Shown here in pieces: positions 1 through 64,000 of a stretch of 64,000 nt of DNA; the stretch's first letter is position 1, and the number at the start of each line of letters is the position of its first letter. The stretch comes from Alicyclobacillus acidocaldarius subsp. acidocaldarius Tc-4-1. Its GTDB lineage: Bacteria > Bacillota > Bacilli > Alicyclobacillales > Alicyclobacillaceae. Under the pieces are notes generated by a model. It was not told where the DNA came from and did no database searches. It worked only from the letters and a program-made list of their open reading frames with translations. The position numbers and the translations under genes are program-made. The stretch covers positions 2,317,361 to 2,381,360 of the forward strand of contig NC_017167.1 in assembly GCF_000219875.1 (NCBI RefSeq), written 5' to 3'.

Positions 1-252
1 AGTTCTCCCGTGGATTGTCGGCCCGAAAAGGAACGACACCCCTTCATTTTCTTCTGAAAAAATCTGCCGTACAGAAACGCCTAAAGCACCGCAAATCTTT
101 ACCAGCTTTGCACTATCAATCGGTTGTTCACCCCGTAGATATTTGTACATCGTCGGTCTGGTCACACCGACGACCTTCGCAAGTTGATCAACGCTGATGT
201 TCCGTTCCACACGAATTCTTTCGATGTTCTTTGCAACAATTTCTGGCGTCAC
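1..252 (-). CDS. XRE-family HTH regulator (partial, runs off left edge)
   Basis: Minus-strand reading frame beginning at a GTG (252) with a purine-rich RBS (AGGGAGAG) 5-8 nt upstream and open to the window edge (84 codons). The translation has a Cro/CI-type helix-turn-helix over roughly residues 14-60 (ERNISVDQLAKVVGVTRPTMYKYLRGE) and then a tail resembling phage repressor/ImmA linkers. Its C-terminus and any partner gene lie left of position 1. Function as a DNA-binding regulator follows from the family; target unknown. Confidence 0.75.
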   Translation of the reverse strand, partial: MTPEIVAKNIERIRVERNISVDQLAKVVGVTRPTMYKYLRGEQPIDSAKLVKICGALGVSVRQIFSEENEGVSFLFGPTIHGRT

Positions 253-359
253 ATCTCTCCCTCCCCTTTCTAAGAATTATACGCTCTCCATCTCATTCTG
301 GATACCGAATGTAAATTTTATTTTACACCCTATATCCAAGAACGGAACCCGCTCGTGCA

Positions 360-1667
360 TTACGATTTGACAAGCCTTAACTTCGTATACTGAAGCTCTA
401 AGCTGTTTGCCAAACGCTCCATCGCCATCGCCGCTTGCCGGAGAACCAGGGCCTCAGACTGCCAGGTCTCCGCCTTTTGCGGATACTCGCACATCAACTT
501 CTGGATAAACGCTTCGGCCTCCTCGTCTGAAACAAAGATGAAATCCGCTGCCGCACTGACGATCTTGTGCAGCGTTCGATATGCCTGCATGAGTTCGTGG
601 AACGATTCTTTCTCGCGCTCGATGCGCTGCCACTCAGGATCCACGGTCTTCGCCGTCGAAGCCACCCGGGGCTGTGCGAGTTCGGCACCTTCCTTGAGCC
701 TTGTGTTCTCCGCTTTGAGTCGTTCGATGCGCTCCTGGTGTTGTTGCAAGACCACCTTCAGCGATTCGTATTTTTCCTCAAGCGCCTGCCGCTCCCGGTC
801 GATTTCGACCGCTCGGCGTTTCCAGTCCTCGATTTCGCGTAGCACCGCATCGGGCACCACCTCGACACGCTCGGCGGGCCGGTTCTGCAATCGCCGGATC
901 TCTGATTCCAACTCCGCAATGCGCGCCAGATCCTCATCGCGTCCGCGTTCGCGCAGCGTCGCCAATTCCTGCTGCAACCTGGCCGTCTCGCGATCCCGTT
1001 GTTCGGCCTCTTCGAGTCGCTTACGCAGTTCCTTCGTCTCCGCCACGGTGCGCGAGGCAATTTCGTCACCCAAGGCCTTGTAGAGGCTGCGCTGAATTTC
1101 GGGACTCAAATAAGCCAATTGCTCAGCGGCGGTGGTGCCGAGTTTGCCGGAAGAGACGAGATACTGTAGCTCTGGGATGAGGTCGTTCAACTTGAGTAAC
1201 CGTTCTGTCGAACGTTGAGGCTCGCCAATCGCTTCGGCAACATCCTTGATCGTTTTCAAACCGCCATTTTGGCGGTTTGCTCCTTCGGAATCCGAAACGT
1301 TCTTTCTCTCTCCTCCCCGCCTGATCTTCCAATACTCCGCCAAAAACTTCGCCCTTCTGGCCTTTCGCATTGGATCGCGGTCTTCTCCGCGTCGCTCCTC
1401 GTTATCAGCAATCAACAAGTACTCCGCCTCTTGCTCCGAAATGTCGTAAATCACAACAGGCACGCGCTCCAACCCAAGCTCTTTCGCAACGCGCCAGCGC
1501 TGGTGACCCGCGATAATCGTCCCATCCGGCAACACCTTCAGCGGATCCCGGATCCCGTGGGCCTCAATGCTACGCCTCAGCTCTTCGTACTTCTCACCCG
1601 TCAGGTCCGCGTAGTACTCCGCATTCTTCGGGTGGGGCTTCAGACGGTGGATGCTCATCTCGCTCAT
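360..1667 (-). CDS. ParB-like partition/nuclease-domain protein, copy 1
   Basis: A 435-residue protein. Residues about 1-95 form a ParB/Spo0J N-terminal domain with the conserved stretches LKPHPKNAEYY, GTIIAGHQR and ADNEERRGED. A KorB/ParB-type HTH follows (about 130-200, KTIKDVAEAIGEP... through GTTAAEQLAYLS), then a long charged coiled coil (about 205-330). I chose ATG 1667 (MSEMSIHRL) rather than the longer GTG frame because GAGGAGG lies 9 nt upstream. No ParA stands next to it. It is a close paralogue of 5347-6615; both are preceded by a PIN remnant and a TTTTGTCCTGCAA hairpin. In phages such ParB-like proteins serve partition or act as early regulators/nucleases; which applies here is not visible. 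Confidence 0.85.
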   Translation of the reverse strand: MSEMSIHRLKPHPKNAEYYADLTGEKYEELRRSIEAHGIRDPLKVLPDGTIIAGHQRWRVAKELGLERVPVVIYDISEQEAEYLLIADNEERRGEDRDPMRKARRAKFLAEYWKIRRGGERKNVSDSEGANRQNGGLKTIKDVAEAIGEPQRSTERLLKLNDLIPELQYLVSSGKLGTTAAEQLAYLSPEIQRSLYKALGDEIASRTVAETKELRKRLEEAEQRDRETARLQQELATLRERGRDEDLARIAELESEIRRLQNRPAERVEVVPDAVLREIEDWKRRAVEIDRERQALEEKYESLKVVLQQHQERIERLKAENTRLKEGAELAQPRVASTAKTVDPEWQRIEREKESFHELMQAYRTLHKIVSAAADFIFVSDEEAEAFIQKLMCEYPQKAETWQSEALVLRQAAMAMERLANSLELQYTKLRLVKS

Positions 1668-1709
1668 ATCGTTCGACCTCCTCACCTTGAGGGTGGGATG
1701 CAGGACAAA
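1668..1709 (-). promoter_or_regulatory. SD-hairpin element, copy 1
   Basis: Minus strand reads TTTGTCCTGCAT, then a short CACC-loop-GGTG / CCCTC...GAGG hairpin carrying the GAGGAGG ribosome binding site of the downstream parB-like gene. One of the weaker stems in the family. Confidence 0.7.
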
Positions 1710-1758
1710 GACCGGACCAAATCAGTAGCGATTGTACAGCCTGCGCCTGGCGAAGGAC

Positions 1759-1788
1759 AAAAACCGCCCTGCATCCTTTGCAGAACGG
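1759..1788 (-). terminator. Intrinsic terminator
   Basis: Minus-strand stem CCGTTCTGCA / TGCAGGGCGG (10 bp with G-T pairs, loop AAGGA) followed by TTTTTG. It separates the PIN remnant from the parB-like gene. Confidence 0.7.
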
Positions 1789-1794
1789 CGTAGA

Positions 1795-1930
1795 TCATTT
1801 AAACGAGCGCAGGAATTCGCCTGGCGCAACGTGACCAACCTGTAACCGACGAAAGTGCTTCTGGTTCCAAGTCAAGACCGTCGGACACTTGCTGTGTCGC
1901 GCTTTCGCGGCAATGTATGCGCAGGGGGGG
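1795..1930 (-). pseudogene. PIN-domain protein, C-terminal remnant 1
   Basis: The minus frame ending at 1795 encodes AYIAAKARHS...VLTWNQKHFRRL...GEFLR, the C-terminal third of a VapC-like PIN ribonuclease, nearly the same as the remnant at 6664-6861. The catalytic N-terminal half is absent. Homology seems to switch frame across a run of seven C's (1922-1928 on the complement), so this is a decayed fragment. It has no partner antitoxin. Confidence 0.7.
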
Positions 1931-1944
1931 CACCTCTCTCCACA

Positions 1945-2166
1945 TCAACAATTGCCCGAATGAAACGTGCTCAACGGATTCGCTGGATTGAGCGGGCTGA
2001 GTGGACTGGCCGGATTCGCTGGATTGAGCGGGCTGAGTGGACTGGCCGGATTCGTCGGATCAAGCAGGTCAAATCGGTCGCTACGTTTCCGTTGATTATG
2101 GGTATTTGGCTTGCGCGTGTTTCCGTTGGTCGACTTCCCGTTTGTTGACTTTTGGGTGTTGTCCAT
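1945..2166 (-). CDS. Small proline-rich repeat protein (hypothetical)
   Basis: ATG 2166 has GAGGAGG 10 nt upstream. The 73-residue product starts with a polar stretch with repeated STNG and continues as two 12-residue Asn/Pro/Ser/Leu units encoded by an exact tandem DNA repeat. The last residues overlap the start of the PIN remnant in another frame, so the C-terminus may be an accident of rearrangement. No family recognised. Confidence 0.45.
   Translation of the reverse strand: MDNTQKSTNGKSTNGNTRKPNTHNQRKRSDRFDLLDPTNPASPLSPLNPANPASPLSPLNPANPLSTFHSGNC
1976..2047 (+). repeat. Exact 36-bp tandem repeat, two units
   Basis: Units 1976-2011 and 2012-2047 are identical, with part of a third at 2048. 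At 36 bp the repeat keeps frame in the minus-strand ORF (12 residues per unit). Confidence 0.9.
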
Positions 2167-2310
2167 ATCGAGCATGCCTCCTCACCGGGTTTTGTCCTAC
2201 GTATTAAGAGTGTTTTATGAACCTCCACCGCCTGTCGCTTCGCGCATGGGAAGGAGAATGCGCGGACAGAGTGATAGAATATACCAACGGTGAGATTGTA
2301 GATATTCCAC

Positions 2311-3435
2311 CTAATTCCATAGTCGCCATGTCTCTTTCCTGAACAACTGAAAACGGTTATCGCGCGATGCACGCGGCAGTGCCCATCGTTCCTTCCACCA
2401 ACTAGCGAGATCTGAGAAAGGAAAATCAAAGAAATCTATAACATCTGTTTCGCCTCGTAGAAACTCAGGTGCGTTCTTGGCTAAGGGAGCCACAAAAATT
2501 TCCCTAGCAACGCCATGATATATTAGAGTCTGTGGTAATTCGAGTATTTTCAGTGCTTTCAGAATCACTTCACGTCTATTTCGAAAACCGGATCCCCAAT
2601 CTTTGTGTTTGGCTGTTGGCGCATACGTCTGTTCTACAATCGTTATGATCTCCTTATATAAACCGTTGATGTAAGGAAATTCGCCGGATCCGCTCGTAAA
2701 TCCGACCGAGTGCATCACAAGAAGATCTCGGTATTTTACGCGATTATAAATAGACGATTTACCAAGGGCGGATGTAGTCGTGACCAAGACAAGCGGCCCG
2801 GTTAACTTTTTGCTAATACGCGTGATGCGATTTGCATATCGACGCTCGAATACTTCACGTACCTCGTTGCTAACCACTGCTAACGCAACCAATTTGCCTC
2901 CTAAAAGATGGTTGTACGGTGGTACGGCTCCTAACACGAAAGCATCCATCACATTTGCCAGCCGAAGCCGACGCTGTTCTTTCGACCATCCGATCCACTG
3001 GTCTCGGTCAGCTAGTGCAAAGACAGGGTCACATAACCCGAAGATCCCTATCAGTCGGTCGTGTGCTGCATCCCAAACAAGAAATCTCAGTCGCCTGCCA
3101 TACCCAGCAGATACAGGTATACTCCAATGAAGACGCACGTAGCGAAATAGAAGTTCTTCCACTGTATCCGGTTTGACTTCTATCAACGTTGGGGTAATAA
3201 TGGCTGGATTTATCTCATTCCCGTTAGCAATCCAGCCAAGCAACTCATCTTCATGTCGCTGAAGATTTCGCTTTGCTCGTTCAATGTTGTAAGCGCAAGC
3301 CTTGGCATGCAATGCACGTAAGGCATTTTTGTCCGACGCACAAAAATAAAGTCTTCTTCCATCCCAGTAAAAGCCCTGTCTTCGAAGAACATCAAGAATT
3401 TTTCGCCTAAGAACTTGTTTCTCAACTTCTGTCAT
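2311..3435 (-). CDS. DUF4338 / DruA-like defence protein
   Basis: A 374-residue protein. The core at about 85-330 has features I associate with DUF4338, the domain of Druantia DruA: RLRFLVWDAAHDRLIGIFGL, the DQWIGW strand, and the PPYNHLLGGKLVALA segment, followed by TGPLVLVTTTSALGKSS. Its ATG lies 18 nt after the stop of the cytosine methyltransferase, with an AGGGGAGG-type hairpin in the gap, so the two are probably co-transcribed and translationally coupled. DruA proteins are known from anti-phage islands; a stand-alone pair with a C5-methyltransferase suggests a restriction-like role (inference). Catalytic residues are not known to me. Confidence 0.75.
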   Translation of the reverse strand: MTEVEKQVLRRKILDVLRRQGFYWDGRRLYFCASDKNALRALHAKACAYNIERAKRNLQRHEDELLGWIANGNEINPAIITPTLIEVKPDTVEELLFRYVRLHWSIPVSAGYGRRLRFLVWDAAHDRLIGIFGLCDPVFALADRDQWIGWSKEQRRLRLANVMDAFVLGAVPPYNHLLGGKLVALAVVSNEVREVFERRYANRITRISKKLTGPLVLVTTTSALGKSSIYNRVKYRDLLVMHSVGFTSGSGEFPYINGLYKEIITIVEQTYAPTAKHKDWGSGFRNRREVILKALKILELPQTLIYHGVAREIFVAPLAKNAPEFLRGETDVIDFFDFPFSDLASWWKERWALPRASRDNRFQLFRKETWRLWN

Positions 3436-3453
3436 TCTCCAGAAACACCTCCC

Positions 3454-4683
3454 CTAATGGGAAAGGCACTTTTTTATATCTTTGACGATAAAAGTGGCCA
3501 ACCTCACCGGAACTGCGTTCCCCAATTGGCGCATGCTTTCCGTCCAGGACCCGCTGAAATGGTATTCGTCCGGGAAAGTCTGTAGGCGTGCGCTCTCACG
3601 AACCGTAAAGTAACGTACGCTACCATCCGGTTTCACAAGCATGTTTTCTCCTCCGGGAACACCGTGATCCCCGGCTTTAAGTGTTTTCGCTGGCTCGTCG
3701 AGCGGACTCCCGGTGTGACCCGGATAGATGCGAGCTCCTGGGTTGAAGCGATGATCAGGTATGACGTTATCGTATTCGTTTTCCGGGTCTGGAAGATCGG
3801 AAATGGCATCGCGTACCGTCATCCAAGGTGCCCCCTGTACTAATCCCAACCCTCCTCGAAGACGTTCGATTCTCTTCTTAAGTTTGTCGGGCATTTCAGG
3901 GCGATGCTTTTTCGCCACTCGATGTCGTTCCCAATAATCTCCAGTGACCCATTGATCGTACAAGAGAGCGTCGAAGGAATGCGTGGGTTCAGGAAAAGAC
4001 CATTCGATATTCAAATCGCTTCGAAAACCGACGATAAACACCCGTTCCCTCTTTTGCGGCACCCCGTAATCGGCAGCGTTAAGCAAGCGAAATACCACAT
4101 GGTATGTAAGACCCTCGTGATGTCCTTTGGTATGATGCCGTTCCAATCGAGATAAGTGATCCGTCCAGTCTTCGTTTTCCTTGGAGGCAATTTCCGGATA
4201 AGAAAGTTGAAGAAGTATGTATTCGAAATACTTTGCGAAGGTATCCCGAAGCAATCCTTTCACATTTTCGATTAAGACGACTTTCGGTTGAATTTCCCGA
4301 ACGGCCCTGATCATTTCCGGAAACATATTCCGATGATCCTTAAAGCCACGGTGTTTTCCGCCCAATGAAAACGGCTGACACGGCGGGCCTCCAGCTAGAA
4401 GGTCGATGCCTTGATATTGGGTGAAATCGACATCTCTCACGTCGCATTGATGAATCGGCCAATTTTGTACCTGAGCCACGTTTCTCTCTTTATTGAGACG
4501 AATGGTGTCACATGCGTCTCGGTCCCACTCGTATAATCCTACATGCCGAAATCCGGCATTAGATATTCCCATCGCTAGGCCACCGGCTCCAGCAAAAAGT
4601 TCAACTGACCTCTCGCGAAGGTCACCGTAATCCTGGCGGATACGCTCGTCTACGCGAATGTCCTCAATGCGGAGCTTCGTCAT
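3454..4683 (-). CDS. DNA (cytosine-5) methyltransferase
   Basis: 409 residues, all motifs in order: ELFAGAGGLAMG (motif I, SAM binding, about 29), GGPPCQPFS (IV, catalytic Cys, about 98), LIENVKG (VI), QKRERVFIVGF (VIII), VRESARLQTFPDEY (IX) and QLGNAVPVRLA (X). It transfers a methyl group from SAM to cytosine C5; the target site cannot be read. The start ATG ends an 11-bp hairpin that hides the GGAGG. The downstream DUF4338 gene is its probable functional partner. It looks intact. Confidence 0.93.
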   Translation of the reverse strand: MTKLRIEDIRVDERIRQDYGDLRERSVELFAGAGGLAMGISNAGFRHVGLYEWDRDACDTIRLNKERNVAQVQNWPIHQCDVRDVDFTQYQGIDLLAGGPPCQPFSLGGKHRGFKDHRNMFPEMIRAVREIQPKVVLIENVKGLLRDTFAKYFEYILLQLSYPEIASKENEDWTDHLSRLERHHTKGHHEGLTYHVVFRLLNAADYGVPQKRERVFIVGFRSDLNIEWSFPEPTHSFDALLYDQWVTGDYWERHRVAKKHRPEMPDKLKKRIERLRGGLGLVQGAPWMTVRDAISDLPDPENEYDNVIPDHRFNPGARIYPGHTGSPLDEPAKTLKAGDHGVPGGENMLVKPDGSVRYFTVRESARLQTFPDEYHFSGSWTESMRQLGNAVPVRLATFIVKDIKKCLSH

Positions 4684-4725
4684 GCAATCGCCTCCTCAAC
4701 TGAGAGGCGATTGCATGACAAAAAA
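4684..4725 (-). promoter_or_regulatory. SD-hairpin element, copy 2
   Basis: TTTTTTGTCATGCAA, then an 11-bp perfect stem GCAATCGCCTC / GAGGCGATTGC whose 3' arm holds GGAGG and abuts the ATG of the cytosine methyltransferase. The T run is also the tail of the upstream terminator. Confidence 0.85.
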
Positions 4726-4752
4726 GCCGCCCCACCACGCCGGCAGGGCGGC
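4720..4752 (-). terminator. Intrinsic terminator upstream of the methyltransferase
   Basis: Minus-strand GCCGCCC ... GGGCGGC stem followed by TTTTTT, directly after the stop of the gene ending at 4757. It is immediately followed by element copy 2, so the methyltransferase either needs its own promoter or read-through. Confidence 0.75.
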
Positions 4753-4756
4753 TTCC

Positions 4757-5347
4757 TCATTGCGCTACGCGATGTTGCCCATCGTCCAGATTCGCCAATG
4801 TCCACATCCGCGCCTCGATTCGTTCTCGAAGGACGCGGCTGATCTCTTCGCGTAACACTACCAGGACGGTCTCTTCGTCGACATTCGAAACTTTCGCCAT
4901 CACCGCTTTGACGGCAGGCACCACCAAACCATAGAGCTCCCGGTCCAACTCGTATCGAATCGTCGCGACGGCAAATCCAATGTCGAAAAAACACCCCCTG
5001 GAGATTTTCTGCAGCGACATGGCTCGTTCTGCCAACGCCATCACAGCCACCTTGGTCTCGTCCGGGTGTTCGTTCGCAAACTGAGCCGTCTTGGACTTCG
5101 ATCCCAGCATCTCGATTCTCCGCAAGACCGCCGGAACAATGTCGCTCTCAACAAACCGAAGGGACGGCTCAACTGCGCCGTCTTCGAGGAACGCGTTGGT
5201 CTCGCGCCAGACCATCTTGGCTAACTGATTAAGAATCCCTTGGGGCACGACACGGCCTGTGAGTTCCGACAACGTACGCATGGCAAATCGTCCCGCAGCT
5301 CGCGCTTCGAGACGACGTTCCTGCTCGTAGAAATCGTAAGCGCCCAT
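4757..5347 (-). CDS. Hypothetical protein coupled to ParB copy 2
   Basis: ATG 5347 overlaps the stop of parB copy 2 (TGATG), so translation is coupled. 196 residues, largely helical and charged, with no signal peptide or membrane segment and no family I recognise. Its position suggests it works with the ParB-like protein; copy 1 of parB has no visible equivalent. Confidence 0.7.
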   Translation of the reverse strand: MGAYDFYEQERRLEARAAGRFAMRTLSELTGRVVPQGILNQLAKMVWRETNAFLEDGAVEPSLRFVESDIVPAVLRRIEMLGSKSKTAQFANEHPDETKVAVMALAERAMSLQKISRGCFFDIGFAVATIRYELDRELYGLVVPAVKAVMAKVSNVDEETVLVVLREEISRVLRERIEARMWTLANLDDGQHRVAQ

Positions 5348-6615
5348 CAGCGGTCCCTCCGGAACATCAGGACATTGTTCGACTTGACGCCTTCGCACTT
5401 CTTCGCAAGGTTCGTCAACGCCTCAGCAGTCACATAGAGCACGGACACAAAGTGATCCCGAACTTCGTCTGAGACGGATTCCGGTTCCCAAACCGCAAGC
5501 ATGCCCGCGACGTCTTGACGCACCTCGTACAGCTTGGATTCGAGATTACGCAGCGCGGCATAGCTCGCTTCGGAATTCCCCGCCGACTCGAAGGTCTTCT
5601 CCAATCGCTGGCGCGCAAGGCGTTCCTTGATCGCCTCGTCCTCCGCCTGACGTTTGGCTTCCAACGCGGCGGCCTTCTCTTTGCGAAGCTTGTCTGCAAG
5701 ACGTTCCTGCTCCGCGAGTGACGCTTTCAGTTCGTCATTCTGCTTACGCAGATCGTCGAGCGCCCGCTTGATCTCCTCTGACACAACCTCGATGCGCGGC
5801 CGCTCAGCCAGTTCCCGCCGCGCCTGTTCCAACTCGCGCTGCGTGTCCTCCAGCGCCGCTCGAAGCGCAGCGGGTTCGTCTTTTGCCGCTTCAATTTCGC
5901 GGGTAAGTCGCTGAAGCGAGCCTTCCAGTTCGCGTACCCGCTTTTCTGCAGCTTCCCGCAAACGACGTTCCTCTTCGATCTGACGACGGATCTCCTTTGC
6001 TTCTGCAACCGTGCGCTCGCCAATGGCCTCGCCAAAGGCTTGAAATAACGCGCGTTGCTCATCGGGCGTCAGATGGGCAAGCTGTTCTGCGGCGGTTGTG
6101 CCGAGTTTGCTTGCGGACACGAGAGTTTGGAGTTCTGGAATCAGATCGTTAAGCTTCAGCAATCTCGGTAAGTGCGCAGCATCCGTTCCCACAGCCTCTG
6201 CGATGTCCTTGCTCGTCTTGGGGGATTCACCATTTTGGTTAACCCTCGAATACTGATTGACGCCGCGGTGTACTCCCCAATACTCCTTGAGGAACTTCGC
6301 CCGCTTCGCCTTCCTGATCGGGTCGTTGTCCTCGCCCCGGCGTTCCTCGTTGTCCGCGATCAGCAGGTATTCGGCCTCCACTTGGCTTACGTCGTAGATC
6401 ACAACGGGCACTTGCTCGATCCCGAGTTCCCTCGCGATTCGGAATCGCTGATGGCCTGCGATGATGGTCCCATCCGGCAAAATTTTGAGTGGATCGCGGA
6501 TGCCGTGCGTCGCGATGCTCCGCTTCAACTCCTCATACTTCTCTCCGGCAATGTCGGTGAAGTATTCGGCGTTCCTGGGATGCGGTTTGAGCCTGTCGAC
6601 ATGGATCGTGCTCAT
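5347..6615 (-). CDS. ParB-like partition/nuclease-domain protein, copy 2
   Basis: 422 residues, with the same architecture as the copy at 360-1667: ParB N-domain (LKPHPRNAEYF, GTIIAGHQR, ADNEERRGED), HTH region (SKDIAEAVGTD... GTTAAEQLAHL), then a coiled coil from about 200 to 350. ATG 6615 was chosen because GGAGGGG lies 7 nt upstream, inside element copy 3. The two paralogues differ most in the coiled coil and C-terminus, which suggests an old duplication of a parB/PIN unit. Confidence 0.85.
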   Translation of the reverse strand: MSTIHVDRLKPHPRNAEYFTDIAGEKYEELKRSIATHGIRDPLKILPDGTIIAGHQRFRIARELGIEQVPVVIYDVSQVEAEYLLIADNEERRGEDNDPIRKAKRAKFLKEYWGVHRGVNQYSRVNQNGESPKTSKDIAEAVGTDAAHLPRLLKLNDLIPELQTLVSASKLGTTAAEQLAHLTPDEQRALFQAFGEAIGERTVAEAKEIRRQIEEERRLREAAEKRVRELEGSLQRLTREIEAAKDEPAALRAALEDTQRELEQARRELAERPRIEVVSEEIKRALDDLRKQNDELKASLAEQERLADKLRKEKAAALEAKRQAEDEAIKERLARQRLEKTFESAGNSEASYAALRNLESKLYEVRQDVAGMLAVWEPESVSDEVRDHFVSVLYVTAEALTNLAKKCEGVKSNNVLMFRRDR

Positions 6616-6656
6616 AAAAAATCCCCTCCTACTGGAGGGGTGTTTGCAGGGCAAAT
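6616..6656 (-). promoter_or_regulatory. SD-hairpin element, copy 3
   Basis: TTTGCCCTGCAAA, then a perfect 7-bp stem CCCCTCC-AGTA-GGAGGGG with the SD in the 3' arm, 7 nt before ATG 6615. The upstream PIN remnant stops 8 nt before the motif. Confidence 0.9.
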
Positions 6657-6663
6657 TGTACTT

Positions 6664-6861
6664 TTACTTCGAAGTCCCGCTGGCAGTTCGCAGATACTCG
6701 CCCGGCGTGATGGAACGCACACCTAATCGCCTGAAATGCTTCTGATTCCAAGTCAGCACATCCGAACTCCCGCTATGCTTTTCCTTGACGGCAATATAAG
6801 CGTCGATATAGTCCACGTGCTGCTCGTCGTAGTCCCGCAGTGCCTCTAATCGGATTCGCAC
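6664..6861 (-). pseudogene. PIN-domain C-terminal fragment, remnant 2
   Basis: GTG 6861 lies 9 nt after the GAGAGGGGG arm of element copy 4 and opens a 65-codon frame with YIDAYIAVKEKHS and VLTWNQKHFRRL, the C-terminal part of a PIN nuclease. The N-terminal catalytic acidic residues are missing, so it should be inactive. The same frame is open upstream into the membrane protein (see 6664-7263). Confidence 0.7.
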
Positions 6862-7263
6862 ATAGAAAAACCCCCTCTCTACTTGAGGGGGATTGCACGA
6901 CAAAACGCCGCGTTGCTGTACCGCGATGACCGTTCGCCAAACTTCCAAGAGCCGGTCATCAACACACCGCGATTCTCCCATGTCGCGACAGGAACAACCG
7001 ATCACGATTGGGAGATTCCGGACACACCAAAACGCCCACCGCAGCGCAAGCACGATACGCTTTCGCCGAGACAAGCTCGTATCACACCATATGAGACGTG
7101 CACCGACATACGGATACACCACCAACGCCCGGAAGAGCACGGAAGGCACAAGCCTTAAGCTGTAGAACCGTCGCGTCTCCTCGTAGAGTCGTATCATCGT
7201 GCCGACCACAAGGGCGGCAAGTACACACACTGCGCTCCAACACAAGACAAACGCCAAGCCCAT
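6664..7263 (-). CDS. Two-TM membrane protein fused in frame to a PIN fragment
   Basis: ATG 7263 follows element copy 4b. Residues 1-115 are a paralogue of the protein at 8587-8937 (MGL.FV..W start, two hydrophobic segments at about 2-24 and 40-60, RW.fWC.R. motif). That paralogue ends at VWRQLVISA; here the frame continues through hairpin copy 4 into the PIN fragment with no stop, giving 199 residues. The fusion looks like a by-product of recombination at the element rather than a designed protein. Whether both start sites are used is not visible. Confidence 0.55.
   Translation of the reverse strand: MGLAFVLCWSAVCVLAALVVGTMIRLYEETRRFYSLRLVPSVLFRALVVYPYVGARLIWCDTSLSRRKRIVLALRWAFWCVRNLPIVIGCSCRDMGESRCVDDRLLEVWRTVIAVQQRGVLSCNPPQVERGFFYVRIRLEALRDYDEQHVDYIDAYIAVKEKHSGSSDVLTWNQKHFRRLGVRSITPGEYLRTASGTSK
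6862..6905 (-). promoter_or_regulatory. SD-hairpin element, copy 4
   Basis: TTTTGTCGTGCAA followed by a perfect 7-bp stem CCCCCTC / GAGGGGG. The upstream ORF reads straight through it. Downstream is only a PIN fragment, so this copy marks a recombination joint. Confidence 0.85.
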
Positions 7264-7306
7264 CGCACCATCGCCCCCTATCTGGGCGGCGCGCGCAGGA
7301 CAAAAA
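7264..7306 (-). promoter_or_regulatory. SD-hairpin element, copy 4b
   Basis: TTTTTGTCCTGCGC, then a CGCCC / GGGCG stem; the GGGGGCG arm is the RBS of ATG 7263. Confidence 0.7.
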
Positions 7307-7391
7307 CCTCAAACTGTTTCCGCCTTGGGCCTGCGCGAGCGTGCGGAAAATTACAACCCCCCGAGTCGTCGGCGACGTATCTGTTGCCCAC

Positions 7392-7778
7392 TTATCTCCG
7401 CGCCACCAACCTGTTCGCCTGATACACCACCCAGTCCCCGCTCTCCACGCGCGCGTTGCCGTTAACCTTCTGCTTTGGCACGCAGTACACCCAACCCCGC
7501 AACCCATTCGCCAAATCCTTGACGATCACGCGGTCATAAAGCTGTGGGTATCCCTCCAGCCGATCCAGTGCCTTGAGCCCTTCCTCCGTGACCTTCACCC
7601 ACTCGCCGACGACCACGCCGTCTTCTTCCAACGTCACCGCAGGAAACGCGCCCCAGTCGTACATCGCGCCGCGAATTTGCCCCATACCAAGTTCGCTGAC
7701 CAAATACGGCTCGACTACCGTGCGATTCGGCTGATCTTTTCGCAAGGTTCCGTACACAAAGAACGTATGCGTGTGCAT
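7392..7778 (-). CDS. Gamma-glutamylcyclotransferase-like (GGCT/AIG2) protein
   Basis: 128 residues with the GGCT signature FVYGTLRK near the N-terminus (substrate-binding loop) and a beta-barrel pattern including GAMYDWGAFPAV and DRLEGYP...YDR. ATG 7778 has GGGGAGGA 9 nt upstream. Family members cleave gamma-glutamyl amides or have unknown substrates; phage copies are common and mostly uncharacterised. It is separated from its minus-strand neighbour by about 85 bp with no clear regulatory signal. Confidence 0.85.
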   Translation of the reverse strand: MHTHTFFVYGTLRKDQPNRTVVEPYLVSELGMGQIRGAMYDWGAFPAVTLEEDGVVVGEWVKVTEEGLKALDRLEGYPQLYDRVIVKDLANGLRGWVYCVPKQKVNGNARVESGDWVVYQANRLVARR

Positions 7779-7950
7779 ATGCACATTCCTCCCCAAACAC
7801 ATTCTAGCTTAAATTCTAATATAAACCTTTCTATGGGTCAAGAAGACAAGCTATCCAAATTATATTGAAAACATTGAGTGTTCGTGATAGGCTTGTACTG
7901 GGAGGGAAACCTCTCTTGGGCACCCCCTTCGTGGGAAGGGGGTGAGAGGG

Positions 7951-8108
7951 ATGCTGCACGGAATCGCCTGTGTGCTCGGAGTGATTCTGTGGGGCTAGCC
8001 CGTGTGGGTTATGCCATCGCGGACATCATTCGGGTCTTACATGGCGAACCCCGCCTGGGCCGCAATCCAAAGGCGGGGAAGCCACATCGACCTCGCAGGA
8101 GGGGTTAA
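7951..8108 (+). pseudogene. Small membrane protein with a frameshift
   Basis: ATG 7951 follows GGGGGTGAGAGGG. Frame 1 gives MLHGIACVLGVILWG and then TAG; one extra G in the GGGG run near 7995 would continue as LARVGYAIADIIRVLHGEPR... to the stop at 8108 (52 residues, one hydrophobic helix then a basic tail). Either a decayed gene or a one-base sequence error. No family recognised. Confidence 0.45.
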
Positions 8109-8117
8109 CCCTCCTGC
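8095..8117 (+). terminator. Strong hairpin after the small ORF
   Basis: GCAGGAGGG-GTTAA-CCCTCCTGC, a perfect 9-bp stem, preceded by a second stem CCCCGCCT / AGGCGGGG (8049-8077). There is no long T run, so termination is likely but not certain. Confidence 0.5.
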
Positions 8118-8166
8118 TATGTTCATGATTATCGTACCACACAAATCCATATGCGTCTACAGGCTA

Positions 8167-8239
8167 AGCCCGCGACAGGACTCGAACCTGCAACCGGCCG
8201 CTTACAAGGCGGCTGCTCTGCCTGTTGAGCTACGTGGGC
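8167..8239 (-). tRNA. tRNA-Thr (TGT)
   Basis: 73-nt cloverleaf on the minus strand: acceptor GCCCACG / CGCGGGC (one mismatch at position 5), D-arm GCTC...GAGC, anticodon stem GCCGC / GCGGC with loop CTTGTAA (anticodon TGT, codon ACA), and a T-arm containing the TTCGAGT loop. No CCA is encoded. A single tRNA within the element may supplement the host codon supply. Confidence 0.9.
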
Positions 8240-8500
8240 ATGATAAAGGCCCGATGCTCGCGAAACACCGGACCAAAACAAACCGTCCCCTTGCAGGAGA
8301 TTGACCTCGAACGACACGTAGCAGGGTCTGAACATAACTGCGGAAACTCCGAAAGCATGAGCGAAGCCCAGGCGGACGGCCGGCGGAGGTTGGGAGACCG
8401 GAGCCGGCCGGACGCCTGAGCCCAGCCCATCGCAGAGGAATGACCAACGTCGTGCGATGAGCAACGCGCGCGTCTCTGGAAAACTCCAGAGATGATCTTG
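8240..8500 (-). ncRNA. Structured leader RNA upstream of tRNA-Thr (candidate)
   Basis: There is no ORF here, yet the minus strand folds strongly. 8366-8421 forms GCTCAGGCG / CGCCTGGGC continuing, after a 2x2 internal loop, into CGGCCGGC / GCCGGCCG, some 17 bp in all. A second perfect hairpin TCTCTGG-loop-CCAGAGA lies at 8473-8492, next to the promoter. The region is transcribed towards the tRNA. Phages are known to carry large structured RNAs next to tRNAs; I could not match this to a named class. Confidence 0.4.
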
Positions 8501-8515
8501 ACCTAGGCAAACCTA

Positions 8516-8570
8516 ATTATAGCACATCTGTTGGACAGAGACTATAGGGACACTGTGCAATCGATGTCAA
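8516..8570 (-). promoter_or_regulatory. Promoter for the structured leader and tRNA-Thr
   Basis: Minus strand: TTGACA (8565-8570), 18 nt, TATAGT (8541-8546). A second -10-like TATAAT is at 8516-8521. Both point to the tRNA. Confidence 0.65.
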
Positions 8571-8586
8571 CTTTTATGGTCCACTC

Positions 8587-8937
8587 TTAGGCACTGATTA
8601 CCAATTGCCTCCATACATCATAAACACGCGCTACACCTTGGGTAGGATCTTGGAGCCAACGACAAGCTGCGTCCACCGTGATCGACAAATATCGATAGCA
8701 CCAGAGCACCCATCGCACACACAACGCCCCGCGTTGGCGACGCTGCATGTTTTGCTCCCGCCACAACAACTTGACTCCAACGATCGGATACCAGAAAACC
8801 ACTATTCCAAATACATACGGTGTGTATCTTGTGTATCGTATGTCCTGATACGTCAACTGCAACCGAACCGCGATTCCCACCATCAGCGCGCCGAAAACGA
8901 GCGCTGCGGTCCATGTCGTCACAAAACGAAGTCCCAT
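8587..8937 (-). CDS. Two-TM membrane protein downstream of sigma factor
   Basis: 116 residues, start ATG 8937 with GAGAGAGG 9 nt upstream, 16 nt after the stop of the sigma gene. Two hydrophobic segments (about 5-25 and 40-58) and the RWVLWC.RYL motif shared with 6664-7263. A membrane protein directly after a sigma factor could be an anti-sigma partner, but it has no known anti-sigma domain, so this is only positional. Confidence 0.65.
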   Translation of the reverse strand: MGLRFVTTWTAALVFGALMVGIAVRLQLTYQDIRYTRYTPYVFGIVVFWYPIVGVKLLWREQNMQRRQRGALCVRWVLWCYRYLSITVDAACRWLQDPTQGVARVYDVWRQLVISA

Positions 8938-8953
8938 AGATCCGTGACCTCTC

Positions 8954-9583
8954 TCAGGCCAGAACTGCATTGGGCTCGCGACTTCTCGCGATTGCCTTTC
9001 TCGCTTTTTTCCGCAACCGCTGCACCGCATTGTCCACCGTTTTATACCCGCACTGTAAGATACGCTGGATCTCCACGTATGAATGCCCCTCGAGCCGCAA
9101 CCGCCACACCGCGCGTTCGAGCTCCGTCAATCTCAGCCCCCAATGCCGCTCTGCCCATGCCACGAGTTCCTCTGGACCCGCACTTTGCGGTGGCCCAAAC
9201 ACCATATCGTCCACACTCGGTGCCGTACGATCAACGAACACGTCCAGCACCGTGCGCTCCGAGTCCTCGATCCATGGGCACTCCGCGTCGAGCGACAGAG
9301 CCGTCAGATGCCAGAAGTGCTTTTGCCGCCGCGCCATCTTGAGCACGGTGACGAGTTCTCGCTTGACGCACATCTTGGCGAAAGCCAGGAACGGCGTTTG
9401 CCCGTCGTACCCACGCACCGCTTTCCAAAACCCAATCAGAGCGTGCTGCATCACGTCGTCGCGTTCTGCTCCGGGGATCCAATATCCATGCGCCCAGCGG
9501 CGCAGTCTGTCGCGAAATTCTTGATAAAGCGCCATGAAAGCGTCTTGGTCACCGGATTTTGCTGCAAGCACCAACGTGTCCAT
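8954..9583 (-). CDS. Sigma-70 family RNA polymerase sigma factor (SigH-like)
   Basis: 209 residues. Region 2 lies at about 15-85 (FMALYQEFRDRLRRWAHGY ... DDVMQHALIGFWKAVRGYD), followed by a spacer and region 4 at about 155-200 (LTELERAVWRLRLEGHSYVEIQRIL...KTVDNAVQRLRKKARKA). Length and layout resemble sporulation SigH. ATG 9583 was chosen because the SD arm of element copy 5 is 7 nt upstream. Probably directs RNA polymerase to element promoters; which ones cannot be told. Confidence 0.85.
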   Translation of the reverse strand: MDTLVLAAKSGDQDAFMALYQEFRDRLRRWAHGYWIPGAERDDVMQHALIGFWKAVRGYDGQTPFLAFAKMCVKRELVTVLKMARRQKHFWHLTALSLDAECPWIEDSERTVLDVFVDRTAPSVDDMVFGPPQSAGPEELVAWAERHWGLRLTELERAVWRLRLEGHSYVEIQRILQCGYKTVDNAVQRLRKKARKAIARSREPNAVLA

Positions 9584-9623
9584 AAGAATCGCCCCCAACA
9601 GTGGGGGCGGTGCAGGGCAGTTT
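9584..9623 (-). promoter_or_regulatory. SD-hairpin element, copy 5
   Basis: ACTGCCCTGCA, then an 8-bp stem CGCCCCCA-CTGT-TGGGGGCG with the SD in the 3' arm, before the sigma gene. The upstream type ISP frame stops at its edge. Together with the first codons of the sigma gene it resembles copy 6 at 14435. Confidence 0.9.
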
Positions 9624-12600
9624 TATTCTAATGCTGGCGGCAATTGACGAATGACCTTTAGCGTCTCCACCGCCACACGCACTGCTCGTTTCACCAAGTC
9701 CACAATGTACCGAGGATCTTGAGCCGTCTCACGAGCCCAGGCGTTCGGATCATTCACGATCCCGCTTGCTCGATCTCGCTTGATTTGATACTGCTCCACA
9801 ATCCATTCAATCGGCGACCGTCCATTCACCTGATAGTGGAACGCTTCTTCCGGAATTCCACGAAGCGTTATCCACTCGTTGACAACCAAGTCTCTCTTGT
9901 CCCTAGCAAACCTCATCTTTTTTACACGGTAACGTTCCCAAGGATCCTCTGGTGCATTTGATGAAATACTCTCTTCCAATGGAAAAGGGTCAACCTTCTC
10001 GTAGCCTATGTGCAACTCCGCAAGCTTGCGACCAGCTTGACTGAATGCCCAGAAATCTGATGCAAACGGAATTCGCGGTAGTTCACGGCGCAAATCCGAA
10101 GCAAAGCGTTCACGATAGTCTGATGCGTGAAGCACGCCATAGACGTAATAGAAAATATCTTCCTTTGTAATGGAGGTGTCCCCATATTGCTCTTGAAATG
10201 CTCTAAGTGTTTCATCCGTGATTGCATAGTCTTTTGGAGCAATCAAATCAAGCGCAACCTGAACCTCCACATCGCCGTCTTCCCCATCATATACGTAAAG
10301 CGGAAAACATTGAGTGGTCCCTACTACATGAAGATCTGGCAATTCATCCGTCACCAAACATGTGAAGTTCCGATTATCTCCGGGTGCTTGTAGAATAATC
10401 ACCTTGTTCTCCGCATCTGGACGCGGGAAAAGACGCAGTTGTTGGTAGATCATATCGTTAAAAGCGCGATCAAAATACAACCAGCGCTTAGAGAACGGAC
10501 GGTACAACGCAATTCGAATCGCATCCGGCCGAAACCCATGAATCGCCCCCCCGTGTAGCATCACGCCGCAAGCCACGGCTCCAACTAATTTGGCTGGGGT
10601 CGTTTAGTTGTTCGTTGATACCTCTCCTAACCTGACTGTTGTATACCGCAATCATTCTCTGCATATTATTCGCGACCGTTTCATGAGAAAAATTGTACAC
10701 CCATGCGTCACGACTGGTTGCCACACCCCTTGAACGAATGTTAAATATTCGATGCTCACTTTCTGCTTGCTCTCCACCAAGCGGCATAAGCGACACGAAT
10801 TCATCTGACCGTTGATGAATCCAATCCCCTGCTTCATTAGGTGTGATGCGAGTCCATGGTACACCTTGTACATCTCCGAACGCCTTGACTTTCGCGAGTT
10901 TCTCTTCACGGCTTAGATAGTCACCAATGTCGTGATAGAAAATCTCTGCGGGCCCAACGTGGGAGTCGTCTTTCACCAGCACAACGAGGCATACGGCAGC
11001 ACGACTCCCTTGAGAAAATACATTATCACCCTCCCGTCTCCTGAGTTCGCCTTGCGTTCTAGCATTTCCGCGAAGATTGATTAGATAAATCGCCGCACAC
11101 TCGTTTGCGAGTTCCTTGCGCATCCCGTCCATGGCATTGCCGTCGATCCAGCCAGCGTTGGTCACGAACGCGACCACGCCTTGATTCCCCACTCGGTCCA
11201 TTGCCCAGCGAATTGCTCGGATATAAGCGTCATAGAGGCTGTTCCTATTTCTTGAAGACGTTTCAGCCGCAAACGTGCTTCGAATTCTCTCATCCAACCG
11301 TTCGTATTGCAGATTTTGGTTAGCGTCGTTTTCATCTCTTTGTCTTGAACGCCAAGGCGGATTTCCCACCACAACCGTAATCGAAGCATCACGTTGAGTA
11401 CGCATCAACTCAGTGTAATCGTCAGCGAAAAACTGCGTACTCCAAGATCCGTGCTCCTCTTGAAGTTGGAATGAGTCAACCCACAGCACTGGCAGATTCC
11501 AGCCGGGGGTCTTCGCCGGTCATTTCTCGAATCGTCCAACGCAGGTTCGTCAGAAGCATGTAATAGGCAAACAATTGAACATCGTTCGCCCAAAACTCTC
11601 TGGCCTGTAACTTCCGAAGTATCGTCTCCTTATCCCAGCGTTGCAACATCAGAGCAGGGAACGTTCCAGTGCCCGCAAATGGGTCAATGATCGTCACGCC
11701 TGACGAAGCCGTGGTCTTTCCAAAGTGCTTTTGCAACACGACATCGACGCTCTTCAGAAGAAAATTCACGAGCTCAACCGGCGTGTAAACAATCCCCAAA
11801 CGACTCGCTGCTTTCGGAAAGACGGCCTTGAACAGCATTTCAAATAACAGACGCAAGAAATCTTGTCGTTCCTCGGGAGTGCGAATGCCCTGTGCGCGAA
11901 TACGAACACTTACATAAAACTCCTCTAGCACGTGTCGCTCGCGGTCTAAAAAGGCGCGAAAAGCCTCGGTGACTTGCTCGAAGGACCTCGCGACTGGAGT
12001 TTCCGTGAGATCGTCACCGGGAAACAACGACGAAAACACCGGTGCCATGATCCAATGCTGAACAAGGAAATCCTTAGCATCCTCTTCAGAAATGTTGGGA
12101 TGTAGAACTTCCCGCAGTGCCGTAACGTAATTCTGAAAAGCAGCCTGAGCTTCCTGATAATGCTCGATCGGAAGTGCACCCAAAATCGTATCAAGTTGTG
12201 TCCGCAGGCGTCGCGCAACTTCCTCCACAGTCGCAGCAAAGACACCAAATACGAACGGTTGTTAGCCGGTGCCACCAAGCGCGTCGTAATCGTCTTTCGG
12301 ATCTGTTCTTCAAGCTCTTGTGGTAACCCAAGGTCAAATCTTATTTGAACCGTATTTGACGGTTCGCGGTTGCTACCCTCATGCGGAGACAACAACTCAC
12401 GAATATATACATCCACCGCAGTATCGATGGCGCGAAGCGCGTTAATGATTTGGACAAGAGTACGGAAGTTCTCTTCTTGCGGCAGCAAGAGTGCTTCAAT
12501 CTGCTCTTCAGAAATCGGTGCATTAGGTTCCAACCTATCAACATTCAAAACGATCGGGACCAAAATTGTTCCGACCTTGTTGGGGCGATGCGGCGGCTTA

Positions 12601-14278
12601 CGCACAACTCGACCGATCGCTTGGATCACATCTACCCTGCTCTTCGTGGCTCCAAAAACACCACGGCGTCCAAGTCGGGAACATCGATACCTTCGGTGAG
12701 CACTCTGGCATTCGTAATAAGAACGTGATCTACAGAATTCCCTTCGCGATCCGTCAGTGTTTCAAGACAGCGAAGCAACTTTGCTCGCTCACGCATGGAC
12801 ATCGTGCCATCCATGTGTGCGACAAAACTGGGCGTGACATTCCGAAGCGTTTCTCAAGCTTGTTCCAAGTATCCACAATCGCTTGCGATTTCGCTCGCGA
12901 ATTGACAAAGTAATGAGCCGTTGTAGAGGCGGCTGAATGTCTTCATCCATGAGCGCTCTGGACAAAGCATACGCCCTGACCAAATCTGGAACTTGAGGAG
13001 CGTCTGTTTCCTGCACCCAATCAACGAACATCTGTTGTACTCTTCGCTCGCTAAAGAACATTACGCGGACGCAATAATTTGCCAAATACCCCTCTTCAAC
13101 GCCTCTACGAAAGCTATATCTGAAAAATTCGGGTCCGAACGTTTCAAGATTGTCCATGCCATAAGTCCGCAGTCCTTCACGTTCAAGTCGATTTCGATGG
13201 GCTTCGGTAAAGAGGCGTGGCGTAGCTGTCAAATACAATCGACGATGTGCATGAATCCGATCATCGTCATGGAACATCAAAAGTCAGATGGATCTTCCTC
13301 TTCTTCATACGCCACGCCTGTCGTCCGGTGCGCTTCATCCGCAATGGCCACACGAAACTCAGGCAAACCTTGCTGTTGGGCATCTGCTACGACGTGGAGG
13401 GATTGATAAGTGCTTACCACAACGATGATTGCGTCATCTACGGGTTGAGCGGCACGAACCAACTCTTCATGATTCGTAGTTGGTGGGATAATCAGCGAAA
13501 TGTCTCCTGTGTCCTCGTCGCGCCCCACCCCTCGGTCGGAAGTTACGGCAACAAAACGAAGCTGCACCGTCGCGTCGCGCTTCCAAGCTCGTATCGTCTG
13601 ATTGACTAAGGCGATTGAAGGTGCGCAGAAGAGAACAAGGTCTCTTGGTTGTGCGAAACGTTCAACAGTTCGAAGCGCCACTAACGTCTTTCCCGTCCCT
13701 GGCGGCATAATGCACTTTCCACGATCGTTTGCTTCCCAGCCAGAGAGAATGGCTGCAACGGCTTCCTCTTGGTATGGACGCAGACTCACCGGCACATGGC
13801 GCGTCATTGCTTCAGACGCTTGCCAGGTGAACTGTTCCCAATCTATATCGGCAGTTTCAAAATCCTCCCCAGTCCAAACAGCGATACCACGTTCTTGACA
13901 GCGGGCTTCCGCCGTGCGGGTAACGCCACCAACTGCAACTACTAAGAACTTCGTGAACGAAAACCGCGGTGACGTTGCGGACGCAACAAACGTCGAAAGT
14001 TCACGCCAGTCCACCGGGTCACGATGGTCCTTGGATTGGATTGCCCACAAATGGTGCTCAGTGTCTTCAGCCACCAAATCGATACCTTCGTCTTGCTGAG
14101 AACGCTCTGGTTGCGTGTCCATAATCCAATCTCGATATGTCTTAACCCACACAAACCGGGCACCTGGGTAATGCCCGTCGCGCAGGAACGCAAGCAAAAA
14201 TCGTTCGAATAAGCGCCCGCGCTCTTGTGGAGACGACGCCTCATTCTGCAAGTTTTCGTATTGCTCCCAAAACCCCAT
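9623..14278 (-). pseudogene. Type ISP restriction-modification enzyme, multiply frameshifted
   Basis: Read across frames this is one polypeptide of about 1,550 residues, the usual size of single-chain type ISP enzymes. It has an Mrr-like nuclease domain (GIDLVAEDTEHHLWAIQSKDH), an SF2 helicase (MPPGTGKT, IADEAHR, LYLTATPR, IQAIGRVVRK), an N6-adenine methyltransferase (DPFAGTGTF, VVGNPPW) and a C-terminal target-recognition part (RIALYRPFSKRWLYFDRAFND). Frame breaks lie near 13278 (T run), 12915, 12845, 12650, 12255, 11505 and 10550 (G7 run). It should be inactive unless these are sequence errors. Copies of the SD-hairpin element plus the sigma 5' end stand on both sides. Confidence 0.85.
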
Positions 14279-14374
14279 CTTGATCACCCGTTCAACACCT
14301 TGGATTCCAAGCAAATCTTGTGCTTTCTTCGATATTCGAATGCGAACTTCCTTCTTGATTGGCTAACCTCCGCC

Positions 14375-14434
14375 TCATCCGCGACGCCGGAGTACAAATG
14401 CACCACGCTTTGCTGCAAACACCAGTGTGTCCAT
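14375..14434 (-). pseudogene. 5' remnant of a sigma-factor gene
   Basis: ATG 14434 opens MDTLVFAAKRG, matching the first residues of the sigma gene at 9583 (MDTLVLAAKSG), and then diverges to a stop after 19 codons. It makes a direct repeat flanking the type ISP gene. Confidence 0.7.
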
Positions 14435-14476
14435 GAGAATCGCCCCTCCGACATAGAGGGGCGGCGTAAGACAAAA
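14435..14476 (-). promoter_or_regulatory. SD-hairpin element, copy 6
   Basis: ATTTTGTCTTACGC, then an 8-bp stem CGCCCCTC / GAGGGGCG ahead of the sigma remnant. The CGATTCTCATGGACAC stretch after the hairpin matches copy 5, which has T in place of the last C before ATG. Confidence 0.85.
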
Positions 14477-14669
14477 TGAAGCCACGGATTGATCCCACAC
14501 CTTCTCCGGCAACAAGCATATACATCAATCAGTTAGGCAAAACTGGTGATGGTAAATGATGAGGTGTGGAATGATGAACTTTCACAGGAAGATCGCCAAG
14601 AAAACATTGCGTCTCGCCAGCAGACGATACTATGATAAGGGCAGCCCTAGCGAAACGGAGGGAAGCGAC

Positions 14670-14840
14670 ATGACGGCGATCCTCAAGGAATTAAATCATC
14701 TTGAACTTCCTCCTTCTGTGGTTCGGGAACTTGGATTGTCGAACGACTGGAAAAGCAAGATCGATCCTTCGTTCGCGAAAAAGGCCATAAAGACAGCTTT
14801 GAAGTACGAGAAGGCTCTCAAGGAGTTGTCGAAGCATTAA
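14670..14840 (+). CDS. Putative antitoxin of the Doc module
   Basis: 56 residues from ATG 14670 (GGAGGGA 6-9 nt upstream), lysine-rich at the C-terminus. No named family recognised (not clearly Phd or AbrB). It sits immediately upstream of, and overlaps by 5 nt, the Doc gene, which is the usual place of an antitoxin. The overlap suggests translational coupling. Confidence 0.6.
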   Translation: MTAILKELNHLELPPSVVRELGLSNDWKSKIDPSFAKKAIKTALKYEKALKELSKH

Positions 14841-15309
14841 AGCGATACGTTATCTGTCAGTCGAGGAACTTGTATTTCTGCATTTTATTGCCGCTCATTT
14901 TTATGATAATTACGAATACAGTGGCACACAGGAGCAATTCGGAATCAAGGATCCGAATTTGCTCCTGTCGGCTCTCAATGAGATGCGCCAGACATTCGAT
15001 GGTCAGGAATTATATCCGACCATTTATGACAAAGCGGCCTGTCTTGTTCGTTCCATCATCCAAAACCATCCTTTTCATAACGCGAACAAACGAACCGCCG
15101 TTCTGGCCATGATTGTCTTCTTGGATCTCAATCATTATAGAGTGAAAGTCAGTCAGAAAAAACTGGTGGACTTCGCATGCGATATTGCTGTCCATAAGCC
15201 ACCTGTCTCGCGAATAGGCCGTACGATTAGAAAATGGATCAGTTATGCCCCGTTAGAAAGAGGGAGATGGAAACAAGTTTTATCTGAGTTCAGAAACACG
15301 GATGGGTAA
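14836..15309 (+). CDS. doc: Doc-family (Fic-fold) toxin, apparent ATT start
   Basis: The frame carries the Doc/Fic signature HPFHNANKRTA (the active-site loop that transfers a phosphate to EF-Tu in characterised Doc) and the N-terminal RYLSVEELVFLH typical of the family. From the family N-terminus to 14959 the frame has no ATG, GTG or TTG; the only initiation-like codon with an RBS is ATT 14836 (AAGGAG 10 nt upstream), giving a start MKAIRYLSVEE. ATT may keep toxin expression low or may be a mutated ATG. 157 residues, otherwise intact. Confidence 0.85.
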   Translation: MKAIRYLSVEELVFLHFIAAHFYDNYEYSGTQEQFGIKDPNLLLSALNEMRQTFDGQELYPTIYDKAACLVRSIIQNHPFHNANKRTAVLAMIVFLDLNHYRVKVSQKKLVDFACDIAVHKPPVSRIGRTIRKWISYAPLERGRWKQVLSEFRNTDG

Positions 15310-15346
15310 AGATGGACTCACCCTATGGACAGCGTTGGCTCCATCA

Positions 15347-15688
15347 TCACATACGCTCCAGATCCTCGAATAACTCTTGTCGCACCTCTTCTTCGTGCTC
15401 CTTCCAAGCACCAGCCACCGTACGGACATCTCGAAGCGGCTTCCGTCGCCCAACCCGCCTTAGACTTAGCAGTTCTTCCTCCAGATCCACGTCCAGGCCA
15501 TACGCACGAAGGTCAAGGCCAAACGCCTCAAGCGTGTTCCGCAGCGAGTTCAGCATTTCGTAGTACGCAATGACAGCGCCACCTTCGTACTCGTTAGATG
15601 GCTGTCGCACCCGCTTGCGCTGATGCTGTCGTGCATTTTCCAACATCTCTCGAATCCATTCTTGCAGAATAGCTTGCTCGATCGACAT
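15347..15688 (-). CDS. Hypothetical helical protein
   Basis: 113 residues; ATG 15688 has GGGAGGCG at the right distance. Predicted helical, rich in Glu/Arg/Leu, with no membrane segment and no family recognised. Its start codon abuts the truncated Dam gene on the opposite strand, and the two 5' ends seem to have been joined by recombination. Confidence 0.6.
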   Translation of the reverse strand: MSIEQAILQEWIREMLENARQHQRKRVRQPSNEYEGGAVIAYYEMLNSLRNTLEAFGLDLRAYGLDVDLEEELLSLRRVGRRKPLRDVRTVAGAWKEHEEEVRQELFEDLERM

Positions 15689-16480
15689 GTGATCGCCTCC
15701 CTTAACAAACTTCTCCCGCCCGGTCGTCGCCTCATCGAACCGTTCGTCGGTGCCGGCGCGGTGTTCCTGAACTTAGATTATCCCGAGCACCTGCTCGGCG
15801 ACGTCAACCGCGACCTGATCCTCGCGCACCAGATGCTCCAAGCGCACGGCGAAGCGTTCATTGAGGCCTGCCGTGAGCTGTTCGTGCCCGAGAACAACAC
15901 TCCCGAGCGGTACTACGAACTGCGCGATGAGTTCAACAGCACGGCGGATCCGTGGCACAGCACGGCGGATCCGTGGCGCAGAGCGGCGCTCTTCGTCTAT
16001 CTCAACCGTCACAGTATCCACGGCTTGATCCGATACAATCGACACGGTCGTTTCAACGCACCGTTCGGGTATCGGAAGAGAATCTACTTTCCTGAAGCGG
16101 AGATGCGCCACTTCGTCGAGCGGTCGAAGCGAGCGGCATTCGTCCACGCCGACTTTCGCGACCTGATGAAGCAAGCGCGCCCGAATGATGTCGTCTACTG
16201 CGATCCGCCCTACGTACCGCTCTCCGACACGTCGAACTTCGTGGAGTATTCGCCAGGCGGCTTTTCGTGGTGCGATCACGAGGTGTTGGCCGACTACGCT
16301 CGGGCACTTGCAGAGCGCGGCGTCACCGTTGTGATCTCGAATCATCGAACGCCTGCGGTCGAGTCCTTGTATCGGGGCGCGGAAATCCACGTCGTCGAGG
16401 TACCAAGAAATATCGGGAGTCAGCATCGGCAGACGGCGCGTGTGGTCGAAGAGTTGATCGCGGTCTTTCGAGCATTGTGA
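15689..16480 (+). pseudogene. DNA adenine methylase (Dam/D12 class), N-terminally truncated
   Basis: Frame from GTG 15689 encodes IEPFVGAGAVFLNL (SAM-binding motif I), then the DPPY catalytic motif in DVVYCDPPYVPLS, and NHRT near the end, as in D12-class N6-adenine methylases. The family's start, with the KWAGGK motif about 20 residues before motif I, is missing, and there is no RBS. The sequence upstream is antisense to the gene at 15347-15688. Probably inactive. Confidence 0.75.
15937..15978 (+). repeat. 21-bp tandem duplication inside the methylase
   Basis: Two identical 21-bp units (15937-15957, 15958-15978) duplicate seven residues (HSTADPW) in frame. Confidence 0.85.
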
Positions 16481-16564
16481 GTTGCAGAGTGCATGGATAT
16501 GTTTTACACTCGCGTTCGAGCGCAAGCTCAATTCCCGCCCGCACACGTGCGTATTCGCAGAAAC

Positions 16565-16595
16565 GCCGCGCCAGTCCCCTAAAGAGTGGCGCGGC
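16565..16595. terminator. Bidirectional hairpin between convergent genes
   Basis: GCCGCGCC ... GGCGCGGC, a perfect 8-bp stem between the Dam remnant (plus) and the ArdC-like gene (minus). Short T-rich tails exist on both sides. Confidence 0.6.
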
Positions 16596-16627
16596 GGAAT
16601 CGTTTGATTTAGAACAACGCCTGTCCG

Positions 16628-18055
16628 TCACGGCCTCGCCGAGGAAACTCGTTCGATCTCCTCGATGATTTGTTGTGCCGTCTTCGTGATCCGTTCGAGG
16701 CTCGCACGCAGTTTGCGCTTGTCGCCCCCGGACCACGCCCACACATAGCTGACCGAATAGTCGCGGGTGTCGAACCCAAACGCCGACGCCACGCAGTACG
16801 CGACCGCCTCCGCCTCGATCTCCATCTGCTGACGCTCGGGCGATGGTCCGCCTCCCTCAACAACCGTGAACCGATCGTCGAAATCGGCATGCATCAGCGC
16901 ATGGGCGTATTCGTGGATCAGCGTCTTCGCCTCCTGATCCGGCGACAACCCGTCGGACAGGCTGATCTTTCGGTCCTCTAGGTGGTAGATACCGTTCGCG
17001 CCATGCAGTCGCTGTCGCGATTCGTAAGAAACCGGGATCCCCTTGCTGCGAATCACACTCATCAGCCGATCCCGGAGCTCCACATGCCGATCGCCTTCGA
17101 TTCGCTCATCCAGCACCGGAATCGGTTCGCCATCTGTCTGTGAGATGTCGAACACCGTCACTGTCTTGAACCCAACGAGCTTTTGCTTAAGGACAGGTTC
17201 ACCATTCTCGTCCAACACCGGATTGCCGTGTTCGTCCTCTTCCGGCACCTTCTTGATCAGCGGTGCCAGGATGCTGATGCCCCGCTCGCCGCGCATGACG
17301 TGGCGCCCGAACTCCTGCCACTTCTTGTAGCCCATGACGCACGACGCGTTCGGGCGTTGAGCGTAAATCAGCATGACATTGTGAAAGCTGTACCGCGGCA
17401 CGCGCGCCGCAAACTCCAGGTAGCGCTTGAATTGCTCGCTGTCCTGGAACGTGTCCAACAACGCGTTGAGCCGCTCGAACGCCTCCTGCACCTTCGGGTT
17501 CCGGCTGTGCGTCACAAACGCGCGCTGCTCCGTCGCCTCGCCCTGAGCGTCGTCCGGATTGTCCGCCGTCGCAGGCCCACCGAGTGGAACTTCATCCTCC
17601 GTCTCAACGGCTTGAGGCGGCGATCCCGTCTCCGCCCACCGGGCCGCGCTGGACTCATTCAGCCCCAGCGCCCGCGCGCGTTGATAGAGTTCGCGATTCG
17701 TACCGTCATAGTCCTCGTTTCCGTACTCCGCTGCAAGGTGACTGGGCACCCGAACCACGGCCTTACGCAGTTCCTCCGCCGAATACGACTCCAAGGGCCT
17801 GGCTTTCGGCGCGATCGTCTCAAGCGCACCGTGCGTGCTGATGAGGGGCGCCTGGTCATCCGGAATATCCGGCGACAACAGTGGTCGCTTCAGAAAGCGC
17901 TGGACGCGCTCGTCCGACATGACGCTCCAGCCTTTGGGCACACGCCCCGTCCAACCGACCTGACGCAGCAACCACTTGGCGCACACCGGGCCGGCACCAC
18001 GGCGAATGCTCGGTTCCGCCCGCAGTGTGCGCGTGCAACGAACGCAGTTAGTCAT
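16628..18055 (-). CDS. ArdC-like antirestriction protein with ImmA/IrrE-type metallopeptidase domain
   Basis: 475 residues. N-terminal zinc-ribbon (about 1-40, CVRC...RRGAGPVCAKW, DUF6011-like), a variable linker, an ArdC N-terminal ssDNA-binding domain (about 205-320, FHNVMLIYAQRP...VMGYKKWQEFGRHVMRGERGI), and a C-terminal zinc metallopeptidase domain with HEYAHALMH. ArdC-type proteins shield incoming DNA from restriction during transfer. ATG 18055 was chosen from the SD arm of element copy 7. The upstream gene's stop overlaps this ATG. Confidence 0.85.
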   Translation of the reverse strand: MTNCVRCTRTLRAEPSIRRGAGPVCAKWLLRQVGWTGRVPKGWSVMSDERVQRFLKRPLLSPDIPDDQAPLISTHGALETIAPKARPLESYSAEELRKAVVRVPSHLAAEYGNEDYDGTNRELYQRARALGLNESSAARWAETGSPPQAVETEDEVPLGGPATADNPDDAQGEATEQRAFVTHSRNPKVQEAFERLNALLDTFQDSEQFKRYLEFAARVPRYSFHNVMLIYAQRPNASCVMGYKKWQEFGRHVMRGERGISILAPLIKKVPEEDEHGNPVLDENGEPVLKQKLVGFKTVTVFDISQTDGEPIPVLDERIEGDRHVELRDRLMSVIRSKGIPVSYESRQRLHGANGIYHLEDRKISLSDGLSPDQEAKTLIHEYAHALMHADFDDRFTVVEGGGPSPERQQMEIEAEAVAYCVASAFGFDTRDYSVSYVWAWSGGDKRKLRASLERITKTAQQIIEEIERVSSARP

Positions 18056-18510
18056 GGAAAAACCCCCTTCGACGAGAAAGTGCTCTCGTGAGAAGGGGGC
18101 TTGCAGGGCAAAATTTGCCCAAAAGTCGTGTCTCCAGTTCCTCGCCTCTATTGCTGAAGCCGTACTCGCGAGTAACGTGAGGCAACCCGGACAGCAGGAA
18201 TTCCCGATGCCGAGCAGGAACATCCGCATCCATCATCATTCGCTTGGCCGCCGTGGCGGTAACACGCGCAAACTGCGGCGTGGCAACCACCGCATTGGAA
18301 GACGGACTGTGAGTCAACGTCGGCGCATCAACTCGATCTCCCGCATTAAAGAGACGCTGCACCCGCTCGTCCAATGACGCGGAACATCCCCGTGGCATCC
18401 GCCCCCCCCCGACCTTGTCGCAACAACAACTTCGCGCACGCAGGCCCAGCACCGCGGCGAATGCTGGACGGTGAACGAAGAGGGCGACCGCAACGCACAC
18501 ACGTGGACAT
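18048..18510 (-). pseudogene. Zinc-ribbon protein paralogous to the ArdC N-terminus, frameshifted in a G9 tract
   Basis: ATG 18510 (RBS GGGAGGGG) starts MSTCVRCGRPLRS...RRGAGPACAKLLLRQG, matching the first residues of the ArdC-like protein. After a run of nine G's (complement of 18402-18410) the homologous frame continues one base shifted as GRMPRGC...LDERVQRLF and runs to 18048. Removing one G restores a gene of about 154 residues. Decay, sequencing error, or slippage-controlled (phase-variable) expression are all possible. Confidence 0.65.
18056..18114 (-). promoter_or_regulatory. SD-hairpin element, copy 7
   Basis: ATTTTGCCCTGCAA, then CCCCCTTC / GAAGGGGG (8 bp) with an additional hairpin in the large loop. 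The SD is in the 3' arm, and the upstream ORF is translated through the whole element to a stop overlapping ATG 18055. Confidence 0.9.
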
Positions 18511-18534
18511 AAAAAATCCCCTCCCACGAGTCGG

Positions 18535-19392
18535 TCATCGATTCATCAACTCCTGCAACACCGTCAGCTTCCACCGAATTGCATACTTCGTCGTCGACAC
18601 ATTTTTATCAGGACGGAACATCTCTACCGGTAACAGTTTCGCATACGGCTTTCCGGCGTCCGTCAGCACCCACGCCCGCGCCGCCTCGTCCCATCGTTGC
18701 AATCCGGCTTCGGCGAGCAACCGATTCATGCGTTGCGCCGACACGGGCGGCGACATCCGCTTGCCGAGTTCCGTCGGTGAAAATGTCTCGTCCAGGTCGT
18801 CGTCGCGAATGTGCCGCTTGTACTCGCTGAGATCGACACCGAACTCGCGCTCCGTGTGCGACAACGCCAAGAGCGTTGCGGTGCCGTCGGACAACCCAAT
18901 TAGTTTTCCAAGCTTCTTCTTGTAATTTACAGTCGAGTAAACCTCACGCCACGAAATGCGCCTAACCGCTCGATCCACGACCTGCGGTGCCTCGATACGC
19001 GCCTCTTCCTCGACGTTCAGCAAGTACGTGCGAACCGTCTTGGCAACCTGGCTGTCCCGAAGAAGCATACCGATGCGGAGAATGGCGCGGCGGGGTACAA
19101 TCGTAAGGGAAGCTGTGTTTTTGGGAACTACACCCATCTCCTTAAAGGAGATCAGTTCAGCGCCCGATATTGTCCGCAATCCGTCCTGTTCGAGTTCGTC
19201 ACGATGGTCTAAAATCAAACTGTCGATCGCCTTCTTCGGTACCTCATAGTAGGAAGCCACCAGCGCTACAGTGGCATGGAGATCGTCCGGCAACAACGTC
19301 AACGCCTTGACCTTCTCCAGCACATCCGTCCTGTCCGCCAGTCGATCCCGCAGTTCGCGAACCTCCAACAACAGATCCGTGTTCACGTTCAT
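18535..19392 (-). CDS. Phage antirepressor/regulator-like protein
   Basis: About 285 residues (ATG 19392; GTG 19386 is an alternative better spaced from GGAGG). The N-terminal coiled region is followed by segments resembling phage Rha/antirepressor proteins (ISFKEMGVV, RRAILRIGMLLRDSQVAKTVRTYLLNVEEEAR), and the C-terminal winged-helix-like part (SPTELGKRMSPPVSAQRMNRLLAEAGLQRWDEAARAW...TDAGKPYAKLLP) resembles the KilA-C/DNA-binding tails of antirepressors. Exact family uncertain. Confidence 0.7.
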   Translation of the reverse strand: MNVNTDLLLEVRELRDRLADRTDVLEKVKALTLLPDDLHATVALVASYYEVPKKAIDSLILDHRDELEQDGLRTISGAELISFKEMGVVPKNTASLTIVPRRAILRIGMLLRDSQVAKTVRTYLLNVEEEARIEAPQVVDRAVRRISWREVYSTVNYKKKLGKLIGLSDGTATLLALSHTEREFGVDLSEYKRHIRDDDLDETFSPTELGKRMSPPVSAQRMNRLLAEAGLQRWDEAARAWVLTDAGKPYAKLLPVEMFRPDKNVSTTKYAIRWKLTVLQELMNR

Positions 19393-19446
19393 CGCCTCCA
19401 AGACGAAGATTGGTGTCTTCGTCTATAGGGCGTTTGCAGGACAAAA
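19393..19446 (-). promoter_or_regulatory. SD-hairpin element, copy 8
   Basis: TTTTTGTCCTGCAAA, then CGCC, a perfect 9-bp inner stem AGACGAAGA / TCTTCGTCT, and GGAGGCG. The outer CGCC/GGCG pairing would hide the SD. The upstream stop lies 2 nt before the motif. Confidence 0.85.
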
Positions 19447-19449
19447 ACG

Positions 19450-19641
19450 TCATCTGGACCACACGACTGTAACCCGCGTCTCCGAGCCTTGGTCAATCTT
19501 GAGCTCCTTCGGATGTCGGAACGTCTGGAGGCGCTGTTGAGTGCCCGTCAAACACGGTACCGTGCCATAAAATGAACACCGCCGCGCCCTTGCCTTCCTT
19601 GGAAGCGACGCGGCGAATTCAGCCTTCTTGCGTACCTTCAA
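19450..19641 (-). CDS. Small basic hypothetical protein
   Basis: TTG 19641 overlaps the 3' end of the M50-like gene; GAGG lies 8 nt upstream. 63 residues, very Arg/Lys-rich, possibly nucleic-acid binding. No family recognised. Its stop is 2 nt from element copy 8. Confidence 0.45.
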   Translation of the reverse strand: MKVRKKAEFAASLPRKARARRCSFYGTVPCLTGTQQRLQTFRHPKELKIDQGSETRVTVVWSR

Positions 19642-20170
19642 ATCCCGAATCCTCTGTGCATGGCTCAAAACCTTCCGGCAACCGAAAACCGCCGCGAAGC
19701 AATGCGATCCACGCACCATCCGTCATCGTGCGTTTTTCACGAAAGACAACCACCCGGGTGTTTGCCCAAATCATCATCAGACCGCACAGAACCCACACTG
19801 GGTTCTTGAGCCACAGCAACATCGAAACGCCGTTTGCCAGGATTCCACCCCTGTACACCCACAGCTTGTGTCGGACTGGAATATCCATGCAGTATACACC
19901 CGGCCCCACACTACCACTCGTCGGAATCCATCGCACCTCGAAGCTCTTGATGCGAAACATCAGAGGGCCTGTTCCAATGACCATTCGTTTGGTCGGAACC
20001 ACGAAGATCTTGCGAAACACATAGTGTCCGAGTTCGTGAATGAGGATTTGAACATGGAGGATGAAGGGTAACGACACCGCGACGGCAATCCACCCCTGCC
20101 ATGTATGAGGAAGCAGATTCCACGCCAGACAAAACAGGCCGACGAGCAACCCTTTCATTCCGCTTAACAT
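19619..20170 (-). CDS. M50-like membrane metalloprotease
   Basis: 183 residues with hydrophobic helices at about 5-20 and 27-45 and a zinc-site motif ILIHELGHYVF, typical of site-2-protease (M50) or related membrane peptidases; a second hydrophobic stretch (about 113-135) follows. The usual C-terminal DG motif is not evident, so activity is uncertain. ATG 20170 overlaps the upstream stop. Confidence 0.7.
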   Translation of the reverse strand: MLSGMKGLLVGLFCLAWNLLPHTWQGWIAVAVSLPFILHVQILIHELGHYVFRKIFVVPTKRMVIGTGPLMFRIKSFEVRWIPTSGSVGPGVYCMDIPVRHKLWVYRGGILANGVSMLLWLKNPVWVLCGLMMIWANTRVVVFREKRTMTDGAWIALLRGGFRLPEGFEPCTEDSGFEGTQEG

Positions 20171-20580
20171 ATGCCTCGTTTCCTCAGCCACCAATCTTCC
20201 CAGACGACCACATGTGGAAAGATCACCACGGCCAGCATCTCAAGTCGGTTGCCCTCCTTTTTGCGAAACGCAAATCTCCCAGCGTACGAACTGGCCGCCC
20301 ACGCCCACAACATGTACCCAACGACGAGCTCCTGAATCGGCACCAACGCTGAAAACGCCAACCCCAGGCACACGGCTGCCGTGTACCCTGCACCCATCAA
20401 CGCGCCGAACGGGTCGCTGACTGATGGATCGTTGCGGCGTAGCGACAGATACCAGAGATACGACAAAACCAGATAACCCATCCCGGCCAGCACACGCCAT
20501 TCGACTGCAACATGGAAGTAGTGAGAACCGACGATCACAGCACCAATTACGACGTACCAAGCGATCAGTTCGAGCACCAT
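20164..20580 (-). CDS. Multi-pass membrane protein (hypothetical)
   Basis: 138 residues starting at ATG 20580 after element copy 9. About four hydrophobic segments (AWYVVIGAVIVGSHYF, VLAGMGYLVLSYLWYLSL, GAGYTAAVCLGLAFSALVP, LVVGYMLWAWAASS). The frame is open upstream through the hairpin into the MGKARNG module, so a fused 207-residue product could also form. Overlaps and probably couples with the M50-like gene. Confidence 0.65.
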   Translation of the reverse strand: MVLELIAWYVVIGAVIVGSHYFHVAVEWRVLAGMGYLVLSYLWYLSLRRNDPSVSDPFGALMGAGYTAAVCLGLAFSALVPIQELVVGYMLWAWAASSYAGRFAFRKKEGNRLEMLAVVIFPHVVVWEDWWLRKRGIC

Positions 20581-20624
20581 CCAGCAATCCCTCCCTACAA
20601 GGAGGGCGTTTGCAGGGCAAAAAT
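20581..20624 (-). promoter_or_regulatory. SD-hairpin element, copy 9
   Basis: TTTTTGCCCTGCAAA then CCCTCC-loop-GGAGGG with the SD in the 3' arm. A GC-rich CCGCGC/GCGCGG hairpin lies just upstream, making the motif's T run look like a terminator tail. Confidence 0.85.
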
Positions 20625-20787
20625 TACCGCGCCCCTGCCACCTTCGGCAAGCTGCGCGGCGACTCTCCGCTTTCTTGTTCGGCACCACTTGCGTCTGCGG
20701 CTTTCTGAACCACGTCCCTCGCGCAATCGTCGGGTCCAGTCCACCTTCGCGAATGCGCTTCGCGCGACCATTGCGGGCCTTGCCCAT
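20625..20787 (-). CDS. Small basic protein module (MGKARNG type), reads into next gene
   Basis: ATG 20787 has GAGGCGTGA upstream. About 55 basic residues (RGTWFRKPQTQVVPNKKAE) of a kind common in Firmicute phages. There is no stop codon before element copy 9, so the frame continues into the membrane protein at 20580. Either a lost stop or deliberate read-through coupling. Confidence 0.5.
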
Positions 20788-20791
20788 GGGA

Positions 20792-20992
20792 TCACGCCTC
20801 CCCTCGAACCCGCCTCAGCACCTCCACGGCCTCCTGCTCCGAAAGCCCCGTCAACTCGACGACGTCTGCGACGGACGCGCCATCGCGGAACATCCGCTCG
20901 GCAATTTCCTTGCTTCGCTCATCCTTTGCTTCTTCCACAATCTCCTTCAGCAACTCCGTCATCGCCAAACCACCACTTCGCTTCTTACTCAT
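20792..20992 (-). CDS. Stand-alone Rpn C-terminal domain (RpnS-like)
   Basis: 66 residues; from MTELLKEIVEEAK onward it matches the C-terminal domain of the Rpn protein at 21798-22625 (IAERMFR.GAS.ADVVELTGLSEQEA.EVLRRVRGE). ATG 20992 overlaps the HepT stop; an internal ATG 20962 is a second candidate. Either a remnant of a second rpn gene or a free antitoxin-like version of the domain. Confidence 0.7.
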   Translation of the reverse strand: MSKKRSGGLAMTELLKEIVEEAKDERSKEIAERMFRDGASVADVVELTGLSEQEAVEVLRRVRGEA

Positions 20993-21314
20993 CAATAAGT
21001 TCCAACAATTTCTTCTTCAAATCTGGAACATCTTTGCACACAGTATCCCAAACCAAATGAATATCAACATTCCCATAGTCGTGTATCAGAACGTTTCGCA
21101 TGCCCCTTATTTCTTTCCACGGAATATCTCTTCTAAGATGAGCAATCACCCCTAATCGCCCAGCAGCTTCTCCTATAATCTCAATATTCCGAATAACCGC
21201 ATCTTGTATCAGGGTAGAGGAGAAGAATGCTTCTCTCCCACCGCGAGTGTATTCTTCGATACGCCGAATGGCTTCCAGCATATCACGAAGATGTTTTTCG
21301 TCATACTTATTCAC
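20985..21314 (-). CDS. hepT: HepT-like HEPN toxin (DUF86)
   Basis: 109 residues with the HEPN pattern: MLEAIRRIEEYTRGG, RNIEIIGEAAGRL and the RNxxxH-type active site in GMRNVLIHDYGNVD (RNVLIH), as in HepT/DUF86 ribonucleases. It overlaps its partner MntA by 4 nt (ATGA). Characterised HepT is neutralised by MntA-catalysed AMPylation of a Tyr near this motif; Y after HD fits. Confidence 0.88.
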   Translation of the reverse strand: MNKYDEKHLRDMLEAIRRIEEYTRGGREAFFSSTLIQDAVIRNIEIIGEAAGRLGVIAHLRRDIPWKEIRGMRNVLIHDYGNVDIHLVWDTVCKDVPDLKKKLLELIDE

Positions 21315-21592
21315 AGGCTTTTCGCCTCGCGCATGACATCTTGCAATTCACATTCCGAAAAAGAGCGTTTCGACACGACATGTACGTCACAATCTAGAAG
21401 TTCCGACAACTCTTCGCGAAGAGCACTCAAATCAAGAAGCGTTGCCCCTTCCTGAAATTCGGCCAGAAAATCCACATCGCTGTACTCGTCGGCTTCCCCC
21501 CGAGCGACAGAACCGAACACCCAGAGGTTTTGAACACGATGGCGACGTGCGATATCGAGAATAGAGTCCTTGAGGGGCTTCAGTTTCTTCAT
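21311..21592 (-). CDS. mntA: MntA-like nucleotidyltransferase antitoxin
   Basis: 93 residues from ATG 21592 with the minimal nucleotidyltransferase motif VFGSVARGEADEYSDVDFLAEF (GSxARG...DxD). The partner of HepT. The frame is open upstream to ATG 21757/21727 with a region (REDIHCLLDVIPISDLFKTRRYYEALQ) resembling RelB/DUF2281-type antitoxins, so a longer fusion form of up to 148 residues is possible. Confidence 0.85.
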   Translation of the reverse strand: MKKLKPLKDSILDIARRHRVQNLWVFGSVARGEADEYSDVDFLAEFQEGATLLDLSALREELSELLDCDVHVVSKRSFSECELQDVMREAKSL

Positions 21593-21797
21593 TGTCCATA
21601 CTGGACATTCGGATTGGAATATGTTTCTTCCTTTCTGTAACGCTTCATAATATCGGCGCGTCTTGAACAGGTCTGAAATTGGAATGACATCTAGAAGACA
21701 ATGTATATCCTCTCGAACTGAACTCATAAACTCGACCCCCATGGAATCGTTTAACACCCGCCTGTGCTCGCCAGCAGTTGCGGCCTTTGCGCATCGA

Positions 21798-21980
21798 TCA
21801 AGTCTCCCCTCGGACGCGCCTCAGCACCTCCTGCGCTTCTTGCTCTGAAAGCCCTGTCAACTCCACTACATCCGCGATTGACGCGCCTTTGCGGAACATC
21901 CGCTCGGCGATTTCGCGATCTCTTTCACGCCGAGCACGATTTTGAGCCTCTTCAACAATTTCCTTCAGCAGTTCCGTCAT
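21798..21980 (-). CDS. Candidate intragenic Rpn short product (RpnS-like antitoxin)
   Basis: Inside the rpn gene, ATG 21980 is preceded by a near-perfect AAGGAGGG with 8-nt spacing, and starts MTELLKEIVEEAQ, the same point at which the stand-alone paralogue (20792) is homologous. Other Rpn genes are reported to make a short C-terminal protein from an internal start that inhibits the nuclease; this site fits that. Confidence 0.65.
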   Translation of the reverse strand: MTELLKEIVEEAQNRARRERDREIAERMFRKGASIADVVELTGLSEQEAQEVLRRVRGET

Positions 21981-22625
21981 CTCCAACACCCTCCTTAAAC
22001 GCGCTTTTTGCTCATCTGCTAAAATTCGTCCGCTGAATCCCAGAATGAGCGCCGCCAAATCGTTCTGCTCATGTCGATCCGGAATGCTCTGCACGGTCTC
22101 GACAATCTCCTCAAACGCCTCATCCCGCGTCCTTCGCTCAAACCGCATATGGAACGCAAAGGCTAGACGCACGCGGTCTTCCGCCGTCCACTCATGCACG
22201 GCCAAGTGTCGTTTGACCGTATCTAACGCTCCGTCGCCGTCCAGCCGATTCAAATACACGTTTTCCACAGCGTAGCGAAAACTACCCGCATCCAACTCCG
22301 ACGGCGCACTCTTGACATCGCCCGTGTAGAGAACGACGGTGCGAATCGGACGCCGATAGCGTTCCGCGATCGCGACGTCGTACGCTGCAAACCGATACAG
22401 ATTCGGCTCGCGCGTGGTCTGAAACTCCAGATGCAAGAGCCGACCGTCGGCGAGTTCCAGCATGATATCCGTGAACTCCTGCCGCACTTCGACCTTCGGA
22501 ATCTCCGTTGGAACCGCGCGCACGACGTTTGCATGGGTGATACCGATCACCGACAGCACATCGCCTGGCAACGCGTTCGTCAGATGCTTCGCGACAATAT
22601 CATTCGCGTTCCTCGCTAGTTTCAT
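21798..22625 (-). CDS. Rpn/PD-(D/E)XK family transposase-like nuclease
   Basis: 275 residues; GGAGGTCACG precedes ATG 22625. The nuclease core has TDIMLELADGRLLHLEFQT (D...ExQ motif of Rpn nucleases) followed by RFAAYDVAIAERY and VLYTGDVKSAP. The C-terminal 60 residues form a separate helical domain. Rpn proteins are DNases linked to recombination and phage defence. The gene looks intact. Confidence 0.85.
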   Translation of the reverse strand: MKLARNANDIVAKHLTNALPGDVLSVIGITHANVVRAVPTEIPKVEVRQEFTDIMLELADGRLLHLEFQTTREPNLYRFAAYDVAIAERYRRPIRTVVLYTGDVKSAPSELDAGSFRYAVENVYLNRLDGDGALDTVKRHLAVHEWTAEDRVRLAFAFHMRFERRTRDEAFEEIVETVQSIPDRHEQNDLAALILGFSGRILADEQKARLRRVLEMTELLKEIVEEAQNRARRERDREIAERMFRKGASIADVVELTGLSEQEAQEVLRRVRGET

Positions 22626-22683
22626 CGTGACCTCCGTTTGTCTTCAGTATACTGCCGCTCTGTGCGAGCGGCCAACTGTTCTT

Positions 22684-23470
22684 TCACCACGGTACTCGCG
22701 CTTCTTGGAGATACGCCCGGATCTTTGGCACCTGCCACTCCCTCTTCGGCGAGTCCACAATCACCACGCGCTCGTCATTGAGACAAAACGCCGCCAGTCC
22801 GATCTCGTTTGCCGTCCCGAGGTCGATGTGCACGCGGTCTGGACGAATCACAGGTTCTCCAATTCGTCCGAATAAGAACGTCTCACAATGCCCGACCACC
22901 AGTCGTTTGCCCATTCGCGCCACAGTTGGGATTTCACCTGGATAGTCCACAAAGCCGCGAGTGACCCAGGTTAACGTGTCGATGTCCTGCTCTTCGAACG
23001 GACGATTCGGATCCACGCCTGCATGGACAATCAGATAGTCGCCAATCACAATGGCGTGCGGCAACGACGCCAGGTACTCCAGCCACTCTTGCGCAGGGAA
23101 CTGCCCAAACCGAAACTGGCACAAGGTCGCCATCTGCCCATTTTCCCAGAAGGCACAGGTCCTAGTTGGAGAGTCCCATTTAGGATTCAATTCACCGGAC
23201 TCGTCGTACGGGAGACCGTGCTCTGCCCAAAAGTTCATCCACATGTCCTCGTGATTGCCTCGGACGGCGTACCCGTTCTTCTCAAACCAGTGCACTACAG
23301 CAGGCGAATTTTCGCCCCGATTGACCAGATCGCCGACGCTCACAATCACATGAGTCTCAGGCCGATAGTCGATTCGCTCCAACAGTTCCGCGAACATGTC
23401 CCAATAGCCATGGATGTCGCCGACAACCCAAACTTCCTTGTGCCTGCTTGCGATGTAAGGTCGAGAACCC
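22684..23470 (-). pseudogene. Metallophosphatase (calcineurin-like) lacking a standard start
   Basis: The frame reads VWVVGDIHGYWDMFAELL (GDxHG metal site), then VSVGDLVNRGENS, VRGNHED and IVHAGVDPNRP: the PPP/ApaH-type phosphoesterase motifs. From the first stop upstream (about 23500) to GDIHG there is no ATG, GTG or TTG; the first is ATG 23397, which would remove the metal-binding GDIHG. So either a rare start codon, a lost start or an indel in the N-terminus. 'Pseudogene' is provisional. Confidence 0.7.
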
Positions 23471-23643
23471 GAAACCTCATGCGCACGATCACACCTTTCA
23501 TTTCACAAAACGTTCACAAATCGACCTCACTGCCCCGTCCGATTCCTTGTTGTCATTGCAATGAAGTCCATAGAAGGACATGGCGGATGATGCCACATTT
23601 CGGCTTCCTCCTACGTCCATCTAGGCAAAGCGAGGCGATCGGC

Positions 23644-23964
23644 ATGACGCCAAACGCTTTCACACCGTCGTCACTTCACACAATTGCAGGGGCGGCAATG
23701 GCCACCTTGCTTCTGACACAGATGGCTCATCGCCTGCCCGGACTCAAACAGTTGCCTGACTACTGGCTTGACGTCGGTTTTGGAGAGTTGGTCTTTGGTC
23801 TCTCCTCACCGGTGTTGCCATCGGGTGTCGCCGCTTGGGTTGCCCTGTTGCTCAACGGTCTCCTGGTCGCTGCCGTTGCCACCGGCAGTGTACATCTCGT
23901 GTCGTCATCCATTTTATTACAGGAGACGATCCAGCGTGACGATCACAAGTACACGAGCAGATAA
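23644..23964 (+). CDS. Holin-like small membrane protein
   Basis: 106 residues from ATG 23644 (GAGG 9 nt upstream). Two or three hydrophobic segments (IAGAAMATLLLTQMA, GELVFGLSSPVLPSGVAAWVALLLNGLLVAAVATGSVHLV) and a short charged tail, the layout of class II/III holins. It overlaps the following sigma-like gene by 29 nt. In Firmicute elements holin-like genes often precede TcdR/UviA-type sigma genes; holin function is inferred from topology only. Confidence 0.5.
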   Translation: MTPNAFTPSSLHTIAGAAMATLLLTQMAHRLPGLKQLPDYWLDVGFGELVFGLSSPVLPSGVAAWVALLLNGLLVAAVATGSVHLVSSSILLQETIQRDDHKYTSR

Positions 23965-24328
23965 CGTTACTTATGCGCTGGTCTTGACTCTGAAGGCGAT
24001 TGCGCGTAATCAGGCTCGAAGCCACGCGCGCAGATACCGACGATGGCAACGCGAGCAGTGGTTGCATCCGGAACACAACGAAGACGTCGAAGAAGATTGG
24101 ATGGAACGTCAACCTTGTCCTGATGCGCACCGAGCCTTCGATGACGCGGATGTCCGATTGATGATTGATCAGTTGCCGTCGCCGGAACACGAGGTTCTGT
24201 TCGACCTCATTGTGTTGGGCTGGTCTCAAGCCGAGGTTGCTCGACAACTTCGCCTCACGCCTCGGCGTGTGCGCCAGATTCGACAACGAGGTCTCGACAC
24301 GCTACGAAAAGGCTGGTTGGAACCATGA
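23936..24328 (+). CDS. Sigma factor-like protein with region 4 HTH
   Basis: 130 residues from GTG 23936 (AGGAGA upstream). The C-terminal half (DQLPSPEHEVLFDLIVLGWSQAEVARQLRLTPRRVRQIRQRGLDTLRKG) is a sigma-70 region 4 HTH; the N-terminal half is basic (KAIARNQARSHARRYRRWQRE). No full region 2 is present. The following small ORF has a region 2-like stretch, so the two might act as a split sigma factor such as SigO/RsoA (hypothesis). Confidence 0.7.
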   Translation: MTITSTRADNVTYALVLTLKAIARNQARSHARRYRRWQREQWLHPEHNEDVEEDWMERQPCPDAHRAFDDADVRLMIDQLPSPEHEVLFDLIVLGWSQAEVARQLRLTPRRVRQIRQRGLDTLRKGWLEP

Positions 24329-24519
24329 ATTTACCCGACGACCTCTTGCAACAGTTGCAAGAGATGGATGCCGAAACTTTCGAACGGTTGTTAGCTAGTT
24401 TGGAACCAACCATCCGCGGGGAGAGCCGTGCACGCGCACCTGGCTGGCAAGATGACCTGGCCCAGGACGTTCGCATGGCCCTCTACCGCTGGTGGCTTCG
24501 ACATCGGGGCGAGGCGTGA
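24325..24519 (+). CDS. Small protein with a sigma region 2-like stretch
   Basis: 64 residues, ATG overlapping the previous stop (ATGA). Contains WQDDLAQDVRMALYRWW, which resembles the DxxQEV...W core of sigma region 2.2-2.3. Too short for a full sigma factor. Confidence 0.55.
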   Translation: MNLPDDLLQQLQEMDAETFERLLASLEPTIRGESRARAPGWQDDLAQDVRMALYRWWLRHRGEA

Positions 24520-24558
24520 ACCTCGTCCCGAACCCAATCTGTGAAAGGGTGAATCTTC

Positions 24559-24756
24559 ATGATCTGCAAAGAACGATTGATTGACGCGTTAACTCAAACC
24601 CACCGCGCACTTCTCGCGTACGTCGAGTGCGTCGACTTGTGTGAGACGGAGGAAGAACGCGAACGCTTGACGGAAATTGCGACTATTCTCGCGGAACAGG
24701 CTAGACGGATTCAGGAGGAATTGCTGGATCACGTCCCGAGCAAATATCAGGCATGA
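24559..24756 (+). CDS. Small acidic hypothetical protein
   Basis: 65 residues, ATG 24559 with AAAGGG upstream. Strongly helical and acidic (ETEEERERLTEIATILAEQARRIQEELL). No family recognised. Lies between two sigma-like genes and may be a cofactor of one of them. Confidence 0.55.
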   Translation: MICKERLIDALTQTHRALLAYVECVDLCETEEERERLTEIATILAEQARRIQEELLDHVPSKYQA

Positions 24757-24776
24757 CAAAAGGAGCGTCACAAGGA

Positions 24777-25145
24777 ATGACAGCTTACACGCCAGAGCAA
24801 GAAATCGCGTGGATCCGAAAAATCATCCACAACGCGGTCATAGACGAGTATCGACGCTGGAAACGCTGGAACCGAGAGTTGCTGATTCTTAACGCTCCCC
24901 GAGACTACGAAGAGGATGACGAACTGATCGAGACGATTGCCGCACAGAAAACGTCGGAGGACAACATTGAGCTCCATTGGCTAGTCGAGCAATTGCCAGC
25001 AAGGGAACGTGCCGTGATTCGCGCGTTATACTTTGAAGGTTTGAGTCAGCGAGAAGTGGCGAACCGAATGAACCTGAGTCAGAAAATGGTGAGCAAGCTT
25101 CATCGATCTGCACTTCGAAACCTTAAGGAGTCGATTAGCACATGA
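24777..25145 (+). CDS. Sigma-70-like regulator with region 4
   Basis: 122 residues from ATG 24777 (an in-frame ATG 24753 overlaps the previous stop). The N-terminal part resembles a sigma N-terminal helix (IHNAVIDEYRRWKRW); the C-terminal part LPARERAVIRALYFEGLSQREVANRMNLSQKMVSKLHRSALRNL is region 4 with HTH. Similar to small sigma factors of Firmicute elements (UviA/TcdR type). Confidence 0.75.
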   Translation: MTAYTPEQEIAWIRKIIHNAVIDEYRRWKRWNRELLILNAPRDYEEDDELIETIAAQKTSEDNIELHWLVEQLPARERAVIRALYFEGLSQREVANRMNLSQKMVSKLHRSALRNLKESIST

Positions 25146-25431
25146 GATGCACCAGTGAGTCTGTTCACAACTTTTTAGAAACCGTACGAAAAAGAGACCT
25201 CAGGACTTGGTCTCTACGCATGCTTTTCCGATGAGATAAGGTGTCAGTGCTGAGTATCTCGAGATGACTGGCAACAAGAAGTGTGCCTCCGCTTGCTCGT
25301 ACGAGCTACGAAGATAATTTACAACGATGGTACTCAAAATGGCATGTCAGAACGTTATTAAGCAGTAGAGGGATAAATCAGAAGGTCCCTTGCTCGAACA
25401 GGGCATAATCACGGTTTGAGGAGGAATCAGA
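25146..25431. other. Intergenic region without genes
   Basis: 286 bp between the sigma cluster and the 25432 gene. A GAGGAGG RBS lies at its end; no convincing ORF, repeat or promoter pair was found. Confidence 0.6.
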
Positions 25432-25998
25432 ATGGCATCTACAACACCAGTAATCACAAGGTTGGATTTTACAGAAATCGAACAGATTCAAAGCGCACTG
25501 GCTATTCAAAAGTTACCAGATGGCACCCAAGATCAGCTGATTAAATATTGCAACCAATGTAAGATCGACTTTTCGCGTCCATTGTACTCCAAATTAGCGT
25601 CCGACTCAGGCAACATTTACTATGTTTCTTATCCTATTGACGGAGCTCCAGATAGTTACCTTATCCTTACACTCGATTCAGAACTACAGATACAAGGATA
25701 CCAGTTAATCTTAACAGAAAAGATCGATTCAGACGAATATCATGTATTGATGATTGACAATGGAAAAGTGATGCTCGACACCAGTATTAGCCGCCCTGAA
25801 ATATCGTCAAGTTCAAAAACTCCGGAACAAGGCCAATTCAAACCCCACATAGACTGGAACTCTGTCTTTTGCAGCCTTGTTATGTATGCAGCAGGAACGT
25901 ATTCATGCACCGCGCTGTCTTTAATTAACCCTGCGGTTGGTGTAATTTGTTCCGCGATTTACGGCATCGGTGGTTCATTTGCCTGCGGAACCGTCTAA
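25432..25998 (+). CDS. Possible bacteriocin-like protein with Cys-rich hydrophobic tail
   Basis: 188 residues after a strong RBS (GAGGAGGAATCAG). The long polar N-terminal part (about 1-140) resembles a leader/immunity-like domain, and the last 45 residues are hydrophobic and Gly/Ser/Ala-rich with four spaced cysteines (C..., YSC, VIC, FAC). This layout recalls halocin C8-like precursors, where the C-terminal part is released as a bacteriocin. The neighbour on the other strand encodes a small two-TM protein. Inference from pattern only. Confidence 0.45.
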   Translation: MASTTPVITRLDFTEIEQIQSALAIQKLPDGTQDQLIKYCNQCKIDFSRPLYSKLASDSGNIYYVSYPIDGAPDSYLILTLDSELQIQGYQLILTEKIDSDEYHVLMIDNGKVMLDTSISRPEISSSSKTPEQGQFKPHIDWNSVFCSLVMYAAGTYSCTALSLINPAVGVICSAIYGIGGSFACGTV

Positions 25999-26019
25999 CA
26001 TTTAATCCATACTTAGCTC

Positions 26020-26069
26020 ACACGAATGAATCGCGACCATTCTCTTCTCTTGTCGCGATTCATTCGTGT
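26020..26069. terminator. Bidirectional terminator, 18-bp perfect stem
   Basis: ACACGAATGAATCGCGAC and its exact inverse (26052-26069) with a 14-nt loop, between convergent genes; the right arm covers the stop of the minus gene. Confidence 0.85.
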
Positions 26070-26269
26070 TCTCTATTTTCCCTTTCCTGCCCTGTGTCAA
26101 CTAGTAGTCCATAACAAAGCGAAATAATAATCGCAGAAGCACACAGCACTAATGAGACAAATGGAATCACGTGTTTCCACAAAACGTAAACAAACAAAGA
26201 AGATAATCCATATATTACATTAAGGATCACAAAATACATAACTGCTTTATTTCTAAACGCTCTCACCAT
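26060..26269 (-). CDS. Small two-TM membrane protein
   Basis: 69 residues from ATG 26269 (GGAGGG 6 nt upstream). Two hydrophobic helices (VMYFVILNVIYGLSSLFVYVLW, VIPFVSLVLCASAIIISLCYGLL) and a charged tail. It could serve as an immunity protein for 25432 by analogy, but is convergent, not co-directional, with it. Confidence 0.55.
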   Translation of the reverse strand: MVRAFRNKAVMYFVILNVIYGLSSLFVYVLWKHVIPFVSLVLCASAIIISLCYGLLVDTGQERENREHE

Positions 26270-26571
26270 TTTCTTCCCTCCAAACACCCGTTTTCTGTTC
26301 CATATTATGCATCGAACAGTTGATTGGTTGTCAACAGTGGACAGTACCCAAAAACTCGCGCCAGATTCCCAAAATCATCGCGATTCGTTCCCCGCACATA
26401 CGTTCGCTTCGCCTCGTGTTCCCTACAATGCGTGCGCAACGCCAACTCGTAGCCCACATTTCGCGCCCGTTTTTCGGAATTGTGTTCATTTTCGAGCCGG
26501 AGCCTCTGCGGGCATGATTCCGCGTCATTTGGGACGTCATTGCGTTTTTCTACACTTTTATCGGCAATTTG

Positions 26572-26820
26572 CTATTCCCTCTTCGGGGAGTCCACCTTCA
26601 ATCCCGCCGTAATGGCTACAATCGCGGCAATCGTCATCCCAAAACTCCCGCTCCAGAGTAGCAAATGAACAGCCGGAGGCAACGAGCGAATCCCCACGGA
26701 CACTATCATCATCGACGAGCCCAACAACAGAAATGAAACTCCGATCTTGCGTCTCTTCGACACGATTCGCACCTTCTTAAACCGCCTTAAGCGAACTGTT
26801 ATCGCGTTGAGTTGGTTCAT
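26572..26820 (-). CDS. Small two-TM membrane protein
   Basis: 82 residues, basic N-terminus, then two hydrophobic helices (GVSFLLLGSSMMIVSVGI, VHLLLWSGSFGMTIAAIVAITAGL). The RBS is weak and distant. No family recognised. 26288-26571, downstream of it, contains no supportable gene. Confidence 0.5.
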   Translation of the reverse strand: MNQLNAITVRLRRFKKVRIVSKRRKIGVSFLLLGSSMMIVSVGIRSLPPAVHLLLWSGSFGMTIAAIVAITAGLKVDSPKRE

Positions 26821-26841
26821 ATCGCGACAGCTTCCCTGCCG

Positions 26842-27825
26842 TCAGGGGCTTATTTGCTGAATGTTCCTTAGCACGGTTAGAAGGACGCCCTTCTCATTCA
26901 ATTGCCACACCGAGGTTCCTTTTTGCCAAACCGCATGGACGTTAAAGATGTTTGTGGATTCATCGTTCTGCGTAATCACGACCAATCCTCTCGTGCGGAC
27001 ATCGGCTAACGCACTATCCTGAATGTCCATGACGATTGACTTTAACGTGTCTTGCGTAGTCGATGGTGCACTATAGAGTTTAACGATAAAAGTCCAATCT
27101 CCTTCATTCCACTCATAAGCACTCTGCCCAGCTCCACCTTTGAATTGGGCCTTTACACCCGGTGCGATGGAGACTGGAGGATTTTGAGAAGTCCCTCCCC
27201 AGTATGATGCCTCAAGCTTTTGGATATCAGCAACAGCGGCCGATTCGCTTGAAAATCGCATCTGAGACACGGTATACGATTTCGACTGATTCGAAGAAGA
27301 CGTGGGGTTTGGCGCATTCAAGGACAATTGTTCACCATTCCAAGCGACTTCGCCTCCAGCGGCCTGCACTGCCTCCATCACGTAATACACTGGCGCATAC
27401 GTCGTTTCTGAATGGCCCCACGGATCCTTCGCCACAAGCTTCGGCGCGATTTCGACTTCTTTGCCGTCGATCACCAACTCCATCTCCGAAGCCGTTGGCA
27501 TCTTGTCGATGGTGTTCTTCACGTCGGCGCGCCATGAGCTTGGTGTCGCCATGGTCCACACACGACCGTTCCATGTGCTTTGGACCCCCAATTTGGATAA
27601 AGCTGTTTCCAGGTACCAAATGGGCAACCAACTCGTTTTCTCATGCGAAAACGGATCCACCGCAACGATGTACTCGACGTGACTTACGACTTGTCCATTC
27701 GCCTCAATCACCGTTGGAGACCATATCGATGATGAGGCGTTCGCCCAAACCACAGGGGTTGCTACGAGCGTCCCCAATACGATGCCTACACCCATGGCGC
27801 TTCTCGTCCATGCCTTTCTTGTCAT
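26842..27825 (-). CDS. Secreted copper-amine-oxidase-type stalk domain protein
   Basis: 327 residues, ATG 27825 after AGGGGATGAA. Signal peptide (about 1-29, ending VWANA). Then two stalk-like repeats of the copper amine oxidase N-terminal type: WLPIWYLETALSKLGVQSTWNGRVWTM and YAPVYYVMEAVQAAGGEVAWNGEQLSLN. The C-terminal domain is unassigned. Such proteins are exported and common in Alicyclobacillus; in a mobile element it may be cargo. Confidence 0.75.
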   Translation of the reverse strand: MTRKAWTRSAMGVGIVLGTLVATPVVWANASSSIWSPTVIEANGQVVSHVEYIVAVDPFSHEKTSWLPIWYLETALSKLGVQSTWNGRVWTMATPSSWRADVKNTIDKMPTASEMELVIDGKEVEIAPKLVAKDPWGHSETTYAPVYYVMEAVQAAGGEVAWNGEQLSLNAPNPTSSSNQSKSYTVSQMRFSSESAAVADIQKLEASYWGGTSQNPPVSIAPGVKAQFKGGAGQSAYEWNEGDWTFIVKLYSAPSTTQDTLKSIVMDIQDSALADVRTRGLVVITQNDESTNIFNVHAVWQKGTSVWQLNEKGVLLTVLRNIQQISP

Positions 27826-28040
27826 CGCTGCTTCATCCCCTTCGTAAAATATGCTTAGTCTTCACAATGAAGACGCATCAGTTCCGTTCTCTGTGACATC
27901 CATATTCTGCAATACCGACTTCAAAGAGATCGCAAAGAGCATCATGTGGATACGCCAATTGGCTCATGATTGAGGCGTCAACCTATGCGCAAACGCACCC
28001 TAGGCACATCAATCGGGCATCGGGCGAGGGGGCGCCGGGA

Positions 28041-28089
28041 TTGTCGTCGACCTCCAGACTCGATATACTCTACACAGGAACATACGTTC
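28041..28089 (+). promoter_or_regulatory. Sigma-A promoter with LexA (SOS) box for the polymerase operon
   Basis: TTGTCG (28041-28046), 17 nt, TATACT (28064-28069), then GAACATACGTTC (28078-28089), matching the Gram-positive LexA consensus CGAAC-N4-GTTCG, over the start of transcription. Confidence 0.8.
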
Positions 28090-28105
28090 GTATCTGAGGT
28101 GCCCT

Positions 28106-28363
28106 ATGAACCGACCGACCGCTCTTCTTCGGCAACTCCTCATCCTTGAACTCATCCAATCGCACATCAACCGCGAACTTTCGCGACTCAAGGCACAGAT
28201 GCGCGCGGACGGCTTGCACATCATCGAGCGCCAGGACGGGAACATGGACGTCCGTGTCGAGTTCTGCATCGGTGACCGCTACGACGAAGCGGTCTTCATG
28301 CGCAAGATGCTCGAGGCCGAAGCCGCGAATCGCGCCAGACGGACGGGAATGATCTCGCGATGA
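28106..28363 (+). CDS. Small protein leading the Y-polymerase operon
   Basis: 85 residues; GAGGTG lies upstream of ATG 28106. Helical, charged, no family recognised. Ends with an ATGA overlap with the polymerase gene, so it is co-translated and SOS-controlled. Confidence 0.7.
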   Translation: MNRPTALLRQLLILELIQSHINRELSRLKAQMRADGLHIIERQDGNMDVRVEFCIGDRYDEAVFMRKMLEAEAANRARRTGMISR

Positions 28364-29616
28364 CTAAGCTCATCTACGGCCTGGTGGATATGCAGAGCTT
28401 CTACGCCTCGTGTGAGGTGGCGAGCCGCGAGGAGTACGCGGCCCGGCGCAAGGAGTTCGATGACTCCACCGACCCACCGCTTGTCGTATCCGGTGATCCG
28501 GCCAGGCGTTCGGGCATTATCCTCGCCGCGACGCCGACGGCGAAGCGATACGGTGTGGAGAATGCGATGCGCTTGGGAGAAGCGCTCCGGCTGTACCCAC
28601 GACTCATCGTCGTACGACCGCACATGGCCTTTTACCTGCACGTGTCGGTTCGAATTCAGATGCTCATGCAGCAATGCTTCCCATTCCAAGAGCAGTTCTC
28701 GGTCGACGAGGGCTTCATCGCGTTCCCGTACCCATCAAACTTGTTCCCCGACCCGATCGCGGCGGCACGTAACCTCCAAGCGCGCATCTGGGACCAGTTT
28801 CGCATCCGCGCGCGCAATGGGCTGGCGCCGAACAAGTGGCTCGCGAAGATGGCGAACAAAGCCGCCAAGAAGACGCCTGGTGGCATCGTGTGGTGGCGGG
28901 AAGAGGACATTCCGACGGTGCTCCATCCTTTGCCCGTCGAGGAGATGTGGGGCCTGAAACGGCGGGCGGAAGTCCTACGGCACAAGTTCAAGTGCGAGAC
29001 AATTGGCGACGTCGCGCGCCTGCCCGTCGGGGTGCTCAAGGCTGAGTTTGGCGTGTGGGGCGAAGTCATTCACCGTTGGGCGAACGGGATCGACGTGAGC
29101 GACATCAACCCGCATAGTTACCGCACGCCGCACAAGGGCTTCTCCCATCGCACGACGCTGCCGCGGGACTTCTACGAGCGCAGTGACATCGCGGTCGTCA
29201 TCCTGGAGTTGCTGGACGAAGTGTGTCATCGTCTCCGGCAGGCGCATCAAGCCGGTCGGCGTGTGGGACTTGGCCTCACCTACGAGGGATTGACAGGCGG
29301 GTTTTACCGTGCAAAGACCTTGCCCCGCGCCACAAACGATCCGGGCGAGCTGTATCCTGTGCTCCTGGCGCTACTGGACCAACACTGGGACGGTTCCGGT
29401 GTGCGCGCCGTGTCGGTGAGCGTGGACATGCTACAGTTCCGTGAGAGCGTCCAGTTGTCACTGTTCGAGAACGTGCCGGCGCAGACACGGTTGTACGAGA
29501 CGGTGGACGAGATCCGCGCACGCTTTGGCGAGACGTCGATCATGCGCGCGGTGAGCCTGACACGCGCTGGGCAACTGCGTGAACGGAGTCTGCGAATCGG
29601 AGGTCACTACGCATGA
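28360..29616 (+). CDS. Y-family (UmuC/UvrX-type) translesion DNA polymerase
   Basis: 418 residues. Palm motif YGLVDMQSFYASCE (catalytic Asp), then YGVENAMRLGEA, FSVDEGFIAF (the SxDE catalytic pair), NGLAPNKWLAKMA, the HhH motif in MWGLKRRAEVLRHKFKCETIGDVARL, and a little-finger domain ending in a QLSLFE-type clamp-binding motif (VQLSLF). Intact. Replicates damaged DNA under SOS control; the element also encodes its own DnaN clamp. Confidence 0.92.
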   Translation: MTKLIYGLVDMQSFYASCEVASREEYAARRKEFDDSTDPPLVVSGDPARRSGIILAATPTAKRYGVENAMRLGEALRLYPRLIVVRPHMAFYLHVSVRIQMLMQQCFPFQEQFSVDEGFIAFPYPSNLFPDPIAAARNLQARIWDQFRIRARNGLAPNKWLAKMANKAAKKTPGGIVWWREEDIPTVLHPLPVEEMWGLKRRAEVLRHKFKCETIGDVARLPVGVLKAEFGVWGEVIHRWANGIDVSDINPHSYRTPHKGFSHRTTLPRDFYERSDIAVVILELLDEVCHRLRQAHQAGRRVGLGLTYEGLTGGFYRAKTLPRATNDPGELYPVLLALLDQHWDGSGVRAVSVSVDMLQFRESVQLSLFENVPAQTRLYETVDEIRARFGETSIMRAVSLTRAGQLRERSLRIGGHYA

Positions 29617-29931
29617 ACATCCGGGACGGAAACATCTTCGAGGCCATGCGACTGGTGCTGCCCGAGCATCGGGAACTTATGGCGAAAATCCAGCGTGAAC
29701 GAGCGAAACGCAAGCGCCCGGTGCTCGCCGAGGAACGCTTGGACGAAATGCAGTATGTGCTCAGCGAAGCAATTCGCGAGAGGCGCGCCGTGCGGATGAC
29801 GGTATTCATGCCGGAACGCGATGTGGTGCTGATGGGCCGCGTGTCGGTGTGCGGACGGGAACTTCGTGTGAGAACCACCGACGGCGAGCGAGCAAGTCGT
29901 GAGATTGGACGACGTGATCGAGATCGAATGA
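29613..29931 (+). pseudogene. YolD-like protein, C-terminal frameshift
   Basis: ATG 29613 overlaps the polymerase stop. Residues 1-90 match YolD-like proteins that follow uvrX genes. Near 29888 the family's ending (EQVVRLDDVIEIE, stop at 29931) is in the +1 frame; in the annotated frame the tail is unrelated and runs on to 30011. One base is in excess or missing. Confidence 0.7.
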
Positions 29932-29959
29932 GAATTGCTACAGGAAGCGGCGCATGCCT

Positions 29960-30146
29960 GTGGATAAGTCCGACAAGCCGCGCCGCGATTGGGTTCCAGT
30001 TTCGTCCATGAGTCTACATGCTCGATCCAACTGTCGAAGCCGGGTTTTAATGAACATATATGGATCTCTTCCTCACATGCGATCGCCCATATGAAACCCA
30101 GCAATTCTCGTGCTACCGCAGTGATTGCAACATTGTGAGACTTGCC
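29960..30146 (-). pseudogene. IS110-family transposase C-terminal fragment
   Basis: The minus frame from about 30146 reads GKSHNVAITAVARELLGFIWAIACEEE, the conserved end of IS110/IS116/IS902 transposases. The remainder of the transposase is absent. It joins abruptly to the DUF7309-like remnant near 30135. Confidence 0.7.
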
Positions 30147-30415
30147 TCGCTCCGCTGTTCTTCGGCCTGGTATGAATCGTCGTCATCCCTAAGCAATTGA
30201 AGAGATCTCCATCCGGCTTCCCCTGGAAAGACCGCCAGTCCATGAAACTCGCCGAGGGCACCCATCATGGAACAATAGCGGATCTCCGCGGTATCAGGAT
30301 CCTCGGCGGCGAACAGGGCATCATCATGCTTCCATTGCCACGGAGCCAAGTGACGGAGCTAAATAGCGGCAACATAGAGTTCCTGCCATTCGCTCAACGT
30401 AGGTGCGTTTGAAAT
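30113..30415 (-). pseudogene. DUF7309-like protein with ATT start, nonsense codon and truncation
   Basis: AAGGAGGG precedes an ATT (30415) with 7-nt spacing; the frame gives APTLSEWQELYVAAI, then TAG, then LRHLAPWQWKHDD...SMMGALGEFHGLAVFPGEAGW, like DUF7309/DUF6930-type proteins. The C-terminus is replaced by the IS110 fragment. Confidence 0.55.
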
Positions 30416-30486
30416 GATGAAACCCTCCTTGCATATGATTCCTTGACAGAACAACATCACGTTTGGCCTTGGCCACGCCAAAACCA

Positions 30487-30538
30487 ACGATTCTCATGAC
30501 AAAAGAGGGCCACACGCCCCCTTTGTCATGAGAATCGT
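30487..30538. terminator. Terminator with 17-bp perfect stem
   Basis: ACGATTCTCATGACAAA and its inverse around a GGGC/GCCC-containing loop, ending at the stop codon of the G1 peptidase gene. Confidence 0.8.
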
Positions 30539-31992
30539 CAGTCACAACGATGCCAATAATCTGTGAACGAAGAACTAGTAGTGAGACTGCTGGATGCGGA
30601 CATCACATTCCCGCTGCCGTCATACATATAGATTTGATTATTGGCCAATGCACCGATTGGATTCCAATATCCGTATATGCTGTATGTCTGCGCATTTGTC
30701 CACGGGTTCTGTTGGTAATTCGCCAGCGCGGAAAGTGAACCATTCACCTTCGGTCGCTCATCGATCCACTCGGCCGTCGTTCCATCGTAGTAATTGGAGT
30801 TCAGATTGACCAAAACCGACTGGGACGTGCCAGTGGTATTGTCAGCCACATAAAAATCCGTTTGACCAGTGGAAGATTCATACGAGACGTACACGTAGAT
30901 GTTATCTCCAGGGTTTACTGTGACGTTTGGCAACAAGATTTCATTCACACCTGATCCGTCTTTTCCGAGGTATTCGTACCATGCGTAAGGCGAATTATAG
31001 TTCAATTCGGTTCCTGCCTGTATTAATCCTCCCGAATTTATTCCCCCTAGACCGGCCCACGCTGATTCATAGGCTGGCGAACATGTGGTGGGGCCCATTG
31101 TGGGTTGGGTATAGCTCCCCTGAACAGCTACCCATTCATTGTAACTAGAATAGTTGTAGTAACCAGACCAGTTACTTGCTGCGAATACACCTTCAGAAAT
31201 ATTCTCGGCAGTCCCTGTATACGGAATGAGACGATGTGAAATATTTGTCATTACCACCTTGGGCGGAAGCATCCGTTTCCAATGACTCATTTCCTGCTCC
31301 CACTGTTGAAGGTTCTGGGGATCAGAAGGCCGTGGCGGGAACCCATATTCTCGAAGTTGTGCATCCGTTGCCGTCAGCGGATTAAATCCTTTGGGTGGTA
31401 CCGGGAATACATTCTTGACACCATTGATGTAATATATGTACTCCTGACCTCCGTCAGGAAGTGTCTGTACCGAGGAAGCAGTCAATGCCTGGGTTGAAAT
31501 CGTAGAGACCTTCGAATGCGTTGCCGCTGAAGCTACGGTTGGTTCCGCGTCAGAAGTGTTCTCGGTAATCCCTTTATACGGAACGAGACGATGTGAAATA
31601 TTATACGGAATGAGACGATGCGAAATATTTGTCATTACCACCTTGGGCGGAAGCATCCGTTTCCAATGACTCATTTCCTGCTCCCACTGTTGAAGGTTCT
31701 GGGGATCAGAAGGCCGTGGCGGGAACCCATATTCTCGAAGTTGTGCATCCGTTGCCGTCAGCGGATTAAATCCTTTGGGTGGTACCGGGAATACATTCTT
31801 GACACCATTGATGTAATATATGTACTCCTGACCTCCGTCAGGAAGTGTCTGTACCGAGGAAGCAGTCAATGCCTGGGTTGAAATCGTAGAGACCTTCGAA
31901 TGCGTTGCCGCTGAAGCTACGGTTGGTTCCGCCATCGGAATTGCTGCGAAGATCGCCAAAAAACCGCAAAGAGAAATTTTACGCACATCCAT
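30538..31992 (-). CDS. Secreted eqolisin (G1) glutamic peptidase with duplicated propeptide
   Basis: 484 residues from ATG 31992 (AGGAGGG 8 nt upstream). Signal peptide about 1-30; two near-identical propeptide segments of 128-residue period; then a G1 catalytic domain from about 270 (ASNWSGYYNY) with the catalytic Gln in WVAVQGSYTQP and the catalytic Glu in TAEWIDERP. G1 enzymes are acid endopeptidases, known in fungi and in acidophilic Alicyclobacillus. Located inside the element as probable cargo. The tandem duplication is recent (no protein-level difference over more than 100 residues). Confidence 0.9.
   Translation of the reverse strand: MDVRKISLCGFLAIFAAIPMAEPTVASAATHSKVSTISTQALTASSVQTLPDGGQEYIYYINGVKNVFPVPPKGFNPLTATDAQLREYGFPPRPSDPQNLQQWEQEMSHWKRMLPPKVVMTNISHRLIPYNISHRLVPYKGITENTSDAEPTVASAATHSKVSTISTQALTASSVQTLPDGGQEYIYYINGVKNVFPVPPKGFNPLTATDAQLREYGFPPRPSDPQNLQQWEQEMSHWKRMLPPKVVMTNISHRLIPYTGTAENISEGVFAASNWSGYYNYSSYNEWVAVQGSYTQPTMGPTTCSPAYESAWAGLGGINSGGLIQAGTELNYNSPYAWYEYLGKDGSGVNEILLPNVTVNPGDNIYVYVSYESSTGQTDFYVADNTTGTSQSVLVNLNSNYYDGTTAEWIDERPKVNGSLSALANYQQNPWTNAQTYSIYGYWNPIGALANNQIYMYDGSGNVMSASSSLTTSSSFTDYWHRCD
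31218..31932 (-). repeat. Tandem in-frame duplication (384-bp period) in the peptidase gene
   Basis: Units of about 330 bp at 31218-31548 and 31602-31932, offset 384 bp (128 codons), essentially identical. An additional small internal duplication of the ISHRL(I/V)PY stretch lies between them. Confidence 0.9.
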
Positions 31993-32386
31993 CTGTCTCA
32001 CCCTCCTTTTTCATGATCAGACATGTATAATAGAGGTTTTTGCAGAATGACTCCTGCGCGTGGCCTACACACAATGTATAGCGTCTAATTATCATGGAGC
32101 CCGCTACGTATAGTCAGTTAAACGCTTAGAAATTGAATTCTTCAAAACCATCAATCGATATTTTTGCGCCGATTCCTGTTCTAACACTGGTGATACTGGA
32201 ATGTTATCACTGACTCTTTGTCAAGATCAAGTCCGAGATTGTGTGGCCGTGTCAAGTCGTCGTAGGGGGCCCACTAGGTAGTTTCATTCGACCATTGTAA
32301 ACCACATCATGGAATATCTCGCGCAAGACGTACTTTCTTTACCCAGGATCGGTCCAGTGGCCGGACACCGAACGTATGCAACGAAA
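31993..32386. other. Intergenic region upstream of the peptidase
   Basis: About 390 bp, AT-rich near 32000-32220, presumably holding the peptidase promoter (a TATTAT/TATACA-like -10 near 32025-32035 on the minus strand). No ORF, repeat or RNA recognised in the rest. Confidence 0.4.
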
Positions 32387-32887
32387 TCACGGTAGACCTG
32401 AGCAGTTAGCAGACCACAACCCCAACTGCGCCCCCTCCACCCTCTTCAACTTAGCCCTCGCCCGCTTCAGATGGTTCTGCACCGCGCCGCGTGTGATCCC
32501 AAGCTCCCGCGCGATCGCCGAGTACGTCATACCGGACTCATATGCGAAGAGACACGCCGCTTCCCGCAGGCTCAGGATCGACAGCCACGCCACGGGCAGA
32601 CGTTCTTCCTCTTCGCCACCCTCACTCGCGTCGTCCCAGTCCATCCACCGCCTTCGCCGCGCCGCCAGTCTGTCAAGGTCCGCCAGGTCTCCAACGAGGA
32701 TTTCACGCCGAGGAGCGCGACACTCGCCCTCCATCACCGCCAGCGCATAGTCAAGTGTCTTCACCATGCTGTCATACAGAGTGGCATCCTGATCATTGGC
32801 CTCTCGCCGCGCTCGGTTCCGAGCTTGGCGGATCGCCTCGCGAGTGGACTCGTACTCCGCGATCAGGTCGTCCAGATCCCGACGCAT
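32387..32887 (-). CDS. Sigma-like/ArpU-type late regulator with HTH
   Basis: 166 residues from ATG 32887 (GGAGGGG 8 nt upstream). Coiled N-terminus, acidic middle (DDASEGGEEEE), then a region 4-like HTH (LSLREAACLFAYESGMTYSAIARELGITRGAVQNHLKRARAKL). Resembles phage transcription regulators of the RinA/ArpU or sigma-24-like kind. Alone, with DnaA boxes just upstream. Confidence 0.75.
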   Translation of the reverse strand: MRRDLDDLIAEYESTREAIRQARNRARREANDQDATLYDSMVKTLDYALAVMEGECRAPRREILVGDLADLDRLAARRRRWMDWDDASEGGEEEERLPVAWLSILSLREAACLFAYESGMTYSAIARELGITRGAVQNHLKRARAKLKRVEGAQLGLWSANCSGLP

Positions 32888-32905
32888 GGATGTCCCCTCC
32901 ACAGG

Positions 32906-32937
32906 TTATCCACACAGAATCCACAGAGTTATCCACA
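32906..32937 (+). promoter_or_regulatory. Pair of perfect DnaA boxes
   Basis: TTATCCACA at 32906-32914 and 32929-32937, with an imperfect AATCCACAG between. Located between the ParA-like gene and the regulator. Could be an accessory origin or a DnaA-responsive control site. Confidence 0.6.
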
Positions 32938-33809
32938 GGCGATGTATGCGTCGTCCTTCAGCCAACTGATCTCCTGTGCGAGCGCTGCGTACGCGAGGTC
33001 GAGTGCAATGCCGCTGCCGCTGATGTCGCGCAACGACTTCGGGTGCATTATCCCGTCTATCCAGAACACCGGTATTGCATAATGCGGCGCTGATTCGTCC
33101 ACGAGATCGAACGAGAAGACAGGCTCCGTCCCCCAATCCTCGTCGTACAACGTGTCTCGGAAGACATCCCACGCCCGCTCGCGGAGCGTTTCCATGTGTT
33201 CGCCAGCGCGACGTAACGGGACCATAGCTGCAATGGTCTTGATACGTTCGCGCACCTCTTCCGCTAGCCCGGTCGCCAGCCACTTTTGGAACAAGCGGCT
33301 ATACATGTTCCAAGTGGTCTCATCGTCCATCAAAACATCCACACCGTCGCGTCGAGCGACGGGACAAGCGAGGCTCCCCAAAGACCGCTTGGACCGTCAA
33401 TCAGCGTCACATCTGGGCAGATGGCAGCTTCCAGCCTTGACGCGAGGTCTGCGAAACGGTCCGCCCACGCCTCATTCGCATGCACCCGCATGAGCTTGGT
33501 CAGATAATCCTGAGTTTTGTGTCCGTAGGCCGGGACGACATCGATTTTCCCCGGAAGCTTAGCCGTCCATGCCGGCGATGCAACCATGTCCATCTCTATC
33601 TCCGCTGGCTGATCGACCAACCAGTCCACAACCCCATAGCGCGGCAGCTTGTCCGGCTCCACAAACGCAGTCGTAGAACCAGGCGAGTCCAGATCGACAT
33701 CGATCACAAGCACACGGCGACCCCAATTGGCCAGCATGCGTGCGATCGCGTATGTCGTTGTGGTGCGACCCACCCCACCGCTTGCGGAGAACATCAGGAT
33801 GCGCTTCAT
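32929..33809 (-). pseudogene. ParA/MinD-like ATPase with altered P-loop, frameshifted
   Basis: Frame 1 (33330-33809) has ASGGVGRTTTTYAIARML and VLVIDVDLDSPGSTT; at about 33340 the homologous frame shifts to VDVLMDDETTWNMYSRLF and continues to 32929. In the deviant Walker A motif both lysines are replaced (KGG to SGG, GKT to GRT), so ATP hydrolysis is doubtful even without the frameshift. About 293 residues when joined. It is not next to either parB-like gene. Confidence 0.7.
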
Positions 33810-33916
33810 GTTTTCCCTTCGTGATAGTATCTTTCTTGGATTATGAAAATAGTTGTCAAAACGTTATGTCCGAACCAACGATGTCAATGTCGTCATCGTT
33901 AGCCATTCGATTTCTC

Positions 33917-35116
33917 TCACGCCATCCATCCAAAATCCCATTTTACCATTGCATTTTGTGTTCTCCCACTGGTTACATCCAAAAAAGCACCTTGATTAGA
34001 TGCAATTCGTAATGTCAGTTGGCCGTTACAGTTTGGGCACGGAAGTGTCACAAATTTGCGCCATTCAGGTGGAAACTGATTGAGAGCTAAGACAACGACG
34101 GTTACTTTTCGGGCTCCCTTTTCCATGATTGTTTTGGCACATTCTAAAGCTGTAGATCCAGTAACGTAAACATCGTCTAGAAGCACAACATGCTTCCCTC
34201 TCACTTCCTCAGTTGCACGAAATTTATCTTTTACGTTAGCTCTACGTGCTTCTTTGTCGAGACCTTTTTGTTTTGGATACTTCTGTGTACATACTAGCGC
34301 AGTACTCAAATCGAGTTTGTCCAACCGCGAACATAGCAGTTCCACGATGGGCTTAAAGCGATCCTGCTCGTTTGGACGCGGAGGAACACGAGTGATTCCG
34401 TCTATTACCTCAAATCTATTTTCTACATCATTAACCAAAACAGAGAACACTTCTGCAAATAATTCATTTTGACTCGTATCACGCTTGCTCTTCCAGATTC
34501 GGTGTGATAGTTGATGCACTGACCAGCGTTCATGCCTTGGGCCAAAGTAACGCCCTCCGCAAAATACCCGAAAGGTATAGCCATCGTATTCACGATTGAA
34601 AGAAAACAATAATCCCCCGTTGCCATACCAGTTCGAGCGATCAATTTTGGTTGTAAGGACCTCTGATAAGTATCCTTTCCATTCATTTCGTACAATTTTC
34701 AACACATCTGCTCCATCATGCGCGAGAAAGTCCGGCATGTATCCAAGCAAATCTGGCATATGTCCCCTTACGACAGAATCTAGATCACCAACGAAGATAG
34801 TTCCAATATGTTCTGACATCAGAGCTTGTATTTCATAAAGGTTCGAAGTAGCATATGCAGTTTCATACTTTTGTCCGTCAATCGCGTTTAGTGCGCTTGT
34901 GATGAGCTTGTTGATGCCAAATAAGACATGCCTAGGTCCTTCAACAAACTCTGCCGACGGGTGTACACGTCCTTGTAATTCTCCAATTTGATTCCAATCC
35001 GAATAAATGAACACGCATCGAACTTGACGAGATATCTCGGGCCAGCAAGGATCCTCGCTTAGGATATCGTTCAGTTTGATGATGAGGTTACGGAGACTGT
35101 TTATATCGGTAAACAT
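33917..35116 (-). CDS. Phosphoribosyltransferase-like protein (defence-associated)
   Basis: 399 residues. The C-terminal third is a type I PRTase domain with the PRPP loop VVLLDDVYVTGSTALECAKTI, followed by a zinc-ribbon half (LPCPNCNGQLTLR). The N-terminal 240 residues are unassigned. Starts 29 nt inside the restored DprA reading frame, so translation is coupled. PRTase plus DprA pairs have been predicted as prokaryotic conflict systems from gene neighbourhoods. Confidence 0.75.
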   Translation of the reverse strand: MFTDINSLRNLIIKLNDILSEDPCWPEISRQVRCVFIYSDWNQIGELQGRVHPSAEFVEGPRHVLFGINKLITSALNAIDGQKYETAYATSNLYEIQALMSEHIGTIFVGDLDSVVRGHMPDLLGYMPDFLAHDGADVLKIVRNEWKGYLSEVLTTKIDRSNWYGNGGLLFSFNREYDGYTFRVFCGGRYFGPRHERWSVHQLSHRIWKSKRDTSQNELFAEVFSVLVNDVENRFEVIDGITRVPPRPNEQDRFKPIVELLCSRLDKLDLSTALVCTQKYPKQKGLDKEARRANVKDKFRATEEVRGKHVVLLDDVYVTGSTALECAKTIMEKGARKVTVVVLALNQFPPEWRKFVTLPCPNCNGQLTLRIASNQGAFLDVTSGRTQNAMVKWDFGWMA

Positions 35117-36303
35117 ACACGGAGCCCTCTTCTTTACGCGCCATGTTCAGTGCTTCATCACTTACGTTAATAACTTTCGAATTCCGCAGATATTCTATCA
35201 GCTCGTCGATTCTCCCAAATTTTATTGCCCCCTTTTCTTCAACATATTTTTGGGCCAACGAAGGTGCGGATTTTCGACGGCGCTTTGTGGTATAAAACAA
35301 ATCTGTCTTGCTTCAAGGCATAGTCAGCTTGAATCAGTGCACCACTGGTTTCCCCAGCCTCTACAATAACCGTCGCTAGGCAGATACCGCTCATTACTGC
35401 ATTTCTCGCAGGGAAATTCCATTTATGAACAGGAGACAACGGAGCAAATTGTGAAATAAGCAACCCGCGTTCCGCAATCTCGGCCTGCAATCTTTCGTGC
35501 TCTTTCGGATACGTTTTTGTAATCGGTGTACCTATAACTGCAATGGTCGGTATGTTATTTCTGAGCGCACCTTCATGTGCAGCACGGTCAATGCCTCTTG
35601 CTAAACCTGACACTACAACAATGCGATATTTACCAAGCAATGCAGCTAAAGCAGAGGCCTTTTTGATACCCTCTTGGGTAGGGTTTCGCGTACCAACAAT
35701 AGCCACACAATGCAAATGTGGCAGTCGAATATTACCCCGCATAAAGAGAAACAACGGTGCCTCATGAGTTAAGGCAAGGTATGGTGGATATGTTTCTTGC
35801 CCAAGCCTACTTATGTGAGTATCATTCGGCAAAAGGGAAAAGCCCTTCTGAATCGACGCATACGTTTTTACAATTACAGAGCTGTCTATCTGCAGAATTT
35901 GGGATACACCGTTCAGGTTCTTAACAATAGGTTCTGACATGTCAAAACAAGCACTGATCCTATCATACAACGACCGAGTTCGTTTCGGTGCCCATTTACA
36001 TAAGGACTGGATTGTAAAATAATTTAGTGCATCCTGAACAATCTTGGGGTCATTCTCAAACCTCATGTATTCCCCCCCGGTTCCATTAGGCCTTCTGCCG
36101 GCATTACGATTCACTTCGTTTTTCCGCTCCTCAACGTCCTTTCTTAAGAACAGGAAACTAGAACGACTTTGCTTCACTGGAATCAACTTCCCAGATTTAA
36201 CTAATTGATGAAGTCTCTGAGGACTAATACCGAGATATTGAACCACTTCATGTGTAAACATCACTTGATCAGCAATGAACTTACGAAGTTCATCCTCACG
36301 CAT
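35088..36303 (-). pseudogene. DprA-like protein with N-terminal HTH, frameshifted near C-terminus
   Basis: Residues 1-60 are a MerR/excisionase-like HTH (HEVVQYLGISPQRLHQLVKSGKLIPV). The DprA Rossmann domain follows: AIVGTRNPTQEGIKKA, VSGLARGIDRAAHEGAL, TIAVIGTPI, PARNAVMSGICLATVIVEAGETSGALIQADYALKQDRFV. In the TTTT run near 35290 the family sequence shifts frame to YTTKRRRKSAPSLAQKYVEEKGAIKF, ending at 35088; deleting one T restores one gene of about 404 residues. As written, the last part of the fold is lost. Confidence 0.8.
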
Positions 36304-36313
36304 TCCTCATCAT

Positions 36314-36502
36314 TCATTCCCGTACGTATGTTGTGTGGTATTCATCGTACCACTGCACTTGATAATCATCAAGATCAAAGACTGTAGGCGCCGTGTCAAT
36401 TCGTTCCCTTAAATTGTCGTTTAATAAGGAATATGCTCTTAAAAAATTCTTCAATATTATCTTCCGTATTCTGTAGAGCAGAAGTTGGGCGACTGCACTC
36501 AT
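36314..36502 (-). CDS. Small hypothetical protein
   Basis: 62 residues from ATG 36502, 5 nt after the exonuclease stop. Amphipathic N-terminus (QLLLYRIRKIILKNFLRAYSLL), acidic C-terminus. No family recognised. Confidence 0.5.
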   Translation of the reverse strand: MSAVAQLLLYRIRKIILKNFLRAYSLLNDNLRERIDTAPTVFDLDDYQVQWYDEYHTTYVRE

Positions 36503-36507
36503 CCCGT

Positions 36508-37212
36508 TCACCCCAAACCCTGCTCCAGCGCCTTCTGCATGCTCCACCGCAAATCCGGTGAAAGGTCCTGTAAATTGCGCAACGCCCAGTCGAGATAGTC
36601 CAGCGGCACGTCTTTCAACGGCATGCCCTTGTGCTTTCCGAACGGCATCGTCTGCACCTCAATGGGCGACTCTGCAAACGCGATCAAGGCTTCCACATCA
36701 TCCGGATACCCCGCCTCCAGATACGCTTGAAGCTCCCGTTGGAACACATGCGCCGTCACGATCGCGTCGCCGAGCGCCCGGTGCGGATTTCCCACTTCCA
36801 CATCGATCCCGAGCCAGTACCGCAACACCTGGTTTGAGTGCCGCGGTGCGTCGGGCCATAAGTGCTGCGCCAGACGCTTCGAGCAGATCCACGGTCGACC
36901 CGTCTCCGGCAGCATCCCACGATCGAACTCGGCGTTGTGCGCAACGAGGATCGCTCCCTCGATGTACCGCATCACCTTGGGCCAGATCTGCGACAAGCTC
37001 GGCTTTCCTACGACGTCGCGATCCGTCAGGTGATGCACCGCCGAAGCTTCGGGAGGGATCGGGCAACCGGGATCAACCAGTGCCGAGTACACGATCTGCG
37101 GCTCGCGGTCCAGTCCCACCTCGACCAGCGCAAGTTCGACGACGCGGCCTTCGGGTGGAAGGCCGGTCGTCTCAGTGTCGATTACGACAAAACGCGCTTC
37201 ACTCAATCTCAC
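36508..37212 (-). CDS. DnaQ-like 3'-5' exonuclease with DUF3820-like tail
   Basis: 234 residues from GTG 37212 (GAGGGCGA upstream). DEDDh exonuclease motifs: VIDTETTGLPPEGRVVELALV (Exo I), LVAHNAEFDRGML (Exo II), PHRALGDAIVTAHVF (Exo III). A C-terminal DUF3820-type segment (MPFGKHKGMPLKDVPLDYLDWAL) follows. Probably proofreading or end processing in the element's replication module. Confidence 0.9.
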   Translation of the reverse strand: MRLSEARFVVIDTETTGLPPEGRVVELALVEVGLDREPQIVYSALVDPGCPIPPEASAVHHLTDRDVVGKPSLSQIWPKVMRYIEGAILVAHNAEFDRGMLPETGRPWICSKRLAQHLWPDAPRHSNQVLRYWLGIDVEVGNPHRALGDAIVTAHVFQRELQAYLEAGYPDDVEALIAFAESPIEVQTMPFGKHKGMPLKDVPLDYLDWALRNLQDLSPDLRWSMQKALEQGLG

Positions 37213-37430
37213 TTGCTCGCCCTCTTTCGTTGACTTTTTCGTGTCGCAAGCTCTGCTCCCACTGGCGGTTTCTCTGTCGGTTTCGAGAACACCCGCGCGC
37301 CGTACTTTTCCCGGAGATATCGATCCATCTCAACGGGATCCATACGATAGATCGATAACTCCGACGGACCTGTTGTTCGCTCCTTATGTCGATTTGGCAC
37401 CGGCGTGCCGTGCTCATGCCTCATCGCCAT
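37209..37430 (-). CDS. Small basic hypothetical protein
   Basis: 73 residues; ATG 37430 overlaps the end of the kinase gene, with GAGGAGA 8 nt upstream. A Pro/Lys-rich tail and an acidic middle (MDPVEMDRYLREKYGARVF). No family recognised. Confidence 0.55.
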   Translation of the reverse strand: MAMRHEHGTPVPNRHKERTTGPSELSIYRMDPVEMDRYLREKYGARVFSKPTEKPPVGAELATRKSQRKRASK

Positions 37431-38001
37431 TTGCCGTTCTCTCCTCTCGTTTGCACATCGCCAACCGACGTGCCTCAATCGCGGCACACACCATTTGGCA
37501 CATCTCATCTTCCGTCAGATCACTGGTATCGATCAAAAACCCGCGCGCATGCTGCCACTGCTGTTCGGTCATGTCCTCATGCGTCCGTCCGTCGGGCAGC
37601 TCTCCGTCTCGCGCCAGTATCCGACGCCGCCGAACGAACTCTGAGGCGGTGAGGATGATGACGAGAAACCCGTGCTGGTCCGCCCACACCGCTTCTTCAA
37701 CCGTTCGTCCATCGTCGATGACGATCGGACTCACAGTGTGCTTCAACACCTCCTCCGCAGCAAGAAGCAGCGGATTTGGTTTGAACTCACGAAGAAACCG
37801 CCCGACCTTTTGTAGATACGGCCGCCGCACCGCCTTACTTGCGTCCTTCAGCCACGGTGCCGCAATATCAAGCACGGCGTCGACGGGCGTCGCCAGCGAG
37901 TACCGAACATAGCTCATCTCCCGTCTTAGATACTGCGCCACAGTACTCTTTCCCGCCCCCATAGGTCCCATCAGAAACACGTGTTGGAATCGCCGTTCCA
38001 T
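37414..38001 (-). CDS. P-loop deoxynucleoside monophosphate kinase-like protein
   Basis: 195 residues with GPMGAGKST (Walker A), VIDDGRTVEEA and a LID-like Arg-rich region (EFVRRRRILARDG), the layout of phage dNMP/adenylate-kinase-like proteins. First gene after an SOS box, so damage-inducible. Confidence 0.8.
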   Translation of the reverse strand: MERRFQHVFLMGPMGAGKSTVAQYLRREMSYVRYSLATPVDAVLDIAAPWLKDASKAVRRPYLQKVGRFLREFKPNPLLLAAEEVLKHTVSPIVIDDGRTVEEAVWADQHGFLVIILTASEFVRRRRILARDGELPDGRTHEDMTEQQWQHARGFLIDTSDLTEDEMCQMVCAAIEARRLAMCKREERTANGDEA

Positions 38002-38016
38002 AGCCTTTGCCCCTAA

Positions 38017-38053
38017 CGAACATATGTTCTATACCAAGCATAACTCAACCAGG
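38017..38053 (-). promoter_or_regulatory. LexA (SOS) box and promoter of the kinase/exonuclease operon
   Basis: CGAACATATGTTC (38017-38029) is a near-perfect LexA operator. On the minus strand TTGAGT lies 18 nt before TATGTT, which falls inside the box. Confidence 0.8.
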
Positions 38054-38078
38054 TTCGCCACGCACGCGGCAAAATCGG

Positions 38079-38471
38079 TTACATCGCGCTTAACTCTTTG
38101 TGCAGCAGGACTTCGACCTCCAGCCTCGGGTTGCTTCGGTCTACGAAAAAGTCCATTTCCTGAACCAGCACCCACCGGTCTTCTGGATACAAGACGCCCT
38201 CCAGAGCATCCAACAGCACCTTTTCTCGATTATGCGTATCCATCCGGCGATTTGACGGCCAGAAGTACCACAAGCGCAAGACCACTTTCGTGCCTGGTTG
38301 CGGCATCTGCCACCCTGTCGCCTGCCGCCAACGAAGCGCAAGATAGGCCGCGTCGCGCCGAAACTTCTGCGCTTTGGCGTTGAGGACCCGCATCCGCTGC
38401 CCTGTCTTCGGATGCACAAAACTTCGATAGGCATGATTGACAGATGGCGGAAGCGGGAGCACCAGACGCAT
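38079..38471 (-). CDS. rusA: RusA-like Holliday junction resolvase
   Basis: 130 residues from ATG 38471 (GGAGG 7 nt upstream). Family features: LVLPLPPSVNHAYR, FWPSNRRMDTHNREKVLLDALEGVLYPEDRWV (the D..N..K..DA catalytic core). Resolves four-way junctions in phage recombination. Intact and of usual length. Confidence 0.92.
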   Translation of the reverse strand: MRLVLPLPPSVNHAYRSFVHPKTGQRMRVLNAKAQKFRRDAAYLALRWRQATGWQMPQPGTKVVLRLWYFWPSNRRMDTHNREKVLLDALEGVLYPEDRWVLVQEMDFFVDRSNPRLEVEVLLHKELSAM

Positions 38472-38517
38472 GGAATGGCCTCCAATCATTTGGCATGGTT
38501 TAGCGGCGAAACTTGTG

Positions 38518-38856
38518 TTAGCATGCGGTTCGTGGGTTTCCACGCCCACTGCGTTGTGGCGCTGCGATCGCGTCGAGTAGCCGGGCCAGGTACGCTTGCT
38601 CGGCGCGGTACCGCTCATAGAGTTGGTTGGCGCGATCTGTATGGCGATTTTCAAACCAAATCGCCTTCGCGCGAGCAACGCGCTCATCGGCTTGTTGCAA
38701 TTGGACTTCGAGTAACGCCAGTCGTTCGTTCATCCTTGTCGTCCCCCCAAACTCACTTCGACAATCCTCGCAAAGAGGACTCCACGGATAGCGGACAAAG
38801 TGCCCGCACAGTCGGCATCTCGGTCTTTCCATCTTGCGCGCCCTTCGTTTGGACAT
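38518..38856 (-). CDS. Zinc-ribbon coiled-coil protein
   Basis: 112 residues (ATG 38856; ATG 38832 is also well placed after GAAGGG). CRLCGH...CEDC zinc ribbon near the N-terminus, then a helical coiled region. Probably DNA- or protein-binding; no named family. Confidence 0.65.
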   Translation of the reverse strand: MSKRRARKMERPRCRLCGHFVRYPWSPLCEDCRSEFGGTTRMNERLALLEVQLQQADERVARAKAIWFENRHTDRANQLYERYRAEQAYLARLLDAIAAPQRSGRGNPRTAC

Positions 38857-38864
38857 GCTTGAAA

Positions 38865-39050
38865 TCACGCCTTTCGTTTGTGTCGAAACGCGCTCTCAGG
38901 ACGAAGAATGTACTCCTGCACACGAACCTGACCGTTGACTTCCATCACCACTTCAAGTACCGTCGGCAACCCGCGTCGCCACTTGAGTGGTCGGGCTTCG
39001 ACGACGGTTGCTTGTCTCGACTCATTCCTAGGAGCGTTTTGCATCTTCAT
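38865..39050 (-). CDS. Small hypothetical protein
   Basis: 61 residues, stop just before the zinc-ribbon gene. Beta-strand-rich middle (TVLEVVMEVNGQVRVQEYIL) and basic ends. No family recognised. Confidence 0.55.
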   Translation of the reverse strand: MKMQNAPRNESRQATVVEARPLKWRRGLPTVLEVVMEVNGQVRVQEYILRPESAFRHKRKA

Positions 39051-39059
39051 CACTCACCA

Positions 39060-39200
39060 TCAAAAATCATCCTCCCAAGCTTCCGGCGTCGCAGGCGGTT
39101 GTCGGCGATCAGGCGGATCAACGGGGATCCACACTCGCTCCTTGCGCCACGGCAACAACAATCGGCGCAAGCGTCTGCGCCATGACTGGCGTCGATTCAT
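39060..39200 (-). CDS. Short overlapping ORF, basic
   Basis: 46 residues from ATG 39200 with AGAGGAGG 6 nt upstream; it overlaps the 3' end of 39118-39525 in another frame by 83 bp. Arg/Pro-rich. The good RBS is the only support. Confidence 0.4.
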   Translation of the reverse strand: MNRRQSWRRRLRRLLLPWRKERVWIPVDPPDRRQPPATPEAWEDDF

Positions 39201-39525
39201 CGACATCCTCCTCTCGGTCAAAATCCACGGGATACAAGCAGCCCACGACTCGAAACCCAATGCACGGCTCCTGTTCCACGCCGGGCGGCGGAGGCTTCCG
39301 CCGTCGATAACGTTCGCGCCGAGCGTAGAACTCGACGATCTCGCCTGGGCGAAGCGGCGGCTGATGCTGAGGCGAGCGCCGACCGAGTTGGAGCCACGCA
39401 TGCTCCCGTAGCAGGTTGCCGTCCCGATCCCGCACATCGTAGACCAGCGCGACCAGGTTGCGCGCGGGCGTGTTCCGACTCCACAAAACAAACTCCGCCG
39501 TGTACCGATCCAGTGCGGCCCTCAT
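39118..39525 (-). CDS. Conserved-type phage hypothetical protein
   Basis: 135 residues from ATG 39525, 2 nt after the DUF669 stop. Beta-rich (TAEFVLWSRNTPARNLVALVYDVRDRDG, GEIVEFYARRERY). No family recognised; coupled with the DUF669 ssDNA-binding gene. Confidence 0.6.
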   Translation of the reverse strand: MRAALDRYTAEFVLWSRNTPARNLVALVYDVRDRDGNLLREHAWLQLGRRSPQHQPPLRPGEIVEFYARRERYRRRKPPPPGVEQEPCIGFRVVGCLYPVDFDREEDVDESTPVMAQTLAPIVVAVAQGASVDPR

Positions 39526-39527
39526 GG

Positions 39528-39935
39528 TCAGCGCCCCTTTACCGGATCCAGATAGGCCACTTGCGTCTTCTGCCCCGTGGCCGGGATCGTCACCGTCTTC
39601 AGTTCCACCTTCACCAGGCGTCCGAGGCACTGTGGCAGAAGCTCCGGCAGCCGAGACAGATAATCGGTGTAGCCTATCGCCAGGAGATCCCGCTTGAGCC
39701 ACGCCAACGTCTTCTCGTTGTTGTTGATGGGCCGGTGGTGGAAGATGCGCCGCCCCTTGTGAGAACCCTCATCAACCACAAACACCAGCGCGAGGTGCAA
39801 GCCGTCGTTGCCCTTGTTCTGCTTCACTTGCGCTTTCTCCAAGCGACAAACGTACGTGCCGTCTGGCAGCGGCTGATATCCACCCTTGGCAGGTTCGACG
39901 TCCTGATACTTCTTGTCCAGTTCGGTAAGATTCAT
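39528..39935 (-). CDS. DUF669-like ssDNA-binding protein
   Basis: 135 residues from ATG 39935 (GGAGG 7 nt upstream). DUF669 features: LPDGTYVCRLEKAQVKQNKGNDGLHLALVFVVDEGSHKGRRIFHHRPI and ETLAWLKRDLLAIG. Family members in phages are OB-fold-like ssDNA-binding partners of recombination and helicase genes. Confidence 0.8.
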   Translation of the reverse strand: MNLTELDKKYQDVEPAKGGYQPLPDGTYVCRLEKAQVKQNKGNDGLHLALVFVVDEGSHKGRRIFHHRPINNNEKTLAWLKRDLLAIGYTDYLSRLPELLPQCLGRLVKVELKTVTIPATGQKTQVAYLDPVKGR

Positions 39936-39987
39936 TTTTCATCCTCCGTTTCTTCAATGTTCCAGTTACTGGGCGTATGCGGCAGCG

Positions 39988-40024
39988 GCTCCCGCTCTAC
40001 TTGGAGGGGGAGTGGCAGACAACA
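39988..40024 (-). promoter_or_regulatory. SD-hairpin element, degenerate copy 12
   Basis: CTGTTGTCTGCCAC then TCCCCCTCCAAGTAGAGCGGG, clearly derived from copy 4 but with a broken stem and no start codon after it. The next gene has its own RBS. Confidence 0.55.
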
Positions 40025-40049
40025 GATTCACTTCTGAAAATGCCCTCTT

Positions 40050-40241
40050 CTAACTTAACGGCATCGGCCCCCCACCACGCGGCTCGTCTCTCGTCACCAG
40101 TTTGAGACCATCTCGCAACTTCCTCGCTGTCTCTTGGTCGATCACAAGCTCCAGTGGACCGTGTGCATCGGACAAAAGTACCCGAATCTCGCCTCCGTCG
40201 ACCACAACCTGCACCTCTGCTTCCTTGATGCTCAACCGCAA
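40050..40241 (-). CDS. Small acidic hypothetical protein
   Basis: 63 residues from TTG 40241 (GGAGGGGGAG upstream), overlapping the previous gene by 10 nt. Beta-rich start (IKEAEVQVVVDGGEIRVLL). No family recognised. Confidence 0.55.
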   Translation of the reverse strand: MRLSIKEAEVQVVVDGGEIRVLLSDAHGPLELVIDQETARKLRDGLKLVTRDEPRGGGPMPLS

Positions 40242-40720
40242 CTCGCTCGCTCCCCCTCCAACTGCCGCGCCAAACTTGCCAGCGCCATCCGCTCCTCGTT
40301 CAGCGCCAACCGCACCTGCTCCGCCACAAGCTCATGCCCAAGCTCATCGTCCTTCCGCACCCCGAGCAACGCCTGGCTCGCATCGACCCGGCGCTTGACC
40401 GCACTGTAGAGCATCATCAGCGCCTGATATCGCTCTGTCGGAATCGCGACGACATTGCCTTGGACCGCCGCACTCGCCTGCTGCGCCTCCACACACGCCC
40501 TGGCCAACGACTGTGCCTCCCGCAAATCGTGATAGAGATCCAAGAGCGAATCCAACATCTCGCGGTATGCGTAGGCACGATCCCGAAGCGCCCGGTTGTG
40601 ACTGGCCTCGCATTGTGCCCAGTGGCTCTGCAATTCCCGCAGGAAGTGGTCGTAGCACTCACAGACAATGGTCAGTCGGTTGTAGACCTCAGTGACTGAC
40701 ACGCTCCACGTCGTTTCCAT
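40232..40720 (-). CDS. Helical hypothetical protein
   Basis: 162 residues from ATG 40720 (AGGGAGG upstream). Almost entirely helical with many Arg/Glu/Gln; no membrane segments. No family recognised. Start overlaps the upstream gene's end. Confidence 0.6.
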   Translation of the reverse strand: METTWSVSVTEVYNRLTIVCECYDHFLRELQSHWAQCEASHNRALRDRAYAYREMLDSLLDLYHDLREAQSLARACVEAQQASAAVQGNVVAIPTERYQALMMLYSAVKRRVDASQALLGVRKDDELGHELVAEQVRLALNEERMALASLARQLEGERASCG

Positions 40721-40943
40721 TTCGCCATGCCTCCCTCGCTTCGCGTAGAATGGTGGAGACTTCAGCTCGCGCCTTTTGTAGATTTGCAAACGCCAAAGGT
40801 TCCGCAGGATCGTCGGCCCATTCATAAGCCACCTCAGCGGCGCGACAACGTTCGACAGCCTCAAACAGCGCCTCTTGGTAGGCTCGGTAGACCTCGCTTG
40901 TCTCCCACGCCGGGGATCGTCGTCGAGCAATTCGATCAAGCAT
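40689..40943 (-). CDS. Small helical hypothetical protein
   Basis: 84 residues from ATG 40943, directly after element copy 10. Acidic helical middle. No family recognised. Its translation is expected to be tied to that of the sliding clamp gene upstream. Confidence 0.6.
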   Translation of the reverse strand: MLDRIARRRSPAWETSEVYRAYQEALFEAVERCRAAEVAYEWADDPAEPLAFANLQKARAEVSTILREAREAWRNGNDVERVSH

Positions 40944-40982
40944 AATCACCACCTCACCATTGCGTGGCTTGCAGGACAAAAT
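40944..40982 (-). promoter_or_regulatory. SD-hairpin element, copy 10
   Basis: TGA of dnaN runs directly into TTTTGTCCTGCAA; then CCAC...GTGG around a GAGGTGG RBS. The stem is weaker than in copies 2-7. Confidence 0.7.
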
Positions 40983-42091
40983 CAGTCGTTCGTCAGGATC
41001 GCCGAGATCAAATGCAGGTGATCATCGTCATCATGGAAGGCCACCGGTCGACTCCGCCCAGCAAATCGCATCCTCACCGTCGCGCCTTCCATCGCCTGCA
41101 ACATCTCCAACATGAATCGCGCGTTGAGCGTCACCCGCACTTTCTCACCCGAAGATTCGAGAATCGGCACCTCTTCGCGCGCCTGACCGCGATCTCTCGC
41201 TCGCGATGTCATGTGTAGCGCGCCGTCCGACAAATCCATCGTGACCGAGTGATGTTCGTTCTCAGCGAGAATCATCGCACGTTCGACCGCCTGCTCAAGC
41301 CGATCACGTTCCACCATGCACTCCGCGATAAACTCCGTCGGGATCACCCGAGTCACGTCATGGTACTCCGCTTGATACAAGAGCGCGTACAACCGGACAT
41401 TCCCCCACGCGAACATCACGTAGTTGGCGCTCTGGTACACCTGCACCGTCGTGTCTTCTTCGTCTTCTAATAGTCGCAAGAGCTCTGATAGCCCGCGTCG
41501 CGGAACCGTAAACCGAATTGGCAAATCTCGCCCCAACTTCTGCGCCATTCGCGCCAACCTCAACCCGTCTGTCGCTGTCCAGACCAATCGACCGTCTTCG
41601 CACCGGACATGAACGCCATCTAAAATCCGCCTCACCTGGTCCTGCTTCGCCGCTGCATAGGCCACAGCCTTAATCGCTTGGACGATGGCCTTCGCCGGGA
41701 TCTCCACTGGCTCGATGCCCACCATGTCAGGCAACGTCGGAAATTCCACGGCGTCGCGAGCATTCAACTCCATGTGCGTCGTGCCCGAGTCCAAGCTGGC
41801 ATTCAAGTGGTATGGAGGGATCGTTGCGATATCAATCGGGCCTTCCGGAAGCCGTCGCACCAAGTCTGACAGCAGTTTCGCCGGGAGCACGATTTCACCC
41901 GAATCCACGACGTGCGCTTCAAGTGTCATCCGAAGCGCAACCTCCAAGTCATACGCCGTGAGCGTGACTTGACCGCCATTGGCCTCGATCAGCACGCCCT
42001 GGAGTATGGTCTTGGGTGTTCGCGCCGGCGCGATGCGAGCGAGTGCAGCTAGCGCAGGTTGGAGGATTTTTTGCTCGATTAGGCACCGCAT
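40982..42091 (-). CDS. dnaN: DNA polymerase III beta sliding clamp
   Basis: 369 residues from ATG 42091 (GGAGG 10 nt upstream), the family's usual length with three clamp domains: MRCLIEQKILQPALAALARIAPARTPKTILQGVLIEA, LTAYDLEVALRM, ATDGLRLA, and NARFMLEMLQAM near the end. The usual C-terminal PMRL-type end is changed to LHLISAILTND. A phage-borne clamp, probably used with the replication module and the Y-family polymerase. Confidence 0.93.
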   Translation of the reverse strand: MRCLIEQKILQPALAALARIAPARTPKTILQGVLIEANGGQVTLTAYDLEVALRMTLEAHVVDSGEIVLPAKLLSDLVRRLPEGPIDIATIPPYHLNASLDSGTTHMELNARDAVEFPTLPDMVGIEPVEIPAKAIVQAIKAVAYAAAKQDQVRRILDGVHVRCEDGRLVWTATDGLRLARMAQKLGRDLPIRFTVPRRGLSELLRLLEDEEDTTVQVYQSANYVMFAWGNVRLYALLYQAEYHDVTRVIPTEFIAECMVERDRLEQAVERAMILAENEHHSVTMDLSDGALHMTSRARDRGQAREEVPILESSGEKVRVTLNARFMLEMLQAMEGATVRMRFAGRSRPVAFHDDDDHLHLISAILTND

Positions 42092-42387
42092 ATTGTCTCG
42101 GCCTCCGATGTCGAATTTTGCACGATTGCCTGACGCAATGCCTCGCGATCCTTCGGCGTGACTGCCTGCGGAACAACCAGGTAGATGGTGTGCACCACCG
42201 ACACCTTGCAGAACCTCGGCACTGCCATGAGCAACCGCGTCTCGTCGCATGGCTTGTTCGGATCGTAGGCCATCCGAAACCCGCGGCCCTCGTAGACCGG
42301 CGGGTACTCGCCTTCCTCCACGACGCCCAGACACAAGCCGCGCTTCATGCGAACTCGACCCTGCTCCCAAACAGCAAACTCAAACAT
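42079..42387 (-). CDS. Hypothetical protein upstream of the clamp
   Basis: 102 residues from ATG 42387, after element copy 11; its 3' end overlaps the dnaN start by 13 nt, so the two are coupled. Contains VVHTIYLVVPQAVTPKDREALRQAI. No family recognised. Confidence 0.65.
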   Translation of the reverse strand: MFEFAVWEQGRVRMKRGLCLGVVEEGEYPPVYEGRGFRMAYDPNKPCDETRLLMAVPRFCKVSVVHTIYLVVPQAVTPKDREALRQAIVQNSTSEAETICGA

Positions 42388-42426
42388 TCAACCACCCCTC
42401 TCATTAAGTGGATGTTTGCAGGACAA
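42388..42426 (-). promoter_or_regulatory. SD-hairpin element, copy 11
   Basis: TTTGTCCTGCAAACA encodes the last residues of the upstream gene, whose TAA lies in the hairpin loop. Weak CCAC/GTGG stem with GAGAGGGG in the loop and 3' arm, before ATG 42387. Confidence 0.75.
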
Positions 42427-42766
42427 ACGGAACAACTTCTCCGTCGCGATACTCGAACATCGGCATCCCCAAGGCCTCCGCGATCGTCCGTTCCAACTGC
42501 GCGCCTCGCGAGGACTCCCAACCCGGCAGGAACACCACGGCGTGGCAGCCGAGCAGGCAGTGCAACGCTGCACGCATCCAGTCGTCCCATTGCCAGTCGT
42601 CGTCACCGCGGATCTCCGCCGGATTCACCACCACCAGCCCCTTCGCCCTAAGCCTCGCCGCGACCTCGTGAAACGCCGGACGATTGAAATCCGGGTAGCC
42701 GGACATGGGGCCGGCTAAGTACCAGCGACCGTCACGTTTGAGCGTATCCAGGTCTTTCAGTGCCAC
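42404..42766 (-). CDS. DUF4406 (nucleoside 2-deoxyribosyltransferase-like) protein
   Basis: 120 residues from GTG 42766. WYLAGPMSGYPDFNRPAFHEVAARLRAKG and VVVNPAEIRGDD are the DUF4406 signatures; family members are common in phages and related to deoxyribosyltransferases, with a possible role in nucleotide metabolism. Confidence 0.88.
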   Translation of the reverse strand: MALKDLDTLKRDGRWYLAGPMSGYPDFNRPAFHEVAARLRAKGLVVVNPAEIRGDDDWQWDDWMRAALHCLLGCHAVVFLPGWESSRGAQLERTIAEALGMPMFEYRDGEVVPFVLQTST

Positions 42767-42945
42767 GCGTTTTGCCGCCCCTCCTCTGCGTATCGGTCAA
42801 TGACTTCAAACCACCGCGCAAACCGCGCCCTTAGTGCCTGACCCGCCCGCAAGTCGTAATCCTCCAGTTCGACAATCAGTTCGTCCGCTTCGCAAGCGAT
42901 ATTGATGAGCGCGTCCAAGTAGTCTTTCTGAACCAAGATCTCCAT
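42757..42945 (-). CDS. Small acidic hypothetical protein
   Basis: 62 residues; ATG 42945 has AGGAAGG at 7-9 nt. An in-frame GTG at 43068 could extend it to 103 residues but has no RBS. Helical; no family recognised. Confidence 0.6.
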   Translation of the reverse strand: MEILVQKDYLDALINIACEADELIVELEDYDLRAGQALRARFARWFEVIDRYAEEGRQNAWH

Positions 42946-43060
42946 CGCATCATCCTTCCTTATAAGATCTTTTGAGATGTTTATTAACTCCAAAACGATG
43001 AGCATGGAATCCGGCGCTACGACAGATGAATCGAGCATCTTAGGGTTGTCGCTGTTCTCG

Positions 43061-43591
43061 TCAACCACTCACCGTCTGCAAGGCAATCCATCTTCCCCGT
43101 GCCCGCCTCAACGCCCGGCACACCGAAGGCTGGGTTACGCCCAACCTGCGCCCGATCTCGGCCTGCGAATACCCCGCAACCGTCCACCCGACAATCGCGC
43201 GGTCTCGCGGCGTCAACTCCGCCATGAACTCGCGAACCTCAAGCTCGCTCCAGTCAAACTCCTGCCGAAGATCCCGACTCTCCACTTGCTTTTCGCCTTC
43301 GTCTTCGTCTTCAAACTCCAGCAGGATCGACCGTTGCAATTGACGCCTCACCGCACACACAATCAGCTTCTGCATTTCACGTGCGATCACCAGCGCAGCA
43401 AATCCAGCGAATTTTCCGACTCCAACGCGATAGAACAACGCCGCCCTGCACAACGCAAGCAACCCCGCTGCTACGAGATCGTCGAATTCGATTCCTACCC
43501 GTTCGGCGCGGTAGCGATAACGACGAGCAATGTGGTAGACCAACCCAATGTTCTTCGCAGCTAGTTCGCGTTGAGCGTCGTTCATCCTCAT
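43061..43591 (-). CDS. Sigma-70 family sigma factor
   Basis: 176 residues from ATG 43591. Region 2: NIGLVYHIARRYRYRAERVGIEFDDLVAAGLLALCRAALFY; region 4: LTPRDRAIVGWTVAGYSQAEIGRRLGVTQPSVCRALRRARG. A compact two-domain sigma factor. One of several sigma-like genes in the window; it may control the replication module or late genes. Confidence 0.85.
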   Translation of the reverse strand: MRMNDAQRELAAKNIGLVYHIARRYRYRAERVGIEFDDLVAAGLLALCRAALFYRVGVGKFAGFAALVIAREMQKLIVCAVRRQLQRSILLEFEDEDEGEKQVESRDLRQEFDWSELEVREFMAELTPRDRAIVGWTVAGYSQAEIGRRLGVTQPSVCRALRRARGRWIALQTVSG

Positions 43592-43622
43592 CACCATTGC
43601 CTCACCGCTGCCTTCTACAGCC

Positions 43623-43799
43623 TCACTCTTTGACCCATGTCATGAAGATCCCAACTTGTGAGTGGGGATCGTCGGCTTGTTTGATCCTCGCCTCTTCCGC
43701 AGCGTATTCCGGATCCTTGTACACCTCGATGAGTGGCGGCACATCCACTTCACCCGGCCACCACTGTGCGACCACCCAGACCGGGTTGTTCCCTTTCAT
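43623..43799 (-). CDS. Small hypothetical protein
   Basis: 58 residues from ATG 43799 (GGAGG about 11 nt upstream). WVVAQWWPGEVDVPPLIEVYKDPEYAAEEARIKQ suggests a small beta-alpha protein. No family recognised. Confidence 0.5.
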   Translation of the reverse strand: MKGNNPVWVVAQWWPGEVDVPPLIEVYKDPEYAAEEARIKQADDPHSQVGIFMTWVKE

Positions 43800-43915
43800 C
43801 GTTCTCATTCGCCTCCAATCTCGATTTCCAATAGAGCTTCCCACGTGCAGGAATCGAACATCTTCTTCTCGAATGCCTAGGTATCAATACCATCTCCTTT
43901 TGTTCTGGAGGTATC

Positions 43916-44527
43916 ATGAGACCATCAGAACCAAACTCCTGTAAGGAACCAGAGAAAGGCGGAAATCAAGAGACCAAAGATGCTATACGCCAACGCGAAA
44001 GCTCCAGCCTCTTCTTCGAACTCTCTCCGATGGCGTTTCGGTCGCAATTTCAAGATTCCCAAAAGAAAGAAGAATGCCGAAGCGTACAGAACGAACATTC
44101 ATCTACTCCTTCCAGCCCTTTTCTATCTTTGCTTTGGTTGTGGTATCGCGATTCGTTATGGGGAATCTTTTGCTGGTTCCATCCACGCTTCAAAAACACG
44201 AATCCATACAATCGCTCGACGATCGAAATGTTCATGATATGTCTTAGTGGAGCCATACTATTCTTTTTGATGTACTTTCTACTTGAAAATTCAAAATACG
44301 CACCAAATCTCAGTTGGTCGAATCCCGGGACCTGGTTCTTAAGCCTCGGGTTTACTCTTTTCTCGTTACTCACGTCAATTTTAGGGGCACTTATCATGTC
44401 TTTGATGTTTGTTATCGTTCCCTGGATTGCAAGATGCTTGGTCACTATTTGGCGAATTGTAAAATCCAAATTCAAGTATTCGAAGAAACAATGGCATCCC
44501 AACAACAAAATATACAAAACTAATTGA
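43916..44527 (+). CDS. Putative multi-pass membrane protein (uncertain)
   Basis: Open frame of 203 residues, ATG 43916 with GGAGG 4 nt upstream. The last 130 residues contain strong hydrophobic helices (MICLSGAILFFLMYFLL, LSLGFTLFSLLTSILGALIMSLMFVIVPWI), so that part is plausible coding sequence. The first 60 residues overlap antisense with a small minus-strand ORF that looks more gene-like. AT-rich compared with its neighbours, suggesting separate origin. Confidence 0.4.
   Translation: MRPSEPNSCKEPEKGGNQETKDAIRQRESSSLFFELSPMAFRSQFQDSQKKEECRSVQNEHSSTPSSPFLSLLWLWYRDSLWGIFCWFHPRFKNTNPYNRSTIEMFMICLSGAILFFLMYFLLENSKYAPNLSWSNPGTWFLSLGFTLFSLLTSILGALIMSLMFVIVPWIARCLVTIWRIVKSKFKYSKKQWHPNNKIYKTN
43925..44098 (-). 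CDS. Small two-TM protein on the opposite strand (uncertain)
   Basis: 57 residues from ATG 44098, AAGGAG with 7-nt spacing. Two hydrophobic helices (MFVLYASAFFFLLGIL; FALAYSIFGLLISAFLWFLTGVWF) around a basic loop. It overlaps 43916-44527 antisense, so at most one of the two is real in this stretch. Confidence 0.45.
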   Translation of the reverse strand: MFVLYASAFFFLLGILKLRPKRHRREFEEEAGAFALAYSIFGLLISAFLWFLTGVWF

Positions 44528-44701
44528 AATGTCCAAGAAAGCATATGTGCCCTTTGTCAAATGTAGAGAATGATATAAATACGGAATCAGATTCACAGAT
44601 GTCCCTCCTCGCGTCATGTTCCTTTCGGGTTTTGGATCATACACCCGCTCTATACAAGCTCTCGTTCACGGACTCATCCCTCTCTATCCATAGGTGAGCC
44701 G

Positions 44702-46522
44702 TCATACAACACCGATCGCCTCCGCCGCCGCTTTAGACTCCTCATGCCTCTGCACCACATCCCGGAAGATCTCCCACCTATGCGGCAACACCATCGCGTA
44801 CCGCACCAGAAACTCCTGTCGCTCCAGCCGTTGCCCAAGCACCGCATTGAGCAGCGCGTTCGCCTCGTCCATCGTCTCGGGCAACAGCGCGTACGGGATG
44901 TTGTTCGCCTTGAAGATCCGCTTAAGCAACTCTTCCTGCCTCGGCGTTGGCTTCGTCAGGAGCTCCGCCGCCTCCCACCGCGTCTGCGGCGCTTGCAGAC
45001 CTCGGCGCTCCAGCGCCGCCACTTGCTTCTCCGTCGGCGGCAGATCCATCCACTCCTCCTCGGCCCCCACCGCACTCTTTGACAACCCGATCTGCGCGTA
45101 CGTCGCCGCCGCGCCCCAGGCCATCTCGGAGTCCGGCCCGAAGTACACTCGGTGCATCTCGGGCTTATCGCTCGGATCGTCCGTACTGAATCGTCCATAG
45201 GCCACGTACCAGCCGACCTGCGTCTGCTCGACCCGGACAAAGTTTCCGCGGAAGTCTCGCGCGAGCCACACACGCTCGCGCACCCGCATCCACCGGAACG
45301 CGCTCGCCGTAAGCCGCTTGGCGACCCTCGGCCCGCGCTCGCCGCCGGCCCGCTCGCGCTTCTCGCCGCTTTCGTCCTTGTCCTCGCCCGCGAGCAGCCG
45401 ATCCACCGTCATCAGCCGGTGCACGTCCGTGACCCCGACCACATCAAGCACCAAGCAGTCCTGCTTGAAGATGTGCGGCGCGATCCGCAGGCCTCGGCCA
45501 ACGCACTGGACGTAAAGGCTGTGAGACAAGGTGGGTCGCGCCATGATGATGCAGGACACTTCGGGCCGATCGAATCCTTCTGTAAGTACGCCATAATTGC
45601 ATAGGACTCGAATATTTCCATCTGAGAACGCGTCAAGGGTCTGTCGACGCGCCTCCTTGGGCAAGGCGCCGTGCACCACCGCCACGGGGACTCCCGCCTG
45701 CTCGAACTCCTCCGCCAGGTGATACGCGTGTTCCACACTGGCGCAGAACGCGATCGTCAGCCGGTCGGAGGCCTGCGCCTGCCACGCCGCGACGATCTGT
45801 TTGTTGACACTTGGCGTATCCACCGCGCCCTCGACCTCAGCATCCGACCAATCGCCGTCGTTCTTGTCCTCAAGACCTTCGACGATCTCGAGTTTCACGC
45901 TCTTCGGCGGAACCAGGAACCCCATGTCGATCAGGTCGTGGATCCCGATCGCGTAGGCCACGCCGTCGTAGACCTTGCGGAGGTCGGCCTTGTCGGTTCG
46001 ATACGGCGTCGCCGTGAGTCCCAGATGCACATGACCATCCGGCACCGCGCCGAGGAACCCGAGCGCGTGGTAGATGCGCATGTACGTCCTCGCCGTCGCG
46101 TGGTGGCACTCGTCCGTGATCACGGTGGGTGTCGTCTCATGCGCGTCCATCCAGCGCTCCAAGCGCTCCGACTGCGAGATCGTCTGAACGCTCGCCACCG
46201 CGAAATCCGCCTCGACGTCGTCGTCCGGGCCTTGGATCCGACCGACCTTCACCTCACACCCCTTTGGAGCCAAGGCGTCGAACACCACCGAGAACTTCTC
46301 CAGCGTCTGATCGAGCAACTCGTCGCGGTGGGCTAGGAACAACACCGGCCCGCGTTCAAGCCTCTCCACGGCGAACTGCGACGACATCACGGTCTTGCCT
46401 GCGCCCGTCGCGGCCACGAGGATAGGCCGCGGCTTTGGATATCGTCGAATCGCGTCGACGGCTTCGAGTTGGTAGTCGCGGAGTTTGAGTTCGTTTTGGT
46501 GTTTGGCGGTAATGGTTCTCAA
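44702..46522 (-). CDS. SF2 DEAD/DEAH-box helicase
   Basis: 606 residues. Motif Q/Ia LRDYQLEAVDAI, Walker A VAATGAGKT, motif II DECHH, motif III LTATPYR, motif V/VI VLTEGFDRPEVS and QCVGRGLRI. The C-terminal 230 residues are unassigned and helical, with acidic/basic patches. TTG start at 46522. Probably the replicative or recombination helicase of the element (RecG/RAD25-like group); intact. Confidence 0.9.
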   Translation of the reverse strand: MRTITAKHQNELKLRDYQLEAVDAIRRYPKPRPILVAATGAGKTVMSSQFAVERLERGPVLFLAHRDELLDQTLEKFSVVFDALAPKGCEVKVGRIQGPDDDVEADFAVASVQTISQSERLERWMDAHETTPTVITDECHHATARTYMRIYHALGFLGAVPDGHVHLGLTATPYRTDKADLRKVYDGVAYAIGIHDLIDMGFLVPPKSVKLEIVEGLEDKNDGDWSDAEVEGAVDTPSVNKQIVAAWQAQASDRLTIAFCASVEHAYHLAEEFEQAGVPVAVVHGALPKEARRQTLDAFSDGNIRVLCNYGVLTEGFDRPEVSCIIMARPTLSHSLYVQCVGRGLRIAPHIFKQDCLVLDVVGVTDVHRLMTVDRLLAGEDKDESGEKRERAGGERGPRVAKRLTASAFRWMRVRERVWLARDFRGNFVRVEQTQVGWYVAYGRFSTDDPSDKPEMHRVYFGPDSEMAWGAAATYAQIGLSKSAVGAEEEWMDLPPTEKQVAALERRGLQAPQTRWEAAELLTKPTPRQEELLKRIFKANNIPYALLPETMDEANALLNAVLGQRLERQEFLVRYAMVLPHRWEIFRDVVQRHEESKAAAEAIGVV

Positions 46523-46528
46523 TCTCCA

Positions 46529-47017
46529 TCACCCCGTGAATCGACACATTTCAACTTTGCTGTTCAACGCGCGTAGCCTCGCACTGTCATCTGGAAGCAC
46601 ATTCAGCACACATGGCGACCAGTGCGGACGCTTGTAGGCACCGAAATGGTTGGAATAGGGAATGGTCAACACGCCTCCGTCGACCACATAATTCAGCACC
46701 ACCCATCCCCGCTGCGAACGATCAGGCACGAAAATGAACAACTGACGGCGCTGAATCAAATCCAGCAAATACACTGCAAATGCTTTACTCATGCCGCACC
46801 AGAGAAAATTGTTTGGAGCAATGGTTAGCCCGTACTCTCCATCCACAGGGATGTAAGTACGAAAATGTCGTTGAAGTTCCGCGAACGATGTTCCGACGTG
46901 CTTCAACACATACATCCAAATCGCTTGTCGAAAATCACCTTTTTGAGCGAATTCCATCCATGCGTCCTCGGAATATGGACTGCTCATCTTCTCCCACTTC
47001 ATGATGTTCATCGACAT
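46529..47017 (-). CDS. Hypothetical protein between helicase and primase
   Basis: 162 residues from ATG 47017 (GAGGTG 6 nt upstream). Contains FLWCGMSKAFAVYLLDLIQRRQLFIFVP, a WHTH-like stretch. No family recognised; co-oriented with the primase-helicase, 20 bp apart. Confidence 0.6.
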   Translation of the reverse strand: MSMNIMKWEKMSSPYSEDAWMEFAQKGDFRQAIWMYVLKHVGTSFAELQRHFRTYIPVDGEYGLTIAPNNFLWCGMSKAFAVYLLDLIQRRQLFIFVPDRSQRGWVVLNYVVDGGVLTIPYSNHFGAYKRPHWSPCVLNVLPDDSARLRALNSKVEMCRFTG

Positions 47018-47036
47018 CGTCAACACCTCATTGTTC

Positions 47037-50000
47037 CTATTGGATTACGCCTTTTGGCAAAGAACCAGATTCAAGCATGCTAACATCATCGAACTTGTGC
47101 TCTTCAGCGTACGCCTCCGTGACTGGCATCGAGATGTACTCCAACTTCCTCTGATCCAGATTCACGACTTCGCGACTCACCAACAGCATTCGCCCCGCTT
47201 CGCCCAGGCGAACGCCCGTCCAAACATGAATCGGTTTACCTTTCCAGCGCGGGCGCGAATAGTCGATTTTGTGGGGAGCATAGTTCCGCAACCGTTCGAG
47301 CAATTTCGCAGCTCCCGGATATTTGCGCCCCGTCTCCTTCGCATAGATCTCCATCGCCTTTTGAAGCAGATCCCGCGGCACGCTGAAATCCTTGCCGAGT
47401 TCGATAATCCCCTCGTCAATCGCCGCCTTCACCACATCATTTGCACGCCAGTAATAGTCCTTTTCGCGCAGCATCTCTTTGGACTCCGTGATGTTGCGGC
47501 CTTCACGTCGCATCTGCCGATAATGCAGCAACCCGAGGTAGCACATGTACGACAGCGCCTCAGGCGTCCTCAGCCGTTCCACCCACCCCGGCCCTTGCCG
47601 CTTGAAGCGCTCCATCATCGGGTACAGAAGGATCCGTCGGAAGTAGCCATGGGTCGGATCCTTCGTGGGCGGCAACTCATTCGCGCCGTAAATCAACTTC
47701 GTCTGCGGCTTGAATTCGAACGAAGCCTTGAACTTGCGCTCGGCTCGAACCACATCGTTGCCGATCCAGCCTTTCAGGAAGCTCGTGTCCTCGATCCCTG
47801 TGCCCGCCATGTCCGGTACGATGTCGATCGCTGCCCGAGTCAAACACGCTGAAGCAAAGCGATTGCGTTCGAGGCTTTGCACGCTCTCCGTCACTGCGTA
47901 AATCCCGAAGGCCTTCGCCAGCATACCGAGGAGCGTTGACTTACCGTTCTGGCCTGGCCCGTAGAGAATGGCGTAGCACTCTTCGGACTGATCCCATCTG
48001 CACAGACAATAACCGAGAAACTCGAGAATTGAACGTCGTGTCTCGTCATCCGGAAACGTCGTACGGAAGAAGTCCAGCACGTCGACTTCCGCGTCCTTCA
48101 TTGCAAGCGTCCATGACTTCGGAGTTCGGTGCCAATTTTCAAAGAACGGAATCGTCAGCTTCCAGTTAATCCGATGTCGTGGCGAGAACTCATGGATTCG
48201 CCAATCGTGGTCAAACGGATCACTCATGTCCAGGAGCCCGTTTTCAAACGGCACCAACGGTTCGGTGTTCCAAACCTCGTGCACCCGAATGGATTCGACG
48301 GAATGGTCTTTGTCATGCTCGAGGTTGGTAATCAACATCCGCTTGATCTCTTCTGCGCGTGACCACGTCGCCCAGGTCGGCTTGATGGTCTCCAGGGCCT
48401 CCAGGATAAAGTCCCGGATGACTGCCTCGTCTTTTCCATCATCTGTAGGCGTCGTGTAGATCGTCCCGTCGTAGTAGTAACAGGATTGAAAGAAGTACTG
48501 TAGGTTGAAATCCTTTTTGATGAGAGTCGCCATGCGCCGGAACAGCAGGTGTTCTTTCCCCTTTTCCTCATCGACGTAGACGAAATATCCCTTCTTCTCC
48601 CGCGCCCATTTCCGAGCCGTGTGATTCGTAAACGGCTGTTCGCACCAGTTTGTGTTGTCTTCCGGCGCTTCGCTTAGATCCTCGGTCCAAGCGACAGGAT
48701 CGTGTACGATCACATCTTCGGGAACTTCCACCAAATCCTCTGCGCCCGCGGCGACCCGAGCTCCTCCGTTAGCATGCAGCGCCTCTTCCGTCGTCTTTGT
48801 CGGAAGCCCGTCCATCTTCGGTCCATCCACTTCATCCGGAGCGCCGTAAAGTCCCGGAAGCCCCAGTTTCGCCGCGTAGGCTCTCCGAACAAACGTGGCC
48901 GGACTGGATCCCCGTTGAAAGTGCCTGCACGCTGCACAAACACTCATCGGATCGAGTTCTTGGAACGTGGAACACAGAACAGCCATCGGTCGCGACGATC
49001 GGAACTTTCTCTCAGTCTCGATCGCGTTGTATCGCTTGCCCGGTCCCACGTCATAGCCTTCCGACCATTTGTGAAAGAGGGAAGAGTCAGGAACCATCGA
49101 TTTCAGTAGACATGCCATTTTATGCCATATAGGTTCGGTCACAATGTTTGGATCCTGCACATAAGCCTTGAACCTTGCACAGATGGTCGGCAATTGCTCT
49201 TCGACAAAGTCAGCGGGGACAGGCTTCCAATCGCCCGTGAACTCGCCGCCGTCATCTGTCGCAGACACTGACTCTGTCCGCGTTAAATCAATACCCAACG
49301 CCTCAGCAATCCCGTCAATTGCTGCCTCAAGTTCGTCAGGCTTGTACAGTGCATCCTTGCGCCATTCTTCAACTGTGACCTTGACGATGCGCCCCGATTT
49401 CGTGTGCATGGAGCCTGGAATCCGCATCACTCTCGCAACATCGGCCACGTTGAGATCGCTTGACAGTACCCTTGCGAGCTTCCAAACAATCCGTCGCCCG
49501 CGCTCACAATCCATCTCGGGACGCTCGAACTTGAAGTACAGGTGCCGTCCTCGACCTCCGCCCGACCGCACAACTGCGCTGGGGATGAAGCCCTTGTCCG
49601 CCAACATAGCCAACACGCGTTCGGCATGCGCCATGCGTTCCTCGTCGTCTTCCCGGCCGTGGTCGTCCACGTCCGCCCAAGCCCCTGGACAGGCCACGAC
49701 GTCGTCTGCGCTGCCTCCGATCCATCGCCCCTCCTGCGTCCGCTGCACTGGCTTGTCGCGCAAGCAGGTGCCGAAGTACCATCCGCATCGCGCCATGTCC
49801 GGGCTTCTGTACCCGCGGTCAAAGTAGTCCCGCAACGCCTCAAAGTCCTTCGTGATGAACGACCGCCGCGCCTTAACGGCTTTGAACGCCATCTCCCGAT
49901 CGTCCTTCCGGTTCGGGATCGGCCTGATCTCCACGTAGCCTGCCGCCCCCTCGAACCACCATCGCAGGAAGTCGATCGATTCGGCGGGATCACCACAGAA

Positions 50001-50159
50001 CGCATGCTCGATCATGTGCCGCCGAATCGCCGAATCGGAAATCTCTTCTCCGTTCTCTGCACACCACGTTTCGAGCCCCCGGTAGCTTTCTCCAGCCAAC
50101 CACCGAGTTTCGATTTCCTCCCGGATGGCAGAATCACACAGCTTGCAGTCTCGTGGCAT
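47037..50159 (-). CDS. Phage-type primase-helicase (D5/P4 family)
   Basis: 1,040 residues. N-terminal zinc/HTH segment (CKLCDSAIREEIE...), an AEP-type primase domain at about 130-260 (CPGAWADVDDHG, SGGGRGRHLYFKF, RVMRIPGSMHTKSG), a linker, and a C-terminal D5-like SF3 helicase at about 690-900 with Walker A ILYGPGQNGKST and sensor region KLIYGANELPPTKDPTHGYFRRIL. Acts as initiator/primase/helicase for element replication. ATG 50159 was chosen (GGGAG 8 nt upstream); it lies next to the iteron origin. Confidence 0.92.
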   Translation of the reverse strand: MPRDCKLCDSAIREEIETRWLAGESYRGLETWCAENGEEISDSAIRRHMIEHAFCGDPAESIDFLRWWFEGAAGYVEIRPIPNRKDDREMAFKAVKARRSFITKDFEALRDYFDRGYRSPDMARCGWYFGTCLRDKPVQRTQEGRWIGGSADDVVACPGAWADVDDHGREDDEERMAHAERVLAMLADKGFIPSAVVRSGGGRGRHLYFKFERPEMDCERGRRIVWKLARVLSSDLNVADVARVMRIPGSMHTKSGRIVKVTVEEWRKDALYKPDELEAAIDGIAEALGIDLTRTESVSATDDGGEFTGDWKPVPADFVEEQLPTICARFKAYVQDPNIVTEPIWHKMACLLKSMVPDSSLFHKWSEGYDVGPGKRYNAIETERKFRSSRPMAVLCSTFQELDPMSVCAACRHFQRGSSPATFVRRAYAAKLGLPGLYGAPDEVDGPKMDGLPTKTTEEALHANGGARVAAGAEDLVEVPEDVIVHDPVAWTEDLSEAPEDNTNWCEQPFTNHTARKWAREKKGYFVYVDEEKGKEHLLFRRMATLIKKDFNLQYFFQSCYYYDGTIYTTPTDDGKDEAVIRDFILEALETIKPTWATWSRAEEIKRMLITNLEHDKDHSVESIRVHEVWNTEPLVPFENGLLDMSDPFDHDWRIHEFSPRHRINWKLTIPFFENWHRTPKSWTLAMKDAEVDVLDFFRTTFPDDETRRSILEFLGYCLCRWDQSEECYAILYGPGQNGKSTLLGMLAKAFGIYAVTESVQSLERNRFASACLTRAAIDIVPDMAGTGIEDTSFLKGWIGNDVVRAERKFKASFEFKPQTKLIYGANELPPTKDPTHGYFRRILLYPMMERFKRQGPGWVERLRTPEALSYMCYLGLLHYRQMRREGRNITESKEMLREKDYYWRANDVVKAAIDEGIIELGKDFSVPRDLLQKAMEIYAKETGRKYPGAAKLLERLRNYAPHKIDYSRPRWKGKPIHVWTGVRLGEAGRMLLVSREVVNLDQRKLEYISMPVTEAYAEEHKFDDVSMLESGSLPKGVIQ

Positions 50160-50690
50160 CCCTCTCACTCCCAGTTCTCGGAATCAAGGCAGAAGGCGGA
50201 ACATGGAAACGAATCAACAGAACACCAATTCCAATGAAAGGTTTTCACTATTCTCTTTCCTTCCTTTTTTCTTTTCTAAGAGAGAAGGAAGTAAGGAGAA
50301 TATAGGAGTGATCCGAGGGTGATCCGAGCGTGATCCTAGGATGATCCTAGAGTGATCCGAGTGGTGTTAGTCTAGAATCCCTTGTGCTGTAAGGGATTCT
50401 GGAGTATGATCCGAGTGATCCTAGCCAGATTTACGGTTGAGAAGAAATGAGTGCTTCGATTCGTTTACAAATAGTTACTGTCGTCGAGTCATGGGTTAAT
50501 ATGGATAAAGTTGCTTGTAAATGGTATCGAAACGAATCGAAGCAGCAATTTTATAGAGATGCGTTTTCGACCCCGGATCACTCGGATCACACCCCGAGAT
50601 CCCTTGTGGCACAAGGCTTCTCGGGATTTTGCAGATAGGAGCAATCTAGGAGCAGCCCCGGATCATAGCGCCTGTTGCTCGGATCACGTC
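50160..50690. other. Candidate replication origin: iterons and hairpins
   Basis: 50308-50362 holds five tandem 11-bp units of consensus GTGATCCGAGG (variants with CTAG). Two more lie at 50405-50426 and inverted copies (GGATCACTCGGATCAC type) at 50574-50590 and 50668-50690. Perfect 10-bp hairpin AGAATCCCTT / AAGGGATTCT at 50374-50400 and a second hairpin (CCGAGATCCCTTGTG...) at 50594-50624. No gene. The 11-bp period is one helical turn, as expected for initiator binding. Confidence 0.8.
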
Positions 50691-50924
50691 TCATGATGCA
50701 TCCTCCAATTTGGTGGCTTGGGCTAGGCGCTTAAGGGCTTGGGTGATCTCCACCTTCATCGGCAGCAGCCACTTCTCTCGGAATTCAAGCCACTCTTCTT
50801 CGCTGTCGAACCCGAGCCTCGGGTCGATGATCGGCACGATGTGGTACATACCGTTTTCCCATCTCAATGTGGCTCCGCCACATCGGGAAGCATTTAGCGT
50901 CCAACCCAGCGTGTCATCACTCAC
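50691..50924 (-). CDS. Small hypothetical protein next to the origin
   Basis: 77 residues from GTG 50924. LDP/PRLGFDSEEEWLEFREKWLLPMKVEITQALKRL suggests a helical protein. Weak RBS; no family recognised. The iteron array follows its stop. Confidence 0.55.
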   Translation of the reverse strand: MSDDTLGWTLNASRCGGATLRWENGMYHIVPIIDPRLGFDSEEEWLEFREKWLLPMKVEITQALKRLAQATKLEDAS

Positions 50925-51092
50925 GACCTGAGTCAGTAGGACTTCCCACAGTCTGTGGTCGCTGACGAGATCCGGTCGCGGGTCCCAACGCCAATCATGT
51001 GCGCATGAAGTGATGCTCTCACCACCTGTTATTCGTCGAAATGCGTGTGAATCCTACCACTAAATCTTCCAGCCAGTACGACACATTGTGAT

Positions 51093-51215
51093 GTCCGCTG
51101 TTTTCACCCGCTACCACGGCGGGCAGCGCACAGCGGACGAAGCGGCCATGCCTTGCCATAGCTTACCTTACCACACCACGCCTCGCCTGGCCGAACCGCG
51201 CCCAGCCTAGCCTCG
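51093..51215 (-). ncRNA. Structured intergenic element, copy 1
   Basis: Outer stem GTCCGCTGT (51093-51101) / ACAGCGGAC (51130-51138), inner stem CCCGC / GCGGG (51107-51111 / 51119-51123) with plus-strand loop TACCACG. It continues into GCCATGCCTTGCC-type pentamers. The stems differ from copies 2 and 3 in a compensated way while the loops are the same. Strand is inferred from UUCG-type hairpins in copies 2 and 3. Confidence 0.65.
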
Positions 51216-51632
51216 CCATGCCACGTAAGGAGTTAGGGCAGCGTGAGTTCTCACCCGATGGCGTCCCGACAGGCGCGAACGTGTCTGAAGCGCGGAACAC
51301 TCGCTTTTGCCGTGTCCCACGATTTTGCGCCTGCCGAACGCCACGGTCGGGCGGTGCCTCCGCCGCCCGGCGCAGCGCACGAACTGCTTGGGACAACAGC
51401 GCGCATCAGGCGCGTAATGATGCAGCTCGCGCGCCGGGCACGGCGGCGGAGAAAAGGGTTCTGGGATTATTCAGTTGCCAAGGTCCGCTCTGACGCGGCA
51501 CATCGCCTCATGAGTGTTCATATCGTGCTGTCGTGACGGCGATACGACCCGCGCCGGGAACGCGCGCTCGGCGTCCCTGGTGTCATTGGTGTGGGCGTCG
51601 TCAGACACCCGAGAGGGTTCGCCCCTCCACTC

Positions 51633-51654
51633 TGTACCGAAGACCTTCGGTACA
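51633..51654 (-). terminator. Hairpin downstream of the BRO-type gene
   Basis: TGTACCGAA-GACC-TTCGGTACA, perfect 9-bp stem, 32 bp after the stop of 51686-52312. No T run. Confidence 0.5.
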
Positions 51655-51685
51655 GGGCGCAAGGGCGAGGGCCTTGCGCAAGCCA

Positions 51686-52312
51686 TTAAAACGGCTTCCA
51701 GTATGGTTTGATGTCAGGGAACCGCGTCCTGCCGTGTTGGCCGCTGTTCATCAAATCCGCCAAACTCGGACCATCGGTCGGAATCCCAATAGCGTCATAC
51801 CCCGCCATGAGATTCGCGCTGACGATGAGCAGGCGCTCAATCATCAGGTCAGACAGGCGATCCTGCAGACGGTGAGCGGCATCGATCAGAAGCTTCGCCT
51901 GCTCTGTCCTCACGTTAAGCTCCATGACTTTCAGTTGTTTATCCGCTACCTCGCACTGCTCGCGACGTTCAGGCGTCTCGTACTTGCCGGTCTTGCGGAT
52001 GGAGGGCAAGACTTCGTGGGTGACCCAGCGCTTAAAGGCCTTCGCCTCAGGCTTGCGGCTGCCCAAGATCAGTGAATACAAACCGGCTTCGTTGATGATG
52101 GTCATGTTCTGTTGACCGCCGGGGGTGTGAATTGAACTCACACCCTTTTCATCCTCGTCGATCCGCTCCAAGGCTTTACGATCCAACTCAAGAATCACAA
52201 GCACGTCAGCAGCCACCCACCACGGTTCATCGTTAATCATGACGACTCGGATTCGATGGCCTTTGAACATCCATTCCATCGTTTGGTTTCCGCTCTTGTC
52301 CACAGGTTGCAT
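51686..52312 (-). CDS. BRO-N/ANT-type antirepressor-like protein
   Basis: 208 residues from ATG 52312 (AGGAGGG 7 nt upstream). BRO-N domain: FKGHRIRVVMINDEPWWVAADVLVIL, VSSIHTPGGQQNMTIINEAGLYSLILGSRKPEAKAFKRWVTHEVLPSIRKTG. C-terminal helical region. Antirepressors of this class relieve prophage repression; no partner repressor stands nearby. Confidence 0.88.
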   Translation of the reverse strand: MQPVDKSGNQTMEWMFKGHRIRVVMINDEPWWVAADVLVILELDRKALERIDEDEKGVSSIHTPGGQQNMTIINEAGLYSLILGSRKPEAKAFKRWVTHEVLPSIRKTGKYETPERREQCEVADKQLKVMELNVRTEQAKLLIDAAHRLQDRLSDLMIERLLIVSANLMAGYDAIGIPTDGPSLADLMNSGQHGRTRFPDIKPYWKPF

Positions 52313-52399
52313 GGTATCCCTCCTGAAGATCTTGCGATTAGAAGTTGCCATTTCGGTCTGGGCCGAAAAGATTCGACCCATGGCGCAAGGGCGAAACGC

Positions 52400-52606
52400 T
52401 CAACGCACCAACCTCAGTCGTTCTACGGCTCTGTAGATCCCCCATCCCGCCAGAATGAACGGATATAACGCTATGAGCACAAGCGCCGCGAAGAACACTC
52501 TGACAAACCACATCAAATCTTCGTTGTCCCAGAGTTTGATCAGAACAAGAGCCAAGACGGCACCTAATAGATCTCCTCCAATAACCGCCAGCAGATATTC
52601 CGCCAT
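52400..52606 (-). CDS. Small two-TM membrane protein
   Basis: 68 residues from ATG 52606 (GGTGG upstream). Hydrophobic helices LLAVIGGDLLGAVLALVLIKLW and FVRVFFAALVLIALYPFILAGWGIY. No family recognised. Confidence 0.6.
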   Translation of the reverse strand: MAEYLLAVIGGDLLGAVLALVLIKLWDNEDLMWFVRVFFAALVLIALYPFILAGWGIYRAVERLRLVR

Positions 52607-52622
52607 AGATGACCACCAAATC

Positions 52623-52958
52623 CTACACCGGAAGCTGCAACCCCCGACACCCGATCACCCTGCCCTCTTCGTCCAGGATGGCCTCCGCAGGGCTAAACAC
52701 ATCCGTTCGCCCCGCCCTCGCCGCAGCCTGCGCCACCAGCGTCGAGGCGACGTACACCGTGTCCTCCTCCGGATCCGGCAACTCGACAACTTCACCAAAC
52801 TCCGTGCTGAAGACCGGGATACCATCAAGCACATCAATTTGCTTCGATGTGCTCGCCACCCGTGCCACGATGCCAGAAGGCGGGATTCGTGCGATGGTAG
52901 TTCCATCCGAGCCGATGAATGTGAGTTCGTGTGGTGTCAAATTGACAATCCGATGCAT
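52623..52958 (-). CDS. Conserved phage/plasmid hypothetical protein
   Basis: 111 residues from ATG 52958 (AGGAGG 8 nt upstream). MHRIVNLTPHELTF, PEEDTVYVASTLVAQAAA and EEGRVIGCRGL are recurring segments of a small protein family in actinobacterial and firmicute mobile elements; function unknown. Confidence 0.7.
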   Translation of the reverse strand: MHRIVNLTPHELTFIGSDGTTIARIPPSGIVARVASTSKQIDVLDGIPVFSTEFGEVVELPDPEEDTVYVASTLVAQAAARAGRTDVFSPAEAILDEEGRVIGCRGLQLPV

Positions 52959-53047
52959 GCTATTGTCCTCCTTGGTCCGATTTCTGTCGCATCCTCAAAT
53001 TCCTAATCAACCTCGTAGGAGCCTTCTTTTCGCGCCCCTCCGCGCGG

Positions 53048-53127
53048 CGCTCAAAGTACGGACTCGAACCGCAAGTCTCCACGGGGTGATCAGTCCCGTG
53101 TCAACCGTGCCGCCTGCACCTTTGAGC
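53048..53127 (-). ncRNA. tRNA-like structure with enlarged anticodon loop
   Basis: Acceptor GCTCAAA / TTTGAGC (extendable to 8-9 bp), T-arm TGCGG-TTCGAGT-CCGTA, anticodon-type stem CACGGG / CCCGTG closing a 9-nt loop ACTGATCAC. The D-arm is irregular (short GTGC/GCAC stem plus a linker). A normal 7-nt loop is not possible without breaking a pair; GAT, TGA or a tRNA-Asp-like reading are all strained. Either a decayed tRNA or an unusual one. Confidence 0.5.
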
Positions 53128-53207
53128 GCCCGGCGCAGGGGCGCGCCCTGCGCGCTCTCTAGGCGTTGACAAAGGGAGGTTCACCCACTGTAACAGTGGG
53201 CTATGGT

Positions 53208-53443
53208 GCCGGCTGTTTTCACCCGCTACCACGGCGGGCAGCGCACAACCGGCGAAGCGACCATGCCTTGCCATAGCCTGCCGAACCTGACCACGCCTCA
53301 GCCCGCCTCACCAAGCCATTCCAGACCCTACCCCACCGAGGCTTGCCGTGCCACACCCGGCCATGAACGTTGGAGCGGTTCTTCGCCGCCCCGACCCGCC
53401 TCCGAGACACCTCGGAGACACGTCGCGGAAGCGAAGCTTCCGC
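53208..53443 (-). ncRNA. Structured intergenic element, copy 2
   Basis: Outer stem GCCGG / CCGGC (53208-53212 / 53249-53253), inner CCCGC / GCGGG with loop TACCACG, pentamer-rich middle, then CTCCGAG / CTCGGAG, and at the other end GCGGAAG-loop-CTTCCGC (53425-53443) with a UUCG-type loop on the minus strand, 10 bp after the stop of 53453-54073. Confidence 0.65.
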
Positions 53444-53452
53444 TCAAGGCAC

Positions 53453-54073
53453 TCACTCCACGTCGTCCTCCAACACCTTATACTCCACCACCTGAAATCT
53501 TCCAAACATTGGCCTATAATCTCCAATTCCAACCAACCTTCCCGCTTGAACCAGTAGGTCATAGAGCAGTTCCGGACTGATATATTCTGGAAGAAGACAC
53601 TCAACTTGAAATTCAACTTCCCACCCTGGTAACAGCGCTGGACGAACCCTGGTAACTCCCGCTCGTTGAACTAAAACACGGCGTCTATCAAGAAAGTCTG
53701 GTTGTGCTTTTCCCATTGAAGCCAGCCACGGCGTCACGATAAATGCAGCTTTAGATAAATCTGACATTGACTTTCTTGGCGAGCGAGGATCCTGCTTGAA
53801 CTTCGCCGCGTTCACGAGCGCCTGATGCAGGTAGACACCGGGAATGCAGATTTCGCCGTCTTCGTTCCGGTAAAGGTACGCTTCCCAGTTGTCCGTCTTC
53901 TTCATCGCGCTGCCCTTGGCGGCTTGCGCCTTGGCTTCAACATCCTCACAGTCCCATCGATGGAATAATATAGGCGTCGATCCCTTCAGTCGCACAGCCG
54001 CCCGATACGGCGTCGCGAAACGAACATTGTCTCCGTCAACCGTGTAGCCTATAATGGTATTGGCAACCGACAT
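53453..54073 (-). CDS. Conserved phage recombination-module protein (RAMP-like features)
   Basis: 206 residues. GSTPILFHRWDCEDVEAKAQAAKGSAMKKTDNWEAYLY, CIPGVYLHQALVNAAKF and GRLVGIGDYRPMFGRFQVVEY are segments of a phage protein family usually beside Cas4/RecB-like nucleases; a RAMP/Cas7-like fold is suspected. Exact role unknown. Confidence 0.65.
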   Translation of the reverse strand: MSVANTIIGYTVDGDNVRFATPYRAAVRLKGSTPILFHRWDCEDVEAKAQAAKGSAMKKTDNWEAYLYRNEDGEICIPGVYLHQALVNAAKFKQDPRSPRKSMSDLSKAAFIVTPWLASMGKAQPDFLDRRRVLVQRAGVTRVRPALLPGWEVEFQVECLLPEYISPELLYDLLVQAGRLVGIGDYRPMFGRFQVVEYKVLEDDVE

Positions 54074-54100
54074 TCGTCTTTCACCCTTTCGTTTAGGATG

Positions 54101-54130
54101 GAGCGGCGCGAACGCCGCTCTTTTGTTGTT
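54101..54130 (+). terminator. Intrinsic terminator, plus-strand oriented
   Basis: GAGCGGCG-CGAA-CGCCGCTC followed by TTTTGTTGTT. Its orientation is against the surrounding genes, so it may stop an antisense RNA or act as a spacer hairpin. Confidence 0.6.
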
Positions 54131-54333
54131 CCCGGCTAATTTCAGACACTACCTCGGTGTCCAGCGCTCAACCGGGGAAGCGGCCATGCCACGCTCTACC
54201 ACGCCGAACCATGCCACACCATGCCCCGCCTCGCCTGGCCAGGCCACGGCAAGCCATACTTTTGGAGCGACCTTCGCCGCCCCACGCCACCCCCGAAGGA
54301 TTCGGAAGTGGTGTGCGGAGGCGAACCCTCCGC
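54131..54333 (-). ncRNA. Structured intergenic element, copy 3
   Basis: Outer stem CCCGG / CCGGG (54131-54135 / 54172-54176), inner stem GACAC / GTGTC (54145-54149 / 54157-54161) with loop TACCTCG, the pentamer-rich middle, and the end hairpin GCGGAGG-loop-CCTCCGC (54315-54333), 4 bp from the stop of 54337-55164. Confidence 0.65.
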
Positions 54334-54336
54334 TGT

Positions 54337-55164
54337 TCATGCTGTTTGTCCGGCTGTTTCGCCTTGTTGTGTCTCTTCTGTTGACGAACCATTGGAGTTC
54401 TCCACGTTGACTTGCAGATAATCTTCAATCCCCACCGTGATCGATTTGTGCCGTGCTTCAAGCTCTTTTCCTATCGACACGACGCGGTACTTTTCCGCTG
54501 GAGTCAATTCCCGAAGTATCTTCGGAGGTTGCAATTGACTCCATACGAACGCGCCATTTCGTTTTGTCTCCAGCGAAAGTTCGATTTCATAACTGCTCAC
54601 CAGTTGACCACGAAAGCGAAGCGCGCTGACAAATTGATCCCACGCCCGATGACTCGAAGGTGGCAGTCCGAGAATCGCAGGCACTTGCGAATTTTCTTCC
54701 AGAAGATAGATTCGTCGAACGGTTTTGCATGCTTTCCCTCTTCCACCATTCGGATCACTACCAAACTGATCAAACGGACAACCCTGACACTTTCGATATG
54801 AAATGAGTCCATCGTCCGCAACGTAGCGTCCGATCTTGCCATCGTGACTCGTGCAGAGCGGCGGCGCACTTTCACCTTCGTTCTGAGGCGCAAACAGCAC
54901 TCGACTTGTGTGAAAAAACGGGATTCTGACTCTTAATTTCTGAATAATTTCTCCAGTTGCCTCGTTTTGGAAGGCGGCCGCTTGCGCAACGATCCGATAT
55001 CTTACGGGAAGAATTTCGGCGTTCTCTTCCAGTTGCGCGGCATCTTGCATGGTCTCAGCGTATTGTTCGAGTGAGATTCCTTGAGCTTCGAGCTCCTGCG
55101 CCTGTTCGACCGTCAACCCGAGCTTCTGAAGCAGATTCGGATCGTACTGTGCCAGTGTGGTCAT
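54337..55164 (-). CDS. Phage recombination/ssDNA-binding-type protein
   Basis: 275 residues from ATG 55164. Helical N-terminus, then a beta-rich core with a Cys cluster (CTSHDGKIG, CQGCPFDQF, GKACKTV) that may bind zinc. It sits between the nuclease and the RAMP-like gene, the position held by single-strand annealing or ssDNA-binding proteins in comparable modules. No named family recognised. Confidence 0.6.
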   Translation of the reverse strand: MTTLAQYDPNLLQKLGLTVEQAQELEAQGISLEQYAETMQDAAQLEENAEILPVRYRIVAQAAAFQNEATGEIIQKLRVRIPFFHTSRVLFAPQNEGESAPPLCTSHDGKIGRYVADDGLISYRKCQGCPFDQFGSDPNGGRGKACKTVRRIYLLEENSQVPAILGLPPSSHRAWDQFVSALRFRGQLVSSYEIELSLETKRNGAFVWSQLQPPKILRELTPAEKYRVVSIGKELEARHKSITVGIEDYLQVNVENSNGSSTEETQQGETAGQTA

Positions 55165-55197
55165 GGTTCATTCCTCCTTGAATTCGTTGGTTCGTTG

Positions 55198-56124
55198 TTA
55201 CGCTGTCTCAGTGAGTTCGTCATGCGTTGTCGAACTGACGAAGAACATCGACTCTCGTGCACCTTCCACACCTAGGCAGAGTGGAAGGAATGGACAACCA
55301 CCATATTGATGGCAATTACTGGTATTGTGACGAATCACACCCGAACGCGCTTGCCAATTGCGTTCCAAGCACTCCATCCAAAGTTCGCTTTCAAACTGTT
55401 TGATCTGTTCTGGGGCTCGGATCACCTCGTCTTCTGACAAGTACTTGTCGGGGTTCGACTCGTACTCCGCCAGGAGCCGGTCCCGGAAGTCCTCCCAGGT
55501 TTCCACCACCTCTCCATTGCGCCGTTTGGGTTCCATGCGGCTCTTCTGCACAGCTCTCACGATTGCACCTGCAATCGGCCTGTCGAAGACCCGCGACGCA
55601 GCATATACATATAATGTTAATTGTTGGGACATACCGTAACTCTGTTTGAACTGTTCGATGGAGGCCGTGGTCTTGTTCTCAAGAATCCACAGGTTTCCAT
55701 GTTCATCTTCGCAAATCCCATCGATCTTTCCGCCCAGCGCGTACTTTCTCGACTTGTGCCCGGTGGCGGGATTCAAGATTGGAATTTCAAACTCTCTCTC
55801 AACCGCTACCAACCGTCGCGGCTTGAAATGTCGAACTGCGAACCGAATCATGCATTCGGTGCGGATGCGCTCAAGCTGGAGTTTGTACCGCTCCTCTTCA
55901 CTCTCTGGCCGGATCCAGTCCAGCGTCTCCAAGCCCGTCCTCACCGCACCGTCCTCGTCAACCTCGCCCCGCTGCCACAACTCCAACCCCCGATGCCACG
56001 CGCTTCCAATTGAGAGCGCCCAGGAGACCTCGCGCGGGCGAAGACGTTCCACATAGTGGTAGTGTTCTTTCTGCGGGCACTGCTGCCGCATCGCGATGCG
56101 GCTGTGTGTCAGTAGTTCCACCAT
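55198..56124 (-). CDS. Cas4/RecB-like PD-(D/E)XK nuclease
   Basis: 308 residues from ATG 56124 (GGAGGG 8 nt upstream). Motifs: WALSIGSAWHRGLEL (GxxxH), YALGGKIDGICEDEHGNLWILENKTTAS (D...ExK), and a C-terminal Cys group NCHQYGGCPFLPLC typical of Fe-S Cas4/AddB-like nucleases. Likely the exonuclease of the element's recombination system with 54337 and 53453. Confidence 0.88.
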   Translation of the reverse strand: MVELLTHSRIAMRQQCPQKEHYHYVERLRPREVSWALSIGSAWHRGLELWQRGEVDEDGAVRTGLETLDWIRPESEEERYKLQLERIRTECMIRFAVRHFKPRRLVAVEREFEIPILNPATGHKSRKYALGGKIDGICEDEHGNLWILENKTTASIEQFKQSYGMSQQLTLYVYAASRVFDRPIAGAIVRAVQKSRMEPKRRNGEVVETWEDFRDRLLAEYESNPDKYLSEDEVIRAPEQIKQFESELWMECLERNWQARSGVIRHNTSNCHQYGGCPFLPLCLGVEGARESMFFVSSTTHDELTETA

Positions 56125-56209
56125 TTTTTACGCCCTCCCCTTGCCAACGCCCGAGCTTCGTGCTAGAATCTGTGGTGCGCTGTGCGTATTGTTCTACTGC
56201 CTGTTCCCA

Positions 56210-56443
56210 TCAGGCGTTCTCTTTTTGCGCATCGACCTCGCTTTCTTCGGTGTTTTCCTCCCAGCATTCCGAACAGAACCAAGATGGCCCGTCCTGAATG
56301 GCGGTGTCCTCATCGAGCACGTCTCCGCAGCACTCGCACTTCAACATCTCGTCTTCGTCGAACCATTCGTTTTCGTCTTCGCCGAGTCCCCAAAGCGCCG
56401 CGTCTTCTTCGGGAGTCATCAGCTTCCACTGGTCGTAGGTCAT
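56210..56443 (-). CDS. Small zinc-ribbon protein
   Basis: 77 residues, ATG 56443 overlapping the previous stop. Acidic N-terminus, then LKCECCGDVL...WFCSECWEEN, a CxxC-CxxC zinc ribbon. Confidence 0.7.
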   Translation of the reverse strand: MTYDQWKLMTPEEDAALWGLGEDENEWFDEDEMLKCECCGDVLDEDTAIQDGPSWFCSECWEENTEESEVDAQKENA

Positions 56444-56556
56444 GCCACCTCAACCTCCTGGCACAATGCTTCAAGGTCTGCGATGGTGTACCGCGCGCGA
56501 TCCGGATCGTTCCGGTCGGCGTCGACTAAGCGGGCAAGAATTAGTTCATACTGCAT
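56440..56556 (-). CDS. Very small ORF (38 residues)
   Basis: ATG 56556 with AAGGAGG 9 nt upstream; overlaps both neighbours at start and stop, as in tightly packed phage early operons. ELILARLVDADRNDPDRARY; no family. Confidence 0.6.
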   Translation of the reverse strand: MQYELILARLVDADRNDPDRARYTIADLEALCQEVEVA

Positions 56557-56713
56557 TGCTGTTCGCCTCCTTCAAAATCCGAATCACGAATCGAAGTGTT
56601 CGCGCCGCCTCCGCTGACCACGGGTCGTTGAAACGTTCGACCAACGAGCATGCCGCGTAGTACTCGGAAATGAGTTCGTCATAAACACTGGCGTCGGGGG
56701 TAATGACGATCAT
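56546..56713 (-). CDS. Very small ORF (55 residues)
   Basis: ATG 56713 after AAGGGG; overlaps the next ORF by 11 bp. DELISEYYAACSLVERFNDPW; helical, no family. Confidence 0.6.
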   Translation of the reverse strand: MIVITPDASVYDELISEYYAACSLVERFNDPWSAEAARTLRFVIRILKEANSNAV

Positions 56714-56727
56714 TCAACTGTCCCCTT

Positions 56728-56898
56728 TCAAATCTTGACTTTGGTTTGTTCCAGGTACTGATCTGCACCCTTCTCGATCAGAGCTCGAAGAGTTTCGGAC
56801 CAACTCTGCGAATAGAAGACCTGTTGCTTCACTGCGTCCAACTTCTCCAAGAGCTCATCGGGGATCGACACGACATATCGCTTCATTTCCGTCGGCAT
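56728..56898 (-). CDS. Ribbon-helix-helix (CopG/Arc-type) regulator
   Basis: 56 residues from ATG 56898 (GAGGTGAG upstream). MKRYVVSIPDELLEKLDAVKQQ...SWSETLRALIEKG is an RHH DNA-binding fold. First gene of the leftward operon and divergent from the RHH gene at 57064, with shared operators between them. Confidence 0.85.
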   Translation of the reverse strand: MPTEMKRYVVSIPDELLEKLDAVKQQVFYSQSWSETLRALIEKGADQYLEQTKVKI

Positions 56899-56922
56899 GT
56901 TTCTCACCTCGGTTCTGAACGT

Positions 56923-56989
56923 ATTCTAATGCAAAGGTGCAACACCTGTCAACTGATTTTTTCAATCAAGCGTGCAACACCATGGTGTG
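56923..56989 (-). promoter_or_regulatory. Leftward sigma-A promoter and repeated RHH operator
   Basis: TTGACA (56947-56952 complement), 18 nt, TAGAAT (56923-56928 complement). GTGCAACACC occurs at 56937-56946, overlapping the spacer, and again at 56972-56981, followed by the palindrome ACACCATGGTGT. It probably controls the whole 40-56 kb early operon. Confidence 0.8.
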
Positions 56990-57063
56990 TTGTGATTTAT
57001 CGATTCGCTTTGTCCTTTGCATCACTGCTGCACTACTGTACAATGAGAGGCGAGGTGTTGTGA

Positions 57064-57402
57064 GTGCCAACCGATAAACCGAGAATCATGATCACACTGC
57101 CCGAGAAACTTTTTCAGGAAATTGAAGATTTCCGATTTGATTACCGCTATCAATCGCGGTCAGATGCTGTTTTGGCTTTGATTCGCACTGGGTTACGCTT
57201 CAAAGCTTTCGTTCGAGACATTTCGGAATCAGATTTCGAGCACGCAGACTACCAACAGGTTTCCGTGGAATCTGATCCGAATGTCGTCAATGATATGCTT
57301 CGGCGTGGATGGGTGCTGCTCTCGGTTGGGTTCTTGCACAATGCAAACGGCGAAGACGCGCCACGTTTCGTTCTAGGCTTTCCTAAGTCGAAGACTGAAT
57401 AA
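57064..57402 (+). CDS. RHH regulator with DUF1737-like tail
   Basis: 112 residues from GTG 57064 (GAGGTG upstream). N-terminal RHH (RIMITLPEKLFQEIEDFRFDYRYQSRSDAVLALIRTGLRF), C-terminal VNDMLRRGWVLLSVGFLHN...FVLG. Divergent from 56728-56898 and probably the controller of that promoter. Confidence 0.8.
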   Translation: MPTDKPRIMITLPEKLFQEIEDFRFDYRYQSRSDAVLALIRTGLRFKAFVRDISESDFEHADYQQVSVESDPNVVNDMLRRGWVLLSVGFLHNANGEDAPRFVLGFPKSKTE

Positions 57403-57501
57403 GAATCCGCTCGGAGTGGGCTGAACTCCGACCAATTTCCATCCCGACCGTAAGAGGATGTTGGTTACATCAACGCTTGTCGTCTTTGTAATCTCAGTCA
57501 T
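57373..57501 (-). CDS. Very small protein with DUF1737-like end
   Basis: 42 residues from ATG 57501. VTNILLRSGWKLVGVQPTPSGFLFSLRL resembles the C-terminal part of the neighbouring RHH protein. Weak RBS. Confidence 0.5.
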   Translation of the reverse strand: MTEITKTTSVDVTNILLRSGWKLVGVQPTPSGFLFSLRLRKA

Positions 57502-57534
57502 GTATACCAACCCTTTCATGAAGGAGTGATCCCC

Positions 57535-57852
57535 TTGCCCGAAACCCGCGACCAATCCGTAAACGAGATCTTTTCTCGCTTCGTTGGGCGGCAGGTTCGT
57601 GCGCACTTACAATTCCATGAGGATCATGCAGTCCTTGAATTCGATACAGTTATTGGTCACGTGACTACAGGTGAAGACAGTCTGCACCTCATTCACTTGG
57701 ATAAAGGCGTCTTCTGCATACCAAAAGGTGAAATCGTGTCATCATCCCCTGTCCACTTCATGATTCGAGGAAAACATCGGAATTTATTCGTTACATTTTG
57801 GCGAGGTTCTGAGCCTTATCCGGATGTTTCATGCACAACACCGCAAATTTGA
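57535..57852 (+). CDS. Small conserved element protein, paralogue A
   Basis: 105 residues from TTG 57535 (GAAGGAG 8 nt upstream). The LPETRD start and the order of segments (FVG..VR..L.....VLEFDTVIGHV) match the protein at 57994-58344. Beta-rich; no family recognised. Confidence 0.65.
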   Translation: MPETRDQSVNEIFSRFVGRQVRAHLQFHEDHAVLEFDTVIGHVTTGEDSLHLIHLDKGVFCIPKGEIVSSSPVHFMIRGKHRNLFVTFWRGSEPYPDVSCTTPQI

Positions 57853-57964
57853 TCGTGTTGATGATCTCCTGAACCTGTGGAAACTCAATGTGCTTGCTCA
57901 GGAGTTGAATGCTGCGTTCGTAGAGGACGATCAAATCCTCGTTTGCTAGGTTCTGTGCAACCAT
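57791..57964 (-). CDS. Small helical ORF, convergent
   Basis: 57 residues from ATG 57964 after AAGGGATGGG, overlapping the 3' end of 57535-57852. Helical, no family. Support is limited to composition and RBS. Confidence 0.4.
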   Translation of the reverse strand: MVAQNLANEDLIVLYERSIQLLSKHIEFPQVQEIINTIKFAVLCMKHPDKAQNLAKM

Positions 57965-57993
57965 GAGTCCCATCCCTTTAAGGAGTGATTCCC

Positions 57994-58344
57994 TTGCCCG
58001 AAACCCGCGACCGCGCCGACGAGATCATCGAACGCTTTGTCGGAGTACCTGTCCGCATGACCTTGACGTGCGGTGGAAAATCGAGTCTCGTGATCGACAC
58101 CGTACTCCACCGCGTCTCCCGCCGCGACGAAGGCGGCCTGATTGCCCTGGACGGCGGCGCGTTCTTCGTCGAATCGGCGATGCTCGTGGAGGTGTCACCG
58201 GCCATGTTGGTCCTGCGTGACACCGAGCGCCGCTGGTCACTGTCCGTCCTCCGTTGGTCTGACCTGCCCGAGGAGTTCAGGCCGTATCCGCGTGGACGGT
58301 GGGTGGATCCTCGGCCGAGCGATGATGATCCGTTTGCGGATTGA
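57994..58344 (+). CDS. Small conserved element protein, paralogue B
   Basis: 116 residues from TTG 57994 (AAGGAG upstream), a diverged tandem copy of 57535-57852 (same LPETRDRADEI start, then FVGVPVRMTLT, VIDTVLHRVSRR, GAFFVES). GC-rich compared with copy A, so probably not a recent duplication. Confidence 0.65.
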   Translation: MPETRDRADEIIERFVGVPVRMTLTCGGKSSLVIDTVLHRVSRRDEGGLIALDGGAFFVESAMLVEVSPAMLVLRDTERRWSLSVLRWSDLPEEFRPYPRGRWVDPRPSDDDPFAD

Positions 58345-58370
58345 GTTTTCAAGGTTCTCAGGCGATGTGA

Positions 58371-58721
58371 TCATTGATCCGTTCGTTTGCGCTCGATGAT
58401 TCGTGCGATCGTGTCTGCGATCTCGCGAATCTCGTCCTGGTCGGATTCCTTCAGCCACCTTACGCGTTTCACGCCATACCGCGCGCGAAGGATGGCTGAA
58501 AGACCGTTTTCAAGTGCGGTCCTGAGATTTATATCGTCAACCAGTGGTCGAATGCGGGCCATAAACTCTTCGCGCACCTGGGCAAACACGCCATCATCGA
58601 ACCTGGATTTACGAGCCCGCAGTGCTTCGATCGCTTGCTCTTGTTGTTGCACTCGCTGTTTCAGTTCGTTCAGTTCCTCGAGCAGCGATGTGATGTCTGT
58701 TTGTTCAAGCACTGTGCTCAT
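58371..58721 (-). CDS. Coiled-coil hypothetical protein
   Basis: 116 residues; ATG 58721 overlaps the XRE stop (ATGA). N-terminal coiled coil (LEELNELKQRVQQQEQAIEALRARK), helical rest. Translationally coupled to the repressor and may modulate it. Confidence 0.65.
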   Translation of the reverse strand: MSTVLEQTDITSLLEELNELKQRVQQQEQAIEALRARKSRFDDGVFAQVREEFMARIRPLVDDINLRTALENGLSAILRARYGVKRVRWLKESDQDEIREIADTIARIIERKRTDQ

Positions 58722-58948
58722 GCGATAGCATCACCTCTGCGCCTTCTGTTCTTTGTGGGCACGTTGTACATCAAGTCTTCATAGCTCAGACCAAACACTT
58801 CGTTGACGCGCTGTACAGTTTCGTGACTTGGATTTCGAGTGCCGTACTCAAGATGACGGTATCCTCGTTCCGTCATTCCAAGGCAGCGGGCCGCTTCGGC
58901 CTGCGTCATTCCGCGTTCTATGCGAGCTTGCCGAAGCCGCTCTCGCAT
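58718..58948 (-). CDS. XRE-family repressor
   Basis: 76 residues from ATG 58948. HTH: RIERGMTQAEAARCLGMTERGYRHLEYGTRNPS. Divergent from the repressor at 59040 with operators between. Confidence 0.85.
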   Translation of the reverse strand: MRERLRQARIERGMTQAEAARCLGMTERGYRHLEYGTRNPSHETVQRVNEVFGLSYEDLMYNVPTKNRRRRGDAIA

Positions 58949-58965
58949 TGTCTCACCACCTTATC

Positions 58966-59025
58966 TAAGGTACCCAAGGTACCTTACACACCTTTGATTC
59001 TAAGGTACTAAAAGTACCCTGTCAA
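58966..59025 (-). promoter_or_regulatory. Leftward promoter with GGTACC operators
   Basis: TTGACA (complement of 59020-59025), 17 nt, TAGAAT (complement of 58997-59002). Operators: TAAGGTACC and its inverse separated by CAA (58966-58986), and TAAGGTACT-AAAA-GTACC (59001-59018) in the spacer. Confidence 0.8.
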
Positions 59026-59039
59026 GAGGATGTTGCTTC

Positions 59040-59288
59040 GTGTTATTGGGAGAACGACTGCGTTTTTTACGGAAAGAGCGCAATCTTCGTCGAGATGATG
59101 TCGCGGCAGCGATTGGAGTTACGCCGCGTCTCATCACGTTTTACGAAACTGGCGACAAGACTCCATCTCTTGAGGCGGCAATGAAACTTGCCGACTTCTT
59201 CAACGTCAGCCTGGACTACCTCGTGGGTCGCACCGACGACCCCACACCACCGACGCGCAGCTCGTCGTCATCGGAGCGGGATCCGTAG
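59040..59288 (+). CDS. XRE-family repressor
   Basis: 82 residues from GTG 59040. HTH KERNLRRDDVAAAIGVTPRLITFYETGDKTPSLEAAMKLADFF, with a Ser-rich tail shared with the repressor at 59597-59845 (GRTDDPTPP), so the two are paralogues. Confidence 0.85.
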   Translation: MLLGERLRFLRKERNLRRDDVAAAIGVTPRLITFYETGDKTPSLEAAMKLADFFNVSLDYLVGRTDDPTPPTRSSSSSERDP

Positions 59289-59292
59289 TACG

Positions 59293-59502
59293 TCACGCGC
59301 TCCTCGACTGTCGCTGAGCCAGGTCTCGAACGTCAACGCCGAGAATGTCGGACAGCTTCACCGCCATGTCCAAGGTGAGGCGGCGCTTGCCGCTTTCGTA
59401 CCGTTGATACGAGCGGACTGTCACATGCAGCAAATCAGCAACTTGCTTTTGCGTCAGGCCCTTCTTCCGCCGGGCCTCTTGCAGGACTTTTTTGAGTTCC
59501 AT
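59293..59502 (-). CDS. XRE-family repressor
   Basis: 69 residues from ATG 59502 (GAGGTGACGG upstream). HTH RRKKGLTQKQVADLLHVTVRSYQRYESGKRRLTLDMAVKLSDIL. Convergent with 59040 and divergent from 59597. Confidence 0.85.
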   Translation of the reverse strand: MELKKVLQEARRKKGLTQKQVADLLHVTVRSYQRYESGKRRLTLDMAVKLSDILGVDVRDLAQRQSRSA

Positions 59503-59526
59503 CACCACCGTCACCTCGTATTAGAC

Positions 59527-59581
59527 GACCATTCGGTCATCTTTCTGATTGCATTCTAACACGACCGTTTGGTCATGTCAA
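59527..59581 (-). promoter_or_regulatory. Leftward promoter with GACC-N4-GGTC operators
   Basis: TTGACA (59576-59581), 17 nt, TAGAAT (59553-59558) on the minus strand. Operators GACCATTCGGTC (59527-59538) and GACCGTTTGGTC (59563-59574, inside the spacer), each followed by AT. Confidence 0.8.
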
Positions 59582-59596
59582 TAGGAGTTGAGTTTT

Positions 59597-59845
59597 TTGC
59601 TCGATTTCGGCAATCGCATGTTGGAGATTCGCAAGGCAAGGAACTTGAAGCAAACTGACATTGCGAACGCGCTTGGCATATCCGTGCGTACGTGGCAGCG
59701 ATATGAGTCCAACGAGCGGGAACCTACGCTGTCATTGCTTGTCCAGCTTGCAGACTATCTGGGTGTCTCGTTGGATTTCTTGGCAGGTCGCACCGACGAC
59801 CCCACACCTCCACCCCGCACGTCCTCATCCTCGCGGGATCCGTAG
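59597..59845 (+). CDS. XRE-family repressor
   Basis: 82 residues from TTG 59597 (AGGAG 9 nt upstream; TTG 59588 also possible). HTH KARNLKQTDIANALGISVRTWQRYESNEREPTLSLLVQLADYL, tail as in 59040-59288. Confidence 0.82.
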   Translation: MLDFGNRMLEIRKARNLKQTDIANALGISVRTWQRYESNEREPTLSLLVQLADYLGVSLDFLAGRTDDPTPPPRTSSSSRDP

Positions 59846-59847
59846 GA

Positions 59848-60096
59848 CTACGCGCTCATCGCGTCGTACTCTTCCCCGAGGATCACCGATGCGCAGAGCC
59901 TCATGACCGCATCCGGATTCGTTGCCCGCGCGTAGCCCCGCAACACACACAGCGTCGGCTGGCGCGTCCCGAGCTCCACCCGTGCGATCTGCGCCTGTGT
60001 CGTCCTTGCGCAGTAAGCGACGTACTCCTGCGTCACGCCGGCGCGAAGACGCAGCACACGGAGAGCTTGTCCAAGCCACATCGAGTCCGCTGTCAT
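59848..60096 (-). CDS. XRE-family repressor
   Basis: 82 residues from ATG 60096. HTH RLRAGVTQEYVAYCARTTQAQIARVELGTRQPTLCVLRGYARAT. The SD AGGAGG is only 2 nt before ATG; an in-frame ATG 60081 is an alternative. Confidence 0.75.
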   Translation of the reverse strand: MTADSMWLGQALRVLRLRAGVTQEYVAYCARTTQAQIARVELGTRQPTLCVLRGYARATNPDAVMRLCASVILGEEYDAMSA

Positions 60097-60107
60097 CACC
60101 TCCTCAT

Positions 60108-60121
60108 TAGGAATATTCCTA
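60108..60121 (-). promoter_or_regulatory. Palindromic operator
   Basis: TAGGAATATTCCTA, a perfect 14-bp palindrome directly upstream of the XRE gene at 59848-60096. Confidence 0.7.
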
Positions 60122-60221
60122 GATATTGTTGTGTTTGATGATTGCCTGTATTCTGAGCATGTCGGCCCCATCTTCCCCACCTCAGCGCCTCGCCCCGCCG
60201 CTCCCAAGGCGGGCGGGTGGG

Positions 60222-60428
60222 TTAACCACTTAGACTTTCTGGAGTATTCTGCTGTTTGAATTTCTTCACTACTTCAGTCCACAGACACGCTGGGTAGCGG
60301 TCCTGCTCCACATCATCTTTCCATTTTCGTTCGCGTTCTTCTTGACTCAGAAGAGCATACGAATTGGGTGAGACGAACCATCGGGTATTGGATTGTCGAC
60401 TTGGAATCTCAATCCACTCGTTTTCCAC
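60222..60428 (-). CDS. Hypothetical protein coupled to a repressor
   Basis: 68 residues from GTG 60428 (GAGGTGAG 6 nt upstream); an in-frame ATG 60479 would extend it to 85. Acidic/aromatic (RWFVSPNSYALLSQEERERKWKDDVEQDRYPACLW). No family recognised. Confidence 0.6.
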   Translation of the reverse strand: MENEWIEIPSRQSNTRWFVSPNSYALLSQEERERKWKDDVEQDRYPACLWTEVVKKFKQQNTPESLSG

Positions 60429-60479
60429 GTTGCTCACCTCAGTAATTCGTATGCTTTCAAGGTTTGTACCAAACACCAT

Positions 60480-60698
60480 TCATTTCTTGTCATCTTTCGG
60501 AACATCATCTCCAAAGAGATCGTCGATAGTTGTGTTGAGTTCCTTGGCAAGTTTCTTTGCAATTCTGAGACCAGAAATCTTGCGTCCCGCCTCGATGTTG
60601 GCCAAATGAGGCCGAGAAATTCCAACTTTCATGGCGAGTTCACGTTGTGTCATGTTCATCTGCCTTCTTCTCTCAGCAAGGCGAGAGCCCAATCCCAC
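60480..60698 (-). CDS. XRE-family repressor
   Basis: 72 residues from GTG 60698. HTH QMNMTQRELAMKVGISRPHLANIEAGRKISGLRIAKKLAKEL. Divergent from 60833, with operators between. Confidence 0.85.
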   Translation of the reverse strand: MGLGSRLAERRRQMNMTQRELAMKVGISRPHLANIEAGRKISGLRIAKKLAKELNTTIDDLFGDDVPKDDKK

Positions 60699-60704
60699 AT
60701 CACC

Positions 60705-60811
60705 GTTCCTTAACGGAACAATCTACGCTTTGATTGTAGTTCCTTATAGGAACTATGTCAACAGCATGTTCCTAAAGTCGATGTTTCTTTTAGGAACATC
60801 GCGGTTACAAT
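60705..60811. promoter_or_regulatory. Divergent control region with four GTTCC/GGAAC operators
   Basis: GTTCCTTAACGGAAC (60705-60719), GTTCCTTATAGGAAC (60739-60753), GTTCCTAAA (60768) and TTTAGGAAC (60789-60797). Leftward TTGACA (60756-60761), 17 nt, TACAAT (60733-60738) with an operator exactly in the spacer. A rightward TACAAT near 60806 probably serves the integrase operon. Confidence 0.85.
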
Positions 60812-60832
60812 AGATACAAGGAGGAGGGGGAC

Positions 60833-61369
60833 GTGCATCTGAGCAACTTTGCCCAGCGACTTAAATGGCTGCGTGAAAGGCGTGGATGGACGCAGGAAGA
60901 ACTGGCACAAGCTCTTGGGGTCTCTCGTGCGACAATTGCTGGGTATGAATCGGAGAGCAAAGGACGCATACCCCGGGAGGAAATATTGATCAAGATTGCA
61001 ACCATATTCGACTGCACAATCGATTTTCTGCTCGGGCGCACTGAAGCCCCACATCTCTTTGCTTCAAAGGACGAGTTTCCACTAGACAGTGAAGAAACGC
61101 AATTGATAACCACTATACAAAAACTTTCTTCCGAACAGCGTAAACAAGTTCAACGATTTGCAGATTACTTGTTGTCAATTCAAGAAAGTGACGATCAGCA
61201 TTCACGTACTGACAGTGAGACTAAGTCGCAGTCGCTGAACATCACTGAACTTGCGGCTCATATGGAAAATGAATATGGTGTGATCGACCCCAATTTTGCC
61301 ATTGGAATCCGCAAAGTGATCGAAGAAGTGCTCAAGGAGTATGATATAACCAAAAAGAGCAACAGGTGA
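60833..61369 (+). CDS. XRE-family repressor (CI-like), first gene of integrase operon
   Basis: 178 residues from GTG 60833 (AAGGAGGAGG upstream). HTH RLKWLRERRGWTQEELAQALGVSRATIAGYESESKGRIPREEILIKIATIF, then a linker and C-terminal oligomerisation region. ImmA follows by 4 bp, the ImmR/ImmA arrangement. Confidence 0.88.
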   Translation: MHLSNFAQRLKWLRERRGWTQEELAQALGVSRATIAGYESESKGRIPREEILIKIATIFDCTIDFLLGRTEAPHLFASKDEFPLDSEETQLITTIQKLSSEQRKQVQRFADYLLSIQESDDQHSRTDSETKSQSLNITELAAHMENEYGVIDPNFAIGIRKVIEEVLKEYDITKKSNR

Positions 61370-61373
61370 GACT

Positions 61374-61850
61374 ATGAATGAATTGTTTGACATCCTTAAT
61401 AGAGAGGGCATATTTATCTCCTACAAAAGATTAGAACATTTGGCAAACGGAAATTTGCTAGGATTCTATTTCTATGATGCCGAAAGAGAACAGCCATTTA
61501 TTGTTCTCGAAAAGAAAATAGAACGTTCAGCAATCCTACATCGATGCGTATTAGCAGAAGAGATTGGACACTACTTCACTGTACCGAAGAGTAAGTTCAT
61601 TCTTCCCTATACTTCGTACAGAGATAGACTATTTCTCAGTATTGATGAAAGAAAAGCCTTGACATGGGCCGCTAAGTTTCTTATTAGTTTGAGGGATTTG
61701 AACGCAGCCCTACGTGCAGGGTGCGAAACCCTGGATGATTTTGCGGATTACTTGAATGTCACTCATGAAATCGCAAAAATCCGTTTACAACTAGGTGACG
61801 CCCGTGAATGCCTTTCCAGTTGGATTAGATCACGTAGCGATTTATCTTAG
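61374..61850 (+). CDS. immA: ImmA/IrrE-type metallopeptidase (anti-repressor protease)
   Basis: 158 residues. RCVLAEEIGHYFTVP is the LAEE(L/I)GH zinc-site variant of phage ImmA proteins, which cleave the neighbouring ImmR-like repressor on induction. Coupled between the repressor and the integrase. Confidence 0.85.
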   Translation: MNELFDILNREGIFISYKRLEHLANGNLLGFYFYDAEREQPFIVLEKKIERSAILHRCVLAEEIGHYFTVPKSKFILPYTSYRDRLFLSIDERKALTWAAKFLISLRDLNAALRAGCETLDDFADYLNVTHEIAKIRLQLGDARECLSSWIRSRSDLS

Positions 61851-63339
61851 GAAATCTCGTGCAGATTTAGAAGCTGAGGCTCGTGGCGAAGGAGAAACTT
61901 TGACTAAACATCGTCGAGCCCTTCTTGAACTAGCCAAACAGTATCAATATAGCATTGACCACATTTATGAAGAAATTGTCTCTGGAGAACTTATTGTCGA
62001 TCGGCCGGAAGTACAGAGACTGCTACATGCTGTACGAGAGGGAAAGTACAGCGCTGTATTAGTTATGGATATTGATCGACTTGGACGTGGAAACCAGATT
62101 GACCAAGGCATTATTCAACAAGCCTTCAAGCAATCCGGAACACTCATTATAACTCCTAGAAAAGTTTACAATCTCGAAGATGAGATAGACGAGGAATTCT
62201 CCGAGTTTGAGCAGTTCATGGCCCGCCGTGAACTCAAAATCATTACTCGTCGTATGCAACGCGGAAGAAAGCTTTCGGCAAAAGAAGGGAAGTCGATTAC
62301 CCCTTATGTTCCTTTTGGTTACAAGAGGGATGAAAACCTCAAATTATATCCAGACCCCGAAACTGCACCGATCGTCCGTCAAATTTTTGAGTGGAGTGCC
62401 GAAGGATTAGGCATCATCAAAATTGCAAAGAAACTGAACGAGATGGGGGTTCCAGCTCCACGCTCGAGTGGTTGGCAGAGAACTACCGTTCAGCATATTT
62501 TGAAGAACGAAGTCTATCTTGGACGGATTGTTTGGGATAAGAAGAGGGATGTAAAAACACCTCAGGGGAAATACCGTTCTATCAAACGTCCGCGTGAGGA
62601 ATGGATTGTTCACGAGAATGCTCACGAGCCTATTATCTCTCAAGAATTGTGGGATAGAGTTGTGCAAGTCCGTAAGATGAATGATCATCGAACAAAGGAT
62701 AACTATGACTTGAAAAACCCCTTTGCAGGGATTTTGAAGTGCAAACAATGTGGACGAGTTATGAAGAGGCAACCTCGCCCAAATCGTAAGGGCGATACTT
62801 TTCAGTGCTATACGGTTGGTTGTCCGACGCGAGAGGTCCTCATTTCCAAACTTGAAGATCGCGTTTTGAAATCAATTGAAGAGTTTGTTCAGTCATATGC
62901 TGCTCAATCTAGCGTTAAGAAACGTGCTGACAATCGACAAAAGCGACTGGAGACTCTACAGAGACATAAAAGATCAATTCAATCAAAAATCAGCAAACTT
63001 GAGACGCAAAAGAACAGACTGTTTGATTTCCTTGAGCAAGGTGTTTACGACATCCAAACTTTTCTTGAAAGAAGTAAATTGGTGGGTGAACAGCTCGATC
63101 AAGCAAGAGAGGAACTCAGAACTTGTGAGCAAGCTATTGAACGTGAAACGGTTCAACAACAGCATGAGGAAGAATTGATTCCAGCGATCAGCGAGGCTAT
63201 CGAGATGTATAGGTCCGCTTCCAATGCAGAAATTAAAAATATGGCGTTGAAATCAGTTATAAAGGAAATACATTATTACAGACCTCGTTCGTGGCCAAGA
63301 TCCAAGGAATTTGAAATAGATATATATTTCCGCATCTGA
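61804..63339 (+). CDS. Large serine recombinase (integrase)
   Basis: 511 residues from GTG 61804 (AGGTGA upstream; overlaps ImmA). Catalytic domain with AIYLRKSRAD (nucleophile Ser), VMDIDRLGRG; recombinase domain PYVPFGYKRD; zinc-ribbon LKCKQCGRVMKRQ...CPT; long coiled coil (about 370-470). Integrates and excises the element at attB/attP. Immediately upstream of the right junction. Confidence 0.95.
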   Translation: MNAFPVGLDHVAIYLRKSRADLEAEARGEGETLTKHRRALLELAKQYQYSIDHIYEEIVSGELIVDRPEVQRLLHAVREGKYSAVLVMDIDRLGRGNQIDQGIIQQAFKQSGTLIITPRKVYNLEDEIDEEFSEFEQFMARRELKIITRRMQRGRKLSAKEGKSITPYVPFGYKRDENLKLYPDPETAPIVRQIFEWSAEGLGIIKIAKKLNEMGVPAPRSSGWQRTTVQHILKNEVYLGRIVWDKKRDVKTPQGKYRSIKRPREEWIVHENAHEPIISQELWDRVVQVRKMNDHRTKDNYDLKNPFAGILKCKQCGRVMKRQPRPNRKGDTFQCYTVGCPTREVLISKLEDRVLKSIEEFVQSYAAQSSVKKRADNRQKRLETLQRHKRSIQSKISKLETQKNRLFDFLEQGVYDIQTFLERSKLVGEQLDQAREELRTCEQAIERETVQQQHEEELIPAISEAIEMYRSASNAEIKNMALKSVIKEIHYYRPRSWPRSKEFEIDIYFRI

Positions 63340-63385
63340 GCACTTGATAGTCAAGGAACATCATCGACGACTTAAACCGTAAAGT
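63340..63385. other. Candidate right attachment junction
   Basis: The integrase stop is at 63339; GH18 homology on the minus strand ends just before the artificial stop at 63361, so the crossover lies between about 63345 and 63385. The core cannot be defined without the left end or an uninterrupted gene. Confidence 0.6.
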
Positions 63386-64000
63386 GACATACCCATCAGG
63401 ATTTTCTTCGGGTCGATTGCGCCCGTGGCGTACTCGAGCACCGATTCCACGCGGTCGGCCGGGGCCACGGGCATGGGCGGTCCGCCGACCCATCCCCACT
63501 CGTACGTCATGAGCATGACAAAGTCCACTTCGTCGCCGAGTGCCGCGTAGTCGAAGGCGCCCATCCACGGCGCGTCCGGTTCGTCCGACGACTTGGGGCC
63601 GAGCGCCACGGAAAGGCTCCATCCTCGCGGGCGCAACGCATTGCCCAGCGCGCGGATAAATGACGTGTAGGCGGCGCGATCGCCCGGGTGCATGTGCTCG
63701 AAGTCGACATTCACGCCGCGGTAGCCCTTCTCTTCGCAGACGCGCACCGCTTGGTCGATCACGCGCTTTATGAGCGCGGGAGAATGGAGAATCGCATGCG
63801 CGAGATCGGGGTTAAAGCGATTGCCGTTGAAATTCGTGAGAGTCGCGAGCGGCGCAATGCGGAATTTGGCTGCGGCTTCGAGCATGGGCTTGTCGTTTGG
63901 CGCGTCGAGATCGCCCGTAGCCTGCACGCGGTAACTGAATGCGCAGACATAGGTGAGTTCGGACACATCCTGCAAGAGGGCGGCGTCGTTCTCGTTCCCG
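63361..64000 (-). pseudogene. Host GH18 sporulation glycosidase (YaaH/SleL-like), interrupted and partial
   Basis: Enters from the right edge in frame. YRGVNVDFEHMHPGD holds the GH18 motif with catalytic Glu, then YTSFIRALGNALRP, VDFVMLMTYEWGWVGGPPMPVAP and ILMGMSLYG, as in spore-cortex N-acetylglucosaminidases. After LYG the frame leaves the family and stops (63361): the C-terminal end of the barrel has been displaced, presumably to the left end of the element outside the window. Confidence 0.88.

Follow-up and report, generated by a model that had tools for sequence, protein, structure and literature searches.

A repeated, oriented element in large prophages of Alicyclobacillus and its relatives has the look of a gene switch specific to the phage

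The window considered here, the whole stretch of 64,000 nucleotides from Alicyclobacillus acidocaldarius, carries a repeated prophage element whose copies all lie on the minus strand, and, in transcription order, the gene for sigB, a sigma-like protein with regions 2 and 4 (43061-43597, minus strand), lies upstream of the first. This copy (42388-42428, with its 5' end at 42428; 30.0 bits) precedes a 102-codon frame and then, as second gene, a phage sliding clamp (40982-42091, minus strand; Pfam DNA_pol3_beta, 4.9e-26; PHROG 947), the start of which comes from my own gene call, the Pfam search having been run on a longer frame (40982-42370) with the match beginning at its residue 94. After the copy at 40944-40981 (29.6 bits) comes sigC (32387-32887, minus strand), the proposed reader, a protein with sigma region 4 (Pfam Sigma70_r4_2, 3.8e-10) and without region 2, which matches PHROG 1190 (named RNA polymerase sigma factor) and bears QLGLW near its C-terminus. 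Further copies lie at 20581-20622 (31.0 bits; a hairpin over the ribosome site, -12.4 kcal/mol), 19393-19446 (32.7 bits) and 18056-18113 (33.4 bits, ahead of an ArdC-like gene), the last two with long hairpins; orthologues of the 19393 copy in other prophages retain the 13-mer and the hairpin with changed stems. Degenerate copies are found at 14435-14476 (16.9 bits) and at 9584-9622 (16.6 bits), the latter immediately ahead of the gene for sigA (8954-9583, minus strand), a sigma-like protein with regions 2 and 4 that is probably SigH-like. Hairpin-bearing copies follow at 7264-7305 (24.9 bits; -14.5 kcal/mol), 6864-6905 (30.0 bits; -13.9 kcal/mol; its downstream frame stops after 5 codons), 6616-6656 (28.6 bits; -14.7 kcal/mol; ahead of a ParB-like gene) and 4684-4723 (31.2 bits; -12.7 kcal/mol; with an intrinsic terminator immediately upstream and a DNA methyltransferase gene downstream), and the copy at 1668-1710 (21.1 bits), with a weak hairpin, again precedes a ParB-like gene.

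The original prediction described thirteen copies of a leader element, and an oriented, start-associated, phage-wide element does exist: with a 31-position weight matrix and an acceptance cut-off of 12 bits, twelve of the thirteen score 16.6-33.4 bits in the window, every one on the minus strand and far above background (40 column-permuted matrices average 0.375 hits of at least 12 bits per window, maximum 3), whereas the proposed degenerate copy at 39988-40024 (minus strand) reaches 10.6 bits and is not accepted. The matrix was trained on 80 copies from relatives and from the window itself, hence neither the window scores nor those of the 80 are independent of training. These 80 were drawn from the 122 dominant-strand sites of at least 13 bits, deduplicated to 91 and then reduced by score and ribosome-site limits and by an exclusion list of 10 sites judged by eye to be host DNA, coding DNA or without a gene start (including G040c 3250, the sole site of region G040c); an initial set had held 104 sites with a ribosome-site-like string, or 76 after an identity filter. 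Searched in the window alone with up to 3 mismatches, the plain 13-mer is barely above chance (29 sites versus 18.2 expected, with 2 of 100 shuffles reaching 29). Across eight genomes (1.257 Mb), a 13-column matrix finds 118 sites of at least 14 bits versus 11 when reversed and 8.5 when permuted, and the dominant strand of each prophage holds at least 122 of 130 sites at 13 bits or more. The exact TTTGYCCTGCAA occurs at 15 sites in the whole genome, 13 of them on the same strand, in two clusters, and the second cluster is a related prophage with proteins in common. The element has a home, as it were, in large prophages of Alicyclobacillus and related bacteria, where it stands in front of many genes, nearly always in leader sense and close to start codons. 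In viral_contigs, TTTTGTCCTGCAA with a downstream GGAGG occurs in one stretch only and neither the clamp frame nor the 288-aa product has a relative; in Desulfosporosinus, no element can be recognised in front of a relative of the 288-aa gene.

The proposed unit, a 13-mer followed by a hairpin, was too small, for across related prophages the element is a rigid two-block motif of 31 bases, TTTTGYCNTGCAA-N11-RYGRAR, with C's preferred in the spacer and the second block at fixed spacing. Since sites were picked on block 1 alone, block 2 is independent of selection in the 80-copy alignment, which is ungapped and in which block 2 is present even in the 33 of 80 copies whose ribosome site is distant, weak or not recognised; where the ribosome site is close-set, block 2 and the Shine-Dalgarno overlap. 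That the spacing of the blocks stays constant also in copies with a ribosome site placed farther downstream favours recognition as DNA. In another genus (genomes G049 and G050) the layout is unchanged and the sequence is a variant, TTTTGTCVCCCR, with 11 matches in G049, 11 in G050, 2 in G046 and 0-2 in each of the other 148 genomes. The logo of this variant (25 copies) includes the loci of G050 and G046 and one locus of G049, all fetched with a pattern requiring Y17 and RRR at 26-28; among the 11 strict G049 copies obtained before the pattern was applied, RRR stands at 26-28 in 10 and C at 17 in 9, as judged by eye.

It had also been claimed that the upstream gene usually stops 0-10 nucleotides before the 13-mer or is read through it, and this holds, for open frames only, at 9584, 40944, 20581, 19393, 6616 and 42388, but not at 4684, which lies directly behind an intrinsic terminator, as do many copies in relatives. 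A terminator-type hairpin is closed by 44 of 84 T-runs at elements versus 241 of 942 elsewhere (p 7e-7), T-runs being compared with T-runs since the elements supply their own, and transcription would thus in many cases need either to start anew at the element or to get past the terminator. Passing it is what processive antitermination would achieve if the elements were RNA sites letting polymerase through to the cassettes behind, and the frequent adjacency of terminator-type hairpins fits this; yet the element comes after the terminator rather than before it, and there would be no need for a dozen or more copies in each prophage, so that I regard this explanation as very improbable. The sites, being asymmetric, oriented, prophage-specific and placed at gene starts, also invite comparison with the stoperators of phage L5, oriented asymmetric repressor sites present in many copies per genome, and a repressor-like helix-turn-helix gene (60833-61369) could supply a protein that binds them and blocks elongation in the lysogen. 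The two-block, 31-bp element differs from such sites in being tied to gene starts with a fixed layout and in having a ribosome-site hairpin in many copies, the window's accepted sites start only beyond the early region, and genes directly behind terminators would be left unexplained, all of which makes a repressor of this kind a rather improbable reader.

The hairpin of the original prediction is real in many copies but not universal. With -9 kcal/mol as the limit, 28 of the 47 close-set copies form a hairpin at least that stable and 19 are without a stable hairpin, and in the window the copies at 40944, 42388 and 1668 fold with their own spacers to only -6.3, -7.7 and -6.8 kcal/mol. Where spacers are swapped between copies, a spacer's own ribosome site pairs better than that of another copy (z -5.0 for the 47 close-set copies, -3.4 for 26 distant-set copies and -3.1 for 14 copies of the second family, of TTTTGTCVCCCR type), which bears out the predicted stem compensation as specific to each copy. 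Pairing in the close set is 0.63 versus 0.42 when shuffled and 0.28 in 510 control genes, and in the distant set it is weakly above control (0.56 versus 0.44). This compensation, together with the leader-sense position near start codons, is what one would expect of an RNA-level regulon, as was originally proposed, with the 13-mer of the leader recognised by a small RNA or an RNA-binding protein that either opens the hairpin or locks it. That the 13-mer is read as RNA is not supported, however. Against it stand the second block, which keeps its rigid spacing with or without a nearby ribosome site and belongs to the 3' arm of the hairpin in some copies but to the 5' arm or the loop in others, the terminators upstream of elements, a 13-mer without internal pairing covariation (by eye), and an Rfam search of the window at gathering score, where the sole match is a tRNA and no known RNA leader or riboswitch appears; I consider this reading unlikely. 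Folding of the 13-mer itself as an RNA hairpin (TTTGY-CNT-GCAA) was rejected by eye, A9 being no rarer with C5 than with T5 and the pairing being broken in copies with G9 changed to C.

If the element is read as DNA, sigC is its likeliest reader and may also bind the replication clamp. All 15 aligned sigC proteins carry Q[LIM]xL[FW] near the C-terminus (the last F of G049 being taken from a separate reading), and among 1340 predicted proteins of the regions, from my own gene calls that missed some sigC copies, Q[LMI]xL[FW] occurs in the last 25 residues of 6, all of them sigC; of 30 sigC-family proteins fetched, none of the 23 that belong to families other than that of the window's sigC has a clamp-type motif. 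In G023c and G049 the gene immediately upstream of sigC encodes a DNA_pol3_beta protein, and in G050 such a gene lies at most 0.8 kb upstream with one frame between. By similarity the clamp is found, within the regions searched, only in G000a, G000b, G002a and G023c, not in G023a, G023b, G040a or the smaller pieces; it is also present in G049 and G050. No relative of sigC was found among 50,697 phage records.

Across genomes the presence of sigC tracks that of the elements, with exceptions. At 43% identity or more over more than 140 residues, sigC is found in 7 of 201 genomes, in which the element pattern is counted 19, 12, 8, 28, 5, 3 and 2 times; among the other 194 a count of 2 or more is limited to G021 (5) and five genomes with 2 each, and the reversed pattern gives a maximum of 3. 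In G049 and G050, where the motif is TTTTGTCVCCCR, sigC is 31-32% identical and its recognition helix differs (RGAVQNH versus KDSVKTH). The exceptions are the drafts G028, G013 and G046, with element-like sites and no sigC match, and the element-bearing pieces G009a, G010a, G010c and G002c, without sigC in genomes that have it. G008 and G036 encode sigC relatives with the clamp-type motif QMALF, and the 80 and 40 kb around them yielded no more than one element-like site (in G036, at 15.6 bits). Another phage sigma could instead read such a promoter: in transcription order, sigB precedes the first accepted element by about 3 kb or less in G000a, G000b and G002a and also precedes the accepted elements of G023a, and sigA sits directly behind an element as autoregulated sigmas do. 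On the other side, G023b, G023c and G040a bear elements but yielded no sigB, G040b has sigB but yielded no accepted element, and G023a-c and G040a yielded no sigA orthologue, which leaves this a less probable explanation still than an RNA-level one; sigB and sigA as sole readers were rejected on co-occurrence. An element-like site upstream of sigB in G000b (1799763) counts against sigB and also against a promoter read by sigC.

The reading I prefer, at a probability of roughly 40%, is that the element is a phage-specific middle or late promoter read by sigC, perhaps coupled to replication, and that the hairpin silences read-through RNA. sigC would read block 1 on DNA, and its C-terminal QLxLF/W may tether it to the sliding clamp, in which case transcription would follow phage replication, as with gp33/gp55 and gp45 in T4. 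RNA reading through from upstream would carry the spacer, which pairs with the Shine-Dalgarno in many copies, and the gene would stay silent, while RNA started inside the element would be without the spacer arm and would be translated. A difficulty is that if block 2 were a -10 at the usual spacing, the predicted start would lie around position 36 and RNA from close-set copies would be left without its Shine-Dalgarno, which speaks against the model; a start near position 24 would fit all copies and matches no promoter geometry known to me. Block 2 is unlike any -10 consensus I know of. The element logos were also compared with the sigma-54, SigA, SigH, SigI and ECF consensus sequences, without a convincing match.

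For transcription linked to the replication clamp, bacteriophage T4 is the textbook example. Its late promoters, which have no -35 element, are recognised at a -10 TATAAATA, whereas the prophage element has a long conserved upstream block and no -10 of that type appears in the logos (80 and 25 copies); the clamp here is moreover of beta type and the host a Firmicute. As described in excerpts of the T4 literature, a phage transcription factor with a C-terminal clamp-binding motif acts with a phage-encoded clamp (gp55, gp33, gp45), and gp33 occupies the attachment place of sigma domain 4 (PMC2988020, PMC7892883); the prophages offer a likeness in the sequence motif of sigC and, some of them, in a clamp gene. 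sigC has an apparent DNA-reading helix-turn-helix, whereas gp33 is without sequence-specific binding. The hidden ribosome site has its counterpart in T4 genes e, soc, 49 and I-TevI, for which excerpts report a ribosome site paired in long early RNA and, for gene e, a late RNA that lacks the 5' part of the structure and is translated (PMC3014915); the 28 folded close-set copies resemble this and the rest do not, and in the prophages the arrangement recurs before many genes within one repeated element. Both tricks have their precedent in T4, and no clamp-tied transcription in a Firmicute is among the literature matches listed. The fuller proposal is doubtful: that a replication-coupled Firmicute prophage system has converged on both, a clamp-tailed sigma-4-like factor with a DNA specificity of its own reading 31-bp elements at start sites throughout the genome and, in many of these, a spacer hairpin letting only element-initiated RNA be translated, with factor and element switching specificity together between genera. 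If true, there would be a family of temperate phages with a clamp-motif sigma-like factor, dozens of sites and a natural site change between genera, allowing direct testing of replication coupling and of a hairpin that silences read-through, and hinting at how these phages gain gene cassettes without early expression.

The original prediction knew of no described class like this one, and so overlooked both the T4 late genes with hidden ribosome sites and the SAS/ESAS sites of cluster K mycobacteriophages. To my knowledge no clamp-linked factor goes with SAS or ESAS. According to excerpts, SAS are 13-bp sites in 11 to 19 mostly oriented copies close to start codons, much as in these prophages, but with a different consensus (GGGATAGGAGCCC, overlapping the ribosome site), and ESAS, with 17-bp inverted repeats, are reported to contain SigA-like promoters in phage Adephagia (PMC3203893, PMC11373665). 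With its sigma-4-like domain and its match to PHROG 1190, sigC can probably be grouped with the small late regulators of Gram-positive phages, Ltr, RinA, ArpU and LlgA. Phi13 Ltr, in the excerpted account, serves a single late promoter, which has a SigA motif and, as potential sites, four direct repeats (PMC13123087), in contrast to the many dispersed sites in these prophages.

The original prediction's listed copies are present in the window, where the plain 13-mer at up to 3 mismatches lies little above chance but a 13-column matrix stands far above its controls, with 118 sites at >=14 bits versus 11 for reversed and 8.5 for permuted matrices (1.257 Mb, eight genomes), and at least 122 of 130 sites at >=13 bits fall on the dominant strand. 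When 80 distinct copies, selected on block 1 alone, are aligned without gaps, the 13-mer proves to be one half of a longer motif: block 1 (TTTTGYCNTGCAA), a spacer favoring C at positions 14, 15 and most strongly 17 (about 90%), and block 2, RYGRAR, at positions 24-29. The spacer and block 2 positions are conserved alike in the 47 close-set copies (Shine-Dalgarno near the element) and in the 33 whose ribosome site is distant, weak or unrecognized, where block 2 is not Shine-Dalgarno; such rigid spacing, unaffected by RNA structure, is expected for a factor that binds DNA and favors recognition as DNA. One-base shifts exist (e.g., 1730197). An inverted repeat in the copy at 4675-4723 extends into the 13-mer, giving a plus-strand match of 14.0 bits as well, and the short reading frame at 14292-14498, behind a degenerate element, has a start resembling that of the sigma-like gene sigA and is possibly a sigA remnant.

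By gene content the window (2317361-2381360 of the 3.12-Mb one-contig genome G000) is a prophage, designated G000a with its flanks (further letters denote other stretches of the same genome), whose right end carries plus-strand genes for a repressor-like protein and an integrase, followed by a mainly leftward region of primase, helicase, sigma-like, clamp, nuclease and accessory genes. A related second prophage (G000b) lies around 1.69-1.79 Mb, and one window prophage gene has relatives in Alicyclobacillus sendaiensis and A. macrosporangiidus. The prophage contains a tRNA-Thr (TGT) at 8167-8239 and three ParB-like paralogues, each preceded by an element (window 360-1667 and 5347-6615, and fetched locus L003:16449-17813); genome G023 C1 has three prophage regions with elements (2.37-2.48, 3.75-3.85 and 3.95-4.05 Mb).

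The hairpin said to follow the 13-mer is frequent but not universal, since a stable one is lacking in 19 of 47 close-set copies, including 42388 and 40944, which flank the phage clamp gene (DNA_pol3_beta, 40982-42091, minus strand); it is a frequent addition rather than the core of the element. For the 46 close-set copies compared, mean pairing between Shine-Dalgarno and spacer is 0.63, versus 0.42 with shuffled spacers and 0.28 at 510 other gene starts of the same regions, the effect being weak in 23 distant-set copies (0.56 versus 0.47 shuffled and 0.44 control). That stems differ yet compensate is borne out copy by copy when spacers are swapped (z -5.0 for 47 close-set copies, -3.4 for 26 distant-set copies and -3.1 for 14 copies of a second motif family), with shared ancestry lessened by deduplication but in part remaining. 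Pairing is nonetheless uneven, very good in some copies and absent in others, and in the median close-set copy 37% of foreign spacers pair better than its own. Before orthologues of gene 18535-19401, the leaders keep their layout with changed stems (CGCC..GGCG versus GCCTCC..GGAGGC). In a sub-group of copies, several of them beside the clamp gene, the stable hairpin is replaced by a spacer resembling CCACGCATNN, which looks conserved in itself (window 40944-40981; G000b 1786992, 1706591 and 1785020; G002a 1204923; G002c 619728; L154:10072; L156:10852).

Two of the window's three sigma-like genes, sigA (8954-9583) and sigB (43061-43597), encode both region 2 and region 4; the third, sigC (32387-32887), has region 4 only. 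Nearly every relative has one sigma gene that sigA matches, at 31-39% identity, which suggests that sigA is SigH-like. It is sigC that co-occurs best with elements; this is a correlation, and other phage genes differ too. The gene is present in element-bearing regions G000a, G000b, G002a, G002p (a fragment), G010b, G023a, G023b, G023c and G040a, and was not found in G040b, G024a, G034a, G023d and G009b, all without an accepted element, nor in G040c, whose one site was dropped by eye. In four pieces that do bear elements (G009a, G010a, G010c and G002c) sigC was not found, although their genomes contain it. Of 201 genomes, 7 encode sigC at >=43% identity over >140 residues, and their pattern matches number 19, 12, 8, 28, 5, 3 and 2; in the remaining 194, the pattern is matched 5 times in G021, where the sites look random, and twice each in G028, G033, G060, G078 and G080. 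The match in G029 spans just 58 residues, with two element-like sites near one copy. Two observations count against sigC as the reader: the drafts G028, G013 and G046 gave no sigC match despite their element-like sites, and G008 and G036 carry sigC relatives with a clamp-type tail, yet the 80 and 40 kb around them yielded one element-like site at most.

This tail, Q[LIM]xL[FW], a known type of bacterial sliding-clamp-binding motif, lies near the C-terminus in 15 of 15 aligned sigC proteins, and within the last 25 residues in 6 of 1340 predicted region proteins, all six being sigC (by our own gene calls, which missed some sigC copies). Among 30 fetched family members it occurs in 7/7 from the window's own family (one as QLTLI, which the script permitted) and is absent from 23/23 of other Bacilli families; in G049, which shares the order but not the family, sigC carries QISLF. 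A DNA_pol3_beta gene directly adjoins sigC in G023c and G049 and lies <0.8 kb away, with one frame between, in G050. In the window, the clamp gene comes second after element 42388. A second sigC copy of the window's own prophage (L003:4066-4692) has an altered C-terminus without the motif, and its relative in the other prophage (L006) retains QLSLF.

We propose that sigC would read the element on DNA and, having no region 2, would require a partner for block 2. Terminator-type hairpins are closed by 44/84 T-runs at elements versus 241/942 others (odds ratio 3.2, p 7e-7; close-set 31/48, distant-set 13/36), and at a close-set copy behind a terminator the RNA must either read through or start within about 30 bp containing the element alone. 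With the usual -35/-10 geometry, the RNA start would remove the ribosome site from close-set copies; a start near position 24 is compatible with every copy and, to our knowledge, fits no known promoter class. No elements occupy the early region to the right of sigB, as the minus strand of 42428-63523 has zero sites at >=11 bits; a 17.3-bit minus-strand match at 63523, outside the element-bearing region, is probably chance. By contrast, G000b has an element-like site upstream of sigB (1799763), with relatives at L158:8228 (25.0 bits) and L154:18930 (19.0 bits); at all three a start codon at the usual distance is not obvious.

The statement that no described class like this is known probably holds for the combination, but not for its parts, some of which are known from T4, SAS/ESAS and Ltr. 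The T4 literature describes such C-terminal clamp motifs in gp33 and gp55 and clamp-dependent late transcription (PMC2988020, PMC7892883), and for several T4 genes a ribosome site hidden in early read-through RNA (PMC3014915). Titles and abstract openings of open-licence literature, among the matches listed, gave neither such an element in Alicyclobacillus phages nor, for Firmicute phages, a sigma-like factor that binds the clamp.

A second motif family, TTTTGTCVCCCR with downstream Y and RRR, has 11 matches each in G049 and G050 (genus g20, a different family of the same order as the window's host) and 2 in G046, versus 0-2 in each of the remaining 148 of 151 genomes; the TGCAA-type pattern has zero matches in these three. 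Its 25 distinct strict copies keep TTTTGTC and alter the 3' half of block 1, and permitting one mismatch gives 34 sites versus 6 in the reversed control. The pattern that retrieved most G050 copies already required Y/RRR, so independent evidence for block 2 comes from G049, where 11 copies fetched earlier have RRR at 26-28 in 10 and C at 17 in 9 (by eye). The recognition helix of sigC is not the same in the two families, and G046 has second-family sites yet no sigC match. Sites of the TTTTGTCVCCCR type in a genome from another bacterial family lie at L165:11143, at L170:3251, 7573, 11005, 12656 and 19351, and at L171:2536, 10495, 10532 and 13472, with L171:10495/10532 forming a tandem pair 37 bp apart.
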